Positions 1 to 64,000 of a stretch of 64,000 nucleotides of DNA are shown one piece after another. Source of the stretch: Stentor roeselii (taxonomy: Eukaryota; Ciliophora; Heterotrichea; Heterotrichida; Stentoridae). The notes below the pieces were generated by a model, which did no database searches, was not told the origin of the DNA, and saw nothing but the letters and a program-made list of their open reading frames with translations. Location of the stretch: positions 28,482-92,481 of the forward strand of contig RSEH01000191.1 of assembly GCA_006503475.1 (NCBI GenBank), in the 5' to 3' direction. Every line of letters begins with the position of its first letter. Position 1 is the first letter of the stretch. Made by a program: the position numbers and the translations under genes.

Positions 1-2636
1 CTGAGAAAAAATTGAAGAGTAATGAAGATCACTCGAAAAACAAAATCACTAATTTAAATAGGGAAAATGCGATACTTACTCAGAAACTTGAATTCGCTGA
101 TCAGTCACTTGAAGAGTATAAAAATCAGCTGGATGAGGTGAAGAAACAGCATATGAGCATGCTTTCATCACTTCATGGAAGTTCTGGATTATCTAATGAT
201 GATCTTGAGACTCAGCTTTCGAAAGTCAAGGCTCAATATGGGGATCAGATCAAGTCTTTAGAGTTGCAACTGGATACTCAAAGACGTGACTTAGGCAAAC
301 AACTTGAAGTTCTAACCCTAAGAAACACTGAACTCGAAATGGAATTAAAGGTTCAAGTCTCAGACTGGGAAAACAAAGCCTCATCACTTTCCACCTCTCT
401 CAACGAGACCACTGAAGAACGAAACAAGCTGAAAGACTCACTTTCCGAACTAAAATCAAAACTTGAAACTGCAACTCAAGAGACAGAAGCACGTCTACGT
501 AAAAAGATTTCAATGCTAGAAAAGGAAATCGAGGATATCAAAACAAAACACGCAGAAGAGGTTCAAAGTTCGAATGAAAGGTCAGAAACGAGTTACTCAC
601 AGCTTAAGGAATATTATGAAGCAGAAAAAAAGAGACTTGAAGCCCGTGTTCAGGATGATAAAGAAAGAGCTGAAAAAAAGTATAATTTGATGGTAGAAGA
701 ATATGAAGACCGTCTCAAAGCTGAACTAGACAACTACGAAGACGAACTTGCAGGCAAAGAAGATGAGTTAAGAGAAATGGATGCTTATTATAATGAAGAA
801 ATAAACTCCTTGAGGCATAAGGCTGGACTTGACATGCAAAAAATCGAATCACTTGAAAAATATCTAAAAGATAACAAGGAACAAATAGAAAACATGCAAA
901 AAGCTCATGCCTTGGCCCTTGAACAGAATCAGGAAAGGATGAACACTGAAAGAGTCTCACTTGTTGAAAAAATTGAAAAACTTGCGAATGAAATCGCGGC
1001 AAAAGAACGCGAAATGGCTTCAATTGTTTATAAAAAAGAACAACTTGAAACTCAACTTGCTCATCGTGATGCAGAACTTGATGATATCAAAACTCAGTAT
1101 GAAAGGGAAAAGGTTAGCTTGCAGGAAAGACTGGAAAATCTTAAAAGTCAGTTTAATACTATCTCTGATGAACTCATGCAAAAAAAGAATGACTCGAAAC
1201 GGGAAATGGCTCTTGCTCAACAAGAAATTGAATTCAAAAATAGGAAAATTGCTGATTTGGAAAGAAGTTTACATGATTCTGAAGATAAATATAATGAAGC
1301 CCTTAAATCATTACGCGATGAATCAGGTCAAGAATTATCTGCCACAATAGAAAAACTGACTCTAGACAAAGAAAGCCTTGAGCAGAAACTCGAACAGAAA
1401 AAGAAAAGCTTAAAAGAAATGGCAACTTCCAGCATCAAACAAATCGGCGCTCTTGAGAAGGAAAAAGCGATTTATGTTGAAAAATACTCTAATCTAGAGA
1501 GCAAGTATTATGAAACTGAAGAGCGACTCAAAAATGAAATAGAAAATTTGAATAACTTGCTGAAAGAGAAGAAAGAAGCTGAAAGTAGTGACAAGATGTC
1601 TGTTCATCTTGAAAATGAAAGGCTTAAAACTCTTCTACAAGAAATGGAAAAAGAAATGTCTGAACGAGGAGCCGCTAGTGAACGAGAACGAATGCTGTGG
1701 GAAAATAAACATGGATTCCTTACCCAACAGAGAGATGCTGCCAAGGCCGATTTGGCAGAAGCCCATAAAAAGTTCGATGCAACTCTAGAGCAAATCCAAA
1801 AAAAGAGTGCAATCGACAAAGAAAAGCTAGAATCATCCACAAACACTCTAATCGCCTCAATCGAGACCCGATACACGAACCAAATAAAAGACGCTCAAGA
1901 GAACTACACTTCCCAGATATCCACTCTAAACAGCAAAACAAAATCCCTCGAAAAAGAACTAAGAAGTGCAAAAGAAGAACTAGAACTCGAAAGACGAGGC
2001 CGAAGCGCAAATTCCGGAAGTCTCGAAAAAAAGCTTCTTGAGCTTCAAGACTCAGAATCTCGACTTCAATCAGAAGTCGAGCAGTTAAAAAAGGAAAAAG
2101 AAAAGAAAATCGAAGAGATTTCTGAAAGTTTCAACTACGAAAAAGACCAACTGAAAAACAAAATTTCCGATTTAGAAAAACGTGCAAAAGAAGCAGAGCA
2201 CCAAAGAGGCATCATGTTCATCGACCATGAAAAGGACAGGGCAAAGTGGAACATGGAAAGAGATCATCTCATTGCTCAGAAAAATGAAGCTTTGGAGAAC
2301 TTGGAAAGAGTCGAGAAAAAAAAGGAAACTTTGTTGAGGGAATGTGAAAAATTAAAGGCTGAAAGGGGAAAGAATAGAAATGCTGCTGGAGCTTTTGTTA
2401 GGAAACCGGAAGGGAATACTCAGCTTTATAAACAGGGAATTGGAAATCTTTTTGCTGGAGCTGGAGTTAGCTTTGAAGAGTTTTCTAGGGAAAAGAATCA
2501 GGAAGAAGGAGTACCTTCGCCGAAGTCGAGGGATGAAGAAATTGCTAGTCCGAAAAATGCGAGGAGGGGATATACACCTTTGACTTTTAAGGATAGGAAG
2601 AGAAGTGGAGTGGGAAGTGAGAAGAGTGATAGTTAG
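1..2636 (+). CDS. Long coiled-coil protein, 5'-truncated by the window edge
   Basis: The frame is open from base 3 with no stop before it, so the true start lies upstream; the first in-window TTG is not a start. About 877 residues are visible and end at TAG. Nearly all of it is uninterrupted heptad-type coiled coil rich in E, K, L and Q, with no globular domain. Only the last 90 or so residues change character: a Gly/Phe patch (LFAGAGVSFEEF) and a basic Ser/Pro tail with SPK sites (VPSPKSRDEE, IASPKNARRG) that could be proline-directed phosphorylation sites. Such proteins are usually cytoskeletal, centrosomal or tethering scaffolds, but nothing here selects one role. Coiled-coil similarity to SMC or myosin tails would be compositional only. 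The gene faces the convergent metallopeptidase-like gene across a 1.4-kb gap. Confidence 0.85.
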   Translation, partial: EKKLKSNEDHSKNKITNLNRENAILTQKLEFADQSLEEYKNQLDEVKKQHMSMLSSLHGSSGLSNDDLETQLSKVKAQYGDQIKSLELQLDTQRRDLGKQLEVLTLRNTELEMELKVQVSDWENKASSLSTSLNETTEERNKLKDSLSELKSKLETATQETEARLRKKISMLEKEIEDIKTKHAEEVQSSNERSETSYSQLKEYYEAEKKRLEARVQDDKERAEKKYNLMVEEYEDRLKAELDNYEDELAGKEDELREMDAYYNEEINSLRHKAGLDMQKIESLEKYLKDNKEQIENMQKAHALALEQNQERMNTERVSLVEKIEKLANEIAAKEREMASIVYKKEQLETQLAHRDAELDDIKTQYEREKVSLQERLENLKSQFNTISDELMQKKNDSKREMALAQQEIEFKNRKIADLERSLHDSEDKYNEALKSLRDESGQELSATIEKLTLDKESLEQKLEQKKKSLKEMATSSIKQIGALEKEKAIYVEKYSNLESKYYETEERLKNEIENLNNLLKEKKEAESSDKMSVHLENERLKTLLQEMEKEMSERGAASERERMLWENKHGFLTQQRDAAKADLAEAHKKFDATLEQIQKKSAIDKEKLESSTNTLIASIETRYTNQIKDAQENYTSQISTLNSKTKSLEKELRSAKEELELERRGRSANSGSLEKKLLELQDSESRLQSEVEQLKKEKEKKIEEISESFNYEKDQLKNKISDLEKRAKEAEHQRGIMFIDHEKDRAKWNMERDHLIAQKNEALENLERVEKKKETLLRECEKLKAERGKNRNAAGAFVRKPEGNTQLYKQGIGNLFAGAGVSFEEFSREKNQEEGVPSPKSRDEEIASPKNARRGYTPLTFKDRKRSGVGSEKSDS

Positions 2637-4003
2637 ATTACTAGGTAGTAATGAGTATTTATTTTAAGAGAATTTAAGAAGGTTTAATAAAGCCTCACCA
2701 TAAAAAACCTGCTTGGATTGCAGACCAAGCTTGAAGGAGAGCATAATTATTTTGAATGAATTTGACAGGCTGATGCATTGATGAAGACAACAGAAATCGT
2801 TTCTACTTTTTTCATCTTTCTCTTGTTTTTGGTATTTCTCCAAGTTTGAAGTCCACTGAAAACTGAAGTTTTGCTGATAAGTATTCCTGCTAAAGAATAG
2901 ATTGACAGATCTGACACTTCTCACTTCATTTTTTAAGTTTTTCCAATCGGTTTCGAATTATGGTGTTTAACCCGCACTGAAGACAGTTGAGTTTAATTTA
3001 TTTATAGTTGAAATCATCAAAGTCTTGTTCAGTGATTATCAAGGGGTGCAGGACTTGTGAGTTAACACTGTTGTAAATCCAGTTTATTCACTAGAATTCG
3101 GTGATTAGCATAACTTTATCTGACACTTCCGAAATCTTGAAACGATGGAAAAGTCTTGATAGTTCGAAATCACTAAAATAAATCTACTTTATTTCTGACT
3201 TTTCTATGAGTAGCTGAAAACTTTTTTTTTTCGAGTCTTACAATGGCACTTCTGACTTGCAGTCCACTAGGCTTTAACACAACTTTCAGCTCTTGGTAAT
3301 GCTCATCATTGATTTATTGACTGGTCAGATGGAAGATCACTGTTTAGAACTTATGCTTCTTGATAAAATCATCTGGTGTTGAAGTTTTTTTGCCCTAGAT
3401 GCTGGATGAAGTGCTTTTAAGATGAGGAACTTGAAAATTAATCTTTTACGCCTCTTTCTGTGGTTTGAAAGTCGGTTAACACCTTTTGTGAGAAATTCCG
3501 CTTAAATTAAGATTTTCGATGCACTGGTCTTGAGATTTTCTGGCATTTTAAGAAATCTTAAATTTTTTCTTTGCTGACTTCCTAAAGTTCTTTTATAGAC
3601 TTTTCCATTTCTTGGGATTAGGTTTTAAATAATAGAAAAATAGCTGCTCATGAAGTATTTGAGCCTTTTTAAGTAGTTTTCTGATGAACTTCTCATGTTA
3701 TCATGAATGAATTTTTTTTAGATGAACTATTTGTTTGAATATCCACCTTTTTGTTGTCGAAAAACTTTATCCGAAGTGCCCACTTTGGTATTTGGCAAGA
3801 TAGCCCAGCTTAAAGTGGTAGAATTTCAATCCTTTTATATAATCAAAGACTATCTCAATGTTTATCAAATTTTCACTCTAGATTATTTCTTTAATTTTAC
3901 TTAGCTATATTATGTAAAAATTTCAATTTACTAGTTTTATTGGGAACATAGATCTATTAAATGTAAAGCTTTTTAGAATCTATTAATTAACTATCTGATT
4001 ACT
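2637..4003. other. Intergenic stretch, no gene seen
   Basis: About 1.4 kb between two convergent genes. Short open frames exist (86 codons on minus at 2664-2924, 60 codons on plus at 3722-3904), but they have no recognisable domain and read like chance frames. No convincing tRNA was found. A tRNA box-A-like string near 3810 has no box B at the right distance. The + strand is G/T-rich over most of this stretch. Confidence 0.6.
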
Positions 4004-5395
4004 TTATTGATCACATTGTCGCTTGCACCTTGGTCCTAAAGAAATAGAGTATCTGGGATCAGGCTGCTTTAGACAGTGTGTTTTATTTTCAGAGGTTGAT
4101 ATCTGAGTCAATTTTTCGTTTTCTTTTAGGAATTCATTCTTGAACACTTTTTTTAGTTTTTTCCAATTCAGGGGCTCACAGATATAAAGTGATCCATAGT
4201 AAGTGATTTTTTCTAATACTGATCCAAAGATACTGATAATTAAATCATCTCCGGCGTTTGCAATCGATTCACTTGGTGTTTTCGGAGAATCATGGTCAAA
4301 CCATTGACTTTTCAATCTGAAGCTTGATCTTTGCATTACATGCCCGAGTTCGTGAAGAATTGTTAGAAGTATAAAAGCTTTCGAAGGAAAATAAACCAAA
4401 TTGATGTCTCTATGATCAGGGTTTTGGATCAAAATATTCGAGTTGAAACAAGTAAAGCCTGATAGGGAAGAAGGTAATAAGACTATATATACCTTATTGA
4501 GAGAATTTTCAATAAATTGCTTGTAGTTTAAAAATTTCATTTGAGGTGCAATTTTCATATGTCCTAAACAAAAGATTTCAAAAATCTGATTATATAATTG
4601 AACAAATTTCATTCGTAAAGAAAATCCATAAATTTTTCCCTGAGATAAATACATCCATATTTCAGGTTCGTTTTTAAATTGATCCTTTAAAAAGACCAAT
4701 TGATAGAGTATATCAACAATATAAATCTTACTTAAATCATTTGCTCCTTTATAAGTGATAATATTATTTAATAAAGTTCTAAGATCTTCGGCATTATCAA
4801 GGAGTTCGATACATATATTTTTATAATCATTTTTCAACAAAAAATATGACAAACAACCGAGAAGCACATGAGCCATAAAGACCTGATCAGTCCAGTTATC
4901 CTCAATATGATCTAAGTCATTACTTATAAAGAAATAAACTTCTAGAAATGGTAAAATTCTCCATAAAATTTTTCTGCAAGTTATTTTAAAAGATTTTTCT
5001 AATTTTTCTATTTTTGATTGATTATCTGGATTCCTCAGCTTATTATTTAGATTTATAATTTCTTTTTCAGCCAAAGAAACAACTTCTTCAAAATCATGTA
5101 GAGTCGAATCTATATTCAGAAAATTAATGTCATCGAAGTAGTTGAAGGTTATTTTCTTCATTTTTGAAAGCCTTGAATCAATCAGTTCATTCCGTTGCTT
5201 AGCGTTCTCGAAAGTATAAAAAGCTATCCCTATCGGTTTTTGTTTTATTTTCATAATGAACACTTTCGCATACTTATCAGTTGAAGGCTTGAAGGATTTG
5301 GAATAGTTTGTGACTAGAGCATAGCAATCGGAAATTTTTCGGTGTTTTTTGAGCTGATCTTCAGAAGGGAATTTCGGAGACTTGGATTTTTTCAT
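4004..5395 (-). CDS. HEXXH metallopeptidase-like protein, unrecognised family
   Basis: 463 residues. The start ATG follows ATATAA, and the same start context is kept in the decayed copy at 24141. The C-terminal half carries HELGH at residues 348-352, the zincin signature in which the two His bind zinc and the Glu is the general base. E376, in SESIANAGDD, sits 24 residues after the second His and is a plausible third ligand of the gluzincin type. The N-terminal 300 residues are helical and rich in I, L, K and F with no known domain. No signal peptide or membrane segment is seen, so a cytosolic location is inferred. I do not recognise the family, and peptidase activity is inferred only from the motif. 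The gene and about 500 bases of its 5' flank exist as an inverted, degenerate second copy near 23.7-25.1 kb. Confidence 0.75.
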   Translation of the reverse strand: MKKSKSPKFPSEDQLKKHRKISDCYALVTNYSKSFKPSTDKYAKVFIMKIKQKPIGIAFYTFENAKQRNELIDSRLSKMKKITFNYFDDINFLNIDSTLHDFEEVVSLAEKEIINLNNKLRNPDNQSKIEKLEKSFKITCRKILWRILPFLEVYFFISNDLDHIEDNWTDQVFMAHVLLGCLSYFLLKNDYKNICIELLDNAEDLRTLLNNIITYKGANDLSKIYIVDILYQLVFLKDQFKNEPEIWMYLSQGKIYGFSLRMKFVQLYNQIFEIFCLGHMKIAPQMKFLNYKQFIENSLNKVYIVLLPSSLSGFTCFNSNILIQNPDHRDINLVYFPSKAFILLTILHELGHVMQRSSFRLKSQWFDHDSPKTPSESIANAGDDLIISIFGSVLEKITYYGSLYICEPLNWKKLKKVFKNEFLKENEKLTQISTSENKTHCLKQPDPRYSISLGPRCKRQCDQ

Positions 5396-5890
5396 TTATA
5401 TTCAAAATGGAAGACATATTATTTACTTATAGATTCTAGAAATTATTTAATTAGGATAAGGAAACCTGTTGCCGATTGATTCTGATTTAATTTAAATTCT
5501 GAACCTCCAGGTGAACTTATCGATAAACCTCTTGGAACTTAATTGAACGGAAATAGGTTCTGTCCTCTTGGATATTCAAAAATGCAAACCAATCCAACGT
5601 AGCATTACGGTAAAGCTTTTTTACAGTAATTCTGATAGTTGAAGTATTAATATACGGAAATGGTCAATTTAGAATATAAAATTAGGAAATTAATTCCTAT
5701 TGAAATTCAGATAAAGAAATCCTTATTAGTGTTTGAGTTAAGGAATTGTTGTTGATAGTAGGTTTGTCTTTAAGCAATTCTTGACTAGTGACCGGGGACC
5801 TACTTCCTTGTTTTATTCCTTTTCTTACAAACAATCAACCCATGTAGTCCTGGTAGCCCTTGAGACCCTTCAGTCTCTTTTTTTACTATA
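4004..5890 (-). repeat. Inverted duplication, copy A (metallopeptidase-like gene plus 5' flank)
   Basis: The reverse complement of this block aligns with 23660-25120. Shared landmarks read off copy A in gene direction: GAAGGGTCTCAAG near 5870, GGTCCCCGGTCACTAGT near 5800, GGATTTCTTTATCTGAA near 5720, AATAATATGTCTTCCAT just upstream of the start, and then the coding sequence. Copy B has the matching strings at about 23680, 23770, 23845 and 24115. The outer edge near 5890 was placed by eye. Similarity covers promoter and gene, so this is a DNA-level segmental duplication and not a retrocopy. Confidence 0.8.
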
Positions 5891-7371
5891 TCTTATAAGC
5901 TGCTATTCAACTAAATAAAAAATCATATCACTTTTAGCACCCAAAGGTAAAAGTACTCTGATAATTATAAAAAACATCCAAATTCAACTAACAATAAACT
6001 AACCGATGTGAGCATTCGAAATCTCATCCACTCTCAATATAAATATGACCTCTCTTTCAGTTTGACTAAATCACACCAGAGATTACTTTAAAGAAAACCT
6101 TCTGGCTAAGAAAGATTCATTTTTCATTGAAACCTGCACATGATACAACTATTTCATATTAATTTCCTCAACCAATAATTGAAAGCAGGTGCCACAAGAA
6201 AGATATCATTATTTAATATTAGTGAAATCACGTGTTCTCGATACTGGCACCAGATATCGTGGTATATTCAAGTGAAAGACTTAAAAATATGCCAATTACA
6301 AAAGCGTACTAAAAGTTGAAAGAAAGCTACAATAAATAAATTCATCAAAAGTATTTAGTAAAATTGAGGCCAAACCTTGCATCTTGAAGCTTTAGTAAAA
6401 TTCAGCTGGATGATAAGTCAAGTATTTTCGATTATTCATAGGCATTCACAACTTAAGGGCTAGGAATAAACACTACTAGCTTAATGACTACCTAGATCTC
6501 ATTTTACAATCTTTATTCCAATATAAAAAACTCAAATAAATTCAAAAACTCAATTAGTCTTCCAAAACCAGCACTAATACTAAATGAATAAGAAACTTCC
6601 CTAAAACTTAATAACTGAATTCCTCTTTACTAACCTAAACTCAAATTAATACTTCAAAAACTCTCAAAATTCCATAATTACAAAAATTTTCACAGTCTAC
6701 TCTAAAAAACTCGTATAATTTATTCAAAATCAACTCAAAATTTTTATCCAGACCCTTCATTTTCATTCTTGAATTGGAACTTTTGAAATCCAAGGAAGCT
6801 TGAAATCATCTTCAGCACTGAACCTCATCAGGGTTTTAATCAAAGCATTTCAAAAAAAGCACAAAGGTCACTATTCTGAACAAGTCTACTAAAATTAGGT
6901 TGTCCATATAAATTATTCATGCCACGCGAGTCAGGTTTAAATATGGCTTCTCCATTCTAAAGGAAATTCTTGAGTTCTGGCCGCTTTTTAGATTATTTTA
7001 ATCGGAAAAAGTTGATGATGTGCATGATTTAGCCCAGTTGGTTGATTTTACTGTGCCAAGTGAAGAGGGTTGTTCGTTGGGAAGTTTGAAAATAAGGCAG
7101 ACGAAGGATCAGATGTCGATTTTGTTGCAGTACCCGCAGCCAAAGGTAAAAAAAGAGATCTGTAGTACAGACTTTGAAGATAAGTGAAAGGCGGTATTTC
7201 TATGTTACTGAACAGAAGTCCATAAGCTTGATCCACATATTCTTCACATTTTTCAGAGTTGACTACAATTCTTTTAATGTAATATCGTAATTAGAAAATT
7301 AGCCAAAGTTTAAAATATTTAAATCTATCCCTGAATTTCATAAAGCATTAATGGTCAATTTTACTTTATAA
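5396..7371. other. Intergenic stretch; 5' flank of the duplication, then no clear gene
   Basis: Bases 5396 to about 5890 are the 5' flank of the duplicated metallopeptidase-like gene. From about 5900 to 6780 the + strand is A/C-rich and I see no coding frame. At 7002-7187 there is a 61-codon frame open on the plus strand with no ATG before its middle (contains DFTVPSEEGCSLGSLKI, ends at TGA); it could be a relic of a decayed gene. An antisense 62-codon frame overlaps it. I see no tRNA and no terminal inverted repeats. Confidence 0.5.
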
Positions 7372-8652
7372 ATGAAATTATTATTGACTGCAATCATTCT
7401 CTCCCTAGTACTAGCAGAAGACCCAGACCCAAGCAAAGATGAATCAAAACATCCATTCGGACCAAGTCAAATCATAGGAAGTTTTTTAGTCTTAATCGCA
7501 AGCGGCTTAGCCAACGCTGGAGGAATCGGTGGAGGTCCAATAATGGTGATAATTCTCATGACCTTATTCCACCTAAAAGCCCACGAGTCCGTTCCAATCA
7601 GTCAACTAATAATCTTCGGTGGTTCTCTAATAGCGATTTTCATAAAAGTCTTCCTTCGTCACCCAATAAAAATCAGGCCTCTGATCGACTTCGACATATC
7701 TTTATTACTTTGCAGTCCAATTCTTCTCGGTACCAGTTTAGGAGTGATGATAAATTTAGTGATCCCTCAATGGTTGATCCTTCTCCTATTAACAATCCTT
7801 CTCTTTTACATTTCAACTGATACCTGGCGAACAGGTCTAAAGATCTTCCGAAAAGAAAACACGACTAAAACAAGTGTTCGAATGTACGACCCCGACAGTA
7901 GCCTTTTCGGGTCTTTTACAGGCCTAGACCCAGAACTCGAGAGCATTTACAACACAGAAGCCAAGACAGCACCTCCAAAGACTTTAATAGTTTTAAGTGT
8001 TCTGTTCTTGTTCGTGGGGTTCAGTTCTTTTGTAAGAGGAAGTTCTTCTGTTAAGTCAATATTTTCAATTGAAATGTGTTCAGTGATTTATTGGCTTTAT
8101 ACTGTTTTTTCTTTCTTGGTGCTTATTGTCACTGCTGGTGTCTCTGCGATTATGATGAAGAAAAAACATTTAAAAAAAGAAGTACTTGGATATGACTTTG
8201 ATACTATGGATCTTGTATGGAGTAAAAAAATCATCGCGACTGTTATTTTTGCAGGGTTTCTTGCAGGACTCGCTGCTGGCATGGTCGGCGTCGGAGGAGG
8301 AATCGTCATGAATCCGGTCATGTTGAGACTTGGAATGCGACCTGAAGTTTCTACGGCTACTTCAAGTTTTATGGTGCTTTTTACATCGACTATCTCTATG
8401 CTTCAATATGCAATTGCTGGAAAATTAGACCCTTTTTATGGGTTTATTACTTTAGCGTTTTCACTTGTTGGGTCTACGCTTGGAATACTTGTGTTGAAGA
8501 AAATTATTGAGAAGTATAAAAGGGCTAGTATTATTGTTATGCTTCTTGCTTTGATTTTAAGTGCTTGTGCTATTGTTATACCGACTTGGGGGATTTATAA
8601 TTATACGAGGAGTCATCAGAGTGATGGATTTCGTGATTATTGTAGAGGGTGA
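7372..8652 (+). CDS. TauE/SafE-family membrane transporter
   Basis: 426 residues. A hydrophobic N-terminus (1-15, ending LVLA before an acidic stretch) looks like a signal peptide or signal anchor. Two half-repeats each carry the glycine motif of the TauE/SafE family (PF01925): ANAGGIGGGP at 48-56 and GMVGVGGGI at 303-311, each at the start of a bundle of transmembrane helices. A charged loop (about 155-200) and a further hydrophobic segment (204-222) lie between the halves. The family includes bacterial sulfite/organosulfonate exporters and plant and protist homologues; the substrate here is unknown. ATG follows TTTATAA. The stop is TGA, one sign that UGA is not reassigned. Synonymous base use switches sharply at about 7980. 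The gene converges on the DHHC gene, with 94 bases between. Confidence 0.9.
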   Translation: MKLLLTAIILSLVLAEDPDPSKDESKHPFGPSQIIGSFLVLIASGLANAGGIGGGPIMVIILMTLFHLKAHESVPISQLIIFGGSLIAIFIKVFLRHPIKIRPLIDFDISLLLCSPILLGTSLGVMINLVIPQWLILLLLTILLFYISTDTWRTGLKIFRKENTTKTSVRMYDPDSSLFGSFTGLDPELESIYNTEAKTAPPKTLIVLSVLFLFVGFSSFVRGSSSVKSIFSIEMCSVIYWLYTVFSFLVLIVTAGVSAIMMKKKHLKKEVLGYDFDTMDLVWSKKIIATVIFAGFLAGLAAGMVGVGGGIVMNPVMLRLGMRPEVSTATSSFMVLFTSTISMLQYAIAGKLDPFYGFITLAFSLVGSTLGILVLKKIIEKYKRASIIVMLLALILSACAIVIPTWGIYNYTRSHQSDGFRDYCRG

Positions 8653-8746
8653 GTTTAGGAATTAATGATTTTTTTGGATATGTTTTTTATTGGAGGATTT
8701 TTGGAGATTTTAATGCAAAGTTCTCATTATTAATTTTAAAATTTCA

Positions 8747-9496
8747 TTATTTGGCTTCTATACTTAATAGATTTGGAGCTCTTACTAGTTCAAAACTTTC
8801 GGATCTTGAATTATCCACATAAGGTTCATAATACTTTTTAATATCCTCCTCAACAGCAACCCTATTTTTCTTCCTTCTCTCTACAATAAACTCATAAGTT
8901 GTTTTCTTCTCAAAGCTCAAATAAACATGAAAAGCAATTAAAATTCCATTACTAACAACACAAAAAGCCGATACAACAATAGAAAGAGCCATAAAAGTAA
9001 AAATCATTTCCTTTCTAAACAATTTCCTAACATCATCCGAGTTCTCATTAACCCAAACAACAACAACAACAGAACTTCCCAGCTGAAAAAGCATAAAAAG
9101 CTCTAAAAACACAATAGTCATAACAAAATACTTATAATTTTCCGACCCAATACAATTATTAACCCAAATGCAATGATGATCAAAGTTCGAAACACATCGA
9201 TTACACTGTCCACAATGTTTCGATGAAATTTCAACGTTTTTCTTACAAATTGTGCAATATTTTAAGTTTGGATAAGTTCTTGAAACTCCACTGGGGTCGA
9301 TATAAGCACAGAAAAAGGCTGAAGAAACAGAACCAATAGCTAAAAGTGAATAAATCACTGCAGAAATAATTTGACTTTTCGATTTGAGTATTGGAACTAT
9401 TACCACAAAGTAGTTTGTTATCAAAAACAATCCGATAAAGATTGCAAGTTTCTGTTCACATGGACTTGGCTGAGTAAACCCATTTATTTTCCGCAT
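8747..9496 (-). CDS. DHHC-type protein S-acyltransferase (palmitoyltransferase)
   Basis: 249 residues, four predicted transmembrane helices (about 16-36, 42-64, 124-148, 165-190). The Cys-rich domain lies in the cytosolic loop between helices 2 and 3: CTICK at 81-85, then HCGQCNRCVSNFDHHCIWVNNCIG, with the catalytic DHHC at 106-109. A TTxE motif (TTYE, 199-202) follows helix 4, as is typical for the family. These enzymes transfer palmitate to cysteines of membrane-associated proteins at Golgi, endoplasmic reticulum or plasma membrane. The protein is short and has no ankyrin repeats, so substrate choice cannot be guessed. The start ATG is preceded by TTATA. Confidence 0.93.
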   Translation of the reverse strand: MRKINGFTQPSPCEQKLAIFIGLFLITNYFVVIVPILKSKSQIISAVIYSLLAIGSVSSAFFCAYIDPSGVSRTYPNLKYCTICKKNVEISSKHCGQCNRCVSNFDHHCIWVNNCIGSENYKYFVMTIVFLELFMLFQLGSSVVVVVWVNENSDDVRKLFRKEMIFTFMALSIVVSAFCVVSNGILIAFHVYLSFEKKTTYEFIVERRKKNRVAVEEDIKKYYEPYVDNSRSESFELVRAPNLLSIEAK

Positions 9497-9670
9497 TATA
9501 ACTATGAAAAAAACCGCTCTTTTCTCATTCTAGTAAAGAATTCTTCGATTAACAGAAAAGAATTTTATTTTTATATTTGAAGGTAAAAAAGTTAGATGTT
9601 TAAATTTGAATCAGTTATTTATTTATCTAGTTTGACGAAAAATTTCATATAGTTTAAAGTCGCCATAAAT

Positions 9671-12094
9671 ATGGATAAAGATTCTCTTGAAGACGGCAGC
9701 AAACCTGGAAATCGAAGTAGTAGCTCATCTAGTCAAAACTCTGAAGATGAATCGATGAGACAGTTTCTGGAATTTCAAAGGAAATTGAGTCTTGGAAGTC
9801 AAAAAGCTGAGAGTCCTAAACTTGTTGAAGAGTCGAAATCTAAAGTTAAGTCAAGATCTTCGAGTTCGGAAAAAGACCCTTTGGAAGAGCTGAAAGCTTT
9901 TCAGAATAAGGCTGGCTTATCACCTGAAAAAGAAGTATCTTCTAGAAAATCCTCCAAGTCTTCCAAGAGTTCAAAATCCAGTTCAAGTTCCGATGAAAGT
10001 CAAGGAAAAAGCAGCGAAAGTTCAAAAAAGAAAAAAAAACCTGCATCAATCCAAGAATTTCACGAAAAAAATACACTTGAAACTCCGAAGGAAAATGTTG
10101 TTTATAGAGACTCACTCGATGAAACCAGTCTTCCAGGTCTTGCAGCAGAAATAAAAGCGAGTTTAGAAGAAGAATTTCATCAAAAGGCTGACAGAAAGTC
10201 TTCTTCAAGCAGCTCTGAGAATGAAAAAAAAAAAGACTTTTTTCATGCTAATGACAGGAAGTCTTCTGAAAGTAGTTCAGAAAAAGTGAAAGAAAATTTA
10301 CCTGAAAAATTTTCAAGTCATAAAAAAAAACATCTCAAAGACGACTCTAGCTCTTCTTCTCATGAAAGAAAAAATTCAAAAGGCTCCAGTTCTTCATCTG
10401 TTGATGATTTGAAAGAAACTCATGAAGACTTAGATATAAAAAATCAGAATGAAGAATATGAAGAGGATGAGCAGGACTTAAATATTAATGAAAAAATACA
10501 AGAAAACGAAAAATTGTTGGATGAAAGAAATATTCAGGATAATGAAATAGTTTCTAAGTCAAGATCAAATTCTTCTAGCAGTGAAAGCTCTTTACATGAA
10601 GACTTAAAAGCTCCTGAAGAACCTGAAATCTTAAGAAAAAGTTCTTCGTCTTCAGAAAGTTCTCAAAAAGAAAAAGAAGTTGAAAATCCTGAAAATAAAG
10701 AACAACTTGACTCAAAACCTTCTCAGGTATTTGAAAGTCCTGAAATTCTCATCGAAACTGATCCAAAACTAGTGGAAACTCCAGATATCTTAAAAGACGA
10801 GAGCTCTTCATCAGATAGCTCTGAAAATAGTTCATTAAAAGATTATCAAAACATCTCAGAACCTGATAAAAAAACTGGAGAAAATCTTGAAAAAGGAAAA
10901 ATTTCTAGATCAAGTTCTGAAGAAGTAATTGAGTCAAATGAAAAAGAGGATTCTCCACAACGGAAAAGCGAAAAAGACTCAAGTTCAAGTTCAGATGAAG
11001 AAAAGGACCCAGTGCCTGAGAAACGTGAAGAAGAAAATGAAGAGATTGAAAATCCTCCACAAAAAGTAAGCGATAAAGACTCTAGCTCAAGTTCAAATGA
11101 AGAAAAGGACCCAGTGCCTGAGAAACGTGAAGAAGAAAATGAAGAGATTGAAAATCCTCCACAAAAAGTAAGCGATAAAGACTCTAGCTCAAGTTCAAAT
11201 GAAGAAAAGGACCCAGTGCCTGAGAAACGTGAAGAAGAAAATGAAGAGATTGAAAATCCTCCACAAAAAGTAAGCGATAAAGACTCAAGCTCGAGTTCAG
11301 ATGAAGAAAATAACCCAGTTTTAGAACCTCCTGTAGAATCTTTTGAAATATCTTCGAAAGCTGTTGAAAGGTCTGAGTCTTCATCATCTGAGTCTCTGGG
11401 AAAAGATCAAATAAGCAAGTCTCCTTCATCTGATGATAAAAAAATTGAAGAAAAACATGACATAAAACTTTTTCCTAATGAAGTTATTGAATCTGATACT
11501 ATTCCAAATTCAACTCCATTAGAAAATTTACCTTCAAAACTAGGAGAAGTTGAAGGAAGATCTAGTTCTTCATCGTCAGAATCTCAAGAAATTAAACACG
11601 ATAAAAAAATCCAGGAAAACTTTGAAAAGCATTTCGAAAAAACTCAAAATGATGAGTTCGAGAAAAAAGAGAAATCTGCAAAGTTTCCTGAAATTCATAA
11701 AAAAGTGACAGAAGATGTGAAACCAATCACATCTCCAAAGGAAGATACCCTAGACCCTCTATCATCTCATAAAAGAAAATCGTCATCTTCATCAAGTGAT
11801 GAAAAGAAAATCACTTCAAAAAAGTCTTCATCTTCTTCTAGTTCATCAGACAAGCACAAAAAAGAGGAGACGAAAGAAGTTCCAGTAAAAACTGTAGAAA
11901 CCTTTGAAGGTCCTCCAATCAACAAAGAAATTATTCATGAACCTTCAATTTCAGAGATGTCGTCGTCGAAATCAACACCAGTGACCAGCAAAGATCAATA
12001 TGAACAGAGAAGAGCCATGAATACCTTTGATACATCCAAGAAAACTGAAGACAGACACGGAACAAGTTCTTGTGGGAAATGCATTATTATTTAA
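9671..12094 (+). CDS. Ser/Glu/Lys-rich low-complexity protein with tandem repeats and a C-terminal CaaX box
   Basis: 807 residues, almost wholly disordered: Ser runs (SSSSSS, SSSESS) alternate with E/K/D stretches, many of them potential casein-kinase-2-type sites (S followed by D/E). The centre holds three nearly identical 34-residue units (separate entry). No globular domain is visible. The last residues are SSCGKCIII: Cys 804 followed by three Ile is a CaaX prenylation box, and Ile at the last position would favour geranylgeranylation by the usual rule. I infer a membrane-tethered, highly acidic, phosphorylatable scaffold or brush. A highly repetitive Ser-rich protein can pick up chance motifs, but the Cys is in a protein otherwise nearly free of Cys. 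The DHHC gene upstream is divergent, with 174 bases between. Confidence 0.85.
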   Translation: MDKDSLEDGSKPGNRSSSSSSQNSEDESMRQFLEFQRKLSLGSQKAESPKLVEESKSKVKSRSSSSEKDPLEELKAFQNKAGLSPEKEVSSRKSSKSSKSSKSSSSSDESQGKSSESSKKKKKPASIQEFHEKNTLETPKENVVYRDSLDETSLPGLAAEIKASLEEEFHQKADRKSSSSSSENEKKKDFFHANDRKSSESSSEKVKENLPEKFSSHKKKHLKDDSSSSSHERKNSKGSSSSSVDDLKETHEDLDIKNQNEEYEEDEQDLNINEKIQENEKLLDERNIQDNEIVSKSRSNSSSSESSLHEDLKAPEEPEILRKSSSSSESSQKEKEVENPENKEQLDSKPSQVFESPEILIETDPKLVETPDILKDESSSSDSSENSSLKDYQNISEPDKKTGENLEKGKISRSSSEEVIESNEKEDSPQRKSEKDSSSSSDEEKDPVPEKREEENEEIENPPQKVSDKDSSSSSNEEKDPVPEKREEENEEIENPPQKVSDKDSSSSSNEEKDPVPEKREEENEEIENPPQKVSDKDSSSSSDEENNPVLEPPVESFEISSKAVERSESSSSESLGKDQISKSPSSDDKKIEEKHDIKLFPNEVIESDTIPNSTPLENLPSKLGEVEGRSSSSSSESQEIKHDKKIQENFEKHFEKTQNDEFEKKEKSAKFPEIHKKVTEDVKPITSPKEDTLDPLSSHKRKSSSSSSDEKKITSKKSSSSSSSSDKHKKEETKEVPVKTVETFEGPPINKEIIHEPSISEMSSSKSTPVTSKDQYEQRRAMNTFDTSKKTEDRHGTSSCGKCIII
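10976..11281 (+). repeat. Three tandem 102-bp units (34 codons) plus a partial fourth
   Basis: Units begin at 10976, 11078 and 11180, each starting GACTC and encoding a Ser run followed by EEKDPVPEKREEENEEIENP and PQKVSDKD. Units 2 and 3 are almost identical in DNA, and unit 1 differs at a few bases (AGCGAAAAA before it in place of AGCGATAAA). A fourth unit starts at 11282 and diverges after about 30 bases. Identity at silent sites indicates recent expansion or ongoing homogenisation. The period is a multiple of three, so copy number can change without a frameshift. Confidence 0.95.
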
Positions 12095-13958
12095 CGATTT
12101 TGCTGAGTAATATGGGTTTAAATAAACTACTGAAGAGGATTTTAAGTTTTTTGATTATGTTTGTTAGATGAAGTAATTTATTGTTATTTGTGTGGGACAT
12201 GGAGAAGGATAATAATTGATATTACTATTAATCCCTTGCTCTATTCTGAATATCTATCGAACATTTAATAATGCAAATCCAGTGTAATAATGAATATTTA
12301 AGACTTTGATTTAATCTCTACAAATGAACTGTTTAAAATTATCTACCAAATATAACACATTTCTTTAGATATCCTTTTAGATTTAACAGTCTTCATAATT
12401 AAATTTGAAAATTTATCACATGTCAGAACTAGAGAAGAAACAAATAATTCAGCCAAAAGAACAAATGATAATTGAAACTCTGAATTATACTCCTTCTAGA
12501 TTTACCTTCAGACTAATTCTATTAACTTTCCGAAGAATAGTTACAATTTTAAAAGTTAAACAAATACTGAACTTATAATTATGCTATCTCATAAAAATAT
12601 TCGTCTTTCAACTGGTCAATTATCGAAAGATTAATCAATTTAAATAAGAGAGATTAAACGAAATTATAAATATTGAAGTTAATTGATGAGAGGCATGATA
12701 GAAGAAATAATTTTAAACCTATGAATGGCTTTGAAACTTTAATAATTACTCCAAATCTCAGAAATCGGTGACTGGTCGGCTTTTCTATACTTAAAATAAC
12801 CCGAGAAAGTTACAACAGAATTTTACTTACAGAATTATTGTTGAAAAATATATGATAATAGAAATAGGCAACTATAAATAGGAAGCAGGTTTAAACGTGA
12901 AAAATGGAAGATTATTCATTATTACCCATTTTTTAAAGCCACTACTAAACTCTACTAATATAAAAAATTCAAATGCAATCTTTGATATATACCAGAAAAA
13001 TTAAAATCATAAATAAGAAATAGAAATAATTTTCAATCATAATATTTATAGAATAAGGGAATCAATTATAAAATCTATCAACTTTTTCAAGGTGTTGATA
13101 ACAAAATGTGTTTATTCAACAAATGATGTATCATTATTAGAATTATCATATTAGGCCAAATAAAAATATGAGAAAGAATTATATCAATAAATTTAAAAGA
13201 GCTGTTTAAAAAATATATTTTCTATAACTCCTTTCATCACAAACTTCAATCTTAATTACTTCTATAAAATTTCTTTTCTTAATAATAAACCATCTTGTAA
13301 TATCCATTCATCTTAAATAATATATGAAACTCAATAACTTGAAAATAGCGAATTTAAGATAGGATAGTTTAGAAATAATAAGTTAAATCGATACTGTCTG
13401 CCACTGAAATCACTGCCAGTGGAAACTATAACCATAAATATTTAAGAAACTTTGTGTTCAACAAGAAATTCTAAGTAGAAGTGGCATAAGTCATAAAGAA
13501 ACAGCCTAACTAACATACTTAAAATTTGCAGAGTGCTTTGCATGGAAATGGGATGAAGAAGTTAACTTCTTATGTCTAAAAAAATTGTGTGTTTGTATTA
13601 TTAAATAATTTCCAGTGAAGAGGAATCGTGAAATTAAATATCATCCTAAAGTTTTGAAGATAACCAAATCTAAGAAAATATGAAAATATTTCCTTACTAC
13701 TTACAAATCAATTCCACCCTATGCATACAAAAATTTTCAAAGAAATTCACTTTTCAAAAGATTCTTACCTCTATTCGCTTTATTATCTTTACTTCTCTTA
13801 TCTGATAACATAGAGACATTCAAAAAATAGGATTTCATAATAATACCAAGATACAAATAGAGTAAAACATCTAATACAAAAAAGATTTATTAGAAATAAG
13901 ATCTAAACAAATAATTTCCATCCTTATTCACTCCATTTCCAAATCCAAATAATAATTT
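12095..13958. other. Intergenic stretch, no gene seen
   Basis: About 1.9 kb of AT-rich DNA between two same-strand genes, one of the longest gene-free stretches here. No frame of useful length and no tRNA-like or repeat structure was found. A short inverted repeat (CCACTG/CAGTGG, 10-base loop, near 13402-13423) is the only hairpin noticed, and it may be chance. Nearest coding sequence on the right starts at 13959. Confidence 0.6.
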
Positions 13959-15425
13959 ATGTATTCCTTCTCCAAGACCCAAGAATCGACTTCAAAAACA
14001 TCCTCAAAAAACTCCAAACAAACCCCAAGATCAAAAGACTCTAACCTCCATCAAACCCACGACATTTCAGGGAAATCCTCATCATCAAAAGAAATGTTAT
14101 CAGAACTAACAACCTACATCAACTCACTTTCTCAAGAATACTCAGCAAACTTCGGAATAATCCACTCAAACCTAGTCGAATTCAAACTAATGCTTGACAA
14201 TCTCTTTGAAATCTCGTCTTCAGGCCTGCGAGAAGTGATTTCGTCTTTACCTCGAAAGTCAGCTGAAGCACTTATCGAGCACAAAAACTCAACAAAGCAA
14301 ATTTTCAGCAAAATTTTCAAATTTTTAGAAAAGTTTCTGAGTAGTTTAAACGATTTTTCATCGGAAAATGTGAATTTCGATAGATTTAGTGAAATACCTG
14401 ATAATAGTTCAAGTTTTCATGATATTCGAGATGATGATTTTGAAGAAGAACTTTTAAGTCTCAAGCAAGAAAATGAGGTGTTGAAAGAAAGAGTGAAACA
14501 ACTTGAAGAAAGACTTTTTAAAGTTAATGAAAATTGTCAAGGGTTGATAAGAGAACTGGAAATTCAGAAAATTTTGACTGAAAAATTGAAAAAACTGATG
14601 GAAAAAATCAAGAATAAAGAAAAAAAACAGGAAAACTTTGAATTTAGCAAAATTGGGAAAATTTTTGAAAAACATTTGGTGGACCTTTCGAAGAAACTTA
14701 TTCAAAAAGATGAAAAAATTGATGACCTGGAAAATAAGTATGAAGACTTTGAAGGAGTTAAAAAGTTTAACTTAAGTCTTCAGCAGGATCTCCAAAAAAT
14801 CACAAAGGAATATGAAAATATTAGAAATGTTTATTTAAATTCACTGAAGAAAATAGAAAAACTCGAAAAATTTCAAGGAAAGGGGAAATTTGAAAATTTC
14901 AGTGATAAAAGTTCTTTTAATGATAGTAGAAAAAGCACTGAAAAATCAGATAATGAACCCTCTTCACGTATTCCGAAAATAAAGAGTTCGAAGACTTTTG
15001 CAGAAGATACTTGTTCAAATAAACGAAATGAATTAGAACAAGCTCGAAATGATGTTGAAAGGCTTAACAAGGAAGTAAAAGAATTTAAAGAAACTTTCAG
15101 AGGAATTTCAGATGTACTAGGAATCGAAGATGAGAAGGAAATAATGGAAAAAATTTATGAAATTAAACAGGATTATAACTCAGCTACTCATGAAGTCGAA
15201 ATTCTTTCAGAAACTTTAGAAGAACTTGAAGAATATTCGAAAACAACAAGAGGAAGACTTCTCAATTATGTCCAAAATAAAGATAAAATCGCCCAGATCA
15301 ACTGCAAAAGAATAGCTGATGAGTTTGGAGCATTCTTCGAAAAAGGACTAAAAAAAATAGATGAAAGACTCAAAAAAGTTGAAATAAAATTGAAAAATCT
15401 TTGTATTTTAAAGAAAATTTCTTAG
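13959..15425 (+). CDS. Coiled-coil protein, function unknown
   Basis: 488 residues. Residues 1-45 are a Ser/Thr/Lys-rich disordered head. About 47-130 are helical without strong heptads (ELTTYINSLSQEYSANFGII, EALIEHKNSTKQIFSKIFKF). From about 160 to 300 and again 340 to 480 there are long coiled coils, broken by a polar linker near 300-345 (SSFNDSRKSTEKSDNEPSS). No catalytic or binding motif was seen and I do not recognise the family. It is followed after 115 bases by the kelch-type gene on the same strand. The first ATG after an AT-rich leader was taken; an in-frame upstream extension is not evident. Confidence 0.8.
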   Translation: MYSFSKTQESTSKTSSKNSKQTPRSKDSNLHQTHDISGKSSSSKEMLSELTTYINSLSQEYSANFGIIHSNLVEFKLMLDNLFEISSSGLREVISSLPRKSAEALIEHKNSTKQIFSKIFKFLEKFLSSLNDFSSENVNFDRFSEIPDNSSSFHDIRDDDFEEELLSLKQENEVLKERVKQLEERLFKVNENCQGLIRELEIQKILTEKLKKLMEKIKNKEKKQENFEFSKIGKIFEKHLVDLSKKLIQKDEKIDDLENKYEDFEGVKKFNLSLQQDLQKITKEYENIRNVYLNSLKKIEKLEKFQGKGKFENFSDKSSFNDSRKSTEKSDNEPSSRIPKIKSSKTFAEDTCSNKRNELEQARNDVERLNKEVKEFKETFRGISDVLGIEDEKEIMEKIYEIKQDYNSATHEVEILSETLEELEEYSKTTRGRLLNYVQNKDKIAQINCKRIADEFGAFFEKGLKKIDERLKKVEIKLKNLCILKKIS

Positions 15426-15540
15426 GATTAATGAAAAAAACTCTTAATATTATTCTATAATAATCTCAAATTACTCCCAACATAAAATTTCCGAATCTCA
15501 TAAAAATCCAAAACTATTAAAAAAAATCCATTCTAATAAA

Positions 15541-16467
15541 ATGAGCAAAGTATCAATCGAAGTCACCGACCTCAGAAAACTCATCATCGAAGAAAACACG
15601 AAACAAATCAACAAACTAAAAACTTTCTTAAACCTCTTCAAAGGCAAGTCCCCCCAAGAGCATTTAGCTATTCTAAATGGCAGAAAAATTGAAGATCTGA
15701 TCAAATTAGAAATCGAAGAGAACTTCATGCAAGACATACCAAAAAACGTTCATATTTCAATAACAAACCGAAAAATCTCTTTACTCTTTCCAGAAAAATC
15801 AATCAACGAGATCCCAATCTCAAGTCCATCAATTCAATACGGCCAGTCAATCATCATGTATCAAAACGGTTTCTTAACAGCAGGAGGGTCTAGTCCAGCA
15901 GGACAAACATCAAACAGTTTATTTTTCTTTAGATTAGGAGATGTTCAGAACTACTCTTTGAATGAAAGTCGAAAGTTTTCTTCAATTGTAGAGACTGATG
16001 ATTATATTTTCATTGTTGGAGGAATGAATTCTTTTGGATCTTCTTTGAGCAGTGTTGAGGTTTTTAGTAAGGACTTGAATTTTGTAAGAGTATTGAATAT
16101 GAAAAATGATAGAAGTTATCCTTCAGCTTGTTTTTTTAATGGATTCGTTTATGTTGCTAGTCAGGGCTTTAGATTTATTGAAAAGTTAGATACGAAGAAC
16201 TTGGATAATCAAGTTTCTACATTTAAGGGAGATTGGAATGAAAAAATCAGGTTTTTAGGTGTTTTTAATGACTTTTTGATTGTTTTTGGAATGGAAAATC
16301 TTTATATTTATAATCGCAATGAAACATTGGTTAGAAAGGATAAAATTGAGAATCGGTTCGAGTTTCAGTGGACTCAGAGTCAATGCACTCCTTGGGAAAA
16401 TGGACTTTACTTTAAAGAGTACTTCACAGGAAAAGTTGAATATATTAAGATAAAACTCCTTTCTTAG
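15541..16467 (+). CDS. Kelch-type beta-propeller protein with a helical N-terminus
   Basis: 308 residues. Residues 1-65 are helical and charged (TDLRKLIIEENTKQINKLKT). From about 95 onward there are repeats with the kelch pattern of hydrophobic strand, Gly-Gly, then a conserved aromatic: GFLTAGGSSPAGQTSNSLFF near 110 and YIFIVGGMNSFGSSLSSVEV at 155-174 are the clearest, followed by weaker blades (FFNGFVYVASQGFRFIEKLD, FNDFLIVFGMENLYIYN). Kelch propellers bind other proteins. No BTB, F-box or RING domain is attached, so a ubiquitin-ligase role has no support. It converges on the 1050-residue gene, with 49 bases between stops. Confidence 0.8.
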   Translation: MSKVSIEVTDLRKLIIEENTKQINKLKTFLNLFKGKSPQEHLAILNGRKIEDLIKLEIEENFMQDIPKNVHISITNRKISLLFPEKSINEIPISSPSIQYGQSIIMYQNGFLTAGGSSPAGQTSNSLFFFRLGDVQNYSLNESRKFSSIVETDDYIFIVGGMNSFGSSLSSVEVFSKDLNFVRVLNMKNDRSYPSACFFNGFVYVASQGFRFIEKLDTKNLDNQVSTFKGDWNEKIRFLGVFNDFLIVFGMENLYIYNRNETLVRKDKIENRFEFQWTQSQCTPWENGLYFKEYFTGKVEYIKIKLLS

Positions 16468-16516
16468 TTAATAAAAATTCTCTAAAAATTGCATTAAGTC
16501 AATTAATGAAACCTGT

Positions 16517-19500
16517 TTACCCTCCTTGTTTCTTAAGATCTTTCAACCTTTCTATTTCCTTATTCAAAATCTTCCACAAAATCTGCAATTCTTTTAAATT
16601 TTCTCCTTTATTTTCAGAGATCCACTCAAATCTACGTTTCCACTCAGCTGCATAATTATCATCCAATTCAAAAACATCTTTCTTCTCAAAAAACTCTAAA
16701 AGTTGTGTCCAGACCTCATCCTTTTTCCTTGAAATTTCCTCTAAAATCTCATTCTTTTCAATACCCTGATTCAAAAACAAGCTAAGATCCTTTCCAGTGA
16801 TTAAATTAAGACCTACACACAAGTCAATCACCAAAGAAATATGCAAAGTTTTCTCAGAATTCTCATCCATTACTTTTTTTATCTCTTCATTCAAAGTACC
16901 AAGTCGATCAGGTGATAAAAATCTGACAATCATGACAAAATCTTGTTTAAATACCTTAAAAATATTCCTTGACATATAAAGTGCCTCTAAAACAGTCCAA
17001 ACATTATTTAAAACTTCCTGAAAATACTTATCAATTTCATTTAAAAGCATTTCAGTGAAGTACTCCTGGTCAATTATTCCAAATTTGTTGATTTTTTTAG
17101 GGTCTGGGTGAGAATTAGACTCGATCATATTGATAATTGTTGAAACTCTATGAGAATCGAGGTACTTTGAAAGAATTTCTTTAGAACATTCGACTGCCCT
17201 AATAGCAGGAATGAATTCATAATCAATCGTTTCTTCTAAATTAAAAACTATTCCCAAGTTTGACTTTTGAAGTAAGCTAAGAAGGTCGAGATAAAAAGAA
17301 AAAGTTTCATTAGGACGTACAAAATCACTTAAACCTATTTTTTTTCCTATTCCGATCATTTTTGCGAAGTTTATCGTTCGACGGTTGTCAGGGTATTTTA
17401 ACACTGAAGACAAAAAATCGATCAATTTTTTTGCTACTATTTTTTGACCGTACCTGGCGAAAAAGTCGTCATAAACGAAATTGGATAAATCGCACTGCTC
17501 GCCATAGACGTGCTTTTGTAAGGCTGAGGTGTAAATTGAACTTACTGATTTTAATGTTATCTTTTTACTCATTTTCGCTTGTTTTAAGATGATTTTAGAA
17601 GACTCGTGGTTGAACTCGTCGATGTATTTAAATTTCAAGTTGTTTGTTTGTTGTCTTAGAAGGTTTTTTAGGTCTTTTGAAGGTTTGGACTGGAAGGAAA
17701 ATTCTTGAATTTTTGTTGATTTTTTAGAGGATTTTAAGTTTTGTTTGATGAAAGATGATTTATTTGATGGCTTTTTTTCGGTTTCGATTTCTGGCTGCTC
17801 ATCAGCGAATCCATCGCCTTTATCACGTGCGCTGAATTCGCCGATAGATATGTCGCTTTTGGCTTTTCCATATCCGTAGATATACCCATGTTTCCAAGAC
17901 TCTATCTCAGTTTCTCCATCAATGAGTCCTACACTTTTCAAGTAATTTACTTCACTTTCTAGGAAATCTTCACTGTCCTCAGAAGACAACAAACTATTCT
18001 GCCTAGAAATCTCATTTTGACTAGAACTCAAAAGCATATTCTTCCCCTGAGTGACTAAAGTTTTAACTTTACTCAGCTCATTTTTCTTAAAAATAATTTG
18101 TTTTTGAATAGAGTCAAGATAATTTTTCCTATCCTTAATCATCCAGTCCAGTATTTCCTCCTCTTCCTTTTTCGCAACTTCAAGAAAAACTTTTTCATCA
18201 GTTTGAGTTTCTTTAGTATTCGACTCCCTCCATCTATACATGCTGCTAAGTCTTCTAATCCTCGGCCTGGGGCTTTCTTCAACTTCTTCAACAACTGGAG
18301 TTTTAGTGATTTTTTTAAAGTCAGACTTCATGATTTGTTCCAAGTTTTCATTAAGAACAGTGATACTCGGTTGTTTGAACAGTTCTTTTTCTTCTTCAAT
18401 CTCGAGTACCTCAACAATGTCCAACAATTCATCAGTCGCTACTTCTTGATGCCTGGTCAAAGGAGTCTTTTGACATGCGAAGTCAAAACAACAGGGCTTC
18501 ATGTCAGTCTGAGTCGAAAAATCAGAAAATATCGAATCTGGACTAGTTAAAAGCATTTCATGTTCTATCAGCTGGTCTTCTGAAAGTCTTGACCCTTGGA
18601 CCTTTTTTTTCTCGCTGAGAAGGCCGAGTCTTTTTAAAATCAGGTCTTTGATCAAGTCGGACTTTTCTGAAAAAGATCGGATTAAGCAAGGATTTTTCAC
18701 TTCTTGATGAACAAGTTCTTTGTAAGAAGAGAACTCGTGTAAAAGCTGGTTGTATCGATCAAGGTCCTTTTTTATTCGAAAGGTTCTTTCGGCTTTTAAC
18801 CTTTTTAAAGTTTGTTCATTTTTTTCTGACTCCAGGTCTTTTAAGATCAGGTTTGACTTCAACAAGCTGATTTCACTTTGCATCTAAATAAATTCTACGA
18901 AATCTACTTTTTCCTTGTTTTCTTCCTCTTGTTTTTTTAATTTTTCTTCTATTTCACTGATTTTTTTTATCATTTTTTCCTTTTCTTGTAGAAGGTCTCC
19001 TAACTTTTCCTCTGCTTTTAATTTAGAAATAATTTTCAAGTATCTGCAAATTTCAGTGAAAACTGCTGCGATTTTATTGTTAAGAACTGCGAGAACTCTG
19101 AAAAATTCCTGCTGAACGACTTGAGTTATCATTTTAAACTCTTCTAAAGAAACCTTATCCCCATCTGAACTCCTTTCAAATACATCAAAATAATGACTTT
19201 TCATGAAGTCAAACCACTCTCGGAATTGTTGTTCACTAAGAATTTTTGAATTATTTACAGAGATTTCTTCAAAATGTTCTAAACTCGTTTCACTATATTC
19301 TGAAAATCGATGTCCTTTCTTTTTTCCATTCAATAAATGATCGATTTGCTTTCCAGCTTTGCTGAGACTTCTAAGTTTTTCAATGCTTGTTGGAAGTAAA
19401 AAGTTTTTAAAGTTTTTCGAGATTAGCTTCGAATTTTTAAATGAAAACTGAGAAATTCTTAAGTTTTTTCCTGTTAAATTGCTGTTTGACCTTTCTATGA

Positions 19501-19684
19501 AAACTCCAGATTCTTTTAACAAATGAGTTGAGTTTATTGAGTCTTTTTCGAGGAATCTACTTGTTGGACTTGGTAATGGCGACCTAGACGAGAAGACATC
19601 TGGACTTTTGCAGAGAGTTCGAAGAAAAGACGCTGCAGTTTTGATCGGAGGTAAAAATTTTGCTTTAGGAGTGCTTGAATTCAT
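16517..19684 (-). CDS. 1050-residue protein with coiled coils, TQT (LC8-type) motifs and a domain shared with 29970-32186; one 15-nt intron
   Basis: Two reading frames abut: the first ends at TAG (18884) and the next begins with ATG at 18883. Removing 18884-18898 (GTAGAATTTATTTAG in gene direction) joins them in frame, giving 262 + 788 residues. The protein has a Ser/Pro-rich head, helices (about 150-230), a coiled coil (about 225-310), a low-complexity middle and a helical C-terminal half. TQTD occurs at 386-389 and 488-491; the second (KETQTDE) fits the dynein light chain LC8 motif. Residues about 734-774 match a segment of the 738-residue protein at 29970-32186 (pattern: R, then VA, K, FLSS, R, F-K, GI), so the two look like paralogues. 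No enzymatic motif was seen. A cytoskeletal scaffold is inferred. Confidence 0.85.
18884..18898 (-). other. 15-nt spliceosomal intron
   Basis: In gene direction this is GTAGAATTTATTTAG: GTA start, TAG end, A at position 10. It lies between codons (phase 0). If retained, its last codon is an in-frame TAG. Removal fuses two frames that otherwise touch with zero spacing, which is hard to explain any other way. Confidence 0.88.
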
Positions 19685-19731
19685 GTTTTTCTAATATTTA
19701 GAAAATTAAACTAATAGATATTATTAAAATC

Positions 19732-20433
19732 ATGGATTTGTTGAATGAAAAAATCGTGTTTTTATATGTTCCTTTGGTTATCAGGCTTGAGAGTATTGAT
19801 AAGGCTCATGCGGTTTTAGAGGAGGTGGAAAAGAGAAGAGAATGTGTCTTGGTCATTAGGGCGAAGGACCCTAATAAGTTTTGTGTTGGGATGGACTTGA
19901 AGAATATCAAAAAACATGGACTGCAGGCTGGTGTCAGACTGGCTGAGGAAATTATGAGGCTTGGGGCAAGGATCCTTAACTTGCCCTGTCCAGTTATATC
20001 TGTTATCAACGGTCATTGTATAGCGGGTGGAATGGTAATCGCTTTTTGTGCTGATTACATCATAATGAACCAAGATTCCGGTTTTTTAAGTATGAGTGAA
20101 ATTTTTATTGGAATTGTAGTCCCCAGTGCTGCCACCCTTCTCCTAAAACAGAAAATACGACCCAACATACTCCGAGACCTTTTTCTAAGAGGCAAGACCT
20201 TCAACGCATCCGAGGCTCTGAAGTGTCATCTCATCGATGAATCTCATCCAAAAGACCATCTTCTTCAAAGAGCAGAGCAACTATCTATCGAATTCCTCCA
20301 AAACAAACAATCAGTCCTCAACCCAAAAGTTTTCCGCCGTGAAAGTCTAGGAAAAGCGATAGAAAACTGCGCAATAGGCAATTACGATGCGAATTTCGTA
20401 AAAGCAATGATAAATGACGGTTTTAAACTATAA
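19732..20433 (+). CDS. Enoyl-CoA hydratase/isomerase (crotonase-fold) family protein
   Basis: 233 residues, near the usual core length of a single-domain crotonase. The oxyanion-hole region CVGMDLK (51-57) and the loop INGHCIAGGM (92-101) match the family. In the next segment MSEIFIGIVVP the Glu (E123) sits where the plant-type peroxisomal delta(3)-enoyl-CoA isomerases carry their single acid. I therefore favour an isomerase-like role in fatty-acid beta-oxidation over a hydratase, but this is inference. The C-terminus is FKL, not a clear peroxisomal SKL signal, and no transit peptide is evident. The gene is divergent from the 1050-residue gene, with 47 bases between starts. Base use changes from G-rich to C-rich near 20100. 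Confidence 0.85.
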   Translation: MDLLNEKIVFLYVPLVIRLESIDKAHAVLEEVEKRRECVLVIRAKDPNKFCVGMDLKNIKKHGLQAGVRLAEEIMRLGARILNLPCPVISVINGHCIAGGMVIAFCADYIIMNQDSGFLSMSEIFIGIVVPSAATLLLKQKIRPNILRDLFLRGKTFNASEALKCHLIDESHPKDHLLQRAEQLSIEFLQNKQSVLNPKVFRRESLGKAIENCAIGNYDANFVKAMINDGFKL

Positions 20434-20496
20434 CCTAATCTCCTTTAAAAATCTTTAATTTCCTCTAATCTATCAAATCTCTTCCATTAATAATCT

Positions 20497-21351
20497 ATGA
20501 TAAAACCTTCAGAACAGCCAGAAGACCGTCCAAGTATCGACGGGGAGTCGAAAAAATGCTACATCTGCTCTAAAGGTTTCAATTTCCGCAAAAAGCACAT
20601 CTGCAAGTTCTGCATGAACGCAGTCTGCACAGACCATTGTCAGAAAGCCAGAACAGTCGACATGTTCGAAGAAGCCCAGCCGATATGTGACCTGTGCAAC
20701 ATGGAAGAAATCAAAAAAGAACTCATGGCTGAAATCCAAATCGACATTCGAAGTCTTGAAGACGAGCTTAAAGCAGCGAAATCAGTAAATGAAAGAATGG
20801 ATCGAGAGCACTTCGAAAAAACAGCTCAAATCAATAAGCTTGAAAATGAAATCGCTTATATTCTCAGTACTTTCAATGATCAGTCGGTAAGTCTAGCAAA
20901 TGATATTAAATTCGAACAGGAGAAAAATAAGGAACTTAGAGAAAAACATCAAAGTCTTCAGGAAAACCTTAAAAATGCGAAAGTTGATGAAAGTGAATCT
21001 GGACAGAAATTTTTGAAAGTTTCAGAAGAATGTGAAAATCTTAGAAGACAAGCTGATATTTTAAAGGAAACGAAAGATGGACTTAATAGTCAACTTGATA
21101 AAATCAATGCGAAGTTGAAGGGAAGTCTTAATGTTGATCAGGTTAATAAATTACTTTGTGAACCTTGTGGGGAGAAACTTGGAGAAGCTGCGAAAAATCG
21201 GAGGGTTGATGCGCCTTCGGTTTTGGAAGATGCTACTGCTAGTGTTATGGATGAGAGGGAGAGTATTATGAAAAGTGTTAGAGAGTATAAAGATATTCTT
21301 TCGCAGCAGAATTCGAGACCTACTGAGTCTTCTGGATGTTTGATAATTTAA
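20497..21351 (+). CDS. FYVE-like zinc finger, coiled coil and C-terminal CaaX box
   Basis: 284 residues. Eight cysteines at 21, 24, 36, 39, 44, 48, 64 and 67 are spaced like a cross-braced FYVE-type finger (CYIC, CKFC, C-x3-C, CDLC), preceded by RKKH at 31-34, which resembles the basic phosphoinositide-binding patch. Residues about 70-215 are coiled coil. The protein ends SSGCLII, a CaaX prenylation box. Family knowledge suggests membrane recruitment through both phosphoinositide and prenyl group, for example in endosomal tethering; the classical WxxD and RVC elements of true FYVE domains are not clear, so 'FYVE-related' is as far as I go. It follows the crotonase gene by 63 bases on the same strand. 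Confidence 0.8.
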   Translation: MIKPSEQPEDRPSIDGESKKCYICSKGFNFRKKHICKFCMNAVCTDHCQKARTVDMFEEAQPICDLCNMEEIKKELMAEIQIDIRSLEDELKAAKSVNERMDREHFEKTAQINKLENEIAYILSTFNDQSVSLANDIKFEQEKNKELREKHQSLQENLKNAKVDESESGQKFLKVSEECENLRRQADILKETKDGLNSQLDKINAKLKGSLNVDQVNKLLCEPCGEKLGEAAKNRRVDAPSVLEDATASVMDERESIMKSVREYKDILSQQNSRPTESSGCLII

Positions 21352-21903
21352 GAGGATGATTTATGATTTGGGGCATTAGGTGGTTGGTGAGTTTTTTTGG
21401 ATTTATTTTGATTAATTATGGATAATTATAGATTGAATGAAGGATGAGGTAATTTTCTAGTCTAATTTTGGGAAAAAGAGATTATGCATCATATATTAGT
21501 ATCTAAAAAGCTATGTTTTTATGAATATTGATATGCTTTTGATTATTAGCGAATTACTAAATGAATATTTCAAAATAGAGAATAGATTTTAATTACGATA
21601 AATTCAAATATTTACCTAGATTTCAATCAGATTTATTTTATAGTCATCTAATCATCAGGAATGCACTAAACTATAGCATATCTATTGAATTTCTATTTTA
21701 AATTAAATTTTCCACTATTTTTTTGGAAGAGATAAAAAATTCTGTAGTTTCAAAAACTTACATTATACCTGATAAGTCTTCATTGATTCAGTTCAAAGTT
21801 ATGAAAAATGGGTAAAAATTGCTAAAATCTCCAGTTTCCCCTCCTTCGAAATTGCCGGTAAATCCCTGAAACATTTCCCAAATCTGCCATTTTTATAAAC
21901 ATA
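21352..21903. other. Intergenic stretch, no gene seen
   Basis: About 550 AT-rich bases between two same-strand genes. No useful frame, no tRNA and no repeat was noticed. A TATAAA lies 11 bases upstream of the next ATG. Confidence 0.6.
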
Positions 21904-22797
21904 ATGCAAGACACAGCAAGCAAAAGCGGAAAAAATAGCCGGAAGAACTCAGGTGATTTAAAGCCTTCAATCCTTCACATTTCAAGTGATTCATTACAAT
22001 TTTCGAATGCAAGTGAAACCAAATCATCAAAATCAACTTTACCGATTCCCAAAGGAGAGACGCCTTACGCGCTAGCAAAAGTGGCTGAGTACAAAGACCG
22101 AGACCTCGACAAAGCCGAGTATTTTTACAAGCTCGCAATAAAAAAGGGTGAAAGAGTCATGTCCGCAATCAAGGACCTCGCCTCTTTACTTCATCAAAGA
22201 GGAAAAACAAGTGAAGCTCTCAACATTTTAACCTCAAATCGTCACATTTTTAGAAACGACACTGAAAAATATCATAATCTTTACACAACTCTTCAAAAAC
22301 AACTAACCGCGTCAATTAACAGTTTGAATAAAAGTCTCAAAATGTCGAATTTAACTGAAAATATGAGAGAAAAAGATGTTAGGGCACTTTTTGAGAATCC
22401 TGTTAGGATTCAAGCTGTTGAGATGAGAAAAGAAGAAAGTCGCAAAAATTTGAATTTTTGCTGTTTTTTGAGGTTTAATAGTCATTCTTCTGCTAGGAAG
22501 ACTTTGGAAGGGTTTAAAATGTGGGAAAAGTTTAAAATTGAATGGGTTAATTCTGAGGGGAAGACTGTCGGCGATGCCCATTATTATAGGCAGAAAATGG
22601 AAGATTATAGAAAAAAACATCCTACTTTTGATTATCAAGTTTTTGATAGGGACCCTCAGGGATATGTTTATTGTCTACCACTTGACTCGAGTCCTTTGGT
22701 TATTAATAAGCAGACATCTCAACAGGATTCGGAAGTTCAAGAACTTATTGGAACTGGACTGTTCAACACAATTTTTGATGAAGTTGAATGTTTTTGA
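21904..22797 (+). CDS. TPR-like helical repeats followed by an RRM-like domain
   Basis: 297 residues. A Ser/Lys-rich head (1-50) leads into two or three TPR/Sel1-like helix pairs (about 53-125: YALAKVAEYKDRDLDKAEYF, SAIKDLASLLHQRGKTSEAL). Residues about 155-215 look like an RRM: a beta strand (VRIQAVEMRK), then an RNP1-like strand (NFCCFLRFNSHSSARKTLE) and a helix, and then FKIEWV. The C-terminal 70 residues contain an aromatic stretch (YRQKMEDYRKKHPTFDYQVF) with no known domain. An RNA-binding role is inferred; no catalytic motif is present. The stop is TGA. I do not recognise an orthologue. Confidence 0.72.
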   Translation: MQDTASKSGKNSRKNSGDLKPSILHISSDSLQFSNASETKSSKSTLPIPKGETPYALAKVAEYKDRDLDKAEYFYKLAIKKGERVMSAIKDLASLLHQRGKTSEALNILTSNRHIFRNDTEKYHNLYTTLQKQLTASINSLNKSLKMSNLTENMREKDVRALFENPVRIQAVEMRKEESRKNLNFCCFLRFNSHSSARKTLEGFKMWEKFKIEWVNSEGKTVGDAHYYRQKMEDYRKKHPTFDYQVFDRDPQGYVYCLPLDSSPLVINKQTSQQDSEVQELIGTGLFNTIFDEVECF

Positions 22798-23659
22798 GAG
22801 GCTAATTTGTTGAAATTAGTTAAAGATTTTTTATTTTTATTGATTTTAAGTGAATGATTTTTTATATGGAATTTTTATGGGTTTGTATATGGAGAAGATT
22901 ATAAACTATCTTCTTTATCAGTGGATTATAGGATTTTTGTTTATATCAAGAATTATTATTTTTAATATTTGGAGAGTAAACCTCTGTATCGCCTTCAAAA
23001 GAAACTTGTTCACATAAAAATTCTAAGTAAAAACATAGATATTCGTTAAATTGTATTTTAAAAAAGTCAGAAGATATTAGAATATGTGTATTTGGTCTTT
23101 AGAGAAATTGAGTTGATTCTGAGAAAGTTTAAATGATCTATTGAAATAGGTCAACATTATGTAATTGAAAAAAATCATTTATTTGAAATAGAGATTGCTG
23201 AATAATTTAGTTTTTCATTGAGAATTGTACAATTTTGAGAGGATCTAAATTTTGATGTAGATTATGTACAAGAATATGAATTTAGTTTTTATTGTGATTT
23301 CTGCAGCCCTATCCACATTTCCATTCTATATTCTTTTATTAATAATAGTATGATATCCAAGACCTTTTGAAAATATTTGATCAAGATCATATTCATCTGT
23401 ATTTTTAAACGTTAATACTTGTTTTGAAATATGGCAATAAGAGCTTGCTTTCATAATTCATATTGTAATATTTTAATTTATAAAATATTCGAGATATTTA
23501 ACAACTTCTGAACTTCTTTAATGAGCATGAATATTTTTATAGTTGTAAATTTTTATGGGTGTAATATATATTGAATACCTTAAAATTATCATTATTTAAT
23601 TCCGGTGCTAAAATTTATACTTATGATTTTTTTTTAAGTGAATAGGAACTTCCAAGAAA
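22798..23659. other. Intergenic stretch, no gene seen
   Basis: About 860 bases up to the left edge of the inverted duplication. The + strand is visibly T- and G-rich over much of it. No coding frame, RNA gene or repeat could be supported. Confidence 0.6.
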
Positions 23660-25120
23660 TTGTGAAAACAGAGAAACTAAAGGGTCTCAAGAACTAATAA
23701 CTACCTGGAGGTATCAAAAGGCTAAATTGCTAAATTTTTCAAGTAAAAGGTTCATAAAAGTAAGCAGGTCCCCAGTCACTAGTAAATAATTCCTTAAAGA
23801 GAGACCAGCTTTCAACAAAAATTTCTAAACTCAAAGACCAACAAAGGATTTCTTTCTCTGAAATTTAAATCGGAATTATTTCGAATTTTTTTATTGAATA
23901 TTAACCATTTTCAAAGTTTTAATCCTTGAACTCTCAGAACAATCTAAAAAAGCTTTATAATGGGGATAAGTAGTAATTGGTAGGTATTTTAATGCTTAAG
24001 GGGACTGTATTGATAAATAAACTCAGTTGAAGTGAAAATTATAAATCTAATTTAAAATCAATCAGGATCAGTTTCCTAACTTTAGTAAATTATTTCTGTA
24101 ATCTATTACTAAATAATATGTCTTCCATATGTGAATATAAATGAAAAAATTCAGGTTTCCAAAGTTACCTTTTGAAGTTAAGCTAAAAAAACACCTAAAA
24201 TGTTCCGATTGCTATCCCTAGTGACAAACTATTCCCATTGCTTCCAGCCTTCAACAGATATGTATGCAAAAGTATTCATTTTGGAAATAAAACAAAAACC
24301 GATAGGGATAGCTTTTTATACTTTCAATAACTCTAAGTAACGAAATAAAATGATTGATTCAAGGCTTTCAAAAATAAATAAAATATCTTTCAGCTAGTTC
24401 GATGACATTAATTTTTTGAATACAAATTCGAATCTTTATGATTTTGAAGAAATCGTTTCTTTGACTGAGAAAGAAATTCTAAATCTAAAATAATGAGTCG
24501 ATTAATGCAAATAATCAATCAAAAATAAGAAAATTAGAAAAATCTTTTAAGATAACTTGCAGAAAAATTTTATGAAGAATTTCACCATTTCTAGAAGTTT
24601 TTTTCTTTATGAGTAATGACTTAGATAATATTAGGCATAATTGGATTGACCAGATCTTTATGGCTCATGTACTTCTTGGTTGTTTATGTTACTTTTTGTT
24701 GAAAAAAGATTACCAAAATAATTTTATCAAACTTTTAAATAATTCGGAAAATCTTCAAAGCTTATTATATACTGCGATTAAAAAGAACACTTATTTTAGT
24801 AACATTTTTATTGTTAATACACTCTATCAGCTGGTCTTTTTGGAAAATCAATTTAAAAACGAACCTAAAATTTGGGGTGCTGTAGATAAGGGAAAATTAA
24901 TGGATTTTATTTAAAAATCAAATCTGTACAATTATATAATGAGATTTTTTAAGTTATTTGTTTAGAACACATGAAAATTGCACCTCGAATAAAATTTATA
25001 AACTACAAGCAATTTATTGAAATTACTCTAAATAAGGTATATCTTGTCTCATTACCTTCTTCATTATCAAGCTTTATTTGTTTCAACTCTAGTATTTTGA
25101 TCAAGATTCCTGCCGATAGA
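23660..25120 (+). repeat. Inverted duplication, copy B (decayed)
   Basis: Plus-strand counterpart of copy A at 4004-5890. Matching order of landmarks: AAAGGGTCTCAAG near 23680, GGTCCCCAGTCACTAGT near 23767, GGATTTCTTTCTCTGAA near 23846, AATAATATGTCTTCCAT near 24114, then the start codon at 24141 and the gene body. Similarity stops near 25115, about two thirds of the way through the gene, and unrelated sequence follows. The copies are inverted and about 18 kb apart. Confidence 0.8.
24141..25120 (+). pseudogene. Decayed, 3'-truncated copy of the metallopeptidase-like gene
   Basis: The start context (AATATAAATGAAAAAAT) and much of the protein match the intact gene at 4004-5395. The reading is broken by in-frame stops at 24219 (TAG), 24338 (TAA) and 24395 (TAG) and by small indels near 24490 and 24900. 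The stretch 24609-24914 remains open for 101 codons (contains FMAHVLLGCLCYFLLKKDY). Alignment ends after ICFNSSILIK (near 25115). The part that would encode HELGH and the downstream Glu is absent, so this copy could not make a zinc site even if the stops were read through. None of the stops can be removed by a 15-nt GT-AG intron that I could find. Confidence 0.85.
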
Positions 25121-25737
25121 ATGCCGGGTAAACAGAATAGATGAAGTGCTTAAAGCTGAAATATTCAATGAACTTAAATTAAGTCAATTTTTCTACAACT
25201 TCAAACTCAATAAGCATCATCATACTATGAAGAGGTAACTACTCGAATATGAATGGATTTTCAGAAATCATCTTGAAAGTCCGCAAAATAATCTCTTTTT
25301 TATAATTATCAGATAAAAACTGAAGTTTTAATGAAAAATCATATCTCAATTTCCAGGTCTATATATCCCAGTCTTCAGATTTCTCAGAAACCCTCTCTTC
25401 GATCAGTTTATTCTAAATTAGGCCCTTGTCTCTACTAGAAAGGTTAAATTACAATAATTATTGTTTTGATACACTAAAAATTCGAATTTTAATGATTTGA
25501 ATATAATTCGAAATGAATTTCTCTATTTTAAGAGGTTTTAAATTTGAATACAGATTAACCCTTATATGTATTTAGTGATTGGATGGCGATTCAAATCTTT
25601 TCTATTAAATCAAACATCAATATTCCTTGTAACTACTTTAAATTGATGAGAATACTGATTTTCCGAAAGATTGAAATCAAACAAAATCTAGAGTAATAAA
25701 ATAATTAAATTTCTCTAATCAAATTATACATTAATCA
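25121..25737. other. Intergenic stretch, no gene seen
   Basis: About 620 bases between the broken edge of the duplication and the deubiquitinase gene. It does not resemble the missing 3' third of the metallopeptidase-like gene. No useful frame or RNA gene was found. Confidence 0.6.
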
Positions 25738-28440
25738 ATGAGTTATCAAATAAACCCAGATGAACTTGAAGAAATAGTCGACATGGGGATTTCACATGAT
25801 CAAGCTGTCAAAGCTTTAAAAATGCACAGGTCCAAACAAGCAGCATTAGACTTTCTTTTCCCATCCCCTGAAAAGGTAGTCCGTCCAAGAACCTCTCTCG
25901 ACGACCTAAACCTAGCAATCCACTATTCCTTAAAAGAGCAAGACCTAGACTACTCCCTAGTCGACATCTCAAACCCAGAGTCCCTTCTGCGGTTCGACAA
26001 TTCTCCAGTCGGTCTAAAAAACGTGAAAAACACCTGTTATTTCAATTCACTGATCCAGTCCTACTTCATGATTCCAAAGCTAGTCCAAGAAGTTCTTTCG
26101 TTTAAACTAGACCCGTCACATCCAAACTACCCAGACCTTCAAATTTCTTCAAACATCAAATTGATAGAAGAACTTCAGCTTCTCTTCGCTTCAATGATCC
26201 TCGGGAATAAAAAGTGCATCGACCCCAGCAATGTCCTTGACACACTTTTAGATGAATCTGGAAATCGAGTAGAAGTCGGAGAACAGAAAGACATCGGAGA
26301 GTTTAACATTAATTTCATTGCAAGAATTGAAGAAGGCTTGAAAGCGGTTCAAGAATCTGTTAAGGAAAATAATTTGGTTTCTCAGTTGTTTTATGCGAAA
26401 CAACAGGAATTTGTAGTGGCTCAGGAAGTTAATGGGGAACAGGTCGAGTTTATCAATAGTACCATGTTTGGACAGCTTAGTCTTGATGTTAATGAAAAGG
26501 AATTGCATCGTGCTTGGGATAAGGCTTATCATAATTTTATTGAAGAGTTTGTTACTCCTCTTGGACATAAAACTTTTGCTACTCAGGATATTTGGCCTGA
26601 AAAACTTCCTGGAATTCTTTTGTTTCAGATTCAAAGAGTTGTTTATGACCCGAAATTGAAATTGAGTGTTAAGATTAACTCGGAATTCAAATTTCCTGAG
26701 GTTTTATATGGAGATAGGTATATTTTGAAGAATAAGGAAATTTATTTAAGTTTAAGGGAAACAGTCCTAAACCTCAGACAAAAAATGATATCCCTCGAAA
26801 GACAACTAAACCAAATCCAAAACTTCAAAAATTCCGGTCACAGCCTAATTCAAGTCCTTTCCTCAGTAAGTAAATTTTTAGACACTCAGCAATACTCAAT
26901 CCTCGAGAACAAGAAAAAGCAAATAAGCCACCTTCTCAACATTGCCGAAGAAGACATAAAAATAACCCAGTCCAACTTAGACAATCTAAAAATTAATTTT
27001 GAAACCCAAGAAAAAAGTTTAAAACAAGAACTTGATAATCTTCATCAAGAACTCGAAAATATCTTCAATACTGAAAACCTAAAAAAATACGAATATCTTC
27101 TTCATTCAATCCTGATGCATCAAGGCCGAGCAGAGGCAGGTCACTACTTCGCTTACATCTTTGACATCGAAGAAAAGGTCTGGCGGAGGTACAGCGACAC
27201 TCACATAAAAAAAGTGACTTCAGAAGAAGTATTCAAAAACGCTGTAGGAAATGAAGACATGTCAGCCTATTGTTTTATCTACATCTACAAACCCTACATT
27301 GAAAATTCTGGAGTTTTTACTGGTTCTCTAGAAAACCTTTTAGAAAACTACTCAAAAATCATTCCTGAACCAATAAAAAAAAAAGTTCTTGAATCAAATG
27401 ATTTGTTTTTATATGAAATCGACAGTCATAAAAACTTAAAAATTGTAGAAAAAATTAAAAGACTTTATGATGAAAGATTCACTCATTTCGTTCAATTAAC
27501 TGCAGATTCCAACAACTCTGACCGACAACTGATAAACTTCGTGATTTTTATAAGATTTCAAAGAAATGAGCACCTAGCACGTTTCACCTTACTTCAAACA
27601 TGTATCTCTGAAGTGACAGGAAAATCACTTGAAAGTTTCCAAGGCGACATAATTTTCATGGCAAAGCTCGAAGGCCTGATGTGCAAAAGTCAACTCGGTC
27701 CAAACTCTTTAATTTTAACTGAAAATGATGAAACAACTCTTCTTGAACTAAAAGCGAGGTTCAAACAAAAGTATCTTCATGGCAGGTTCAACATGTACGT
27801 TTTCAATAAAATGGCTCAAGAAAAACTTTTAGAGGCTCTTGCAGGTCTTTCTGTTCAACTCGAATTCTTCTGTGATCCGACTGATGAATACCAAAGATTT
27901 TGCCTTGAAAACTTGAAGGTCATTGGACTTAGAATTTCTAGTCTCGTCAATGCATGTTTTTTTGCAAAGGAAATCGAACAAGGCCTTGAATGGGCAAAAA
28001 ATCTTGCTTTGGTCTGTGGGTTGTTAAGTGAAATCGACCAGGAGTTTAAAGGTTTTCTTAGAAATCGACTTGAAAATAGCTGGAATTACTTAAAAAAATA
28101 TATTCCTGGGTATTTTTCTGTTGATGTTAAGGAAAAGTTTGAAAAGGTTTTTGAGGATTTTAATAGTTTGGCTGGTGTTGTTGGGTTGGAAAATGAGAGA
28201 AGTGATAAGATTTTAAAGGATGTTGTTGAGTCTTTTGATGATGGGAAGGTACTTGATTGGAAGGATTATTCGAATAGCATTGCTTGGGATTATGTGTCGG
28301 GATTAAAGAATTATCAAGGGTCTTTTATTTATGATTGGACTCTTGCGCTTAGAAGACTGATGGAAAAAAATTACATGAACACAGAAGAAATCATTTATCT
28401 CGAAAGGAAAAATGGGATATTTAATAGATTTAATTGGTAG
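25738..28440 (+). CDS. Ubiquitin-specific protease with N-terminal UBA domain
   Basis: 900 residues. Residues 3-43 form a UBA-like three-helix domain (DELEEIVDMGISHDQAVKAL). The USP domain starts at VGLKNVKNTCYFNSLIQ with catalytic Cys 100. The His box is AEAGHYFAYI with His 469, followed by W and YSDTHIKKV, where the Asp completes the triad region. A coiled-coil insert (about 340-430) splits the catalytic domain, as in USP25/USP28-type enzymes, which also carry N-terminal ubiquitin-binding elements. The C-terminal 400 residues are helical with no known domain. The role is removal of ubiquitin from substrates; the USP25/28 relationship is inferred from architecture. A 16-nt GTAAGT...TAG string at 26867-26882 looks like an intron but must be coding, because removing it breaks the frame. 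Base composition flips near 26340 and at 26760. Confidence 0.9.
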   Translation: MSYQINPDELEEIVDMGISHDQAVKALKMHRSKQAALDFLFPSPEKVVRPRTSLDDLNLAIHYSLKEQDLDYSLVDISNPESLLRFDNSPVGLKNVKNTCYFNSLIQSYFMIPKLVQEVLSFKLDPSHPNYPDLQISSNIKLIEELQLLFASMILGNKKCIDPSNVLDTLLDESGNRVEVGEQKDIGEFNINFIARIEEGLKAVQESVKENNLVSQLFYAKQQEFVVAQEVNGEQVEFINSTMFGQLSLDVNEKELHRAWDKAYHNFIEEFVTPLGHKTFATQDIWPEKLPGILLFQIQRVVYDPKLKLSVKINSEFKFPEVLYGDRYILKNKEIYLSLRETVLNLRQKMISLERQLNQIQNFKNSGHSLIQVLSSVSKFLDTQQYSILENKKKQISHLLNIAEEDIKITQSNLDNLKINFETQEKSLKQELDNLHQELENIFNTENLKKYEYLLHSILMHQGRAEAGHYFAYIFDIEEKVWRRYSDTHIKKVTSEEVFKNAVGNEDMSAYCFIYIYKPYIENSGVFTGSLENLLENYSKIIPEPIKKKVLESNDLFLYEIDSHKNLKIVEKIKRLYDERFTHFVQLTADSNNSDRQLINFVIFIRFQRNEHLARFTLLQTCISEVTGKSLESFQGDIIFMAKLEGLMCKSQLGPNSLILTENDETTLLELKARFKQKYLHGRFNMYVFNKMAQEKLLEALAGLSVQLEFFCDPTDEYQRFCLENLKVIGLRISSLVNACFFAKEIEQGLEWAKNLALVCGLLSEIDQEFKGFLRNRLENSWNYLKKYIPGYFSVDVKEKFEKVFEDFNSLAGVVGLENERSDKILKDVVESFDDGKVLDWKDYSNSIAWDYVSGLKNYQGSFIYDWTLALRRLMEKNYMNTEEIIYLERKNGIFNRFNW

Positions 28441-28824
28441 AATTAAGTATCATGGAGAATTGTCTTGATACTTTAAATTTTAAAGATTTTCAATTTCGAT
28501 GAAAACTAGGATGGTATCGTAAGTTACATTCAACAAGATAATGCTAATCTTGAAAGTATTCACAAATTTTTTAAACCCAATCCTTGCCTCTACCAAAAAC
28601 TCTTTAAAATAATCATCTTAAAAATTTTAATCTTGAATTAAATTAAACCAAATCACTAGCCTGTTCTCAAACCTTCTTCATTCTCAAGAAAAATTAAATT
28701 CTGTCGATTTATTGAATTTCTTCTAATGGTGAAATCTTTGATCCTAAATAAATGTCAAGTTTTTTTTAATAAGTCAAACTTAACAAAATCCCAGAGCCAA
28801 ATTCAACGATTCTAGTTTATTACT
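28441..28824. other. Intergenic stretch, no gene seen
   Basis: About 380 bases between convergent genes. The first 120 bases are G/T-leaning and the next 160 A/C-rich on the + strand. No frame longer than about 20 codons looks coding. Confidence 0.6.
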
Positions 28825-29148
28825 CTAATTTCTAGTCCTTGAAGTAGTTTTCGAACTTTTTGCCTTTTTTTGATGTTGTCTTCGATGAACATACAAAAAG
28901 CTGAGATGTCTGAAGTTTTTTTTACAGACTCCGCATTTGTAAGGTTTTGCCCCTGTATGCAAGAAGTCATGTTCTTTCAAGTTTTTTTTGCTTGTGAAAA
29001 GAGATCCGCATTTCAAGCATTCGTATCTCTTGAAATTGAGATGCACAATTTCAATGTGCCTTTTTAGGTTGAACTTGGTAGTGAATTCTTTATCACAGAA
29101 ATCAAACATGCAGCAGTACCGAACTATCTTAAACTCTTCTGTTATCAT
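28825..29148 (-). CDS. Small three-finger C2H2 zinc finger protein
   Basis: 107 residues, almost entirely zinc fingers: CCMFDFCDKEFTTKFNLKRHIEIVH, then YECLKCGSLFTSKKNLKEHDFLH, a TGAKPYKC linker of the classical kind, then CGVCKKNFRHLSFLYVHRRQH. Each has the C-x2/4-C...F...L...H-x3/4-H pattern. The tail is basic (QKKAKSSKTTSRTRN). Tandem fingers joined by a TGxKPYKC linker usually bind DNA, so a transcription factor or chromatin protein is inferred. There is no other domain. The protein is short for the class but has no sign of truncation: start and stop flank the fingers cleanly. Confidence 0.88.
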   Translation of the reverse strand: MITEEFKIVRYCCMFDFCDKEFTTKFNLKRHIEIVHLNFKRYECLKCGSLFTSKKNLKEHDFLHTGAKPYKCGVCKKNFRHLSFLYVHRRQHQKKAKSSKTTSRTRN

Positions 29149-29640
29149 TCAATTATAAACTCCATGGTTGGAAAGAGATTAGAGGCCTTATAATTTTGGA
29201 TATTAAATCTAATTAGAAATGGATTTTTTCATTGTTTTCATCGGATCTTAAGATTTCGTAGTGATTAATCAGGACTTGATAAATTTGTAGAGAACTTTAT
29301 TTTTAGCATTGATAAGTTGGATCAATTAGGTTAACTTTCTGGTGTGTTTAAATGGTGAGAATCTTGAATGATGATTACGTTTAAAAGAAAGTTCATATTG
29401 ATTCGATGAAAATGGACTATTTGAATTATAGACAAATCATTTAAAATTTTTCTGATCAATTGTATTGATATTCTAATATAAAAAAGTCTTCAATTTTTCC
29501 AACATTTATCTTCCTCTCCAAGCCAACTTCCCTTAAACTCTAAAAAATTAAACAAATAATTAATCCATAACCCTTATGACCTTAATTTAGACAAATCATT
29601 CAACTCAATATTTCCTCGAAACTAATGATAAACCTGAATC
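29149..29640. other. Intergenic stretch between divergent genes
   Basis: About 490 bases between the zinc-finger gene (minus) and the small basic protein (plus). AT-rich, with no coding frame that stands out. Promoters for both genes must lie here, but no motif is distinctive. The right half (from about 29460) is A/C-rich on the + strand. Confidence 0.6.
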
Positions 29641-29967
29641 ATGTCATTCCTCGACCCTCTTCCTCAAGGCGCTCCAAAAAAGTGGATCAAGCAAGAAATA
29701 AAACGACTAAAAAAAGAAATCCAAGATTCTCACCAGCTTCTAAAACATCATTCAAACCTCCGTCAAAGTCTAGGTCTAAAATCCTCAGAAAACCTGAAAG
29801 ACTTGAAACTACCTCCACCCACTTCAAAGCAAGACCCAAAAGAAGTCTGGGGAGTAAAACTTTCTTATTCCTTAGAAGTTCCTAAAAAACGAGGAAGGTC
29901 ACGAAAAGTTGACCAAGACTTAAGCCAAACGCGGATAGTCTTTTACCTTAATTCACCTAACAGATAA
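29641..29967 (+). CDS. Small basic protein, function unknown
   Basis: 108 residues. Begins MSFLDPLPQGAPKKWIKQEI, then a charged helix (KRLKKEIQDSHQLLKHHSNL), a Pro/Lys linker, and ends with PKKRGRSRKVDQ and a hydrophobic strand (TRIVFYLNSP). PKKRGRSRK looks like a nuclear localisation signal. Codon choice and base use match neighbouring genes, and an overlapping +1 frame of similar length lacks this. The stop TAA is only 2 bases before the ATG of the next gene. No 15-nt intron joins the two frames, so I treat them as separate genes. A nuclear role is weak inference. Confidence 0.65.
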   Translation: MSFLDPLPQGAPKKWIKQEIKRLKKEIQDSHQLLKHHSNLRQSLGLKSSENLKDLKLPPPTSKQDPKEVWGVKLSYSLEVPKKRGRSRKVDQDLSQTRIVFYLNSPNR

Positions 29968-29969
29968 TC

Positions 29970-32186
29970 ATGGACGTCTCTGACCTTTTCAATAAAGATC
30001 TTTCACTAAATGCCAGCGCGACTTCTGATGACAATAGATTCGTTTTTCAAACAAGTCGATATGAAAAACTTTTGATTAAAGCTGACCAGTCAAAACCTTC
30101 TAAATCTCCGAAGGCGAAAAGAATTGAAAAAAAAACGGAGAGAAAAGAAAGTAAATCAAAGCCGTTGTTTGATCAAAGAATTTTTAACACCCTGAAAAGA
30201 ACGAATGACTTTTTCCAAACAGTTCTTGACTCAGTTAAATGTTATAGACCTGAACTAGGAAATACTCTTGATAAAGTCTTTTTAACCTACAACAAAATTT
30301 TCGAAGCAATTCTGGAATCCTCCCGATCACTCCTCAAACAAAAAGAAGAAGAAATAAAAAAAGTACGTCAAGAACACGAGCTTCAAATAAGTTCAAAATT
30401 AAAAGAATTCCAAGAAATTCAACAAAGTCTTCAAAAAGCTAAAATTTTAAACCAAAGACTAGAAACCGAGTTAAGAATGAGTGGAATCTTCGAGTCCACC
30501 TTAAATCGCGAGGTAGAAGAATTGAGAAATATTTTACACTACGACCAGATGTACACCCACATGTTCACCTCTAACATCGACAAGGAAAAATCCGATGAAA
30601 ACGAAGGAGAAAAGCCGAAAAAACCTGAACTGACTCAAGAAATGGGACTCAAGGTCAGACTAGAAGAACTATATTCAATGGAACTAGAAATCGACAAAGA
30701 ACATGAAGCAGTTGATAGAGAACTAAGTGAAATGCATAAGAATTTAACTCAAATCGCTATTGCATCGACTACTACTTCAAGAGCTGTTCAGACTGAACTT
30801 GCTTGGGTTAAAGTTGAAATCGACCCAGAAGCTGTTAATATTGTTCCTGTTAATCCTTCGTCTTATTATTCTTTGATTAAAGCTGCGGATGGAGCTGTTG
30901 TTCAGCAGGTCAAACCTCGGGTGACTGATAACTTGAAGTGGTCTTTAACACCCACTATTCTTAAGTTCTTGTCTGGAAATCCTAATCGCAAAAGCATGCC
31001 TTATCCTTATTCTTACTTCAAAAAATTATTACTTGAAATATGTCTTGAAAGACTTGCTGCTAATCCTGATATTTGTGGATATATGCAAAATCCTTTACAA
31101 CTTGATGAATATCTTTGTTTGTTCTTTCTTAGGAAAAATCATTTGAGAAGAGTTGCTCAGGGAAAAGTTGTGGAATTTTTAAGTTCTTTGAAATTTCATG
31201 CGAAGTGGCAGAGGGTTCAGATGTTTGGAAAAGTTGCTGGAATTTTATGTGATTTGTTTGATAATGCGGATTATATTTATGCGGATTATCATACGCAGAT
31301 GTACTTTATCTTCTGTGTCGGAGTGCTTAACACAAACGAGTCTCAATTCGAAGGTCCAGAAGGCCACACATGGATTCATAGCGACAAAGAAGAAGCCTTA
31401 AGTCTTCAAGCAATGCCCTGGGTAGGCAAACCAGACCTGCGAAAAATCCGTAAAGACGTGAGCTACATGACTCGAGTAGTAACAGACCCGAATGGAAATG
31501 AGATGGAATGCGTAGATGAGGACCAGCTCCTGAGCTACTACCTAAAAGAGTTCATATCCATGCGTCAATCCCGTTTAGAAAAGCTTCAAAAGAGTTTCAT
31601 AAAAATCGACCAAACCCAAAAAGGCTCTTACAATTTCGACGAGTTCAAATTCCTAATAACAAGTTTAGAAGATCTTCAAATGCCAGACTCAACAATTCTG
31701 CGAGCCTTTTACTATTCATCAGTGACAAACCCATCCACCTGGGACATAACTTTAAACAGTTTCTCAGCAGCCTGCATAAAACTCGGTCTTGACAACCCCT
31801 GTCCCTTCGCCCAGGTGGGTTGGGACCTGATCTTTCCACTTCCAATGGTCCGTCTGATGGTAGATGGAAAAGAAGAGAAATACTCAGGCCTCGTCTTTAA
31901 AAAAGAAAAAGCATTAGCAGAAAGAACTCCATTTTTAAGAGTCCCAATAAAAAACGCCGTGATCGCAAAGCCAGAAGCAGGCGGGCAGGGCATTGGACTA
32001 GAAAAAGTGACAGCATTATTAGCTCAGCATTACGCAATAATTCGTGAAATCAAGAAAGTTTCTGACCACTTTAAAATGATTGTTCAACAGAAGGACAGTC
32101 AAGAGGTAATCAACGCTGGACTTGATCGACTGAATAATGTTCTTAACAGTGCTTGTGACTTTTTCACCTTCCCAGTGATTTTCTAG
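29970..32186 (+). CDS. 738-residue coiled-coil/EF-hand-like protein, paralogue of the 1050-residue TQT protein
   Basis: Layout: disordered basic head (1-65), helices (70-125), coiled coil (about 118-190), acidic linker, an AVQTE motif at 272-276 (related to LC8-binding TQT motifs but weaker), then a helical domain about 320-455. Residues 378-422 (ending FLSSLKFHAKWQRVQMFGKV) align with about 734-774 of the protein encoded at 16517-19684. Residues 547-558 (DQTQKGSYNFDE) have EF-hand loop spacing with Asp, Gly and Glu at positions 1, 6 and 12 but poor ligands at 3 and 5, so calcium binding is uncertain. I do not recognise a named family. It starts 2 bases after the upstream stop and is followed after 13 bases by the GH5-like gene. 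Confidence 0.82.
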   Translation: MDVSDLFNKDLSLNASATSDDNRFVFQTSRYEKLLIKADQSKPSKSPKAKRIEKKTERKESKSKPLFDQRIFNTLKRTNDFFQTVLDSVKCYRPELGNTLDKVFLTYNKIFEAILESSRSLLKQKEEEIKKVRQEHELQISSKLKEFQEIQQSLQKAKILNQRLETELRMSGIFESTLNREVEELRNILHYDQMYTHMFTSNIDKEKSDENEGEKPKKPELTQEMGLKVRLEELYSMELEIDKEHEAVDRELSEMHKNLTQIAIASTTTSRAVQTELAWVKVEIDPEAVNIVPVNPSSYYSLIKAADGAVVQQVKPRVTDNLKWSLTPTILKFLSGNPNRKSMPYPYSYFKKLLLEICLERLAANPDICGYMQNPLQLDEYLCLFFLRKNHLRRVAQGKVVEFLSSLKFHAKWQRVQMFGKVAGILCDLFDNADYIYADYHTQMYFIFCVGVLNTNESQFEGPEGHTWIHSDKEEALSLQAMPWVGKPDLRKIRKDVSYMTRVVTDPNGNEMECVDEDQLLSYYLKEFISMRQSRLEKLQKSFIKIDQTQKGSYNFDEFKFLITSLEDLQMPDSTILRAFYYSSVTNPSTWDITLNSFSAACIKLGLDNPCPFAQVGWDLIFPLPMVRLMVDGKEEKYSGLVFKKEKALAERTPFLRVPIKNAVIAKPEAGGQGIGLEKVTALLAQHYAIIREIKKVSDHFKMIVQQKDSQEVINAGLDRLNNVLNSACDFFTFPVIF

Positions 32187-32199
32187 AAATTTTTAATAA

Positions 32200-33768
32200 A
32201 TGTGGGTCTTTTTACTTGTTTGTGTTGAAGCTCTAATCAAAATGGACCCTGAAAGTCGAATGTTTGTGACGCCTGAGGGCAGGACTATCATGTTTCATGG
32301 AGTGAACATCGTGGTGAAAGCTCCTCCTTACATTCCGATCACTGACAAGTTTGACCCTCAGATGTCGCTTTGCTTGGAGGATATTCAAAATCTTGTCTCT
32401 TGGGGCATTAACTTCGTTCGACTGGGAGTCATGTGGGAAGCTGTCGAGACCAGTCCAGGGTACTTCGACCTTGACTACCTCTCTAAAATGAACAACTTAA
32501 TCAATGTCCTTGGACAGAACGGCATCTGGACACTTGTCGACGCACATCAAGACGCTTATGCTCGGCATATCTGTGGAGAAGGAATTCCTAACTTTTACGC
32601 TGCAAACTTAACTGACGTGTGCTCGGGGACTATTGGAGAAATCATGGAATTTTTAGGAAAATGTAAACCTTTCTCTAAGTTTAACTATACCATTGGCCCT
32701 GATGGTAACCCAGTGATTTCTGACTGTCAGAAAGTGTCTTTCGTTGAGTATTTTTACACTCCAGAAGCAGGGGATGGGTATTCTCGGATATATAAAAATA
32801 CTTATAACTTGCAGGACAGGTTTAATGATTTCTGGAATGTGACTTCGAGTTACTTTTCTGGGAATCCTTATGTGGTTGGGTATGATATTTTAAATGAACC
32901 GCTGCAGGCTGATATGAATACTGAACCTTGGGTTATGATTCCTGGGGTCAATGATTATGTCAACTTGCAACCGCTTTATAAACGCATCACTGAAACGATT
33001 AGGGAAAATGATAATGAAAAAATTATATTTTTTGAACCGATTCAGGCGGACTTGCTTCCACATTTGGGAGGAATGGTGTTTCCTATTGGATTAACTGAAA
33101 CTCCTGGAAATGATTCTTATAATGATAGGCAAATACTTAATGATCATGCTTATTGTTGTCAAGGAAGAAAGGATGTTTGTGCTACTGGAGAACCTCTCTT
33201 GAAAGATAAAGAGTTTTGTTTGGATTTTAATTATGCTCGTGTCACTAGTAGAGCGCTAGATGCTCAGGGACTTAATGTTGGGTTGATTATCTCAGAGTTT
33301 GGAGCTTGCTTTGATTCGGAAAATTGTGTTAATGAGATATTTTCGGTTACTGATGCTTGTGATAAGAATTTGGTTGGCTGGGCTTATTGGATGTTCAAGG
33401 GCTACGGAGATTTTACAACTACTGGAGGACTACTTGAAGGTTTTTATAATAATCAGACTCTGCAGTCAGGAAAAGTCAAGGCACTTGCTAGGACATATGC
33501 ACCTGTTTATCAAGGGATACCTAATTTCATTTCTTTTAATGTCAGCACTGGGGAGTTCCGAACGAACTTCACTGTGAAGGCTGGAGTTAAGAATCCGACT
33601 ATCATTTTTGCTTCGAATGAGTTTTACTACCAAAATGGTGTTAATATACAGGTGTTTAATAGTCTTGGATTGCAATATCAGAGTAATGCTTTAAACTCGA
33701 GTTATTATTCAGTTACTTTTCTGAATCCTCAAGAATCTTTGGCTTCTATTATTTTAACAGCAAAATAA
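32200..33768 (+). CDS. Endoglycoceramidase-like glycoside hydrolase, family GH5
   Basis: 522 residues. A short hydrophobic N-terminus (MWVFLLVCVEAL) looks like a signal peptide, so secretion or lysosomal/food-vacuole targeting is likely. GH5 features: FHGVNIVVKAPPY near 28, WEAVETSPGYFD, VDAHQDAY near 111-118, GYDILNEPLQ with acid/base Glu 233, and LIISEFGACFDS with nucleophile Glu 366. The combination resembles endoglycoceramidases, which split the glycan from glycosphingolipids; a related beta-glucosidase or glucosylceramidase activity is possible. The C-terminal 100 residues look like a beta-sandwich. Paired cysteines fit a secreted protein. The start is 13 bases after the upstream stop. 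Digestion of prey lipids is inference. Confidence 0.88.
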   Translation: MWVFLLVCVEALIKMDPESRMFVTPEGRTIMFHGVNIVVKAPPYIPITDKFDPQMSLCLEDIQNLVSWGINFVRLGVMWEAVETSPGYFDLDYLSKMNNLINVLGQNGIWTLVDAHQDAYARHICGEGIPNFYAANLTDVCSGTIGEIMEFLGKCKPFSKFNYTIGPDGNPVISDCQKVSFVEYFYTPEAGDGYSRIYKNTYNLQDRFNDFWNVTSSYFSGNPYVVGYDILNEPLQADMNTEPWVMIPGVNDYVNLQPLYKRITETIRENDNEKIIFFEPIQADLLPHLGGMVFPIGLTETPGNDSYNDRQILNDHAYCCQGRKDVCATGEPLLKDKEFCLDFNYARVTSRALDAQGLNVGLIISEFGACFDSENCVNEIFSVTDACDKNLVGWAYWMFKGYGDFTTTGGLLEGFYNNQTLQSGKVKALARTYAPVYQGIPNFISFNVSTGEFRTNFTVKAGVKNPTIIFASNEFYYQNGVNIQVFNSLGLQYQSNALNSSYYSVTFLNPQESLASIILTAK

Positions 33769-34139
33769 TTAGGTTTCGTTTATAAGGATAATTATGAACA
33801 AAAGTTATAATGAAATGATAATATAAACAATTTTTTAAGTCAATCTTAAATAATTTAAATGATGCAAATAGAATAACTTTATCAAAATCATAAAAACCGA
33901 TTAAGTTGACTAAGTAGTTAACTAGCTTGCTCAACATATAGAATTTCAATTTTTTTAATACTATCATACAAGTATAACCAAAAAAATCTTATCATATTCT
34001 CAGACTATCAGAAGTTTCGATTCATAAAAATACCTTCAAATCAAATCTTAAACTTAATGAAATTCATTTCCAAAATATAATTATTTTCCTTGTCTATAAG
34101 TAAGCCATTATAAAATAAATCTAATTTTAACTACTATGC
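33769..34139. other. Intergenic stretch, no gene seen
   Basis: About 370 AT-rich bases between convergent genes. A 72-codon minus-strand frame (33749-33967) overlaps the GH5 stop and looks like chance. Confidence 0.6.
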
Positions 34140-34712
34140 TTAAATCTGAGCAGGGGGAATATAAATGATCTTGAAAAGAGCTTCTCCTATACTTTTACCA
34201 GAGTTAAACCAGTCTTGATTTCTGTAGAACCCAATTGCTTGACTGATTCCATTAAATATCTCATAACTGTGATAGTAAAAGTTGATCTCAACATTATGAA
34301 TGACATTCAAAGGGTCACTCAAGGCATTGATAGCTCTTCCAATCATATCAGACACTTGGGCGAATGCAGGCTGACATTCTCGGACTGCAGCTGGAATATC
34401 ATCAGAAGCTTTTGCCAGGTCACTAAAGCCATTTTGATAACCTTCGAGAGTGTCCATTGAAAAGTCCTTTATTGCCTGTTCAAACCATCTACGAGAATCA
34501 GATGAAAAATAGATGCAGTTGTGCATAGAGTCCACGCGCAAGTCTTCACCCATACCTTCCATGAATCCATCGATGAATAGCATTATTTGATCAAAGGTCG
34601 GCTTGTTAGATTTAGCCAGATCAGATAAAGAGGCTTCTGATCCTCTAAGACTATTTGCTGCCGTTGCCAGTGAAACAAGAACAATGTTCAGGAACATTTT
34701 CATTATAACCAT
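34140..34712 (-). CDS. Small secreted protein, function unknown
   Basis: 190 residues by the first ATG; the second or third Met (MKMFLNIVLV) is an equally good start. MKMFLNIVLVSLATAANS is a good signal peptide with likely cleavage after the AxA-type sequence. The mature part is helical with aromatic residues and two cysteines (MHNCIYF, RECQPAF) that could form a disulfide. No catalytic motif is present. Repeated helix patterns such as TFDQIMLFIDGFMEGMGEDL and VEINFYYHSYEIFNGISQAI suggest a small alpha-helical domain. A secreted or food-vacuole protein is inferred from the signal only. The 60-codon frame immediately upstream in the same frame is judged noncoding. Confidence 0.78.
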   Translation of the reverse strand: MVIMKMFLNIVLVSLATAANSLRGSEASLSDLAKSNKPTFDQIMLFIDGFMEGMGEDLRVDSMHNCIYFSSDSRRWFEQAIKDFSMDTLEGYQNGFSDLAKASDDIPAAVRECQPAFAQVSDMIGRAINALSDPLNVIHNVEINFYYHSYEIFNGISQAIGFYRNQDWFNSGKSIGEALFKIIYIPPAQI

Positions 34713-35975
34713 TTATTCGCCAAGTCTGTAATGAGAAAAATTTAAATTTAAGTAACTATTAGATAGGATAATGATGGAAAATTTCGCTAAACATAACTTA
34801 AAGGCTTTATTAAGGTCTTTAGTTATCTTTTCTTCAGGTCGGAAATCTTCATTTTTGATAAAAGGCAAAACTTGCTTGGAGAAACTGGAAACCACGCAAA
34901 TATACTGGATGAAGTAATGATTTTTCTTTTAAATACTGAAGGTATGTTTCAATTCAATCACCTGAATACTTTAACTTGTTTTTTAAATATGAAAAAATTT
35001 CAACGATTTAAACAATTTTGATATAAAAAGGATCAATTCTTATATCATTAAAGTTAGTTAATGCTAGCTAAGTATAAATCTAAATTCTAAGTAAAACTTT
35101 ATCACCTTGAACTTTAATATTACTATGAAAAATATTTCTCAATACATCATTCCACATATTCTGACTAATTTTCCAAATAGTAAATATTTCAATCTAATAT
35201 ATTAAAAGGTCAAAAACTTTATAATGCCCATTTGAATAATCTCTTGAAAGATTACTGAATTCTCGATTTTTTGTTATATTTCTAGTATTTTTATTTAGCA
35301 GAAGTCCAACTACTTACAATCAATAAGCAAATTATTCTTCATACCCATTAAACTCAAAAGCAAAATATTTTTGAGTTCTTTAAAAGGTTGTATAAAATTT
35401 TTTAGGAAAAGAAATAAGAATTTTGGGCTCCCTAAACTATAAGATCTTTTAATCTTTGGAAAAACGAGCTGCTATATTATTGAAGTTGGAATTAAGTTCT
35501 TAACGCCACCTGGAAATCATCTCTTACGTAAGATCATAATTTTCTCGAATATTAGACGTGAATTTATGAAATTATCAAAAGGAAGAGATATATCAAAATG
35601 ATTAGCCTTTCAATCAAAACTTTCAATAGAGATGAAAGACTCAAAAAAAGAAGATACCATTGAAATCGAAATAATATATTGTACAATAAATTTTTAAAAG
35701 TCACTATTCGAACAACTGGAGAGGGAAATGTGAAATGAGTGATATTGAATTGGTTAAAACATTTAATTATGGAATATAATTACCTAAATTTACTAGCGAT
35801 ATTTGATCTTATGATATTAAATAATTTATCAATAGAGGAAAATTTGTTTAATATTTAACTTCGAAATTTATAAGGAGGAAATTCATTGCTCGAATTCAGA
35901 TAAAACTCAAAAACTTAGATCAATTAATAAAGCTTCCCTCTCTCATTCAACCACACTTTTCACCCTGCTATAAAA
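34713..35975. other. Intergenic stretch, no gene seen
   Basis: About 1.3 kb between divergent genes. The frame at 34713-34895 abuts the secreted protein gene in phase, but it has no coding character and no 15-nt intron would join it. The rest is AT-rich with no tRNA, repeat or useful frame. TATAAAA lies directly before the prolidase ATG. Confidence 0.55.
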
Positions 35976-37421
35976 ATGTCTGAAGGATTTGCTATTCACG
36001 AACTTGAGAACTATGCAAAGTCAGTTCAACTTTTTTCCAAACTCCGATCAAGACTTCTGAATTCATTAAAAGCGGCCTACCCAGATCTTCCCCCAAACTC
36101 AATAATTGCCCTTAAAGGCCAGACCGACGTCAATATTCACGACACTGACCAAGACTACGAGTTCCGCTTTGAATCATTTACTTTCAATGTCACAGGATTG
36201 AAAATCTCTAACTTTGTAGTTTTAATTGAAGTCGACTCAGGCCAAGTCCATGTCTTTGTTTCAGGTTTTGATGAAATATTGAAAGTCTTTTTAGAGCCTT
36301 CCACGCCTGAAAGTGTTGAAAGTGAATATGGATATAAAGCTTACTATCGAGATAGACTTTCAGATGTTCTTGGGACTCTTAAGCCTGCTTTGATTCTGTT
36401 GAATAAGGGCTTGAATACTGATAGTAAGATTGCAACTCCTACATCTTACTTTAAGCCGAGTGAATTTGATGGTTTTCAAGTAGATGAAGATAAATTATAC
36501 CCAGTCTTCGTGAAATGCCGATCAATAAAGCTTCCAGAAGAAATAGAGATAATGACAAGAATCATAAGAGCCTCATCCGAAGCCCACATAAAAGTGATGC
36601 AAAACTGCAGATCAGGAATCTTCGAATACTCATTAGCAGGTCACTTCCGATCCCACATATCCATAAACTACGGTTACACTTATTCCTTCACGCCGATATC
36701 CGCCTCCGGATCGCGAGCTGCAGTATTGCACTATCCCTTCATGGACCAGGAGATTCCAGAAGGTGTAATGATGCTTTGCGACATGGGAGCCTACGCATTT
36801 GGGTACTCCTCAGACATCGCTTGCTCATTTCCAGTCAACGGCAAGTTCAGCGAAAGCCAGTCCGCGATTTACAGCCTTGTCCTTAAAGCGAACCGACAAG
36901 TGATCGCTTCGATGAGGCCAGGCTCAGAGTGGACTGACATGCACCTCCTCGCTGAAAAAATCATCATCGAAGGCCTGGTCAACTTGGGGGTCTTGAAGGG
37001 AGACGTCGATGAAATCCAGTCGAAAAGAATTGGAGCAGTTTTCTTCCCTCATGGACTTGGACACTTCTTGGGACATGACACGCATGATGTCGGAGGATAT
37101 ATCTGTGGACATTCAAGATCAACTGAACCAGGCATCAGATGTCTCAGGACTCGAAGACAGTTAGAAGCGGGAATGATCATCACTGTGGAACCTGGGTGTT
37201 ATTTTATTGACTTCGCTATTGACCAAGCTCTTCAAGATGAAAATTTGAAAATTCATTTCGGAGAAAGACTTCAAGAATTTAGAGGATTCGGAGGAGTGAG
37301 GATTGAAGATGATGTACTTGTGGGAGAACATGGAGGGGTTATTCTTACTAATGTTCCTAGAAAAGTGGAAGATATTGAAAGGGTCATGGCTGGAGGACTG
37401 TGGAATGGAGAGGATAGTTAG
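35976..37421 (+). CDS. PEPD: Xaa-Pro dipeptidase (prolidase)
   Basis: 481 residues, close to the usual eukaryotic prolidase length. The M24 'pita-bread' domain has all five metal ligands: D269 (MLCDMGAYAFGY), D280 (SSDIACSF), H363 (HGLGHFLGHDTHD), E405 (ITVEPGCYF) and E444 (RIEDDVLV). Their spacing (11, 83, 42, 39) closely follows human PEPD. The N-terminal domain (about 1-170) is the prolidase-type creatinase-like half. It hydrolyses X-Pro dipeptides in the cytosol with two Mn ions, completing peptide and collagen-like protein breakdown. No signal peptide was found. ATG follows CTATAAAA. The stop is 5 bases from the stop of a convergent small gene. Confidence 0.95.
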   Translation: MSEGFAIHELENYAKSVQLFSKLRSRLLNSLKAAYPDLPPNSIIALKGQTDVNIHDTDQDYEFRFESFTFNVTGLKISNFVVLIEVDSGQVHVFVSGFDEILKVFLEPSTPESVESEYGYKAYYRDRLSDVLGTLKPALILLNKGLNTDSKIATPTSYFKPSEFDGFQVDEDKLYPVFVKCRSIKLPEEIEIMTRIIRASSEAHIKVMQNCRSGIFEYSLAGHFRSHISINYGYTYSFTPISASGSRAAVLHYPFMDQEIPEGVMMLCDMGAYAFGYSSDIACSFPVNGKFSESQSAIYSLVLKANRQVIASMRPGSEWTDMHLLAEKIIIEGLVNLGVLKGDVDEIQSKRIGAVFFPHGLGHFLGHDTHDVGGYICGHSRSTEPGIRCLRTRRQLEAGMIITVEPGCYFIDFAIDQALQDENLKIHFGERLQEFRGFGGVRIEDDVLVGEHGGVILTNVPRKVEDIERVMAGGLWNGEDS

Positions 37422-37426
37422 ATTAA

Positions 37427-37591
37427 TTATCGACCGAAAGATGTCTTGCTTAGAGAGTCGGCTAACTCGTCTTGAGTGCTTCTGCCTTGGGGATTATTTG
37501 AAGGGCTTGGGCTTCTGTAAAAGAAAGGAGATAAGATCAGAGTAAGACCGAAGCCAATTGCGAAGTAATATCTAAGACCTAGGTTGTTCAT
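37427..37591 (-). CDS. 54-residue single-pass membrane microprotein
   Basis: Short frame read from the minus strand: MNNLGLRYYFAIGFGLTLIL, then SPFFYRSPSPSNNPQGRS and a polar acidic tail ending in KTSFGR. Residues about 8-24 form one hydrophobic helix, followed by an arginine and a Ser/Pro/Asn-rich soluble tail. It fills the 216-base space between prolidase and the IQ gene almost exactly: 5 bases to the prolidase stop and 46 bases to the IQ-gene start. The ATG is preceded by ATAATAAAT, like other starts here. The topology resembles small subunits of membrane complexes, but I recognise no family. Homologues in other heterotrichs would settle it. Confidence 0.6.
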   Translation of the reverse strand: MNNLGLRYYFAIGFGLTLILSPFFYRSPSPSNNPQGRSTQDELADSLSKTSFGR

Positions 37592-37637
37592 ATTTATTAT
37601 ATCGATTATAGTTCATTAGGGAAATTATTGTATAATA

Positions 37638-39329
37638 ATGAAGTCTCAACTGACTAGTATGATGTTTCTTAATTCTTCTGCGGAACCTTTTGATCCTTAT
37701 AGGTTTTATGGAAAATCTCCTGATCCTGGACTTTCTAAACAGTTTTATCAGGATAATAGTTTACAAAAAGCGGCATTATCGAAATTGGATATCATTAAAA
37801 AGATCTCTCAGCTTGAAGCTAAAGAAAAAAATCTTGAAATACAGACGTTAAAAACAGCGAAACTAACTAAAGCAAGAATATTTCAAGAGAAAGTTGAAGA
37901 GATTATACAATCTGCTACAAATGTTCATAATCGTTCGATTCTCCTACTTCATGAAAATGCAACTAAAATCCAAAAACATGTCAAAGGTTTTTTAACACGA
38001 AAAAGATTTGAAGATGATTTCATAGATTTTAAAGAAAAACAACTCTCTTTTTTCGTCAACTCCTTAGAAATTTTGAGTGAAAAAAGTTTTTTCACATTAG
38101 GAACCAACACTTTGCCAGTATTCATCATTTAGGCTATTTTAAAGATCCAAAAGTTTTACCGACGCTGCTGTTTTAACTACAAAATTTCAAAATTAACTGA
38201 GATTTATCAAGTTTACACTGCAATAAAAAATAAAAACGCTGAAGATCGAATTAATCCTTGCGCTCAAGTCATTAATGCAAAATGGAAAAGATTTATTCAA
38301 GTTGATATCACAAGAAAATCCCAGGTTTTAATGAAAGTTAGGAGGAAACTTGCTATTATCACTATTGCCTTGTATTGGAAAAAGAGAAGATTTAACACCA
38401 AGAGTTTTAAGGAAAGGATTCTTAAGGTCAAAAGAAGATTTTTAGCACTAAGGGCCAGAGAGGCCTATCAGAAATCTTTAAAAAACAACGGAAATGCTGA
38501 TGAGCATGGGTCTAAGATCAATGAAGAAGATATTGACATGCTACTTGATAGTGATAAGAGACTGAAAAAACTTGAAAAAGAAAAAGAAAGGAAAAAAAGA
38601 GCAAAAAAATTAAACGACGCTAAAATAGCACATGCAGTAAATTCAATAAAACTAACCTCATTCTCTCCAATGCTCCAAGAAAGTTTCGAAGAAACCCCAG
38701 TAGAAAAAGTTCACGAGACCCTAACAGAGCCGACTCGAGGTTTCCTTCAAAAGATAAAAAAACGAACAGAGTCCCTAACCTACAGATCAACTCAAGTTTC
38801 TCTTCCAGTTCAAATAACCCACAAGCGTCTCCAAAGCGAGAACTTTCCAGAAAGTTATTCAATTTACGACCCTCACTACTCATCAAAAATCTCTCCATTA
38901 AAACTTCCTCAAAAGCTAATCGATGCAAACTTCACTAAAAACACCTTGTCATTCGAATTGCGAAATCGTTTTCCTCAACAAGATTTAAAAATTCCAGAAA
39001 TAATTACAAAGCCTGCACGTCAAAAGTACCTCAACAAAGAAACAATCTCATTTTCTCTGAAAAGACGAGAAATTGTATCAAAGTACTCAGGACCGACTTG
39101 GAACATCAACCCATACAAAGAAGAAGAATACATTCCTTCCTTGAATTCCTCTTCAACACCTCAGCCTTCCTTCAACCATTCATTCCAATCAAGTCTTGTA
39201 AGGTCTAAGGAAAAGCCAGGTGCAAAGCAATTATCTTTAAAGCCAAAGATCCGTGAATGTTCAAGTTCTCTTCTAACGAACCAGATCTCTACTCAAGAAG
39301 CATCAACAATAGATTTATTCAATAATTAA
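37638..39329 (+). CDS. IQ-motif protein, one 15-nt intron
   Basis: Exon 1 is 37638-38117 (160 codons) and exon 2 is 38133-39329. The spliced product is 558 residues. An IQ motif, ATKIQKHVKGFLTRKRF, lies at 108-124. Exon 2 begins AILKIQKFYRR, a second IQ-like motif that becomes in-frame only after splicing, and AQVINAKWKRFIQ follows as a weaker third. IQ motifs bind calmodulin or centrin-type EF-hand proteins. The rest is Lys/Glu-rich helix (about 275-320) and a Ser/Pro-rich tail. A ciliary or cortical centrin-binding protein is a fair guess for a ciliate, but not shown. The stop lies 3 bases from the HYDIN stop on the other strand. Confidence 0.85.
38118..38132 (+). other. 15-nt spliceosomal intron
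   Basis: GTATTCATCATTTAG: GTA start, TAG end, A at position 10, phase 0. Retention gives an in-frame TAG. Removal restores about 65 codons up to the next ATG and recreates an IQ-like motif directly after the junction. Confidence 0.92.
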
Positions 39330-39332
39330 TAA

Positions 39333-42300
39333 CTACTCTCCTGATAAGTAGTAAATCCAAGGAGGAAGGTCACCTGTCGAGACTATCATCCTGCCTGTTG
39401 ACGGTTTCCCTTCTTGAGGCTTGTAAACCACCTGGATTGAAACTGATTTTTTAGCTTCTAACTTCACTGGCGACTTGGTTGCTAAGGAAAAAGCGGGGTT
39501 GTCTAGTCGAATCGTGTATTCCATCGGGTCGTAAAACGGGTTTCGGAACTCGATTCCGTAACCTTTACCTGGAATGCACTTGTAAGGGCCTTGAGGCATC
39601 GGCGCTGAAGCTGTTCCGTTTAAAAGACAGATAAATTCACCGCCTTCTATATGGGTTAGAGTCATCAGTGCTCGAGATTCTCCTAAGTTACTTGGCTCGA
39701 ATTTCACTGGAAGCACTATGTCTGAACCTTCTGGGGTACTGGCTCCTACTGCGTCGCAGACTGGCTTGTCTGTCATGAAATCTGGGGGGCCTGAGCCAGT
39801 TAATCTTTCAATTTTAATTGAGTACTGCACCTGTTTCTTCAAGAAATTAGTAAACCTAAAAGCTTGAACCAGTTCAGTTCCAAGACTAGTTGAAAAGTGA
39901 AGAGTTCTTTGACTAGGAGCAGGAAGTCCCTTAAGTAGCAAGATATAATTAAACTCTCCAAGACTCGCAGTTTTAACAATCATTTTGCATTGTTGCTCAG
40001 TGACAACAAGTGGCCGATACGAAACTTCAATGCCAGATTCAGACTTTGCAGGTATTTCAAGCCAGTCAGGTTCGATGATGACGTAATCATTGTCGCAAGA
40101 TATCATACTTCTTTGAATCTCAATTGACGAGTTCAGAGGATTCGCAATCATGATCACTTTGGACACTACTTCTCGGATTGAACCGATTAACTCGATAGTT
40201 CCTTGAAGTTCTTGCTGAGTTGCTTTCATTTCCACGTTGTAGAAAATGTATTCTTTTGTGGATGAGTTTGTAAATGTTACTTTGAACTTTGTTAAACCGG
40301 TTTTGTAAGTCAAGAAGTTTAGTTTATACTCTTTTGTTGAGTATCCTGGAGCGTCTATGGTACTCGCTCCTCTTATGAGAATAGCTGGATCATTTTCCCC
40401 TTCAAGATCCCATTTAACCTCAAACCTCTGAGTGATTTCCAGCCAATTCTTAACAGGCAGTACTAAAATCTGTGCAACCTTCGCCTTGATTTCCCTATTA
40501 ATAGTATCAGTAGCTTTAGGAGGTTTCGCGATTCCAGTAAGATTAAAAACCAAAGCAGTTCCATCAGGCAAAGGAAAGAACAAAGTGCCCTGATGATTAT
40601 TATCCCCGGTCATCGTAAGTGGGGTATAAGTGATTTCATAATCCGCAACTGAATTTGGCTGAATCTCTAAAATTGAAGGGCCCGTCCAATAACTCTTAGA
40701 AACTTCTGAAGTCGTACTTAAAGAAGGCTGAATTCGCCATTTCACTGCAGAAGAATTCTTAACTTGCACCTTCTGCACCTTTGACTCCCTCACTATCGGG
40801 TCGAAAAGCAACTCTTTTGTTGAATCCGCAGGGGCGTTTATTGAAGAACCCATCAATGTCAAGTAAAGAGATTCAGAGCCTTGGATGTTGCATGGAACTT
40901 TGCTGAACTTTATCTCGTTTGATACGATTTTAGGGTGGAAAGTCACTTCGAAGTAAATTTCGGTGTTTGCTTGAATCGTTCCTGACTCTGGAACTATTGT
41001 GAAACTTTCTTTGTATTTTGAGGAGTCCCAGGAAAAGTTGCAGGGAACGTCACCGATGTTGAGAAGTTGGACTTTTTTACTTTGGTGAGAACCCATTATT
41101 ACGTTTCCGAAACTGGCGAATTCTTCCATTAGTTTTAGCTCTACTCCGTGGCAGGCTCCGGCTATGCTTAGAACTTTTTTAGTCTCTCCATTACTAAACT
41201 TAGCAAGTAAATTTTCACTAAACGGTGGAAGTCGTTCTTTCGGTTTAAAAGTGATTTCAACAGGAACAGACTGTTTCGGTTTAAGTAAAATTTCCGAGTC
41301 AGGAGTAAAAAACACTGCATGTTTCTTAAGTTCATCCATTCCAGATCCATCCACAAGTGTTAAATTAACACTTCTCTTCGACTTATTCGTAAGTTGCACA
41401 GTACGAGTTTTATCAGCTCCAACTCTAACAATTCCAAAGTCAATATTTTCCTGTTCCCTAGAAGCAAGTTCAAGTTTGACAGGAACTCCTTCTCCCTTAA
41501 CAGTAACCTGAAACTTCATAACATTATTGATATCAAAAGTAATAACATCACAATAATTCGTCAATTCTCTCGGAGTGAAAATAATAGGAACCAAAAGTTT
41601 CTTCTTTTCCAATTCCGGGTCATTTGCCGATGTAGGAAGCAAGACCTGTCCAGGAGCGAGTTGAACATCAAGATGCGGAAGTTTTTCAAATAGAGTTTCA
41701 ATAGAAATAGCGGAATTATCGTAATTCACAATTTCTAAAGTTTCAGTCTTCGGCATGATGGTCCTCAATACAAAGCAAGGTCCAAAGTCTTTTTCACTGA
41801 AGCTGAAATTAACACCCGGCTTGCGTGAAGAGCCCTGAAGACTGAAAGTGTACTTCGGGCCTGAGACGATATTCAAGTGAACTTTGCATGATTTCAAGTT
41901 ATGTTCACTTAGCGGGATGTACTTCATTTCAATATTCGCAGTTTCTCCACTTTTCACAGTTCCTTGCTCTTGACTGATGGAGATATAATTAACTTTATTT
42001 GATTTTTTCCAGGAAAAGTCGAAATTGAACTTACCTGAATTCACAATTTGCACTGTTCGACGTTGTGTCTCATTGATGAACAAAGAACCGAAGTTTACAT
42101 TGCAAGTTTCATCTGTCATCAAGGCTGAATGCGAGTTTTCATAGTGAACTGAATGAGAAATAATGTAACCGACGCCTTTCACGTTCAGGACTAACGGCCG
42201 GGCTTTTCTTTTCACGTTGACCACGACGTTGAAGTTGTACTTTGTGTCAGTCCTCGGCTTGAACGTCACTTCAAGTTTCAAAGAGCCTTGTGGAGGGATG

Positions 42301-45300
42301 ACTCCATTCATAGGAGAGACAATCAATGTCTCTGCCTGGTTGTTGTCGCCTTTTAGAGACTCTCGGTCAACTGAATACGCGAATGGAATGATTTCTTGGT
42401 TGATTATGTTCACGTATTCTAAGGCTTTTCCACCTAGAAGGAGTTGGTTGAAGTTTATCATTCCTTTTTCTAGAAGGACTACTGGCTCTAGTACTGCACC
42501 GACTACTAAGAAGTTCTGGGTTAGTTTTTCTGAAGGGATTCTGAATTTCCAGAAGGTTTCGTGAGTTCCTACGAACTCAGGAGTGTATTCGAAGATCATC
42601 TCGTATTTTTTACCGCTTAGGACTACACCTTTTGGAGTTAGACATTTGAATTGCTTGATTGAGACCTCGGTTCCTTCTTTTTCTTCGTATTCCCATTCGA
42701 ACTCGTAGCCTTGGTTTGTGGGGTTTACCACGTAGAACCTTTTAGTGTTCTTTACCTTAGTTCCCATGCTTTCAAACTCTAAAATCTGATAAGAAGTATC
42801 AATAGGTAACATATCCTGTGCTTTCTTTTCCCTATAATTCGAAGCGGGTAATTCGAAATGACAAACAGGTCTGGTACTTTTTCCCTTAAGTTCAACAACA
42901 AGAGGTTCAAGATCGGGTGCAAGGTTGCTAAGCGAGCAAACAAGTAGTCTTTCATTAAGCAAGTCGACTTCACTCGGACTAAACTTAACAGTGACCATTT
43001 CATCACAGCCTGCCTGCACAACGCCTTCCCTAGGCGCGACACTATAAGGCCCCGCATCAAGTCTTCCAGTGGTAGCCGAGCAAATTTTAAACTTATAAGG
43101 CATTGCAATTGAGCTGGTATTCCTCAAAGGAAACTTAAAGCTGCGAGTAGCAAACATCAAAGTCGAGGCAAATCTTATTTCCGAGTAGTCACAAGCGTAT
43201 TTAATAAAATCCGCAATTGCTGAAACTTTCAAAACCACCTGTTTTTGACTCTTATCAACTTCTTGATAATTCGGCTCCCTTCTCACTTCTTGAACCTCGA
43301 TGTTCGCATCACCGTCAGGGTCGTCTTCGTCGAGGTCAGCTTTTCGGTCTTCTCTTTTCTTTGGAGCTGCTGGGGCTTTTTTTACTGCGCCTTTCTTTTG
43401 AGCGGCTTCGAATTCTTCTCTTTTACGCTTTTCTTCTTCTTCTTTTCGCTTTTGAATTGCTTCGAATTGCTTCGCGGTGACCATTCGAGTGTCGAACATT
43501 GAGTTGTCCCAGTCTTCGAAGTCTTTTGACTGGATTATTTGAATTGTCTGGCAGGGAAACTCGAGAGACTTGTGAGTTTGGGGCTCGTCTGCCTTGAATA
43601 AAACTTTTATTGATTTGCTTGCTCGAGGCGCAAGATGACCGCAGCTTGGGATGAAGGTGAAATTTGGACGCTCTGGCCATTCGAATTTCACTGGGTTGTC
43701 GCAGTTGTTGTGGAGAGAAAATGAAACTTCTTTTTCTTGGCTTATGAAACAGTCACCGAAGGTTACTTCGTCTTCTTTTTCTTCGAGGCCTTCGAACATT
43801 ATGTCTTCTTGATATCCTTCTGCCGTTATGCTGAATATTTGCAGTTCATAAGGATTATTCAAAGTAACCATACGAACCTCATGAGTATATTTTTGAACTT
43901 CCTCAGGTTTAAACTCAAGATCAAACGCCTGAATAGTCTTCGGAGGTAAAGTAGCTGAAAGTGACTCCGAAAACTTAAAGCACTTATGAAACTCCATTTC
44001 AAACTTAACAGTTGCAGGTATCGATCCAGAGTTATTCAAAACAATAGGAAACTTAGTAGTTTTCGTAAGTTTCGTCCTAGTAAACCTAATCAAGCTTTTT
44101 CCATCATCACTTAAAACCGCTCCTTGTTGTGAGACAGTAGGTAAAGTGCCTTCTCCCCTAAGTTCAAACACAAGTTTATGCGTTTTCGGATTCGGGTCTC
44201 CTCCTTCAACAACGGCTTCAAAAATTCCTCCATAAGCGATCATATCAAGAGGTTTAAAAGTGACTTTGACATACTCATACCCATGCGGCAAGATATGAAC
44301 CTTCGGGGGAAAGACTTCGAATCCAAATCCTTCAGACTTGCTAGTAGTCCGAGGTTTAACTGAAAAAACGACATTAGCAGGGACTTTCGAGCAGTTCATG
44401 ATTTTAAACTTCTCTGAAATCCCTTCATGGTTCTTATTCGAGACCTGAGTTCCAAACAAGAAAACATTTTCCTCCTGTGCAAAGACCTTCGAAGTCAGAA
44501 TCTTCTGTCCATGAGTGATTGCCAAGGACGGTACAACAGTTTGCTCTTCAAAAATCATATCAAAGTCCCAAGTATTCACTCCAGGAATGCAACTTTCACC
44601 AGCCAGGTCATAAGGAATACCTGAAGGACAGTCATTTGGATCACGATTTGAAATATTCACAGCGATGGTTTTTTGGTAAAGTTTCGAGCCTTCCGCGTTG
44701 AAAGTGATGGAAACCACCATCGAGTTCGCCTTGTTCACAGTGCCTGAACTGGGAGAAATGGTGAATTGCCCGATGTCTACTGAGCTCTGAGCTTCTTTCC
44801 CTTTTACTTGCTTCTTAGGGTCCACCGGAGGTTTTTTCACTGGGACTGGGTCTTTTGGTTTGGTTTTCGCTTCTTCTTTAGGACTCAGTTTGCGAGTCTT
44901 GTCCATTTTTGAACGCTCGTCAACAAGTTCAGTGATTGTGAAGTCGAAATCGAAAATTCCTTCATTTTTTATCTCGAATGAACGAGTTCTGTTGTCGCCG
45001 TATTGCAAAGGGCCGAAGTTGATGTTTCTTAAAGGATGGATGCTGTATTTGCTGAAAACTGCGTTTAAAGCGACGTTTATCGGAATTTCCTCACATTTTT
45101 CTCCTGAAGCCCCTTCGAGGATCTGTAGTTTTATGTCAGAGACGTCTTTTGCAGGGTCGATTTTCTTTTCCTTGTCAGTCTTCAAAGTCACGACTATTGT
45201 TTGGTTCTGATTCGGCGCAAGAGACCCTTCAGAAGGACTGAACAAAAACATGTCTCTCATTATTTTTTTCTTCATTAAAAAGTTGTACTTGACGTCGTAT

Positions 45301-48300
45301 ATCCCGCTGTTTGAAAGCACCACGTTTTGAGTCACTTCCTCGAAAACTCGCACGTCTTTGAAGTCGATGAAGCCCTTGTCGCTGCCGAAGTTCATGTTGA
45401 CTTTCACGTCGAAGGCTTCTGCTTCGATGCTTATTGCTTTTGGCTCTTGCTTTATTCCGATGTTTTCAACGTCTGATACTTCTAAAGTGATCTTTGAATG
45501 GAACTTCTGTTGCCGAAGGGCCTCGAATGTTAGACTTACTGTTGCTGTTTCGCAAGGCCTTAGAGTCCCTCCGGTTTTGTCTTTTTTGAACTCTTCTGGA
45601 AGCTGGTCGATACCTGCGAAGTTCCATTTTAATGGGATTTTTCCTGTGTTTTTTACGGTTATTGTTTTGGTTAGTTTTTGCTTTAGTAGGATTCGCTCGA
45701 AAATTATCAGCTCTGGGTCGGCCTCTGCAATTGGCTTTTCACCTTGGCAGGACAAAGGAAACATGACAGGTTTCGGATTTCCTTCAATCAAAGCAAGTAA
45801 GGTATCCGAGAACTCTCCAAGATTTTCAGGAAAAGCCCAAACAGTAATTTCTTTAGTTTCATCTAAAGCAAGTTTCATATTTTCAGGTTCAAACAAAAAT
45901 GCTGATTTTTTATCACTTCCAATACAACTCCTCAATGCGAATTCAATATTAATAGGATAAAGTCCTCCATTAGTAATTCTAAAATTTTCCGAGTTAGTTC
46001 TTTTAACCGATTCAGTCGATTTCTTATCAGGTAGTTTTCCAATAAGTAAAGGTCCAAATTCATATTTAGCTTCTTGCGAGATATAATGTTTAGAAACATA
46101 ACAATCAGGGATACTCACAGGGCGAGTTTTCTTCCTCCTCATAAAAACATTTCTCGGGTCAGAGTTGATGACCGGAAACTGACTAGTGCACGAGCAAGCC
46201 AGATTAAAATGTTTACCGCATCCAACAATTTCAAACTGCATAGTCGCTTCAAATTTCCCAATTTCAGCAGAAAAAAACCTAATCAATAAAAAAACACTAG
46301 AATTTCCTTCAACAATCCACCTTCCTCTATTTCTATCAAGATTTTCTTCACTCAAATCCATTCTTTTACTCGGTTCTTCACTTCCTTCTTGTAAGTTCTG
46401 ATTAACAGGAGTAAGTAATGAAAAGCCTACAATCGCAGCAGGTCTTTGTCTATTCCTCGGCTTGCTTACAATCTGCCAGACCTGCGGGGGTGGCAATGGA
46501 AGTGAGTCCGGATCAGGAAAAACTGGAAAAGGAACAATTTCAAGTGCGGATAGTAAAAGTTCAGATTTTTTACAACCTGAAGGCACCTCAGTGATCATTC
46601 TTTTACCGAGGGTCCCTTCAACTTCAGTGTCATTAGAAACGATTTGAGAAATGAACAAGTTGCTGATTTCTTCCTTGTCTTTCATGAACTGCTCCTGCTC
46701 TTTCGGGTCAAGGTCACGGTGAGTCAACAGGTCCTGCTCGTCAACTCCTTCAATGTTCGCGTCTTCTGAGTCTTGCAAGATCAGCAGCTGTAGGTTCTGA
46801 GAACTGAAAACTCGGTTAAGGACATCAGCGGAAGAGACAATGCTCGGCTGGTATTCGCATTTCAGGTCGTCGATCACGACACCCGCGTTACAGTCAGGAG
46901 TGCGAATACGCTCGAAGACTGCTTTTTCGAAGAGCTCGACTGGGATGTACTTGTAAATCCTTTCGTCGATTGGCACGTCTTCGACCTTCTTTCGAGCTTT
47001 TTTCAGTTTTTCTCGCTCTTGCTGGTCTTTTTCTTTCTTTTCAGCGAGACTTGCAAGGACCTTGGAAATTTCTTCACCGACTTCAGTTGAGTTGGTCAAG
47101 TGCCAGTCAATTACTCCGTTTAAAGTGATAAGTGCCCTGTTGTGTTTTTCTGCTAGACTTAATGATAAAAAACTCTTTCCAGAACCAGGGTGCCCCCAAA
47201 GCACGACACTGTGTCTTTCACTTTCAGGAATGAAATTCGGGACTTTTTCTTCAGCGAGTTTTGTTTCTTCTACCTCAGGTTGTTTATTTTTAAAGTATTC
47301 TTCAGCGGTTTTCTTTTCTTCTTCGTTTTCACTTTTTAGTTTATCTTCCATTTCTTTGTCTTTAGAAGCGATTTGCATTCTTTTCATTTTTTTATCGTAG
47401 TAAGTTGAAACTTCTTTCCAAAGAGCAGTTCCAGGCTTTCGAGGAGCGAGATATAAAAGTTTCTGGTCTTTTCTTTGAGTGCCTGCGACGTCTGTTTGAG
47501 AGACAGTCGCGTCGTCTAGTCCTGTGTCGAAGCCTTCGTAGTTTCGAAGCATTTCTTCTTCTTCTCGGTATTTGTTGTCGAAGTCTAAAGAGTAGACCTC
47601 GATCGGGTTCTCGGTCGTGTTTCGCATCTCGACTAGAGTCCAGGCCTCTTTTGAATAGGGAAGAACTGGGCCTAGCTCGACTTTTGATGGGATAAATTCT
47701 AGGTTTTGACTCATTCCTAATCCTTTTACTGTCAGGAATTTACTGTTTTGGTTGTTTGTTATTTTGAATTCAAGCTTGTGGTTTATTGACTTCTCTTGGG
47801 ATGGAGTGAAAATCACGTCGATCACGCATTTTTGACCTGGCTGGAGAAGACCGAATGAAGGGTTTACTTGGAAACGCTCTCCGTCTTTGTTGGAAAGGGT
47901 TGAGTTACCGTGCTTTGCCATGTAACTCCATTCGCAGGGCACTTCTCGAGTATTTTCCATACGAATCTTCGCCATAGACAAAGTTCCAACCATAACTTTT
48001 CCAAAATCAATAACTTCACTAGACAAATTAAAATCCGGAGTTGTTAAATTTGCCTTAAAAACAATTTGATAATTAAGTCCATTTTTGACTTCAACCTTAG
48101 TAACATACTTAAAAGGTCCAAAATGCATAGTTTTTTTATTAGACTGAAACTTGACAGTATAAACCGCAGACTCACCTTCCAACAACTTAGGAATTTTAGT
48201 AGGTTCAACAGTGATTCCATAAAGTTTCAGCTGTTTAAAGTCAAAATTATAAGCCACAGGGAGATTCCCAACATTTGAAACCCGAATCATCTTTGTCTTA

Positions 48301-51300
48301 TCCTTTCCCAGCACCATATTCCCAAAGTTGCATTCCCAGACGCCAGCAATGATTTTATCTTGAATCTCAGGCATGATAGAACTCAAACTTTTATCTTCCA
48401 GTGCTTTTTTCCTTGCACTGACATAATAATTGTCAATAGCTGAGTTCAACTTATCACAGACTTCAATTCTATCAGCTTCTGCTTCGACTTCCACAAGAAC
48501 AGGTTCGAATTTCGCAGCTCTCATTGTTTTAGACTCGTTTTTTGAGTTTTGCATGAAACTTTCAAAACTTGTTTGAAGAATATTTCGTTGTTCTCGAATT
48601 TTTTCAAGTAAATCTGCATGTTTCCCGTCGTCTGGACGGGTTAGGTGGAAGAAGAGTGCAGGGAAGATGCCCTTGGCGACAAGTTTGACGAGAATAGGGT
48701 CGTAATGAGCGATTTCGACTTGGATTACTTCTTCTAAGTAGTCTGGAACACCTGGAGTTATTTTTACGACGATTTTTGCTTTTTCGTTTGCTGAGACTTT
48801 TCCTTGGGATGGAGTCACTTCGAGGATTCCTGGTCTTTGCAGGGTGTCAAGGTTGATTGAGTACTCAAATGGAACTTTACCGTTGTTTTCTATGAAAAAC
48901 TCTTGCGCTGAGGACTCGTTGTAGGGAATGTCTCCGAAGTTTAGGTTGTATCTGGATAGCTGGTAACCTACCATTGATGACTCTCCTGAAAGGACTACTT
49001 CGTAGTCTGGACCTCCTTCTACGTTGCAGACTGCTATGGCCGTATGCCTTGATCCAGAAGCCGAATGATACAAAAACTCCACAGTTTCAGTTTCACCAGG
49101 TACCAACTTCCCCTTAACCGGAAGAATATCAAATAGCTGATTAATCAAATCTCCCTTAGCCTGACTTTCCTCTCCAATTTGCACCTCTTCAACAAAATTC
49201 CAATTATAAATAACATCCAGTATACTACAGTTAGTCATTTTCATATAAACCTTTTTAGTAGTATCATTTAAAATACATCCAAAGTCAACAGAAGTCGCTT
49301 CCATCTTCAAATTAGGAAAGCAAACTTCTCCAATCAACTCAATGCTGTCCTTTTGTGGATGATCCTGATGAATTATTTGCAGTTTTTGCACTGCCTGACC
49401 CGAAGTCTTGTCATATTTATGACCAGGGTCGAAGTCAATCCTCAGCGACTCGCTTTGATTCGGCTCAAGGCCGAATCTTTCTCGATTGATACTAAAAGGC
49501 GGTGTGCACTTTAAAAGAAAATTTGCAGGAAGTAAAGCTCCACAATTAATACTTATTTCTTTTGAAAGAGGTTCAATTGGCACCCCTTTTTGCCAGATGT
49601 ACTTGAAATAAACAGTGCTTTCTGTGAATTGGAGAAGAGGGTTGATGAACTTTCCTTTAAGGTTGCATTCAAAGACTATTTTATCTTTTCTTTCGTTGCC
49701 TACAAGTGATGTGCAGATCAAATTTTCACTGATTTCGCCGTCAGCTGTACTATTACAGGAAAATTCGAAAGTTATTTGAGTTTTCGGCTGAAGCATCACT
49801 GTTACAGGGTTAACAGTAAAGACAAAGACTTCCTGAGGTTTATCTTTATCTTTTCCATTCGACATTCCAGTTGTATTCGCAGAGACTCCTCGATTATTCC
49901 CAGCAGCTTTATTGGGATCAGTGATAGGCATCAAGTTTCCTCTCTGATTAAGTCGATTCCATTTAAGTTTCTGAGGTTTTCTCCCTCTATTCTGAATAGT
50001 ATACCTTTTCGTGTGATTCCTGCAAGTGAAGATAATCCCAAAGTCCACTACTTTCAAATCCTGTTCACAAAAAGCAGTAGTCCCAGTGCCTCTAGCCTTA
50101 AGCACGACATCAACATCTTCTCCTTCTTTCACAACAATATGAAGAATTTCATTAAAGGCAATACATTCATCAGCACAACAAATAACAGTAATGTCTCTGA
50201 CTTCTCCAGGTTTCAAATTTCCGACTTTTTCAACAACTCTGAAACATGAGTTCCTGTTTTTAGTAAAAGCTGTGTACTCGGCCTCGATGTCCGACTTGTT
50301 GTGAAGAGTCACTTTCAATGGATAGTCTTCTAAGACCTTGACTCGCCCGAAGTCGAGCTCTGGAGTTAGAACTGCGACGATTGGACCTGTGCAGCTGGCG
50401 ACAAGGGTTATCATGTGAGGCTGGCCGTTGTTGTCGCCTAAAATTTTCACGTGCATCGGGATGCGGATCGGACCGGCCTTTTGAGGAGTCAAGGTTATTT
50501 TTATTATGCTTGATGACTTTGGTTCGATGAAACCTTCTTCTTTGTCTGCGATGTAAGTTGCTACTAAAGTACTTTGCTCGTCTTGGGATATCATCTCGAA
50601 TTTCGCTTGGAGCTTTGACTTGTTTTTCATTTCTAAGTGGTAGTCGTAGGGATGTCGAAGGAAAACTGAACCGAAATCGATGCTGTCGGAAGGGATTAGC
50701 TCGACTTTAGGAGTTGAACATTCTGCTTTGATAGGCAAAGTATGCATATCAGGTCCAACCCCTTCAACATCAACAACAAGCACCATATCATATCTTTTAA
50801 CAGTCATGGGTATGAAATCAATCTGTATATTATTGATATCCCTCGGTTTCAAAAACCCAGAACTAGGAATAATATCAAATTCTTTCTTCAAATTAGGAGA
50901 ATCTCCAGGAACTCTAATATGATAAGTAAACCCAACTCTCGAAGTATTCTGAATTCTAACAATTTCACTGTAAGGGAACTGATAAGAAACCTCTCCAAAG
51001 TTAATCTCTTCCTTATCAAATTTAAACGAAGGAGGCATGACATGTCCTTTAAGCGTCAGCGACAACTCATCAGAAGAGCCTGAAAGTTTTATTTTAAAAG
51101 TCTCTGAAAACTCGCCCATCAAATCACTGCAGAACTTAATCCTCAGAGGCTGTTTTCTGTTATATTCCGAAGTTCCTAATGTTCCTTCATAGTGTTCAAA
51201 GCTGAACTTGCTGCCAAAAGGCGTGTCTGAAGCGATTATCATGTACTTGGCGTCTATTGCGCCTTGATTTTCAATGTAAATGTGGGGAATGTCTTTGTTG

Positions 51301-52706
51301 TCATTCACGAAAACGTCGCCGATGTCGTATTCTGTTGTGCTTAGAATTGCTTCTGGACCGATTCCTATCGCTTCTAAAGTTAGTTGGAGACGCTCTTCGC
51401 TGCATGTCACGTTGCAGTAAGCGGTGCAGGTGTAGTGGAGAGCGCTGCTTGGGCAGAAGGTTACTGTTATCTCGAGTTCGCTGTTTGGCCAGATTTTACC
51501 CTTTTGAGGCTCGATTTTAAAGATGTCGTCTTGGAAAAGCATTAGGTCGTCTTCTACGGCTTTTCGGATGTTTGCGTATTTTCTTTCGAGTGCTGCTAGG
51601 GCTCTTTGAAGTTTTCTTTCCTTAAGACTTTTCATTTCCATATCATCATAACTATCATCCGAGTCCAAACTTTCCACTTCATCTTCAATTTCAAGATTTT
51701 CCTCAATAATCATTCTTTCCTCAGCCTCTTCCTGCGACAACTGAAGCAGCAGTTTATTTTTTTTTTCCTTTTCTTCATTTTCATTAGCAAAAGCGCGCCA
51801 TTCAAATTCATTAGGAACTTCACTTTTATTGATAATCTTAAAAGTTTCCTGCGAGCTGAGTGTGATATAAGCTTTCTTCAAGTCAATAAAAGTTTTACTA
51901 AGATAAACATTAGGGTCATTCTGAGCTTCAGCAACAAGTTTAACATAAGCCTCTAAAGTATCATAGCTCAAAACAATCTCCTCATTATAATTCCTCGACT
52001 CCTGAGGTGAAAACTTAAGAATCACCTGGTCAACTTGTCCAACTTCTAAAAATCCTTCAGTCTTCTCCGCTTTAAAAGGTAAAGGAATTTTTAACACCCA
52101 CTTAGTAGGTTTTTCTCCAACATTTCTAATAATCACAGGTTTTTCTGTAGTATGCTTAACAGGGCAAATTGCGAAATTGACTGAATCTGGAAAGCTGATC
52201 ATTGCTCGTTGTCCCTGGCATCGAATAGGAACAATGAATTTTTCTCTTTCAGTGACGATTATCAAGTCATATGAGTAGTCAACTTTGGCTTCTGGAGTGA
52301 ATTGGATGACGAACTCGGTCACCATCCCTGGAGCAACTTTTGTGCCGGTCTCGACTGGCGCGTCTGTTTTTGACTTGAGAAGGGAAAAGAGACGTGAGTC
52401 CGGCGGAATGATTTTCACTCTTCTTGAAACACAGTCTTTGTTTCTCAGACAAAGGGTGAAAGTTTTCGTGTCTAGAGGTTCGTAGTTGTAAAATTGAATC
52501 ACTGTCGGCTCTGGCTTGAATAAAGGCTCGTCTAAAGGCACATTTGTATTCGGGTATATTGAATAGTCAGCGATGTTTAAGAACTGAATTATTTCTGGCT
52601 TTCGGTGGATGTCTGATAAAGACTTTCCTGAAAGCTGGTCTTCTATCAATTTTGATGGCGATTTTTTTATGATGCTCCCGCTTTGAGATACCGTGCTTGG
52701 CAACAT
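39333..52706 (-). CDS. HYDIN: HYDIN, central-pair apparatus protein, single exon
   Basis: 4457 residues in one uninterrupted 13.4-kb frame; human HYDIN is about 5.1 thousand residues. Most of the length is immunoglobulin-like ASH/MSP-type beta domains with recurring 'F..V...G.L.PG....I.V.F.P' patterns. The middle holds the P-loop NTPase-like segment typical of HYDIN: LWGHPGSGKSF, with the loop at about 1838-1845, then VVIDDLKCEY. Charged low-complexity patches break the array near 310-375 and in the Lys/Pro-rich region (PVKKPPVDPKKQVKGK). HYDIN forms the C2b projection of the ciliary central pair and is needed for ciliary bending. A cortex packed with beating cilia explains its presence. The composition flips at least 15 times along the gene. 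Confidence 0.96.
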   Translation of the reverse strand: MLPSTVSQSGSIIKKSPSKLIEDQLSGKSLSDIHRKPEIIQFLNIADYSIYPNTNVPLDEPLFKPEPTVIQFYNYEPLDTKTFTLCLRNKDCVSRRVKIIPPDSRLFSLLKSKTDAPVETGTKVAPGMVTEFVIQFTPEAKVDYSYDLIIVTEREKFIVPIRCQGQRAMISFPDSVNFAICPVKHTTEKPVIIRNVGEKPTKWVLKIPLPFKAEKTEGFLEVGQVDQVILKFSPQESRNYNEEIVLSYDTLEAYVKLVAEAQNDPNVYLSKTFIDLKKAYITLSSQETFKIINKSEVPNEFEWRAFANENEEKEKKNKLLLQLSQEEAEERMIIEENLEIEDEVESLDSDDSYDDMEMKSLKERKLQRALAALERKYANIRKAVEDDLMLFQDDIFKIEPQKGKIWPNSELEITVTFCPSSALHYTCTAYCNVTCSEERLQLTLEAIGIGPEAILSTTEYDIGDVFVNDNKDIPHIYIENQGAIDAKYMIIASDTPFGSKFSFEHYEGTLGTSEYNRKQPLRIKFCSDLMGEFSETFKIKLSGSSDELSLTLKGHVMPPSFKFDKEEINFGEVSYQFPYSEIVRIQNTSRVGFTYHIRVPGDSPNLKKEFDIIPSSGFLKPRDINNIQIDFIPMTVKRYDMVLVVDVEGVGPDMHTLPIKAECSTPKVELIPSDSIDFGSVFLRHPYDYHLEMKNKSKLQAKFEMISQDEQSTLVATYIADKEEGFIEPKSSSIIKITLTPQKAGPIRIPMHVKILGDNNGQPHMITLVASCTGPIVAVLTPELDFGRVKVLEDYPLKVTLHNKSDIEAEYTAFTKNRNSCFRVVEKVGNLKPGEVRDITVICCADECIAFNEILHIVVKEGEDVDVVLKARGTGTTAFCEQDLKVVDFGIIFTCRNHTKRYTIQNRGRKPQKLKWNRLNQRGNLMPITDPNKAAGNNRGVSANTTGMSNGKDKDKPQEVFVFTVNPVTVMLQPKTQITFEFSCNSTADGEISENLICTSLVGNERKDKIVFECNLKGKFINPLLQFTESTVYFKYIWQKGVPIEPLSKEISINCGALLPANFLLKCTPPFSINRERFGLEPNQSESLRIDFDPGHKYDKTSGQAVQKLQIIHQDHPQKDSIELIGEVCFPNLKMEATSVDFGCILNDTTKKVYMKMTNCSILDVIYNWNFVEEVQIGEESQAKGDLINQLFDILPVKGKLVPGETETVEFLYHSASGSRHTAIAVCNVEGGPDYEVVLSGESSMVGYQLSRYNLNFGDIPYNESSAQEFFIENNGKVPFEYSINLDTLQRPGILEVTPSQGKVSANEKAKIVVKITPGVPDYLEEVIQVEIAHYDPILVKLVAKGIFPALFFHLTRPDDGKHADLLEKIREQRNILQTSFESFMQNSKNESKTMRAAKFEPVLVEVEAEADRIEVCDKLNSAIDNYYVSARKKALEDKSLSSIMPEIQDKIIAGVWECNFGNMVLGKDKTKMIRVSNVGNLPVAYNFDFKQLKLYGITVEPTKIPKLLEGESAVYTVKFQSNKKTMHFGPFKYVTKVEVKNGLNYQIVFKANLTTPDFNLSSEVIDFGKVMVGTLSMAKIRMENTREVPCEWSYMAKHGNSTLSNKDGERFQVNPSFGLLQPGQKCVIDVIFTPSQEKSINHKLEFKITNNQNSKFLTVKGLGMSQNLEFIPSKVELGPVLPYSKEAWTLVEMRNTTENPIEVYSLDFDNKYREEEEMLRNYEGFDTGLDDATVSQTDVAGTQRKDQKLLYLAPRKPGTALWKEVSTYYDKKMKRMQIASKDKEMEDKLKSENEEEKKTAEEYFKNKQPEVEETKLAEEKVPNFIPESERHSVVLWGHPGSGKSFLSLSLAEKHNRALITLNGVIDWHLTNSTEVGEEISKVLASLAEKKEKDQQEREKLKKARKKVEDVPIDERIYKYIPVELFEKAVFERIRTPDCNAGVVIDDLKCEYQPSIVSSADVLNRVFSSQNLQLLILQDSEDANIEGVDEQDLLTHRDLDPKEQEQFMKDKEEISNLFISQIVSNDTEVEGTLGKRMITEVPSGCKKSELLLSALEIVPFPVFPDPDSLPLPPPQVWQIVSKPRNRQRPAAIVGFSLLTPVNQNLQEGSEEPSKRMDLSEENLDRNRGRWIVEGNSSVFLLIRFFSAEIGKFEATMQFEIVGCGKHFNLACSCTSQFPVINSDPRNVFMRRKKTRPVSIPDCYVSKHYISQEAKYEFGPLLIGKLPDKKSTESVKRTNSENFRITNGGLYPINIEFALRSCIGSDKKSAFLFEPENMKLALDETKEITVWAFPENLGEFSDTLLALIEGNPKPVMFPLSCQGEKPIAEADPELIIFERILLKQKLTKTITVKNTGKIPLKWNFAGIDQLPEEFKKDKTGGTLRPCETATVSLTFEALRQQKFHSKITLEVSDVENIGIKQEPKAISIEAEAFDVKVNMNFGSDKGFIDFKDVRVFEEVTQNVVLSNSGIYDVKYNFLMKKKIMRDMFLFSPSEGSLAPNQNQTIVVTLKTDKEKKIDPAKDVSDIKLQILEGASGEKCEEIPINVALNAVFSKYSIHPLRNINFGPLQYGDNRTRSFEIKNEGIFDFDFTITELVDERSKMDKTRKLSPKEEAKTKPKDPVPVKKPPVDPKKQVKGKEAQSSVDIGQFTISPSSGTVNKANSMVVSITFNAEGSKLYQKTIAVNISNRDPNDCPSGIPYDLAGESCIPGVNTWDFDMIFEEQTVVPSLAITHGQKILTSKVFAQEENVFLFGTQVSNKNHEGISEKFKIMNCSKVPANVVFSVKPRTTSKSEGFGFEVFPPKVHILPHGYEYVKVTFKPLDMIAYGGIFEAVVEGGDPNPKTHKLVFELRGEGTLPTVSQQGAVLSDDGKSLIRFTRTKLTKTTKFPIVLNNSGSIPATVKFEMEFHKCFKFSESLSATLPPKTIQAFDLEFKPEEVQKYTHEVRMVTLNNPYELQIFSITAEGYQEDIMFEGLEEKEDEVTFGDCFISQEKEVSFSLHNNCDNPVKFEWPERPNFTFIPSCGHLAPRASKSIKVLFKADEPQTHKSLEFPCQTIQIIQSKDFEDWDNSMFDTRMVTAKQFEAIQKRKEEEEKRKREEFEAAQKKGAVKKAPAAPKKREDRKADLDEDDPDGDANIEVQEVRREPNYQEVDKSQKQVVLKVSAIADFIKYACDYSEIRFASTLMFATRSFKFPLRNTSSIAMPYKFKICSATTGRLDAGPYSVAPREGVVQAGCDEMVTVKFSPSEVDLLNERLLVCSLSNLAPDLEPLVVELKGKSTRPVCHFELPASNYREKKAQDMLPIDTSYQILEFESMGTKVKNTKRFYVVNPTNQGYEFEWEYEEKEGTEVSIKQFKCLTPKGVVLSGKKYEMIFEYTPEFVGTHETFWKFRIPSEKLTQNFLVVGAVLEPVVLLEKGMINFNQLLLGGKALEYVNIINQEIIPFAYSVDRESLKGDNNQAETLIVSPMNGVIPPQGSLKLEVTFKPRTDTKYNFNVVVNVKRKARPLVLNVKGVGYIISHSVHYENSHSALMTDETCNVNFGSLFINETQRRTVQIVNSGKFNFDFSWKKSNKVNYISISQEQGTVKSGETANIEMKYIPLSEHNLKSCKVHLNIVSGPKYTFSLQGSSRKPGVNFSFSEKDFGPCFVLRTIMPKTETLEIVNYDNSAISIETLFEKLPHLDVQLAPGQVLLPTSANDPELEKKKLLVPIIFTPRELTNYCDVITFDINNVMKFQVTVKGEGVPVKLELASREQENIDFGIVRVGADKTRTVQLTNKSKRSVNLTLVDGSGMDELKKHAVFFTPDSEILLKPKQSVPVEITFKPKERLPPFSENLLAKFSNGETKKVLSIAGACHGVELKLMEEFASFGNVIMGSHQSKKVQLLNIGDVPCNFSWDSSKYKESFTIVPESGTIQANTEIYFEVTFHPKIVSNEIKFSKVPCNIQGSESLYLTLMGSSINAPADSTKELLFDPIVRESKVQKVQVKNSSAVKWRIQPSLSTTSEVSKSYWTGPSILEIQPNSVADYEITYTPLTMTGDNNHQGTLFFPLPDGTALVFNLTGIAKPPKATDTINREIKAKVAQILVLPVKNWLEITQRFEVKWDLEGENDPAILIRGASTIDAPGYSTKEYKLNFLTYKTGLTKFKVTFTNSSTKEYIFYNVEMKATQQELQGTIELIGSIREVVSKVIMIANPLNSSIEIQRSMISCDNDYVIIEPDWLEIPAKSESGIEVSYRPLVVTEQQCKMIVKTASLGEFNYILLLKGLPAPSQRTLHFSTSLGTELVQAFRFTNFLKKQVQYSIKIERLTGSGPPDFMTDKPVCDAVGASTPEGSDIVLPVKFEPSNLGESRALMTLTHIEGGEFICLLNGTASAPMPQGPYKCIPGKGYGIEFRNPFYDPMEYTIRLDNPAFSLATKSPVKLEAKKSVSIQVVYKPQEGKPSTGRMIVSTGDLPPWIYYLSGE

Positions 52707-52983
52707 ATTTAAATAACCGATTGATTTGAGCCATAATTTGAGGAAGATTTTGATGGGGTTTCGATTGATTTGAACTTGGGGATTTAGAGAATAGAAGATA
52801 ATGGACTGTTTTTATGTTTGGAGTTTGAAGTGAGGGAAGTAAAGAATTGAATAGTTTATAATAGTTTAGTGATTTTAGAGATTTTTTGAAAATTGGTTAT
52901 TGAAGACTGAGAGGTGAATGATTTTTAACAGGTAATAATTATTGAAGCTGTGAAGTTAGTAGGATCTTTAGTTAGTCAGTGAT

Positions 52984-53637
52984 CTAATCATATCTTCTTG
53001 GCTTTGGAGCTACTCCAATCACTTTTATATAATCTTTTAACAGCTTTTCGCCACGGGCTCTGTCTGCAGGGTCAGGGCTCATTAAGTACTGAGTCAGCAT
53101 TTTTCTTAGGTAGCTGCTGACGACTAGACTAAAGGGTAAAATGTCTGAGTCTTTCACTGCTTTCATTCTGTTTAGTTCTCTTGATAAGTCTATCTTTGGA
53201 GCGTTTCCTTCACCGATTTTTAGAAGTTTTAAAAATTTTTCGAAGTCAAGGTCGCCAGTTTTTTCACTGTCTACAGAATCTACTAATTTTTCTACTTCGA
53301 GTCGATTTTTAACGAGACCCAAGGCCAATAACGGTTCATTCAAATGATCAGCACGAATAGTTTTCCTTCCTTTTTCAGGAATACTCGAAAAATACTTATG
53401 CAGATCTTTCCTCATATTATCCTGAAAGTCAATATAATGTCTTTTCCCTTGTTTTTTAAGCCAAGTCCTCTGCTGACTATTGAGATACTTTTCACTTGAG
53501 TTCTTGAGCAATCTAACCCTAAGTTCTTTTTGCCGTCTGACTTCAGAAGTAACTATTTTCAAGTCATCAGACTTGACAGTATAAAACTCATTTTTTTGAT
53601 ACTCTTCCATATTAACTATAAAAGGTATCTTTCTCAT
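52984..53637 (-). CDS. EF-hand-like protein
   Basis: 217 residues from the ATG at 53637 (MRKIPFIVNMEEYQKNEF). An in-frame ATG at 53724 would add 29 Ser-rich residues but would overlap the divergent frame at 53645 by 80 bases, so the shorter form is preferred. The middle has an EF-hand pair pattern: helix ADHLNEPLLALGLVKNRLEV, then VDSEKTGDLDFEKFLKLL with Asp, Gly and Asp at loop positions 1, 6 and 9. The last loop position is Lys, not Glu, so calcium binding is doubtful. The C-terminal part (DILPFSLVVSSYLRKMLTQY) is helical. Similar ciliary EF-hand proteins exist, but no orthologue is named. 277 bases separate it from HYDIN. Confidence 0.78.
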   Translation of the reverse strand: MRKIPFIVNMEEYQKNEFYTVKSDDLKIVTSEVRRQKELRVRLLKNSSEKYLNSQQRTWLKKQGKRHYIDFQDNMRKDLHKYFSSIPEKGRKTIRADHLNEPLLALGLVKNRLEVEKLVDSVDSEKTGDLDFEKFLKLLKIGEGNAPKIDLSRELNRMKAVKDSDILPFSLVVSSYLRKMLTQYLMSPDPADRARGEKLLKDYIKVIGVAPKPRRYD

Positions 53638-53644
53638 CCTTATA

Positions 53645-53857
53645 ATGACCTCAAACAAATCCTCTAAATCCGAAGGCCTGGACTTGACCCCAGTCGAGTT
53701 CCCTGAACTTCGAGAACTTGACATAAAAGTCTCAAAATTCTTATCACCTCAAAGATTCATTCAAAACAAATGCCTTCACTCTGAAGATTTTTTATTAAGT
53801 GAAGTAGTCGAGTTCGAAGCTTTTCCAGACCCTTCTCTTCACCATCCTAGTTATTAA
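53645..53857 (+). CDS. Small 70-residue protein, function unknown
   Basis: MTSNKSSKSEGLDLTPVEFP, then a stretch (ELDIKVSKFLSPQRFIQNKC) and an acidic, aromatic tail ending HHPSY. Codon use (GTC GAG TTC, CTT CGA GAA CTT, GAC CCT TCT CTT CAC) looks like real genes here. It starts 7 bases from the preferred start of the divergent EF-hand gene and stops 9 bases before the kinase gene. The competing reading is that this DNA is the N-terminus of the EF-hand gene plus a 142-base promoter region; both cannot be fully right. No domain was recognised. Confidence 0.5.
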   Translation: MTSNKSSKSEGLDLTPVEFPELRELDIKVSKFLSPQRFIQNKCLHSEDFLLSEVVEFEAFPDPSLHHPSY

Positions 53858-53866
53858 ATAAATCAA

Positions 53867-56062
53867 ATGAAAATAACTCTAAAAAAAGGCAACTCTTGTC
53901 ATGAACTTTCAGTCTCAGACGAAATAACAATCAAGTCCTTGAAAGACTTGATATCAGAACAAATAAAAATCTTTGAAAATTTCCAGATCCTCTTCTTGAA
54001 ATCAGGGTCCCTCGTAATTAAAACTCAGACAGAACTCGAAGAAAACCACAACCTAAACGAATACGGTTTAAAAGAAGGGTCAGTGATTTACCTCGGACAA
54101 TTAAGCCAATCAACAGAAGACTCAAGTTTCCTTTTCCCAAAAGACCCAAAAGACTCAATTTTGTTTTTCGGTCAAAAGTTGCTATCTTATTGTCAGTCTT
54201 CATCCTTCGAAAAGTTCTTAAAACTAAAACAAGATCTTTCAAAATTGCAATCTTCAAATCAAATGAACTTCTCACTTGAACTTGTTTTAAACCACACAAA
54301 AGAGGACTTATGGTCCAGTATCCACTTTGTATGTAAATCAGGTCATTCAGGGTTGCTTCAAGAACTTTTAACTCTTGGAGCTGATTACTTATCTGAAACA
54401 AGCGACTCTTGGACCCCTTTAATGCTTGCAAGTTTCAATGGTTTCGTCATGTGTGTTGAAATTTTACTTCAACAGCCTCTGATAAAAATCGACCAAGTCA
54501 CTTCTCGAGGCTCAGCCTTGCACGTCGCTTGTCAGGCGGGCAGGTCGAAAGTGGTCAAGCTTTTGCTGGACTTTGGAGCGAATCCAAGTCTTGAAAATCG
54601 AGAAGGAAAAATTCCTCTTGAGTACTCAAGCAAAACTTCTATTCTTGAACTCATTCCCAAGTATGTCGGGAAGAACTTGCTGATGAAGTACTCGAAAAAT
54701 GAACCTGACAGAGCTTTAGAATGGTCTGGAGAACTTTATTGGATGACTTCTTGGCAACTTAATGATAAACTTGTGTTTTTAATGCTTGATGTTGAGTCCA
54801 AAAGCCTTTTTCAGTACCAAAAAAAGAACTATTTTCAAGAAAAACAACAGCCAGAACTGGTAATTCCTTTAAAATCTATAAAAAAAGTACAAAAAGCTGA
54901 AGGAAATCAAATAGAAAAGAAATTTTTCATACAGATCCTAACAGATAGTGAAACTTTTCAATACTACTCAAAAACCCCTGAAATCGCATTGATTTGGATG
55001 CAAAAAATCTCAGAAGCAGTAAAAATTTCAAAGCTTTCATCAACCTGCTCTAGTTTCACAAGTCCCTCCCTAGCCCTGGCTTCCTTCGACGAGTTAGACT
55101 TCGAAGAAAACGACGAAGACTCCACAGAAGACCCTGTATCTTTTTCCAGTTTTGAAATATTTGAAGAAGTCGGTCAAGGTTCTTTCGGTAAAGTTTTTAA
55201 AGTAGTGAAAAAAACAAGTGGTTTTCGATACGCGATGAAAGTAGTGAACAAGCTAGAGTTAAAGAGAAATAATCAATACAAGTACGTAGTGGCTGAATGT
55301 AGAATTCAAAAAGTGATCAGTCATCCTTTCATCATCAAGCTCTTCTGGGCGTTTCAGACCCCGAACAACATTTACATGATCTTCGAGTTCTGCCCTTTTG
55401 GAGACCTCGCAAAACTACTGAGAACTTCTTCGAAGTTCCCTGAGCCAGTCGCTCGATTTTACATCTCAGAAGTCGTCTTAGCTCTTGAGTATCTTCATTC
55501 AATTGACATGATTTTTCGTGACTTGAAACTTGAAAATATTCTAATTGATGAACTTGGACATGCAAAATTAGGGGATTTTGGACTTGCTAAAGAAAATATC
55601 AGTCAATCTGAACCTTCCTCTACTTTTTGTGGATCTCCAGGGTACCTTCCTCCTGAAGTTATTAAAAATGAGAAAGTTTGGAAACCTGCAGATGTTTACA
55701 GTCTTGGAATCTGTCTTTTTGAAATGCTTTCTGGAGGACTTCCTTTTAACGACAGAAGTATTTTTCGATTATTCAAACAGATAACTACTGGAAAAATCTC
55801 ATTTCCTGGGTATTTTTCCAGTGCAGCCAAGTCACTGATTCGAAGTCTGACACACAAAACACCTGAAAAACGTTTAAAAATAACAGAAGTGAAAAATCAT
55901 CCATTTTTCGAGAAGGTTGATTGGAACGCTTTGATGAATAAACAATGGGCTTGTCCTTTGGATTTCAAGCAGTTTGCCTGTGAAAGTCGCGAAAAGTCTT
56001 TGTTTGAAGATAGGGACTATTCGAAGGTAGAAGACCGGGTAATAGCGAGTGTGTTAATCTAG
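53867..56062 (+). CDS. AGC-type protein kinase with ubiquitin-like, ankyrin and PH domains
   Basis: 731 residues. Order: ubiquitin-like fold (1-78, VSDEITIKSLKDLISEQIKI, ending GSVIYLGQ); ankyrin repeats (about 148-255, WTPLMLASFNGFVMCVEILL and SALHVACQAGRSKVVKLLLD); PH domain (about 283-388, WSGELYWMTSW ... IALIWMQKISEAV); kinase (about 427-690). Kinase landmarks: GQGSFGKVFKV, Lys 458 (AMKVVNK), D552 in FRDLKLEN, D570 in DFG, and the AGC activation segment STFCGSPGYLPPE with T586 as the likely phosphorylation site. All catalytic residues are present. AGC kinases with PH domains respond to phosphoinositides, and ankyrin and Ubl parts suggest docking to other proteins. No hydrophobic motif was seen after the kinase. 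The combination of domains is uncommon. Confidence 0.9.
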   Translation: MKITLKKGNSCHELSVSDEITIKSLKDLISEQIKIFENFQILFLKSGSLVIKTQTELEENHNLNEYGLKEGSVIYLGQLSQSTEDSSFLFPKDPKDSILFFGQKLLSYCQSSSFEKFLKLKQDLSKLQSSNQMNFSLELVLNHTKEDLWSSIHFVCKSGHSGLLQELLTLGADYLSETSDSWTPLMLASFNGFVMCVEILLQQPLIKIDQVTSRGSALHVACQAGRSKVVKLLLDFGANPSLENREGKIPLEYSSKTSILELIPKYVGKNLLMKYSKNEPDRALEWSGELYWMTSWQLNDKLVFLMLDVESKSLFQYQKKNYFQEKQQPELVIPLKSIKKVQKAEGNQIEKKFFIQILTDSETFQYYSKTPEIALIWMQKISEAVKISKLSSTCSSFTSPSLALASFDELDFEENDEDSTEDPVSFSSFEIFEEVGQGSFGKVFKVVKKTSGFRYAMKVVNKLELKRNNQYKYVVAECRIQKVISHPFIIKLFWAFQTPNNIYMIFEFCPFGDLAKLLRTSSKFPEPVARFYISEVVLALEYLHSIDMIFRDLKLENILIDELGHAKLGDFGLAKENISQSEPSSTFCGSPGYLPPEVIKNEKVWKPADVYSLGICLFEMLSGGLPFNDRSIFRLFKQITTGKISFPGYFSSAAKSLIRSLTHKTPEKRLKITEVKNHPFFEKVDWNALMNKQWACPLDFKQFACESREKSLFEDRDYSKVEDRVIASVLI

Positions 56063-56084
56063 TATTTAAATAATCGTTAGAAAA

Positions 56085-56717
56085 ATGACGACTAACAGTT
56101 CGAATTCAAGACTTAATCATCGCAGGAAGTCTGAAGAAAGTTTGGTTACTCCCGGACCTGGATGCTATTATGTGCCGAGGGACCTGTGTAAAAGATCTGT
56201 TTCTTTCACTAGAGCTTCTCGATCTAGTGATAAGTGCAGGCTTAGCCCTGGACCTGGAAGTTATAATATACCTTCGGAAATTGGCAAAGGACCTAGAGTT
56301 GTGTTTTCTTCTGCTAGGACGGCTTCTGAAATCACTTATGTTCCTGGCCCTTCTGATTATTCTCCCTACTACGGCTTTTCATCAATCAAGTACACCTTCC
56401 CCAAATACAACAATCAAAAAGGTCCTCAAATAACTCCAGGTCCAGCAGACTACAACACCATAATAAAAGCCCACGCTCCTAAAGTGACAATAGGAAAAGC
56501 TAAAAGATTATTATTAGACATCGGAAACCTAGAAACCGATGTTAAAAGCCGAAACCTTTCAAGAAAAAGTTCAAATTGTTTTCAAACCCAGATGAGTTCA
56601 TTCGCATCAGGGCCAAAAGAAGGTCTTAGAAGAGAAAGTTTCACAAAAAAGCACGGAAGAGAAAACTGTGGACGTTCAGGTTCAGTGAAAAAAAACAAGA
56701 AAAACTGTAATTTTTAA
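56085..56717 (+). CDS. SHIPPO (STPGR) repeat protein, ODF3-like
   Basis: 210 residues. Four PGP-x-x-Y type repeats are visible: PGPGCY (23-28), PGPGSY (55-60), PGPSDY (87-92) and PGPADY (118-123), with spacing of about 32 residues. This is the SHIPPO/STPGR signature of the ODF3 family, proteins found along ciliary and flagellar microtubules and in basal-body structures. The tail is basic (KNKKNCNF). A structural role in cilia or the microtubule-rich cortex is likely by family. It starts 22 bases after the kinase stop and ends 18 bases before the WBP4-like gene, all on one strand. Confidence 0.88.
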   Translation: MTTNSSNSRLNHRRKSEESLVTPGPGCYYVPRDLCKRSVSFTRASRSSDKCRLSPGPGSYNIPSEIGKGPRVVFSSARTASEITYVPGPSDYSPYYGFSSIKYTFPKYNNQKGPQITPGPADYNTIIKAHAPKVTIGKAKRLLLDIGNLETDVKSRNLSRKSSNCFQTQMSSFASGPKEGLRRESFTKKHGRENCGRSGSVKKNKKNCNF

Positions 56718-56735
56718 GTTTACATTTAAAAGAAT

Positions 56736-57515
56736 ATGAAAAACTCTTCAGATAAATCGAAAAGTTTTTGCCAGATCTGCAAACTTTCAGTAGACTCGAA
56801 CTATATGAATAAACATTTGACTTCGGAAAGACATCTAAGGGCTAAAGCTTCGAAGATGTACTACTCGTTAAGGTCTTCTAAAAATCCTAGCAAGAAACAG
56901 AAAATTGATGAAGATGATGGGGAAAAAAGACATGTCAGTCATTCTAGGGTTCAGGGTGTTTGGACTGTTGTTAAAGAATCTGGAAGGGTTTTGTATCGAA
57001 ATAAACTTAGTGGAAAAACTCAGGTTAATAAACCTTTTGGATTAAAGGAGGAAGACTTGGAAGAAGAAAGTTTGAATAATTTTGTTGTTGAGGATTATGA
57101 TAAAGTATTACCTGGAGATGGACATGAGTATGAAGAACCCGAACTTGGTAATTGGCAAGAGGTGAAAAATGATAATCTTTACTGGTTTGGAGGAGAAGAT
57201 CGCGAAAACGACGATCTCCATTCAGAAAAAAGCCACTCAGAATCTTCAGAAAATTCATCAAAATCCATTCAAAGTCCATCTGAACTTCTAAAATCAACAC
57301 ATTCCTGGAAGCCAATCCAAGCCACAACCTCATTACCCTTAAACCCAAGTCAATTATCAATCCACATAACAGAGCAACTAAAGCAAGAACTCGATGAAAA
57401 CCCATTACCAGAAACCTTAACCTCAAAGCCAGAATACTTAAAAATTCCCGAATCTTTATCCTCCTTCCAAAAGCGTTCAATAAAAGGAAAGTCCTTTTCC
57501 AACCTAAATAAATAA
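56736..57515 (+). CDS. WBP4/FBP21-like splicing factor (U1-type zinc finger plus WW-like domain)
   Basis: 259 residues. N-terminal zinc finger of the matrin/U1 type: [20 protein letters not shown] then ERHLRAK (C-x2-C...H-x5-H). About 74-100 is WW-like: [20 protein letters not shown] followed by KTQVNKP, with one clear Trp and the closing Pro; a second WW is not seen. This order (matrin finger, then WW) is that of WBP4/FBP21, a spliceosomal B-complex protein; human WBP4 has two WW domains, so this is a shorter form or a relative. The C-terminal half is Ser/Glu-rich. The terminal TAA shares its last A with the ATG of the Prp16 gene. Confidence 0.7.
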
Positions 57516-60304
57516 TGAAGTCCCGGTCTCGAAGCCCAAGATCAAAGCGTCAAAGTTCAACTCCTTTATTTTTCCGAGGAAAGGGCTCCATAAAGAAGTC
57601 ATCAGAGACTCCAACAACACTTTCTCCGAACCCTCACAGTTTAGCGAATTCAGAATACAAAGCCTTAGAATGGGAGTCACGTCAAATCATTGACCTTGAA
57701 TGGTACGATTCAAATGAAGGACCAGGCCTGATAAAAGACGAAGACGATTTCGCCTTTCGTGAACCAGATTCAAAAGAAAAGAAAAAAACTTTAGGCACTT
57801 TGAAGAAACTTGAAAGAATGCAAGATAATGATAAATGGGAAATAAATCGCATGATTTCATCTGGAACTATAAAGGTACATAACTCAGGTTTCCTTGAAAA
57901 GGATGAAGAAGATCGAGTGATTCTCATGGTTCACAACATAAAACCTCCTTTTTTAGACGGGTCTATCGTTTTCACCACCCAGCTTGAAACTATTCAAGTT
58001 GTAAAAGCTCCTAATTCAGACATCGCTGTTCTTGCCAGAAAAGGTTCAGCAGTAGTTCGTGTTGTAAGAGAAAAGAACGAAAAAAGCAAGATGCGTGACA
58101 AGTTCTGGGATATTTCAGGGTCTACTTTAGGACAAATCCTCGGAATGAAAAGAGAAGAAAAACAAGAAGATGAAGAATCAGTTTCTGACTACAGAGCCGA
58201 CTCTCAATATGCGAAGAACATGACAGGTTTCGAAGCAGTGAGCGACTTTGCTCGTAGTAAAACAGTGAAAGAACAAAGAGAGTACCTTCCGATTTTCTCT
58301 GTAAGGGAGAGCCTTGTGAATGTAGTGAGGGAAAATAAAGTGGTTATCATTGTAGGAGAAACAGGATCAGGAAAGACTACTCAGTTGACACAGTACTTAT
58401 TTGAAGAAGGCTATTCAAGCTTCGGCACTATTGGATGCACGCAGCCCAGACGTGTCGCTGCTGTGTCTGTCGCCAAAAGGGTCAGTGAAGAAATGAGCTG
58501 TAAACTTGGCGAGAAAGTCGGATACGCCATTCGCTTTGAAGACTGCACCTCGCCTTCTACTGTCATCAAGTACATGACTGACGGGGTACTTCTCCGAGAG
58601 TCGCTGAATGATGAAGGTCTTGATATCTACTCGGCCATTATCATGGACGAGGCTCATGAAAGGTCACTTCACACAGATGTCCTTTTTGGAATCCTTAAAA
58701 AAGTAGTGCAGAAAAGAAGGGACTTGAGACTTATCATCACCTCAGCTACTATGAATGCTGAGAAATTTTCTGATTTCTTCGGAGGTGCACCCATCTTCAC
58801 TATTCCTGGAAGGACTTTTCCTGTTGATGTTGTTTTCAGCAAGACCCCTGTTGAGGACTATGTCGACTACGCAGTTAAGAAGGCACTTGAGATTCATCTT
58901 CAACAACCACCTGGAGATATTCTCATCTTTATGACGGGACAAGAAGATATCATGGCAACTTGTGTACTGCTCAATGAAAGAATCGCAGAAATGGGAGAAA
59001 ATATTCCAAAGATCAGGGTGTTGCCTATTTATTCTCAATTACCTTCGGAGAACCAGGCAAGGATCTTTCAAAAAAGTGACCTTCGCAAATGTGTGGTCGC
59101 CACGAATATCGCGGAAACTTCTTTAACTGTTGATGGAATTCGATATGTTATTGATACTGGGTTTTGCAAGTTGAAAGTTTTTAATCCTAGGATTGGAATG
59201 GATGCTTTGCAGGTCACTCCTATTTCACAGGCTAATGCCAATCAGAGGTCTGGAAGAGCTGGACGTACTGGACCTGGAACTTGTTATAGGCTTTATACTG
59301 ATACTATTTATAGAGAGGATTTATTGGAAAATAATATACCGGAAATTCAGAGGACTAATTTGGCCAACGTAGTACTTCTCCTAAAAAGCCTAAACGTTTC
59401 AAACCTTCTAGAATTTGAATTCATGGACCCTCCTCCGCAAGAAAACATTTTAAACTCAATGTACCAACTATGGATCCTCGGTGCATTAAACAACAACGGT
59501 GATCTAACAGATCTCGGTCGAAAAATGGTAGAATTTCCACTAGACCCTCCCTTATCAAAGATGTTACTAGAAGCTTCACGTTACAAGTGCAGTTCAGACA
59601 TGTTGACAATAGTTTCAATGTTAAGCGTTCCAAGTGTTTTTTACCGTCCAAAAGACCGAGAAGCCGAAGCCGACGCCTCCCGAGAGAAGTTTTTCGTGCC
59701 CGAGTCCGACCATCTGACACTTCTCAACGTTTACAACCAATGGAAAAACAACGGGTTCCGAGCGGACTGGGCAAGCAACAACTACATTCACGTCAAAGCT
59801 CTGAGAAAAGTTCGAGAAGTCCGTGCACAACTTGCAGATATTTTAAAATCCTTGAACATTTCAGAAGTCTCCTGTGGGGGCAACTGGGACAATGTAAGAA
59901 AAGTGATCGCTTCAGGGTACTTTCATAATTCAGCGAAAATGAAGTCTATTGGGGAATATGTTAACTTAAGGACTGGAATTCCTTGCGTTCTTCATCCTTC
60001 TAGTGCGCTTTTTAGCCTTGGATATGCCCCGGATTACATAGTTTACCATGAACTTACTATGACCACCAGGGAATACATGCAGTATGTCACTGCTGTCGAC
60101 CCTTATTGGCTCGCGGAACTAGGACCTATGTTCTTTAGTACTAAGGAAAACTTTCAGGAAAATGAAGCAAGGATCAAAACTGAACAAGCCAGCAGAATGC
60201 AGCAGGAACTCAATATTGTCAGGGAAAATATTGAAAAGAAAGAAAAAATTGAAAGTCGAGTTGGAAGTGTTGTCATGGCTGGAAGAACTCATTTTCCTAA
60301 ATGA
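57515..60304 (+). CDS. DHX38: Prp16/DHX38, spliceosomal DEAH-box RNA helicase
   Basis: 929 residues. An SR-like head ([15 protein letters not shown]) precedes the conserved [12 protein letters not shown] element, the DRDWY element of Prp16 proteins. No other Met lies before that element, which fixes the start. Helicase motifs: GETGSGKT (281-288), [12 protein letters not shown] (378-381), [34 protein letters not shown]. Winged-helix, ratchet and OB-type C-terminal domains follow ([39 protein letters not shown]). Prp16 drives the remodelling after the first splicing step, so it acts on the 15-nt introns of this genome. The ATG overlaps the upstream stop as TAATG. Confidence 0.96.
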
Positions 60305-60326
60305 ACTTTTTGGTAATTTTTCATAA

Positions 60327-61529
60327 ATGGTTAAAATCACTGTGGAATTACTTAGAAGGAGATCTGAACACAATGAAGGAGAACTTTCAACTTTAGAAGA
60401 AATTTCTTTACATCAGTTCGATATCGATAAAATTGAAAATTTGGATAAGTACTGCAGGAAGTTAAAAATTCTTTATCTTCAAAACAATGTAATCCCGCGA
60501 ATGGAAAACTTGAACCGTTTGAAAAGTTTAGAATATCTCAACCTGGCATTGAACAACATCCAAAAAATCGAAGGAATCGAGCGATGTGAGTCTTTAAAGT
60601 AAAAGCTAAATAGAAAACTCGACTTGACCTTAAATTTTATTCCATTAAGCCACCTGGAAGAGTCCTGTAGAAATCTGAGTCAAGTACCTTTCATTGAGCA
60701 GCTTTATCTCACAGGCAACCCTTGCACTGACTGGGAACTTTACAGAAAAGTAGTGATTGCGATGGTTCCTCAGTTGAAGCAACTAGACGGCAAAGACATT
60801 ACTCATTCTGAAAGACTTGACGCCTTGCAAGAACTTTCTGGACTTTTAGCTCATTTGAAGGTCGCTGTGCAGCAAGGACTTTACCAACGCCCTACGACTT
60901 ACACTATCGACGCCAGGAATGAAATGGCAAAGGAAAATCAGAGGATTCAGGAGGAAAAAGACAGTGAAAAGAAAAAACAAGAGGAAAAAGAACTGGGTAT
61001 CAACTAAGCAGGCATTGTTCATAAACCACCTCCTCCGGTTTTTAATGATAAGGGCGAAATCAGGCAATGTAATCAAGGAGGTTATGAATACTCGTTTTTT
61101 GAAAGGATTGAAAAAGGCAGACAGTTTATTGTCTTGGAAGTTTTAGTTCCGAGGTACTTGGACACCAGTCAAATTGATGTCGACCTCAATCCTACTTATG
61201 TTCGACTTGATATCAAAGGAAAAATCTTGCAGCTTAGCTTTCCTTGTGAAGTTAGTGTCTCGGATAGTCAGGCGAAAAGATCTCAGACTACGGGAAGCTT
61301 GCAACTTGTCATGGCTAAATTAAAAAATAGTGTTGTTCCTTATTTTTATTATAAGGAAGAAATTGAAGAAAAGAAAAAAGGGAAAAAGGAAAATATTGAT
61401 ACTAAGGAAAATGTTGAGAAGAGGATTCAGGAAATTGAAAGAAAAGTTGAAGCTATCAAATGTTTGGAAATCAAGAAGAAGGATGAGGAGGATTGGGAAG
61501 ATGATGAGGATGTACCGCCTTTAGAGTAA
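60327..61529 (+). CDS. DNAAF11: DNAAF11 (LRRC6/Tilb), dynein arm assembly factor, two 15-nt introns
   Basis: Exons 60327-60598, 60614-60996 and 61012-61529 join to 390 residues. The N-terminus ([40 protein letters not shown]) and leucine-rich repeats ([40 protein letters not shown]) match LRRC6 closely. The first splice restores [14 protein letters not shown], a full repeat, followed by the LRR cap [13 protein letters not shown]. After a charged helix, the second splice links to a CS-like domain ([35 protein letters not shown]), and the end is DVPPLE. The protein is a cytoplasmic chaperone-type factor for pre-assembly of axonemal dynein arms. Starts 22 bases after the Prp16 stop. Confidence 0.96.
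60599..60613 (+). other. 15-nt spliceosomal intron (DNAAF11 intron 1)
   Basis: GTAAAAGCTAAATAG: GTA start, TAG end, A at position 10. It interrupts a leucine-rich-repeat codon (phase 2). Unspliced, TAA at 60600-60602 stops translation. Splicing restores [11 protein letters not shown], which matches LRRC6 proteins. Confidence 0.95.
60997..61011 (+). other. 15-nt spliceosomal intron (DNAAF11 intron 2)
   Basis: GTATCAACTAAGCAG: GTA start, CAG end (the only non-TAG one seen), A at position 10, phase 1. Unspliced, TAA at 61005-61007 stops translation. Splicing restores [18 protein letters not shown] and the CS-like domain in frame. Confidence 0.93.
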
Positions 61530-62107
61530 TTAATGTTGAATTGTGGAAAATTTTAGAGATTTAGGTTGAAGTTTATGTTTTAAGTTTTTGAGGGTTTTCA
61601 TAAATGGAGAGAAATTGAGGGATTTATTCGAAAGGTTTGAAGAATGCATTTGAGTTAAGTGATTTAAGATAACTTTATGTTGAGAATACTTTAATTTGTA
61701 CCATAAATTTCATAAAATGCTGAAATTTGCTGTTTTGGATAAAAAATAGCTAAAAAGAAATGAAATTATTAGGTAATAAAGATATAAAAAATTAGTATTT
61801 GAAATTCTAATTCTTCTTAATAATCCTATATTCCAGATATTGATTGATAGTGATTTAATAGTACAAACTCTGAACCAACTATATTCAATTGGGTTTCAAT
61901 TAAAATCATATTGATATCTATAATCACTTTTAGTAATACACTATAAAAATACATGCCAAGGTCGAAGCTTTTATCTAGCTAATAAACAAAAATCTCTACC
62001 TAATTCCAACGCTTCCCTTTAACCAACTTAATTTTAGTTCATTTATAGTAACCTAAATGTTCTACAAATATTTAAAAATTCATGTTCTACAAATAGTTAA
62101 TAATTAT
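61530..62107. other. Intergenic stretch, no gene seen
   Basis: About 580 AT-rich bases between same-strand genes. Frames are short. The in-frame ATG at 62057 would add 17 residues to the first alpha-kinase but is not favoured, because it would hide that protein's MGSNSS start. Confidence 0.55.
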
Positions 62108-62824
62108 ATGGGATCTAATTCTTCTACTATGACTCAGGATGGAAGCCAAGTTCAATGGAATCGAAAGCCATTCGATGAAGGACAGTCAAGATTAGCATTT
62201 AAAGGTGAATGGGTAAAAGGGCCTGAGAGAGGTTTAAGCTGTGTAGTCAAAACATATAAAAATAAAAACTTGGCATATCGATACAACATAAACAAAGAGC
62301 TTGAATGCTACCAACTTGCTCAGAAATATTCAAATAGTTTTTGTCAAAAATCAAAATACACTTATAAAATCAACTTTATCACTCCAGTTGTTTTAAGAGT
62401 TTCTGGAGTGTCCTTCGCAGCATTATTCCAAAAAAACTTCAAAAGTGGAGACAATATTATTGTAGAGCCTTATTTGTATGGATATTATCAAAAATTTAAT
62501 TCAAACACTGGGTGGGTAGGGAATTCTGCAGAAATTTGCCAAGCTTTCAGTCATTATACATATTCTGAATCTCAACAGCAACTATTGATATGCGATTTAC
62601 AAGGAATTCAAAAGAATGGTGAATTCATTTTAACTGATCCAGCTGTTCATTCGAGACTTAAAGGTGAGTATGGGATTACTGATTTAGGAATGGAAGGAAT
62701 TAAAGCATTTTTTAGCCAGCATGTTTGTGGAGATATTTGCAAATGGTACAAGTTAAAAAATCCGAACTTAGGAAGAAGTAGTTTGAGGAGGATGAAAGAA
62801 ACATCATACATCATTACTAGCTAA
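62108..62824 (+). CDS. Minimal alpha-kinase (MHCK/EF2K family) with N-myristoylation motif
   Basis: 238 residues from the ATG at 62108. I chose this over the in-frame ATG at 62057 because it gives MGSNSSTMTQDGSQVQW, nearly the same as its neighbour's start and a good MGxxxS myristoylation site (Gly 2, Ser 6). The whole remainder is an alpha-kinase domain: FDEGQSRLAF, CVVKTY (Lys 48), VSFAALFQKNFKSGDNIIVE, FSHYTY, ICDLQG, LTDPAVHS, ITDLGMEGIKAFFSQH and the zinc-binding HVCGDIC end. These are Ser/Thr kinases unlike classical kinases, known from Dictyostelium myosin heavy-chain kinases and eEF2 kinase. No WD40 or other targeting domain is present, so membrane targeting by myristate is inferred. 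Confidence 0.9.
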   Translation: MGSNSSTMTQDGSQVQWNRKPFDEGQSRLAFKGEWVKGPERGLSCVVKTYKNKNLAYRYNINKELECYQLAQKYSNSFCQKSKYTYKINFITPVVLRVSGVSFAALFQKNFKSGDNIIVEPYLYGYYQKFNSNTGWVGNSAEICQAFSHYTYSESQQQLLICDLQGIQKNGEFILTDPAVHSRLKGEYGITDLGMEGIKAFFSQHVCGDICKWYKLKNPNLGRSSLRRMKETSYIITS

Positions 62825-62918
62825 CCAATTTCTAACAAAACTTCCCAAACATTAAAATTTTATAATTTCTAAGATTCAACCATTTACATATTTCTATAAA
62901 ATCCATGAAAATATATAA

Positions 62919-63641
62919 ATGGGTTCTAATGTATCTAATCTCACCCAAGACGGCAGCCAAGTTCAATGGAACCGAACTCCTTTCCAACAAGGAGCATCAA
63001 GATTCGCTTATCAAGGCACTTGGATCAAGGGCCCAAGAAGGGGTCAAACTTGTGTAGTGAAAACTTTTAAGCGTAGAGACCTTGCGACTCATTACAATAT
63101 TGAAAAAGAAATCAAGTGCTACGAGCAAGCTCACTTATATGCAACGTGGTTCAATAGAGAAAATATGGGGGACCGTAACATAAAGTATGTCATGCCAATC
63201 AAATTATCAGTCAGAGGTGTATCCTTTGCAGCTTTATTTCAAAAGAACTTCAAAACAGGAGATCATATCTTAGTTGAGCCTTTTCTCACAGGTGCATATC
63301 ATAAGTTCAATTCGAATTCTGGATGGAGAATTGAAGAAGCTAAACTTCTTCAAGCTTTTAGTCATTTTACTTTTCATAGGTCGGGTGGAGAGCTGATTTT
63401 GTGTGACTTACAAGGAATTAAAGATCAAGATGAATATGTTTTAACTGATCCTGCTATTCATTCGATGTTTGAAGGGCAGTATGGCATGACTGATCTTGGT
63501 GAATCAGGAATTCAGTCTTTTTTTGCGAGCCATCAATGTAATAAGTTTTGTCAGGCAATGAAGTTGAAAAAACAAAATTTTGGACCAAGTAAAATGAAGA
63601 TGATTAAAGAAACTAGCTATACTTTTGGAGTCCGTCACTAA
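62919..63641 (+). CDS. Minimal alpha-kinase, tandem paralogue, with N-myristoylation motif
   Basis: 240 residues. MGSNVSNLTQDGSQVQWN fits MGxxxS myristoylation. The domain has the same order of motifs as its neighbour: FQQGASRFAY, CVVKTF (Lys 48), VSFAALFQKNFKTGDHILVE, FSHFTF, LCDLQG, LTDPAIHS, MTDLGESGIQSFFASH and HQCNKFC. The two genes are 94 bases apart on the same strand and are clearly a local duplication with many silent and some coding differences, so not very recent. Variation is concentrated between the Lys motif and VSFAALF and at the C-terminus. ATG follows ATATATAA. Confidence 0.93.
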   Translation: MGSNVSNLTQDGSQVQWNRTPFQQGASRFAYQGTWIKGPRRGQTCVVKTFKRRDLATHYNIEKEIKCYEQAHLYATWFNRENMGDRNIKYVMPIKLSVRGVSFAALFQKNFKTGDHILVEPFLTGAYHKFNSNSGWRIEEAKLLQAFSHFTFHRSGGELILCDLQGIKDQDEYVLTDPAIHSMFEGQYGMTDLGESGIQSFFASHQCNKFCQAMKLKKQNFGPSKMKMIKETSYTFGVRH

Positions 63642-64000
63642 ATTTTAGATAAGTTATGCATCTTTTTATATATTTAGAGTTACTGAAGTTCTTCATATTT
63701 TGAAAGGTGAATTATTTTAGAAGAGTGAATAAAAGTTGATTTGATTCGGTTTTAAAATATTAAACATTAAGAATCACAGGGAAAATTTTTTATTTTAGAT
63801 TTTTTTATGGTTGGGAAGATTATTTAATGATATTTAGAATTCTAAAGAAAATTTGATAAAATCCTAATATTTTCATCATAACCCTCAATAAATCTATCAC
63901 ATTACATAACAGAATCACTTAAACCCTAAAAACTCTCTCTACAACCTCTAAAATAGCACTTAATTATTCAATCCAACATTCCTCTTTTTCATCTTCTCAG
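63642..64000. other. 3' flank, no gene seen before the window end
   Basis: About 360 bases of AT-rich DNA. The first half is T/G-leaning and the last 150 bases are A/C-rich on the + strand. No coding frame, RNA gene or repeat could be supported. Confidence 0.6.

Follow-up and report, generated by a model that had tools for sequence, protein, structure and literature searches.

The top strand of a 64,000-nucleotide stretch of Stentor roeselii DNA (the window, to which all our composition results refer) switches between G/T-rich and A/C-rich composition in the form of a polar sawtooth: it drops sharply from G/T-rich to A/C-rich at point-like foci and rises slowly back, and what a preliminary description had taken for alternating blocks are mostly halves of these asymmetric units. 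We tentatively favor, at somewhat less than even chances, the reading of this sawtooth as the footprint of germline double-strand breaks that recur at fixed places, with C>T and A>G changes arising on their resected 3' strands.

The pattern is clearest in a minus-strand open frame of 4,492 codons with no internal stops (39333..52811), which carries Pfam HYDIN/ASH domains and whose protein is matched by the HYDIN chains of solved structures in the PDB, in agreement with the earlier view that the protein stays conserved through the silent-site changes. We scored amino-acid-corrected keto content (G/T versus A/C) at third codon positions, with shuffles of synonymous codons as the null. Against 300 such shuffles, keto heterogeneity in HYDIN is 5-8 times as large at 40-80 codons (variance ratios of 5.1 and 7.8 for 40- and 80-codon sums; z 33 and 38), while the purine axis is near flat (1.24 and 1.35, p ~0.07) and the GC axis lies in between (2.3 and 2.8). 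The keto autocorrelation is positive up to ~240 bp, falls to a minimum of -0.067 at ~510 bp and has a weak maximum of 0.017 near 930 bp, with weak swings thereafter. After leaving out four ORFs shorter than 200 codons from the 29 modelled, we tested the other 25 with 200 shuffles each: the described switching of silent sites within exons recurs at p <= 0.01 in 21 of them, and those at 4004-5395, 9653-12094, 18884-19690 and 62057-62824 lack significant keto heterogeneity. No phage or E. coli control ORF (0 of 73) exceeds 100 shuffles, as opposed to 19 of 24 window ORFs. The keto pattern in the window is confirmed as real; chance, codon-usage drift or protein composition, for which we found no support in these data, is ruled out for the window by the z values against codon shuffles and by the controls, and retains next to no probability. 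A rumen-protist HYDIN ortholog is only weakly heterogeneous whichever axis is taken (keto ratio 1.76, purine 2.31), and its keto autocorrelation is at most 0.019.

The 17 edges previously placed by eye in HYDIN fit the data well. The 18 blocks that they delimit alternate in mean sign throughout, the first (39333-40830) being a composite with a mean of -0.05, and their between-block sum of squares is 380, compared with 15 ± 5 when codons are shuffled (200 shuffles) and a maximum of 318 when the edge set is rotated. Fifteen of the 17 edges have a counterpart in the optimal segmentation no more than 62 bp away, the exceptions being 46485 (429 bp away) and 48485 (142 bp away); the median distance is 24 bp, versus 137 bp by chance. 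The optimal segmentation itself has 27 segments against the 18 by-eye blocks.

The asymmetry of the units is seen in several ways. At one threshold there are 24 strong drops and 5 strong rises, and the widest filter gives 30 drops versus 18 rises at Z>3; this surplus depends on the threshold, such that with half the sites and a low threshold rises equal or outnumber drops (42 drops and 65 rises; 38 drops and 40 rises). The largest drop-minus-rise gap in 60 simulations is 11. The skewness of the derivative is -0.59, compared to -0.015 ± 0.099 in 200 simulations of symmetric blocks, none of which is as low. By penalized gain, a forward sawtooth (1283) surpasses a reversed one (976), and a model with a fixed 600-bp reach (1320) surpasses both the self-similar ramp (1283) and a square wave (1096). 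Free piecewise-constant blocks and free linear ramps are about equal under light penalties (1436 vs 1421 and 1240 vs 1241), but the blocks fare worse under heavier ones (1064 vs 1086; BIC 314 vs 433). Accordingly, of the original picture of alternating 0.3-1.4 kb blocks the switching of composition stands, whereas the free-block form gives way to a sawtooth with point foci, a reach of ~600 bp and units spanning ~0.24 to 2.5 kb.

Each sharp drop is a point focus, G/T-rich on its left and A/C-rich on its right, which we give as an interval of two log-likelihood units. Within HYDIN, the sharp-drop fit places two-sided foci at 40372..40398, 41167..41184, 47938..47961 and 50725..50736, and further two-sided ones lie at 43837..43851 (gain 25.4), 51607..51624 (gain 26.9) and 49036..49044 (gain 32.1), the last being among the best localized; the right side is weaker at 42727..42756 (z -1.9), and 45676..45753 is poorly localized (right side z -1.7). 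Elsewhere, the same fit yields two-sided foci at 31296..31358, 36474..36500, 53300..53338, 56361..56369, 57171..57209 and 59360..59368, to which are added a two-sided focus at 26737..26763 (gain 26.7), one at 8803..8813 (gain 36.5; left +0.44, right -0.63) and a poorly localized one at 17897..17978 (left z 2.4, right z -4.4). Three foci at ORF edges are one-sided, being nearly flat where the DNA is noncoding: a weak one at an ORF start (7320..7410, at 7368; gain 4.8; noncoding left 0.00, right -0.57), one ~120 bp beyond an ORF end (21457..21487, at 21473; gain 8.8; left +0.51, noncoding right +0.04) and one near an ORF end (28342..28374, at 28353; gain 10.1; left +0.75, mostly noncoding right -0.04). 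A further focus at an ORF end is weak on its noncoding side (33777..33799; gain 10.0; left +0.41, right -0.14). Three of the 24 sharp drops fall outside ORFs (a fraction of 0.12).

On either side, the strand with its 3' end toward the focus is depleted in C and A, an effect fading over ~600 bp. Across 18 foci, C/(C+T) on this strand is 0.099, 0.150, 0.199, 0.289, 0.308 and 0.353 with increasing distance, against 0.583, 0.565, 0.543, 0.497, 0.391 and 0.352 on the other strand, the contrast in the nearest bins being inflated because the foci were selected on the same signal; the two strands converge at 700-1000 bp. Two disjoint sets of sites share the polarity (C/T sites -0.50 ± 0.08; A/G sites -0.25 ± 0.08), and drops detected on one set reappear in the other. 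The logit slopes of the two transition axes are 2.42 ± 0.17 and 2.18 ± 0.16, with GC content flat. Thus, the earlier suggestion of strand-biased C>T on exposed single strands is right as to strand-biased transitions but not as to C>T alone, since A>G accompanies it. Zero blur fits the drops best (an sd of 45 is worse by 21 and one of 100 by 31 log-likelihood units), and, of the simulations, those in which the true blur was ~20 bp most resemble them. Neighbor-base odds ratios are 1.8-4.3 over all neighbors in noncoding DNA and 0.99-18 in coding DNA, where they are uneven (0.99 for a 5' G) and confounded with codon structure; APOBEC-like cytosine-deaminase editing has a strong neighbor-base preference. 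We found no motif shared by the focus sequences in the window, and TA, which would be expected at the borders of excised germline inserts, is not significantly enriched there: of the eight narrow focus intervals, seven contain it, versus 5.1 expected (p 0.15).

As had been described, the pattern takes no account of where genes lie or which way they run: it crosses gene borders, and its polarity is the same in minus-strand HYDIN (derivative skew -1.48 ± 0.46) and in plus-strand genes (-0.85 ± 0.12), other minus-strand genes being uninformative by themselves (-0.46 ± 1.26). Transcription-associated gene asymmetry, whose sign should follow the gene strand, was rejected on account of this strand-independent polarity and of the many reversals of keto sign inside the HYDIN frame. 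Both noncoding blocks named earlier hold, with sites taken as independent: 5900-6780 has a keto score of -0.19 (z -5.4) and 22800-23500 one of +0.14 (z +4.0), the corresponding segments being 5821..6930 (A/C-rich, mean -0.16) and 22891..23640 (G/T-rich, mean +0.12). Over the six noncoding segments of at least 600 bp, the 300-bp keto variance is 2.96 times that of Markov simulations (reached by 0 of 200). One 2.9-kb stretch, 9196..12075, is without skew (mean 0.00), and its ORF, 9653-12094, is not significant. Silent-site amplitude exceeds that of noncoding DNA; both noncoding bases and codon positions 1 and 2 track the silent-site score (0 of 500 shifts as strong in either case), as mutation pressure would predict.

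The composition thus probably arises from mutation rather than selection. Under the favored reading, the inherited genome would be broken on both strands at each focus, rarely but recurrently and in the same place; 5'-to-3' resection would bare, on either side and for up to ~600 bp, the strand ending 3' at the break; and exposed cytosines and adenines would mutate (C>T, A>G), as expected of single-strand deamination or gap filling, the second strand being resynthesized only afterward. The top strand would become G/T-rich to the left of the focus and A/C-rich to its right, with the effect fading with distance, and adjacent foci would merge into the sawtooth. The composition suggests that strands are exposed by breakage followed by resection; the breakage presumably takes place in the germline nucleus, and the foci appear to stay put over evolutionary time. 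The ends of internal eliminated sequences (IESs) or of transposons are candidate cutting sites, since the density and intragenic position of the foci resemble those of Blepharisma IESs. However, the known programmed IES cuts are made in the somatic nucleus during its development. Because that DNA is not passed on, IES ends could serve as germline break sites only under an extra assumption.

Among the rivals, we regard as unlikely a germline-nucleus noncoding transcription (or another strand-opening machine) with many starts in both directions that stops at fixed barriers. Near a barrier only polymerases heading toward it would be present, such that the non-template strand directed at the barrier is exposed and mutates, the result being the same sawtooth with a reach of one transcript length. 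This predicts the observed polarity and fixed reach, accounts for the irrelevance of gene direction and accords with transcription-linked asymmetry adding G and T to the non-template strand; however, it needs barriers about every kilobase within exons, we found no barrier motif at the foci, and transcription usually shifts composition far less than is seen here. The fixed replication-fork switches proposed earlier survive as an improbable rival in the form of micro-replicons, in which replication starts at random between fixed fork barriers (or molecule ends) that recur at roughly kilobase intervals, a leading-strand G/T bias building up toward each barrier and dropping there. Leading strands are usually G/T-rich, and many units can be described as linear ramps between about -0.55 and +0.55; yet the self-similar ramp loses to the fixed-reach model by ~18 log-likelihood units, the flat stretch at 9196-12075 does not fit, and we know of no case of origins or termini every kilobase. 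Were the sharp points origins instead, their polarity would be opposite to that of human origin jumps. The nucleosome-scale effects also raised earlier do not match the 600-bp reach.

It is rather improbable that the lineage is effectively asexual, its somatic nucleus serving as germline and the foci being somatic breakage or telomere-addition sites with resected ends. The geometry would be identical to that of the breaks, 46,705 potential internal sites of telomere addition are reported for Blepharisma, and no mating has been observed in the cells from which the Stentor reference genome derives; on the other hand, 38,686 of those 46,705 sites rest on one read and are thus not sharply recurrent (PMC9942806), and nearly saturated silent sites would demand very long asexuality. 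Selection on codons, mRNA or chromatin structure could explain why silent sites exceed noncoding DNA in amplitude, but we deem it very unlikely, given blocks that enter noncoding DNA and cross gene borders, polarity independent of the coding strand, the accompanying shift of codon positions 1 and 2, and the weak heterogeneity of the rumen-protist ortholog.

If the break reading is true, one genome sequence would yield a fine map of recurrent germline breaks together with the resection length, and break repair would dominate the mutation spectrum of a ciliate. Less probable, and to us doubtful, is the broader proposition that silent sites record, to tens of bp, the places of recurrent germline breaks (perhaps of germline-only inserts) with break repair, not ordinary replication, as the main source of point mutation, in which case a germline break or insert map could be read from somatic sequence alone. 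Should another mechanism be at work, opposite strands would still be opened to the left and right of fixed points about every kilobase, independently of genes and strongly enough to set composition. Studies of codon usage, phylogeny and gene prediction in such genomes would need to allow for the sawtooth.

Sawtooths of G+T over A+C skew are also known from the human replication 'factory-roof' domains, in which sharp upward jumps at origins are followed by slow declines; these have the opposite polarity and are about a thousand times longer than the units here. Replication-origin skew domains were accordingly rejected, in view of the 24 strong drops against 5 strong rises and the worse fit of the reversed sawtooth (976 vs 1283). 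In tumors, same-strand runs of changes arise on exposed single strands, a likeness to the present case, but they are somatic and sporadic, whereas the pattern here is apparently inherited and fixed in place. Such strand-coordinated mutation clusters have been reported (PMC8850194). Ciliates also have DNA units whose ends mirror each other in strand composition, as a purine bias over ~50-130 bp at nanochromosome ends (spirotrichs, PMC1805493; Oxytricha, PMC3558436; Nyctotherus, PMC2633312) and as a 3' subtelomeric GC skew in Halteria (PMC7858049); those reports concern real chromosome ends, unlike the keto skew here, which extends ~600 bp to both sides of intragenic points. Subtelomeric bias was set aside as a candidate because the purine axis is near flat, the reach is ~600 bp and all but 3 of the 24 drops fall inside ORFs. 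In Blepharisma stoltei, 39,799 IESs are recorded for a somatic genome of 41 Mb, ~70% of them intragenic (PMC9942856), resembling our foci in being about one per kilobase and mostly within genes; they are insertions in the germline nucleus, around which the relevant passages of these reports mention no composition skew (PMC9942856, PMC9942806).

Human meiotic break hotspots show left-right strand-asymmetric mutation over a kilobase range (forward-strand C>N and A>N), attributed to single strands left by resection, with deamination and error-prone filling of the gaps (PMC7615360). The likeness is that the affected strand switches from one side of a point to the other, seen here in the composition around 18 foci rather than as observed mutations. 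Our foci, which are spaced ~1 kb apart, appear more sharply defined than is usual for meiotic hotspots. According to the sections of the human study bearing on this, the excess emerges by pooling tens of thousands of hotspots and the asymmetry is absent within 100 bp of the center (PMC7615360), whereas here base composition is altered so strongly that single foci can be read in one sequence, and the asymmetry is strongest within 100 bp (0.099 vs 0.583, at foci picked for sharp contrast).

The window is gene-dense when read with the standard code, and its largest frame, a stop-free stretch of 4,492 codons on the minus strand (39333-52811), is a HYDIN match by both Pfam and solved HYDIN chains. 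Silent sites were given a keto score, +1 for G or T and -1 for A or C at the third codon position, minus the mean of the respective amino acid. The preliminary description had called for a comparison with codon-shuffled sequences; against 300 synonymous-codon shuffles the HYDIN block-sum variance lies far above them, 5.1-fold at 40 codons (z 33) and 7.8-fold at 80 (z 38). T-A skew and G-C skew each carry this signal, GC content does so moderately and purine content hardly at all, and the autocorrelation crosses zero at ~300 bp, reaches its minimum at ~510 bp and shows a weak return at ~930 bp. Across the 29 ORFs modelled, 21 of the 25 tested were significant at p <= 0.01, the four under 200 codons having been left out of the shuffle test. 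Under the ORF caller used for controls, 19 of 24 window ORFs beat all shuffles with a length-weighted keto ratio (variance relative to shuffles) of 4.31, versus 0.94-1.02 in phage G, phage AR9 and E. coli K-12 (50 kb each), where none of 73 ORFs beat all 100 shuffles. Codon shuffles and phage and E. coli controls rule out chance and codon drift, and the silent-site signal in this single 64-kb window is real.

The 17 edges that the same description had drawn by eye in the HYDIN frame delimit 18 blocks whose mean sign alternates at every edge. The between-block sum of squares comes to 380, compared with 15 ± 5 in codon shuffles and at most 318 for the rotated edge set. For 15 of the 17 edges the optimal segmentation has an edge no more than 62 bp away; the other two lie farther off. 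Both noncoding blocks that it had proposed, A/C-rich at 5900-6780 and G/T-rich at 22800-23500, hold, and the six noncoding segments of at least 600 bp have a 300-bp keto variance 2.96 times that expected; the noncoding amplitude is lower (autocovariance at lags up to 20 bp of 0.018 versus 0.085 at silent sites). One 2.9-kb stretch is free of skew; it holds an ORF (9653-12094) with an internal tandem repeat of 102 bp in 3.5 copies with 96% matches (10966-11319).

HYDIN relatives were confirmed in none of the viral contigs searched and found in no plasmids, and the search of prokaryote genome contigs yielded one contaminant contig, in a sheep-rumen metagenome-assembled genome (MAG) labelled Elusimicrobia bacterium RGIG6696 (G001). 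Its eukaryotic contigs C10, C8, C58 and C89 (L021, L022, L023 and L024) encode a HYDIN of 4,862 codons together with three dynein heavy chains whose uninterrupted frames span 3,314-4,711 codons, and are probably from a rumen ciliate. In three of the contigs (14.5-15.7 kb) a single such frame takes up almost the whole length, which would fit gene-sized chromosomes. A myosin search in this assembly found nothing, with its control search equally silent. The keto ratios of these rumen-protist genes are 1.76 for HYDIN (z 7.1) and 1.72, 1.75 and 1.23 for the dyneins (z 6.8, 6.4 and 1.9). Their autocorrelations do not exceed 0.021 and lack a clear negative lobe, and their purine ratios are higher (1.85-2.31); in the same comparison the window HYDIN gives a keto ratio of 5.19 and an autocorrelation running from 0.112 to -0.062. 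A 559-codon kinase ORF from the same rumen source has a keto ratio of 2.44 and similar values on the other axes. HYDIN domain structure is an unlikely cause, given that the rumen-protist HYDIN and dyneins are weaker in heterogeneity on all axes. Thus, the HYDIN protein as such does not account for the strong pattern, and the rumen protist does not have it, although a weak form there is possible.

To characterize the bases involved, we scored the surroundings of each site from its neighbours only. At fourfold sites of plus-strand genes, from the most A/C-rich to the most G/T-rich surroundings, C falls from 0.27 to 0.06 as T rises from 0.24 to 0.56, and A drops from 0.41 to 0.19 while G goes from 0.08 to 0.20. 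Noncoding bases and the genes on the minus strand shift in the same direction. The response slopes of the C/T and A/G axes are about equal (2.42 and 2.18), GC content does not respond (-0.11 ± 0.11) and purines respond little (-0.71 ± 0.10); therefore, the change is mostly of the transition type, with C to T and A to G affecting one and the same strand. The proposal of strand-biased cytosine loss accordingly captures the C-to-T component, but leaves out the A-to-G component, which is about as responsive. No settled neighbour-base preference emerged. First and second codon positions and noncoding DNA track the silent-site score, with correlations of 0.031, 0.036 and 0.10 that none of 500 shifted controls reached, as would be expected of mutation pressure. 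Two tandem alpha-kinase genes (62057-63641) are identical at 128 of 238 aligned residues, 58 of those 128 codons differing, with silent skew blocks in the second copy that are absent from the first; as a clock the pair is too short and unpolarised.

The blocks do alternate as described, but not symmetrically: on the plus strand, transitions from G/T-rich to A/C-rich are sharp and the reverse gradual, with 24 drops versus 5 rises over one threshold, and 29 versus 12 and 30 versus 18 (Z>3) or 12 versus 2 and 17 versus 3 (Z>4) with other filters. The smoothed derivative has a skewness of -0.59, as against -0.015 ± 0.099 when a symmetric block process was simulated 200 times on these sites, with no simulation as low; this edge polarity rules out symmetric alternating blocks. 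In the control comparison the derivative skew was -0.75 ± 0.09 for the window, 0.06 ± 0.18 for phage G, -0.20 ± 0.12 for phage AR9 and -0.12 ± 0.16 for E. coli K-12; it was -0.21 ± 0.10 for the rumen-protist HYDIN and within about one error of zero for the dyneins. Polarity agrees between disjoint site sets and between plus-strand genes and the minus-strand HYDIN; the rest of the minus-strand genes, taken by themselves, tell nothing either way (-0.46 ± 1.26). When the threshold is lowered and half of the sites are used, rises match or outnumber drops (65 versus 42 and 40 versus 38), but the held-out sites change more steeply over drops than over rises. A piecewise-linear fit has 40 of 53 segments rising and 41 of 52 jumps negative; free constant blocks do about as well when penalties are light and fall behind when they are heavy. 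The best template, with 40 units, is a ramp that fades out within 600 bp to either side of a focus, as the point of a drop is called here; it scores 1320, followed by exponential (1303), self-similar ramp (1283), box (1252), square-wave (1096) and reversed-sawtooth (976) forms. Strict periodicity is unsupported, with model units spanning 240 to 2,475 bp.

We fitted 22 of the 24 strong drops, leaving out 279 and 63843 close to the window ends, and resolved their positions to 9-91 bp. Zero blur fits best; in simulations with true blurs of 0, 20, 45 and 80 bp (six each), 20 bp was most data-like, and two of six at 45 bp also chose zero. Skew is two-sided at 17 of the 22 foci (|z| >= 2 left and right); 7368, 21473 and 28353 are flat on one side, which is wholly or mostly noncoding, and 42736 and 45694 are weak on the right. 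At the foci near ORF edges (7368, 21473, 28353 and 33784) the coding side is strongly skewed and the noncoding side little or not at all, unlike at intragenic foci. The ORF at 32200-33768 carries glycoside hydrolase family 5 (cellulase) domains and is adjoined on the opposite strand by one without a Pfam match (34140-34712). Drops are mostly intragenic, 12% lying in noncoding DNA versus 22% of the window. Gene-end phasing amounts to a weak tendency only: drops lie a median of ~1 kb from ORF ends, and coding-strand keto, HYDIN excluded, is +0.08 to +0.15 over the final 450 bp and -0.11 to -0.13 at 630-900 bp (errors 0.05-0.09). A search for motifs at foci gave no clear motif, the best 5-mer, CCATA (10 of 24 versus 2.8 expected within 60 bp), being unconvincing given the many tests, and TA showed no significant excess.

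Over 18 foci, the C share of pyrimidines on the strand ending 3' at the focus rises from 0.10 (<100 bp) to 0.35 (700-1000 bp), and on the opposite strand it falls from 0.58 near the focus to 0.35 at 700-1000 bp; the nearest-bin values are inflated because the foci were selected on the same signal, being picked and described from the same data except in the split by site class. Resection of a double-strand break from 5' to 3' would leave single-stranded the strand whose 3' end lies at the focus. In human meiotic hotspots, forward-strand C and A and reverse-strand G and T are mutated within 2 kb; it is the forward strand that is exposed on the left side and the reverse strand on the right (PMC7615360). 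Because the focus geometry matches both the resected strand and this asymmetry, we tentatively favor breaks that recur at fixed positions of the inherited genome and are resected over up to ~600 bp, a reading that we hold plausible, if somewhat short of probable. A barrier to bidirectional germline transcription predicts a shape identical to that of the break model, and we consider it an unlikely cause of the sawtooth. Programmed cutting of germline inserts takes place in the somatic nucleus, so that any link between the putative break sites and such inserts is a lead only. The location of the foci nevertheless fits the known inserts of the heterotrich Blepharisma, which number 39,799 in 41 Mb, ~70% of them intragenic (PMC9942856).

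Among the matches listed, seen as titles and abstract openings and with the Stentor genome paper outside their coverage, no such pattern is described for Stentor or any ciliate, and novelty is unproven. Skew sawtooths are also known from replication origins, but those run with the reverse polarity and on a much larger scale than the one in the window. The subtelomeric bias of nanochromosomal ciliates differs in involving other bases and a much shorter range (PMC3558436, PMC1805493, PMC2633312, PMC7858049).
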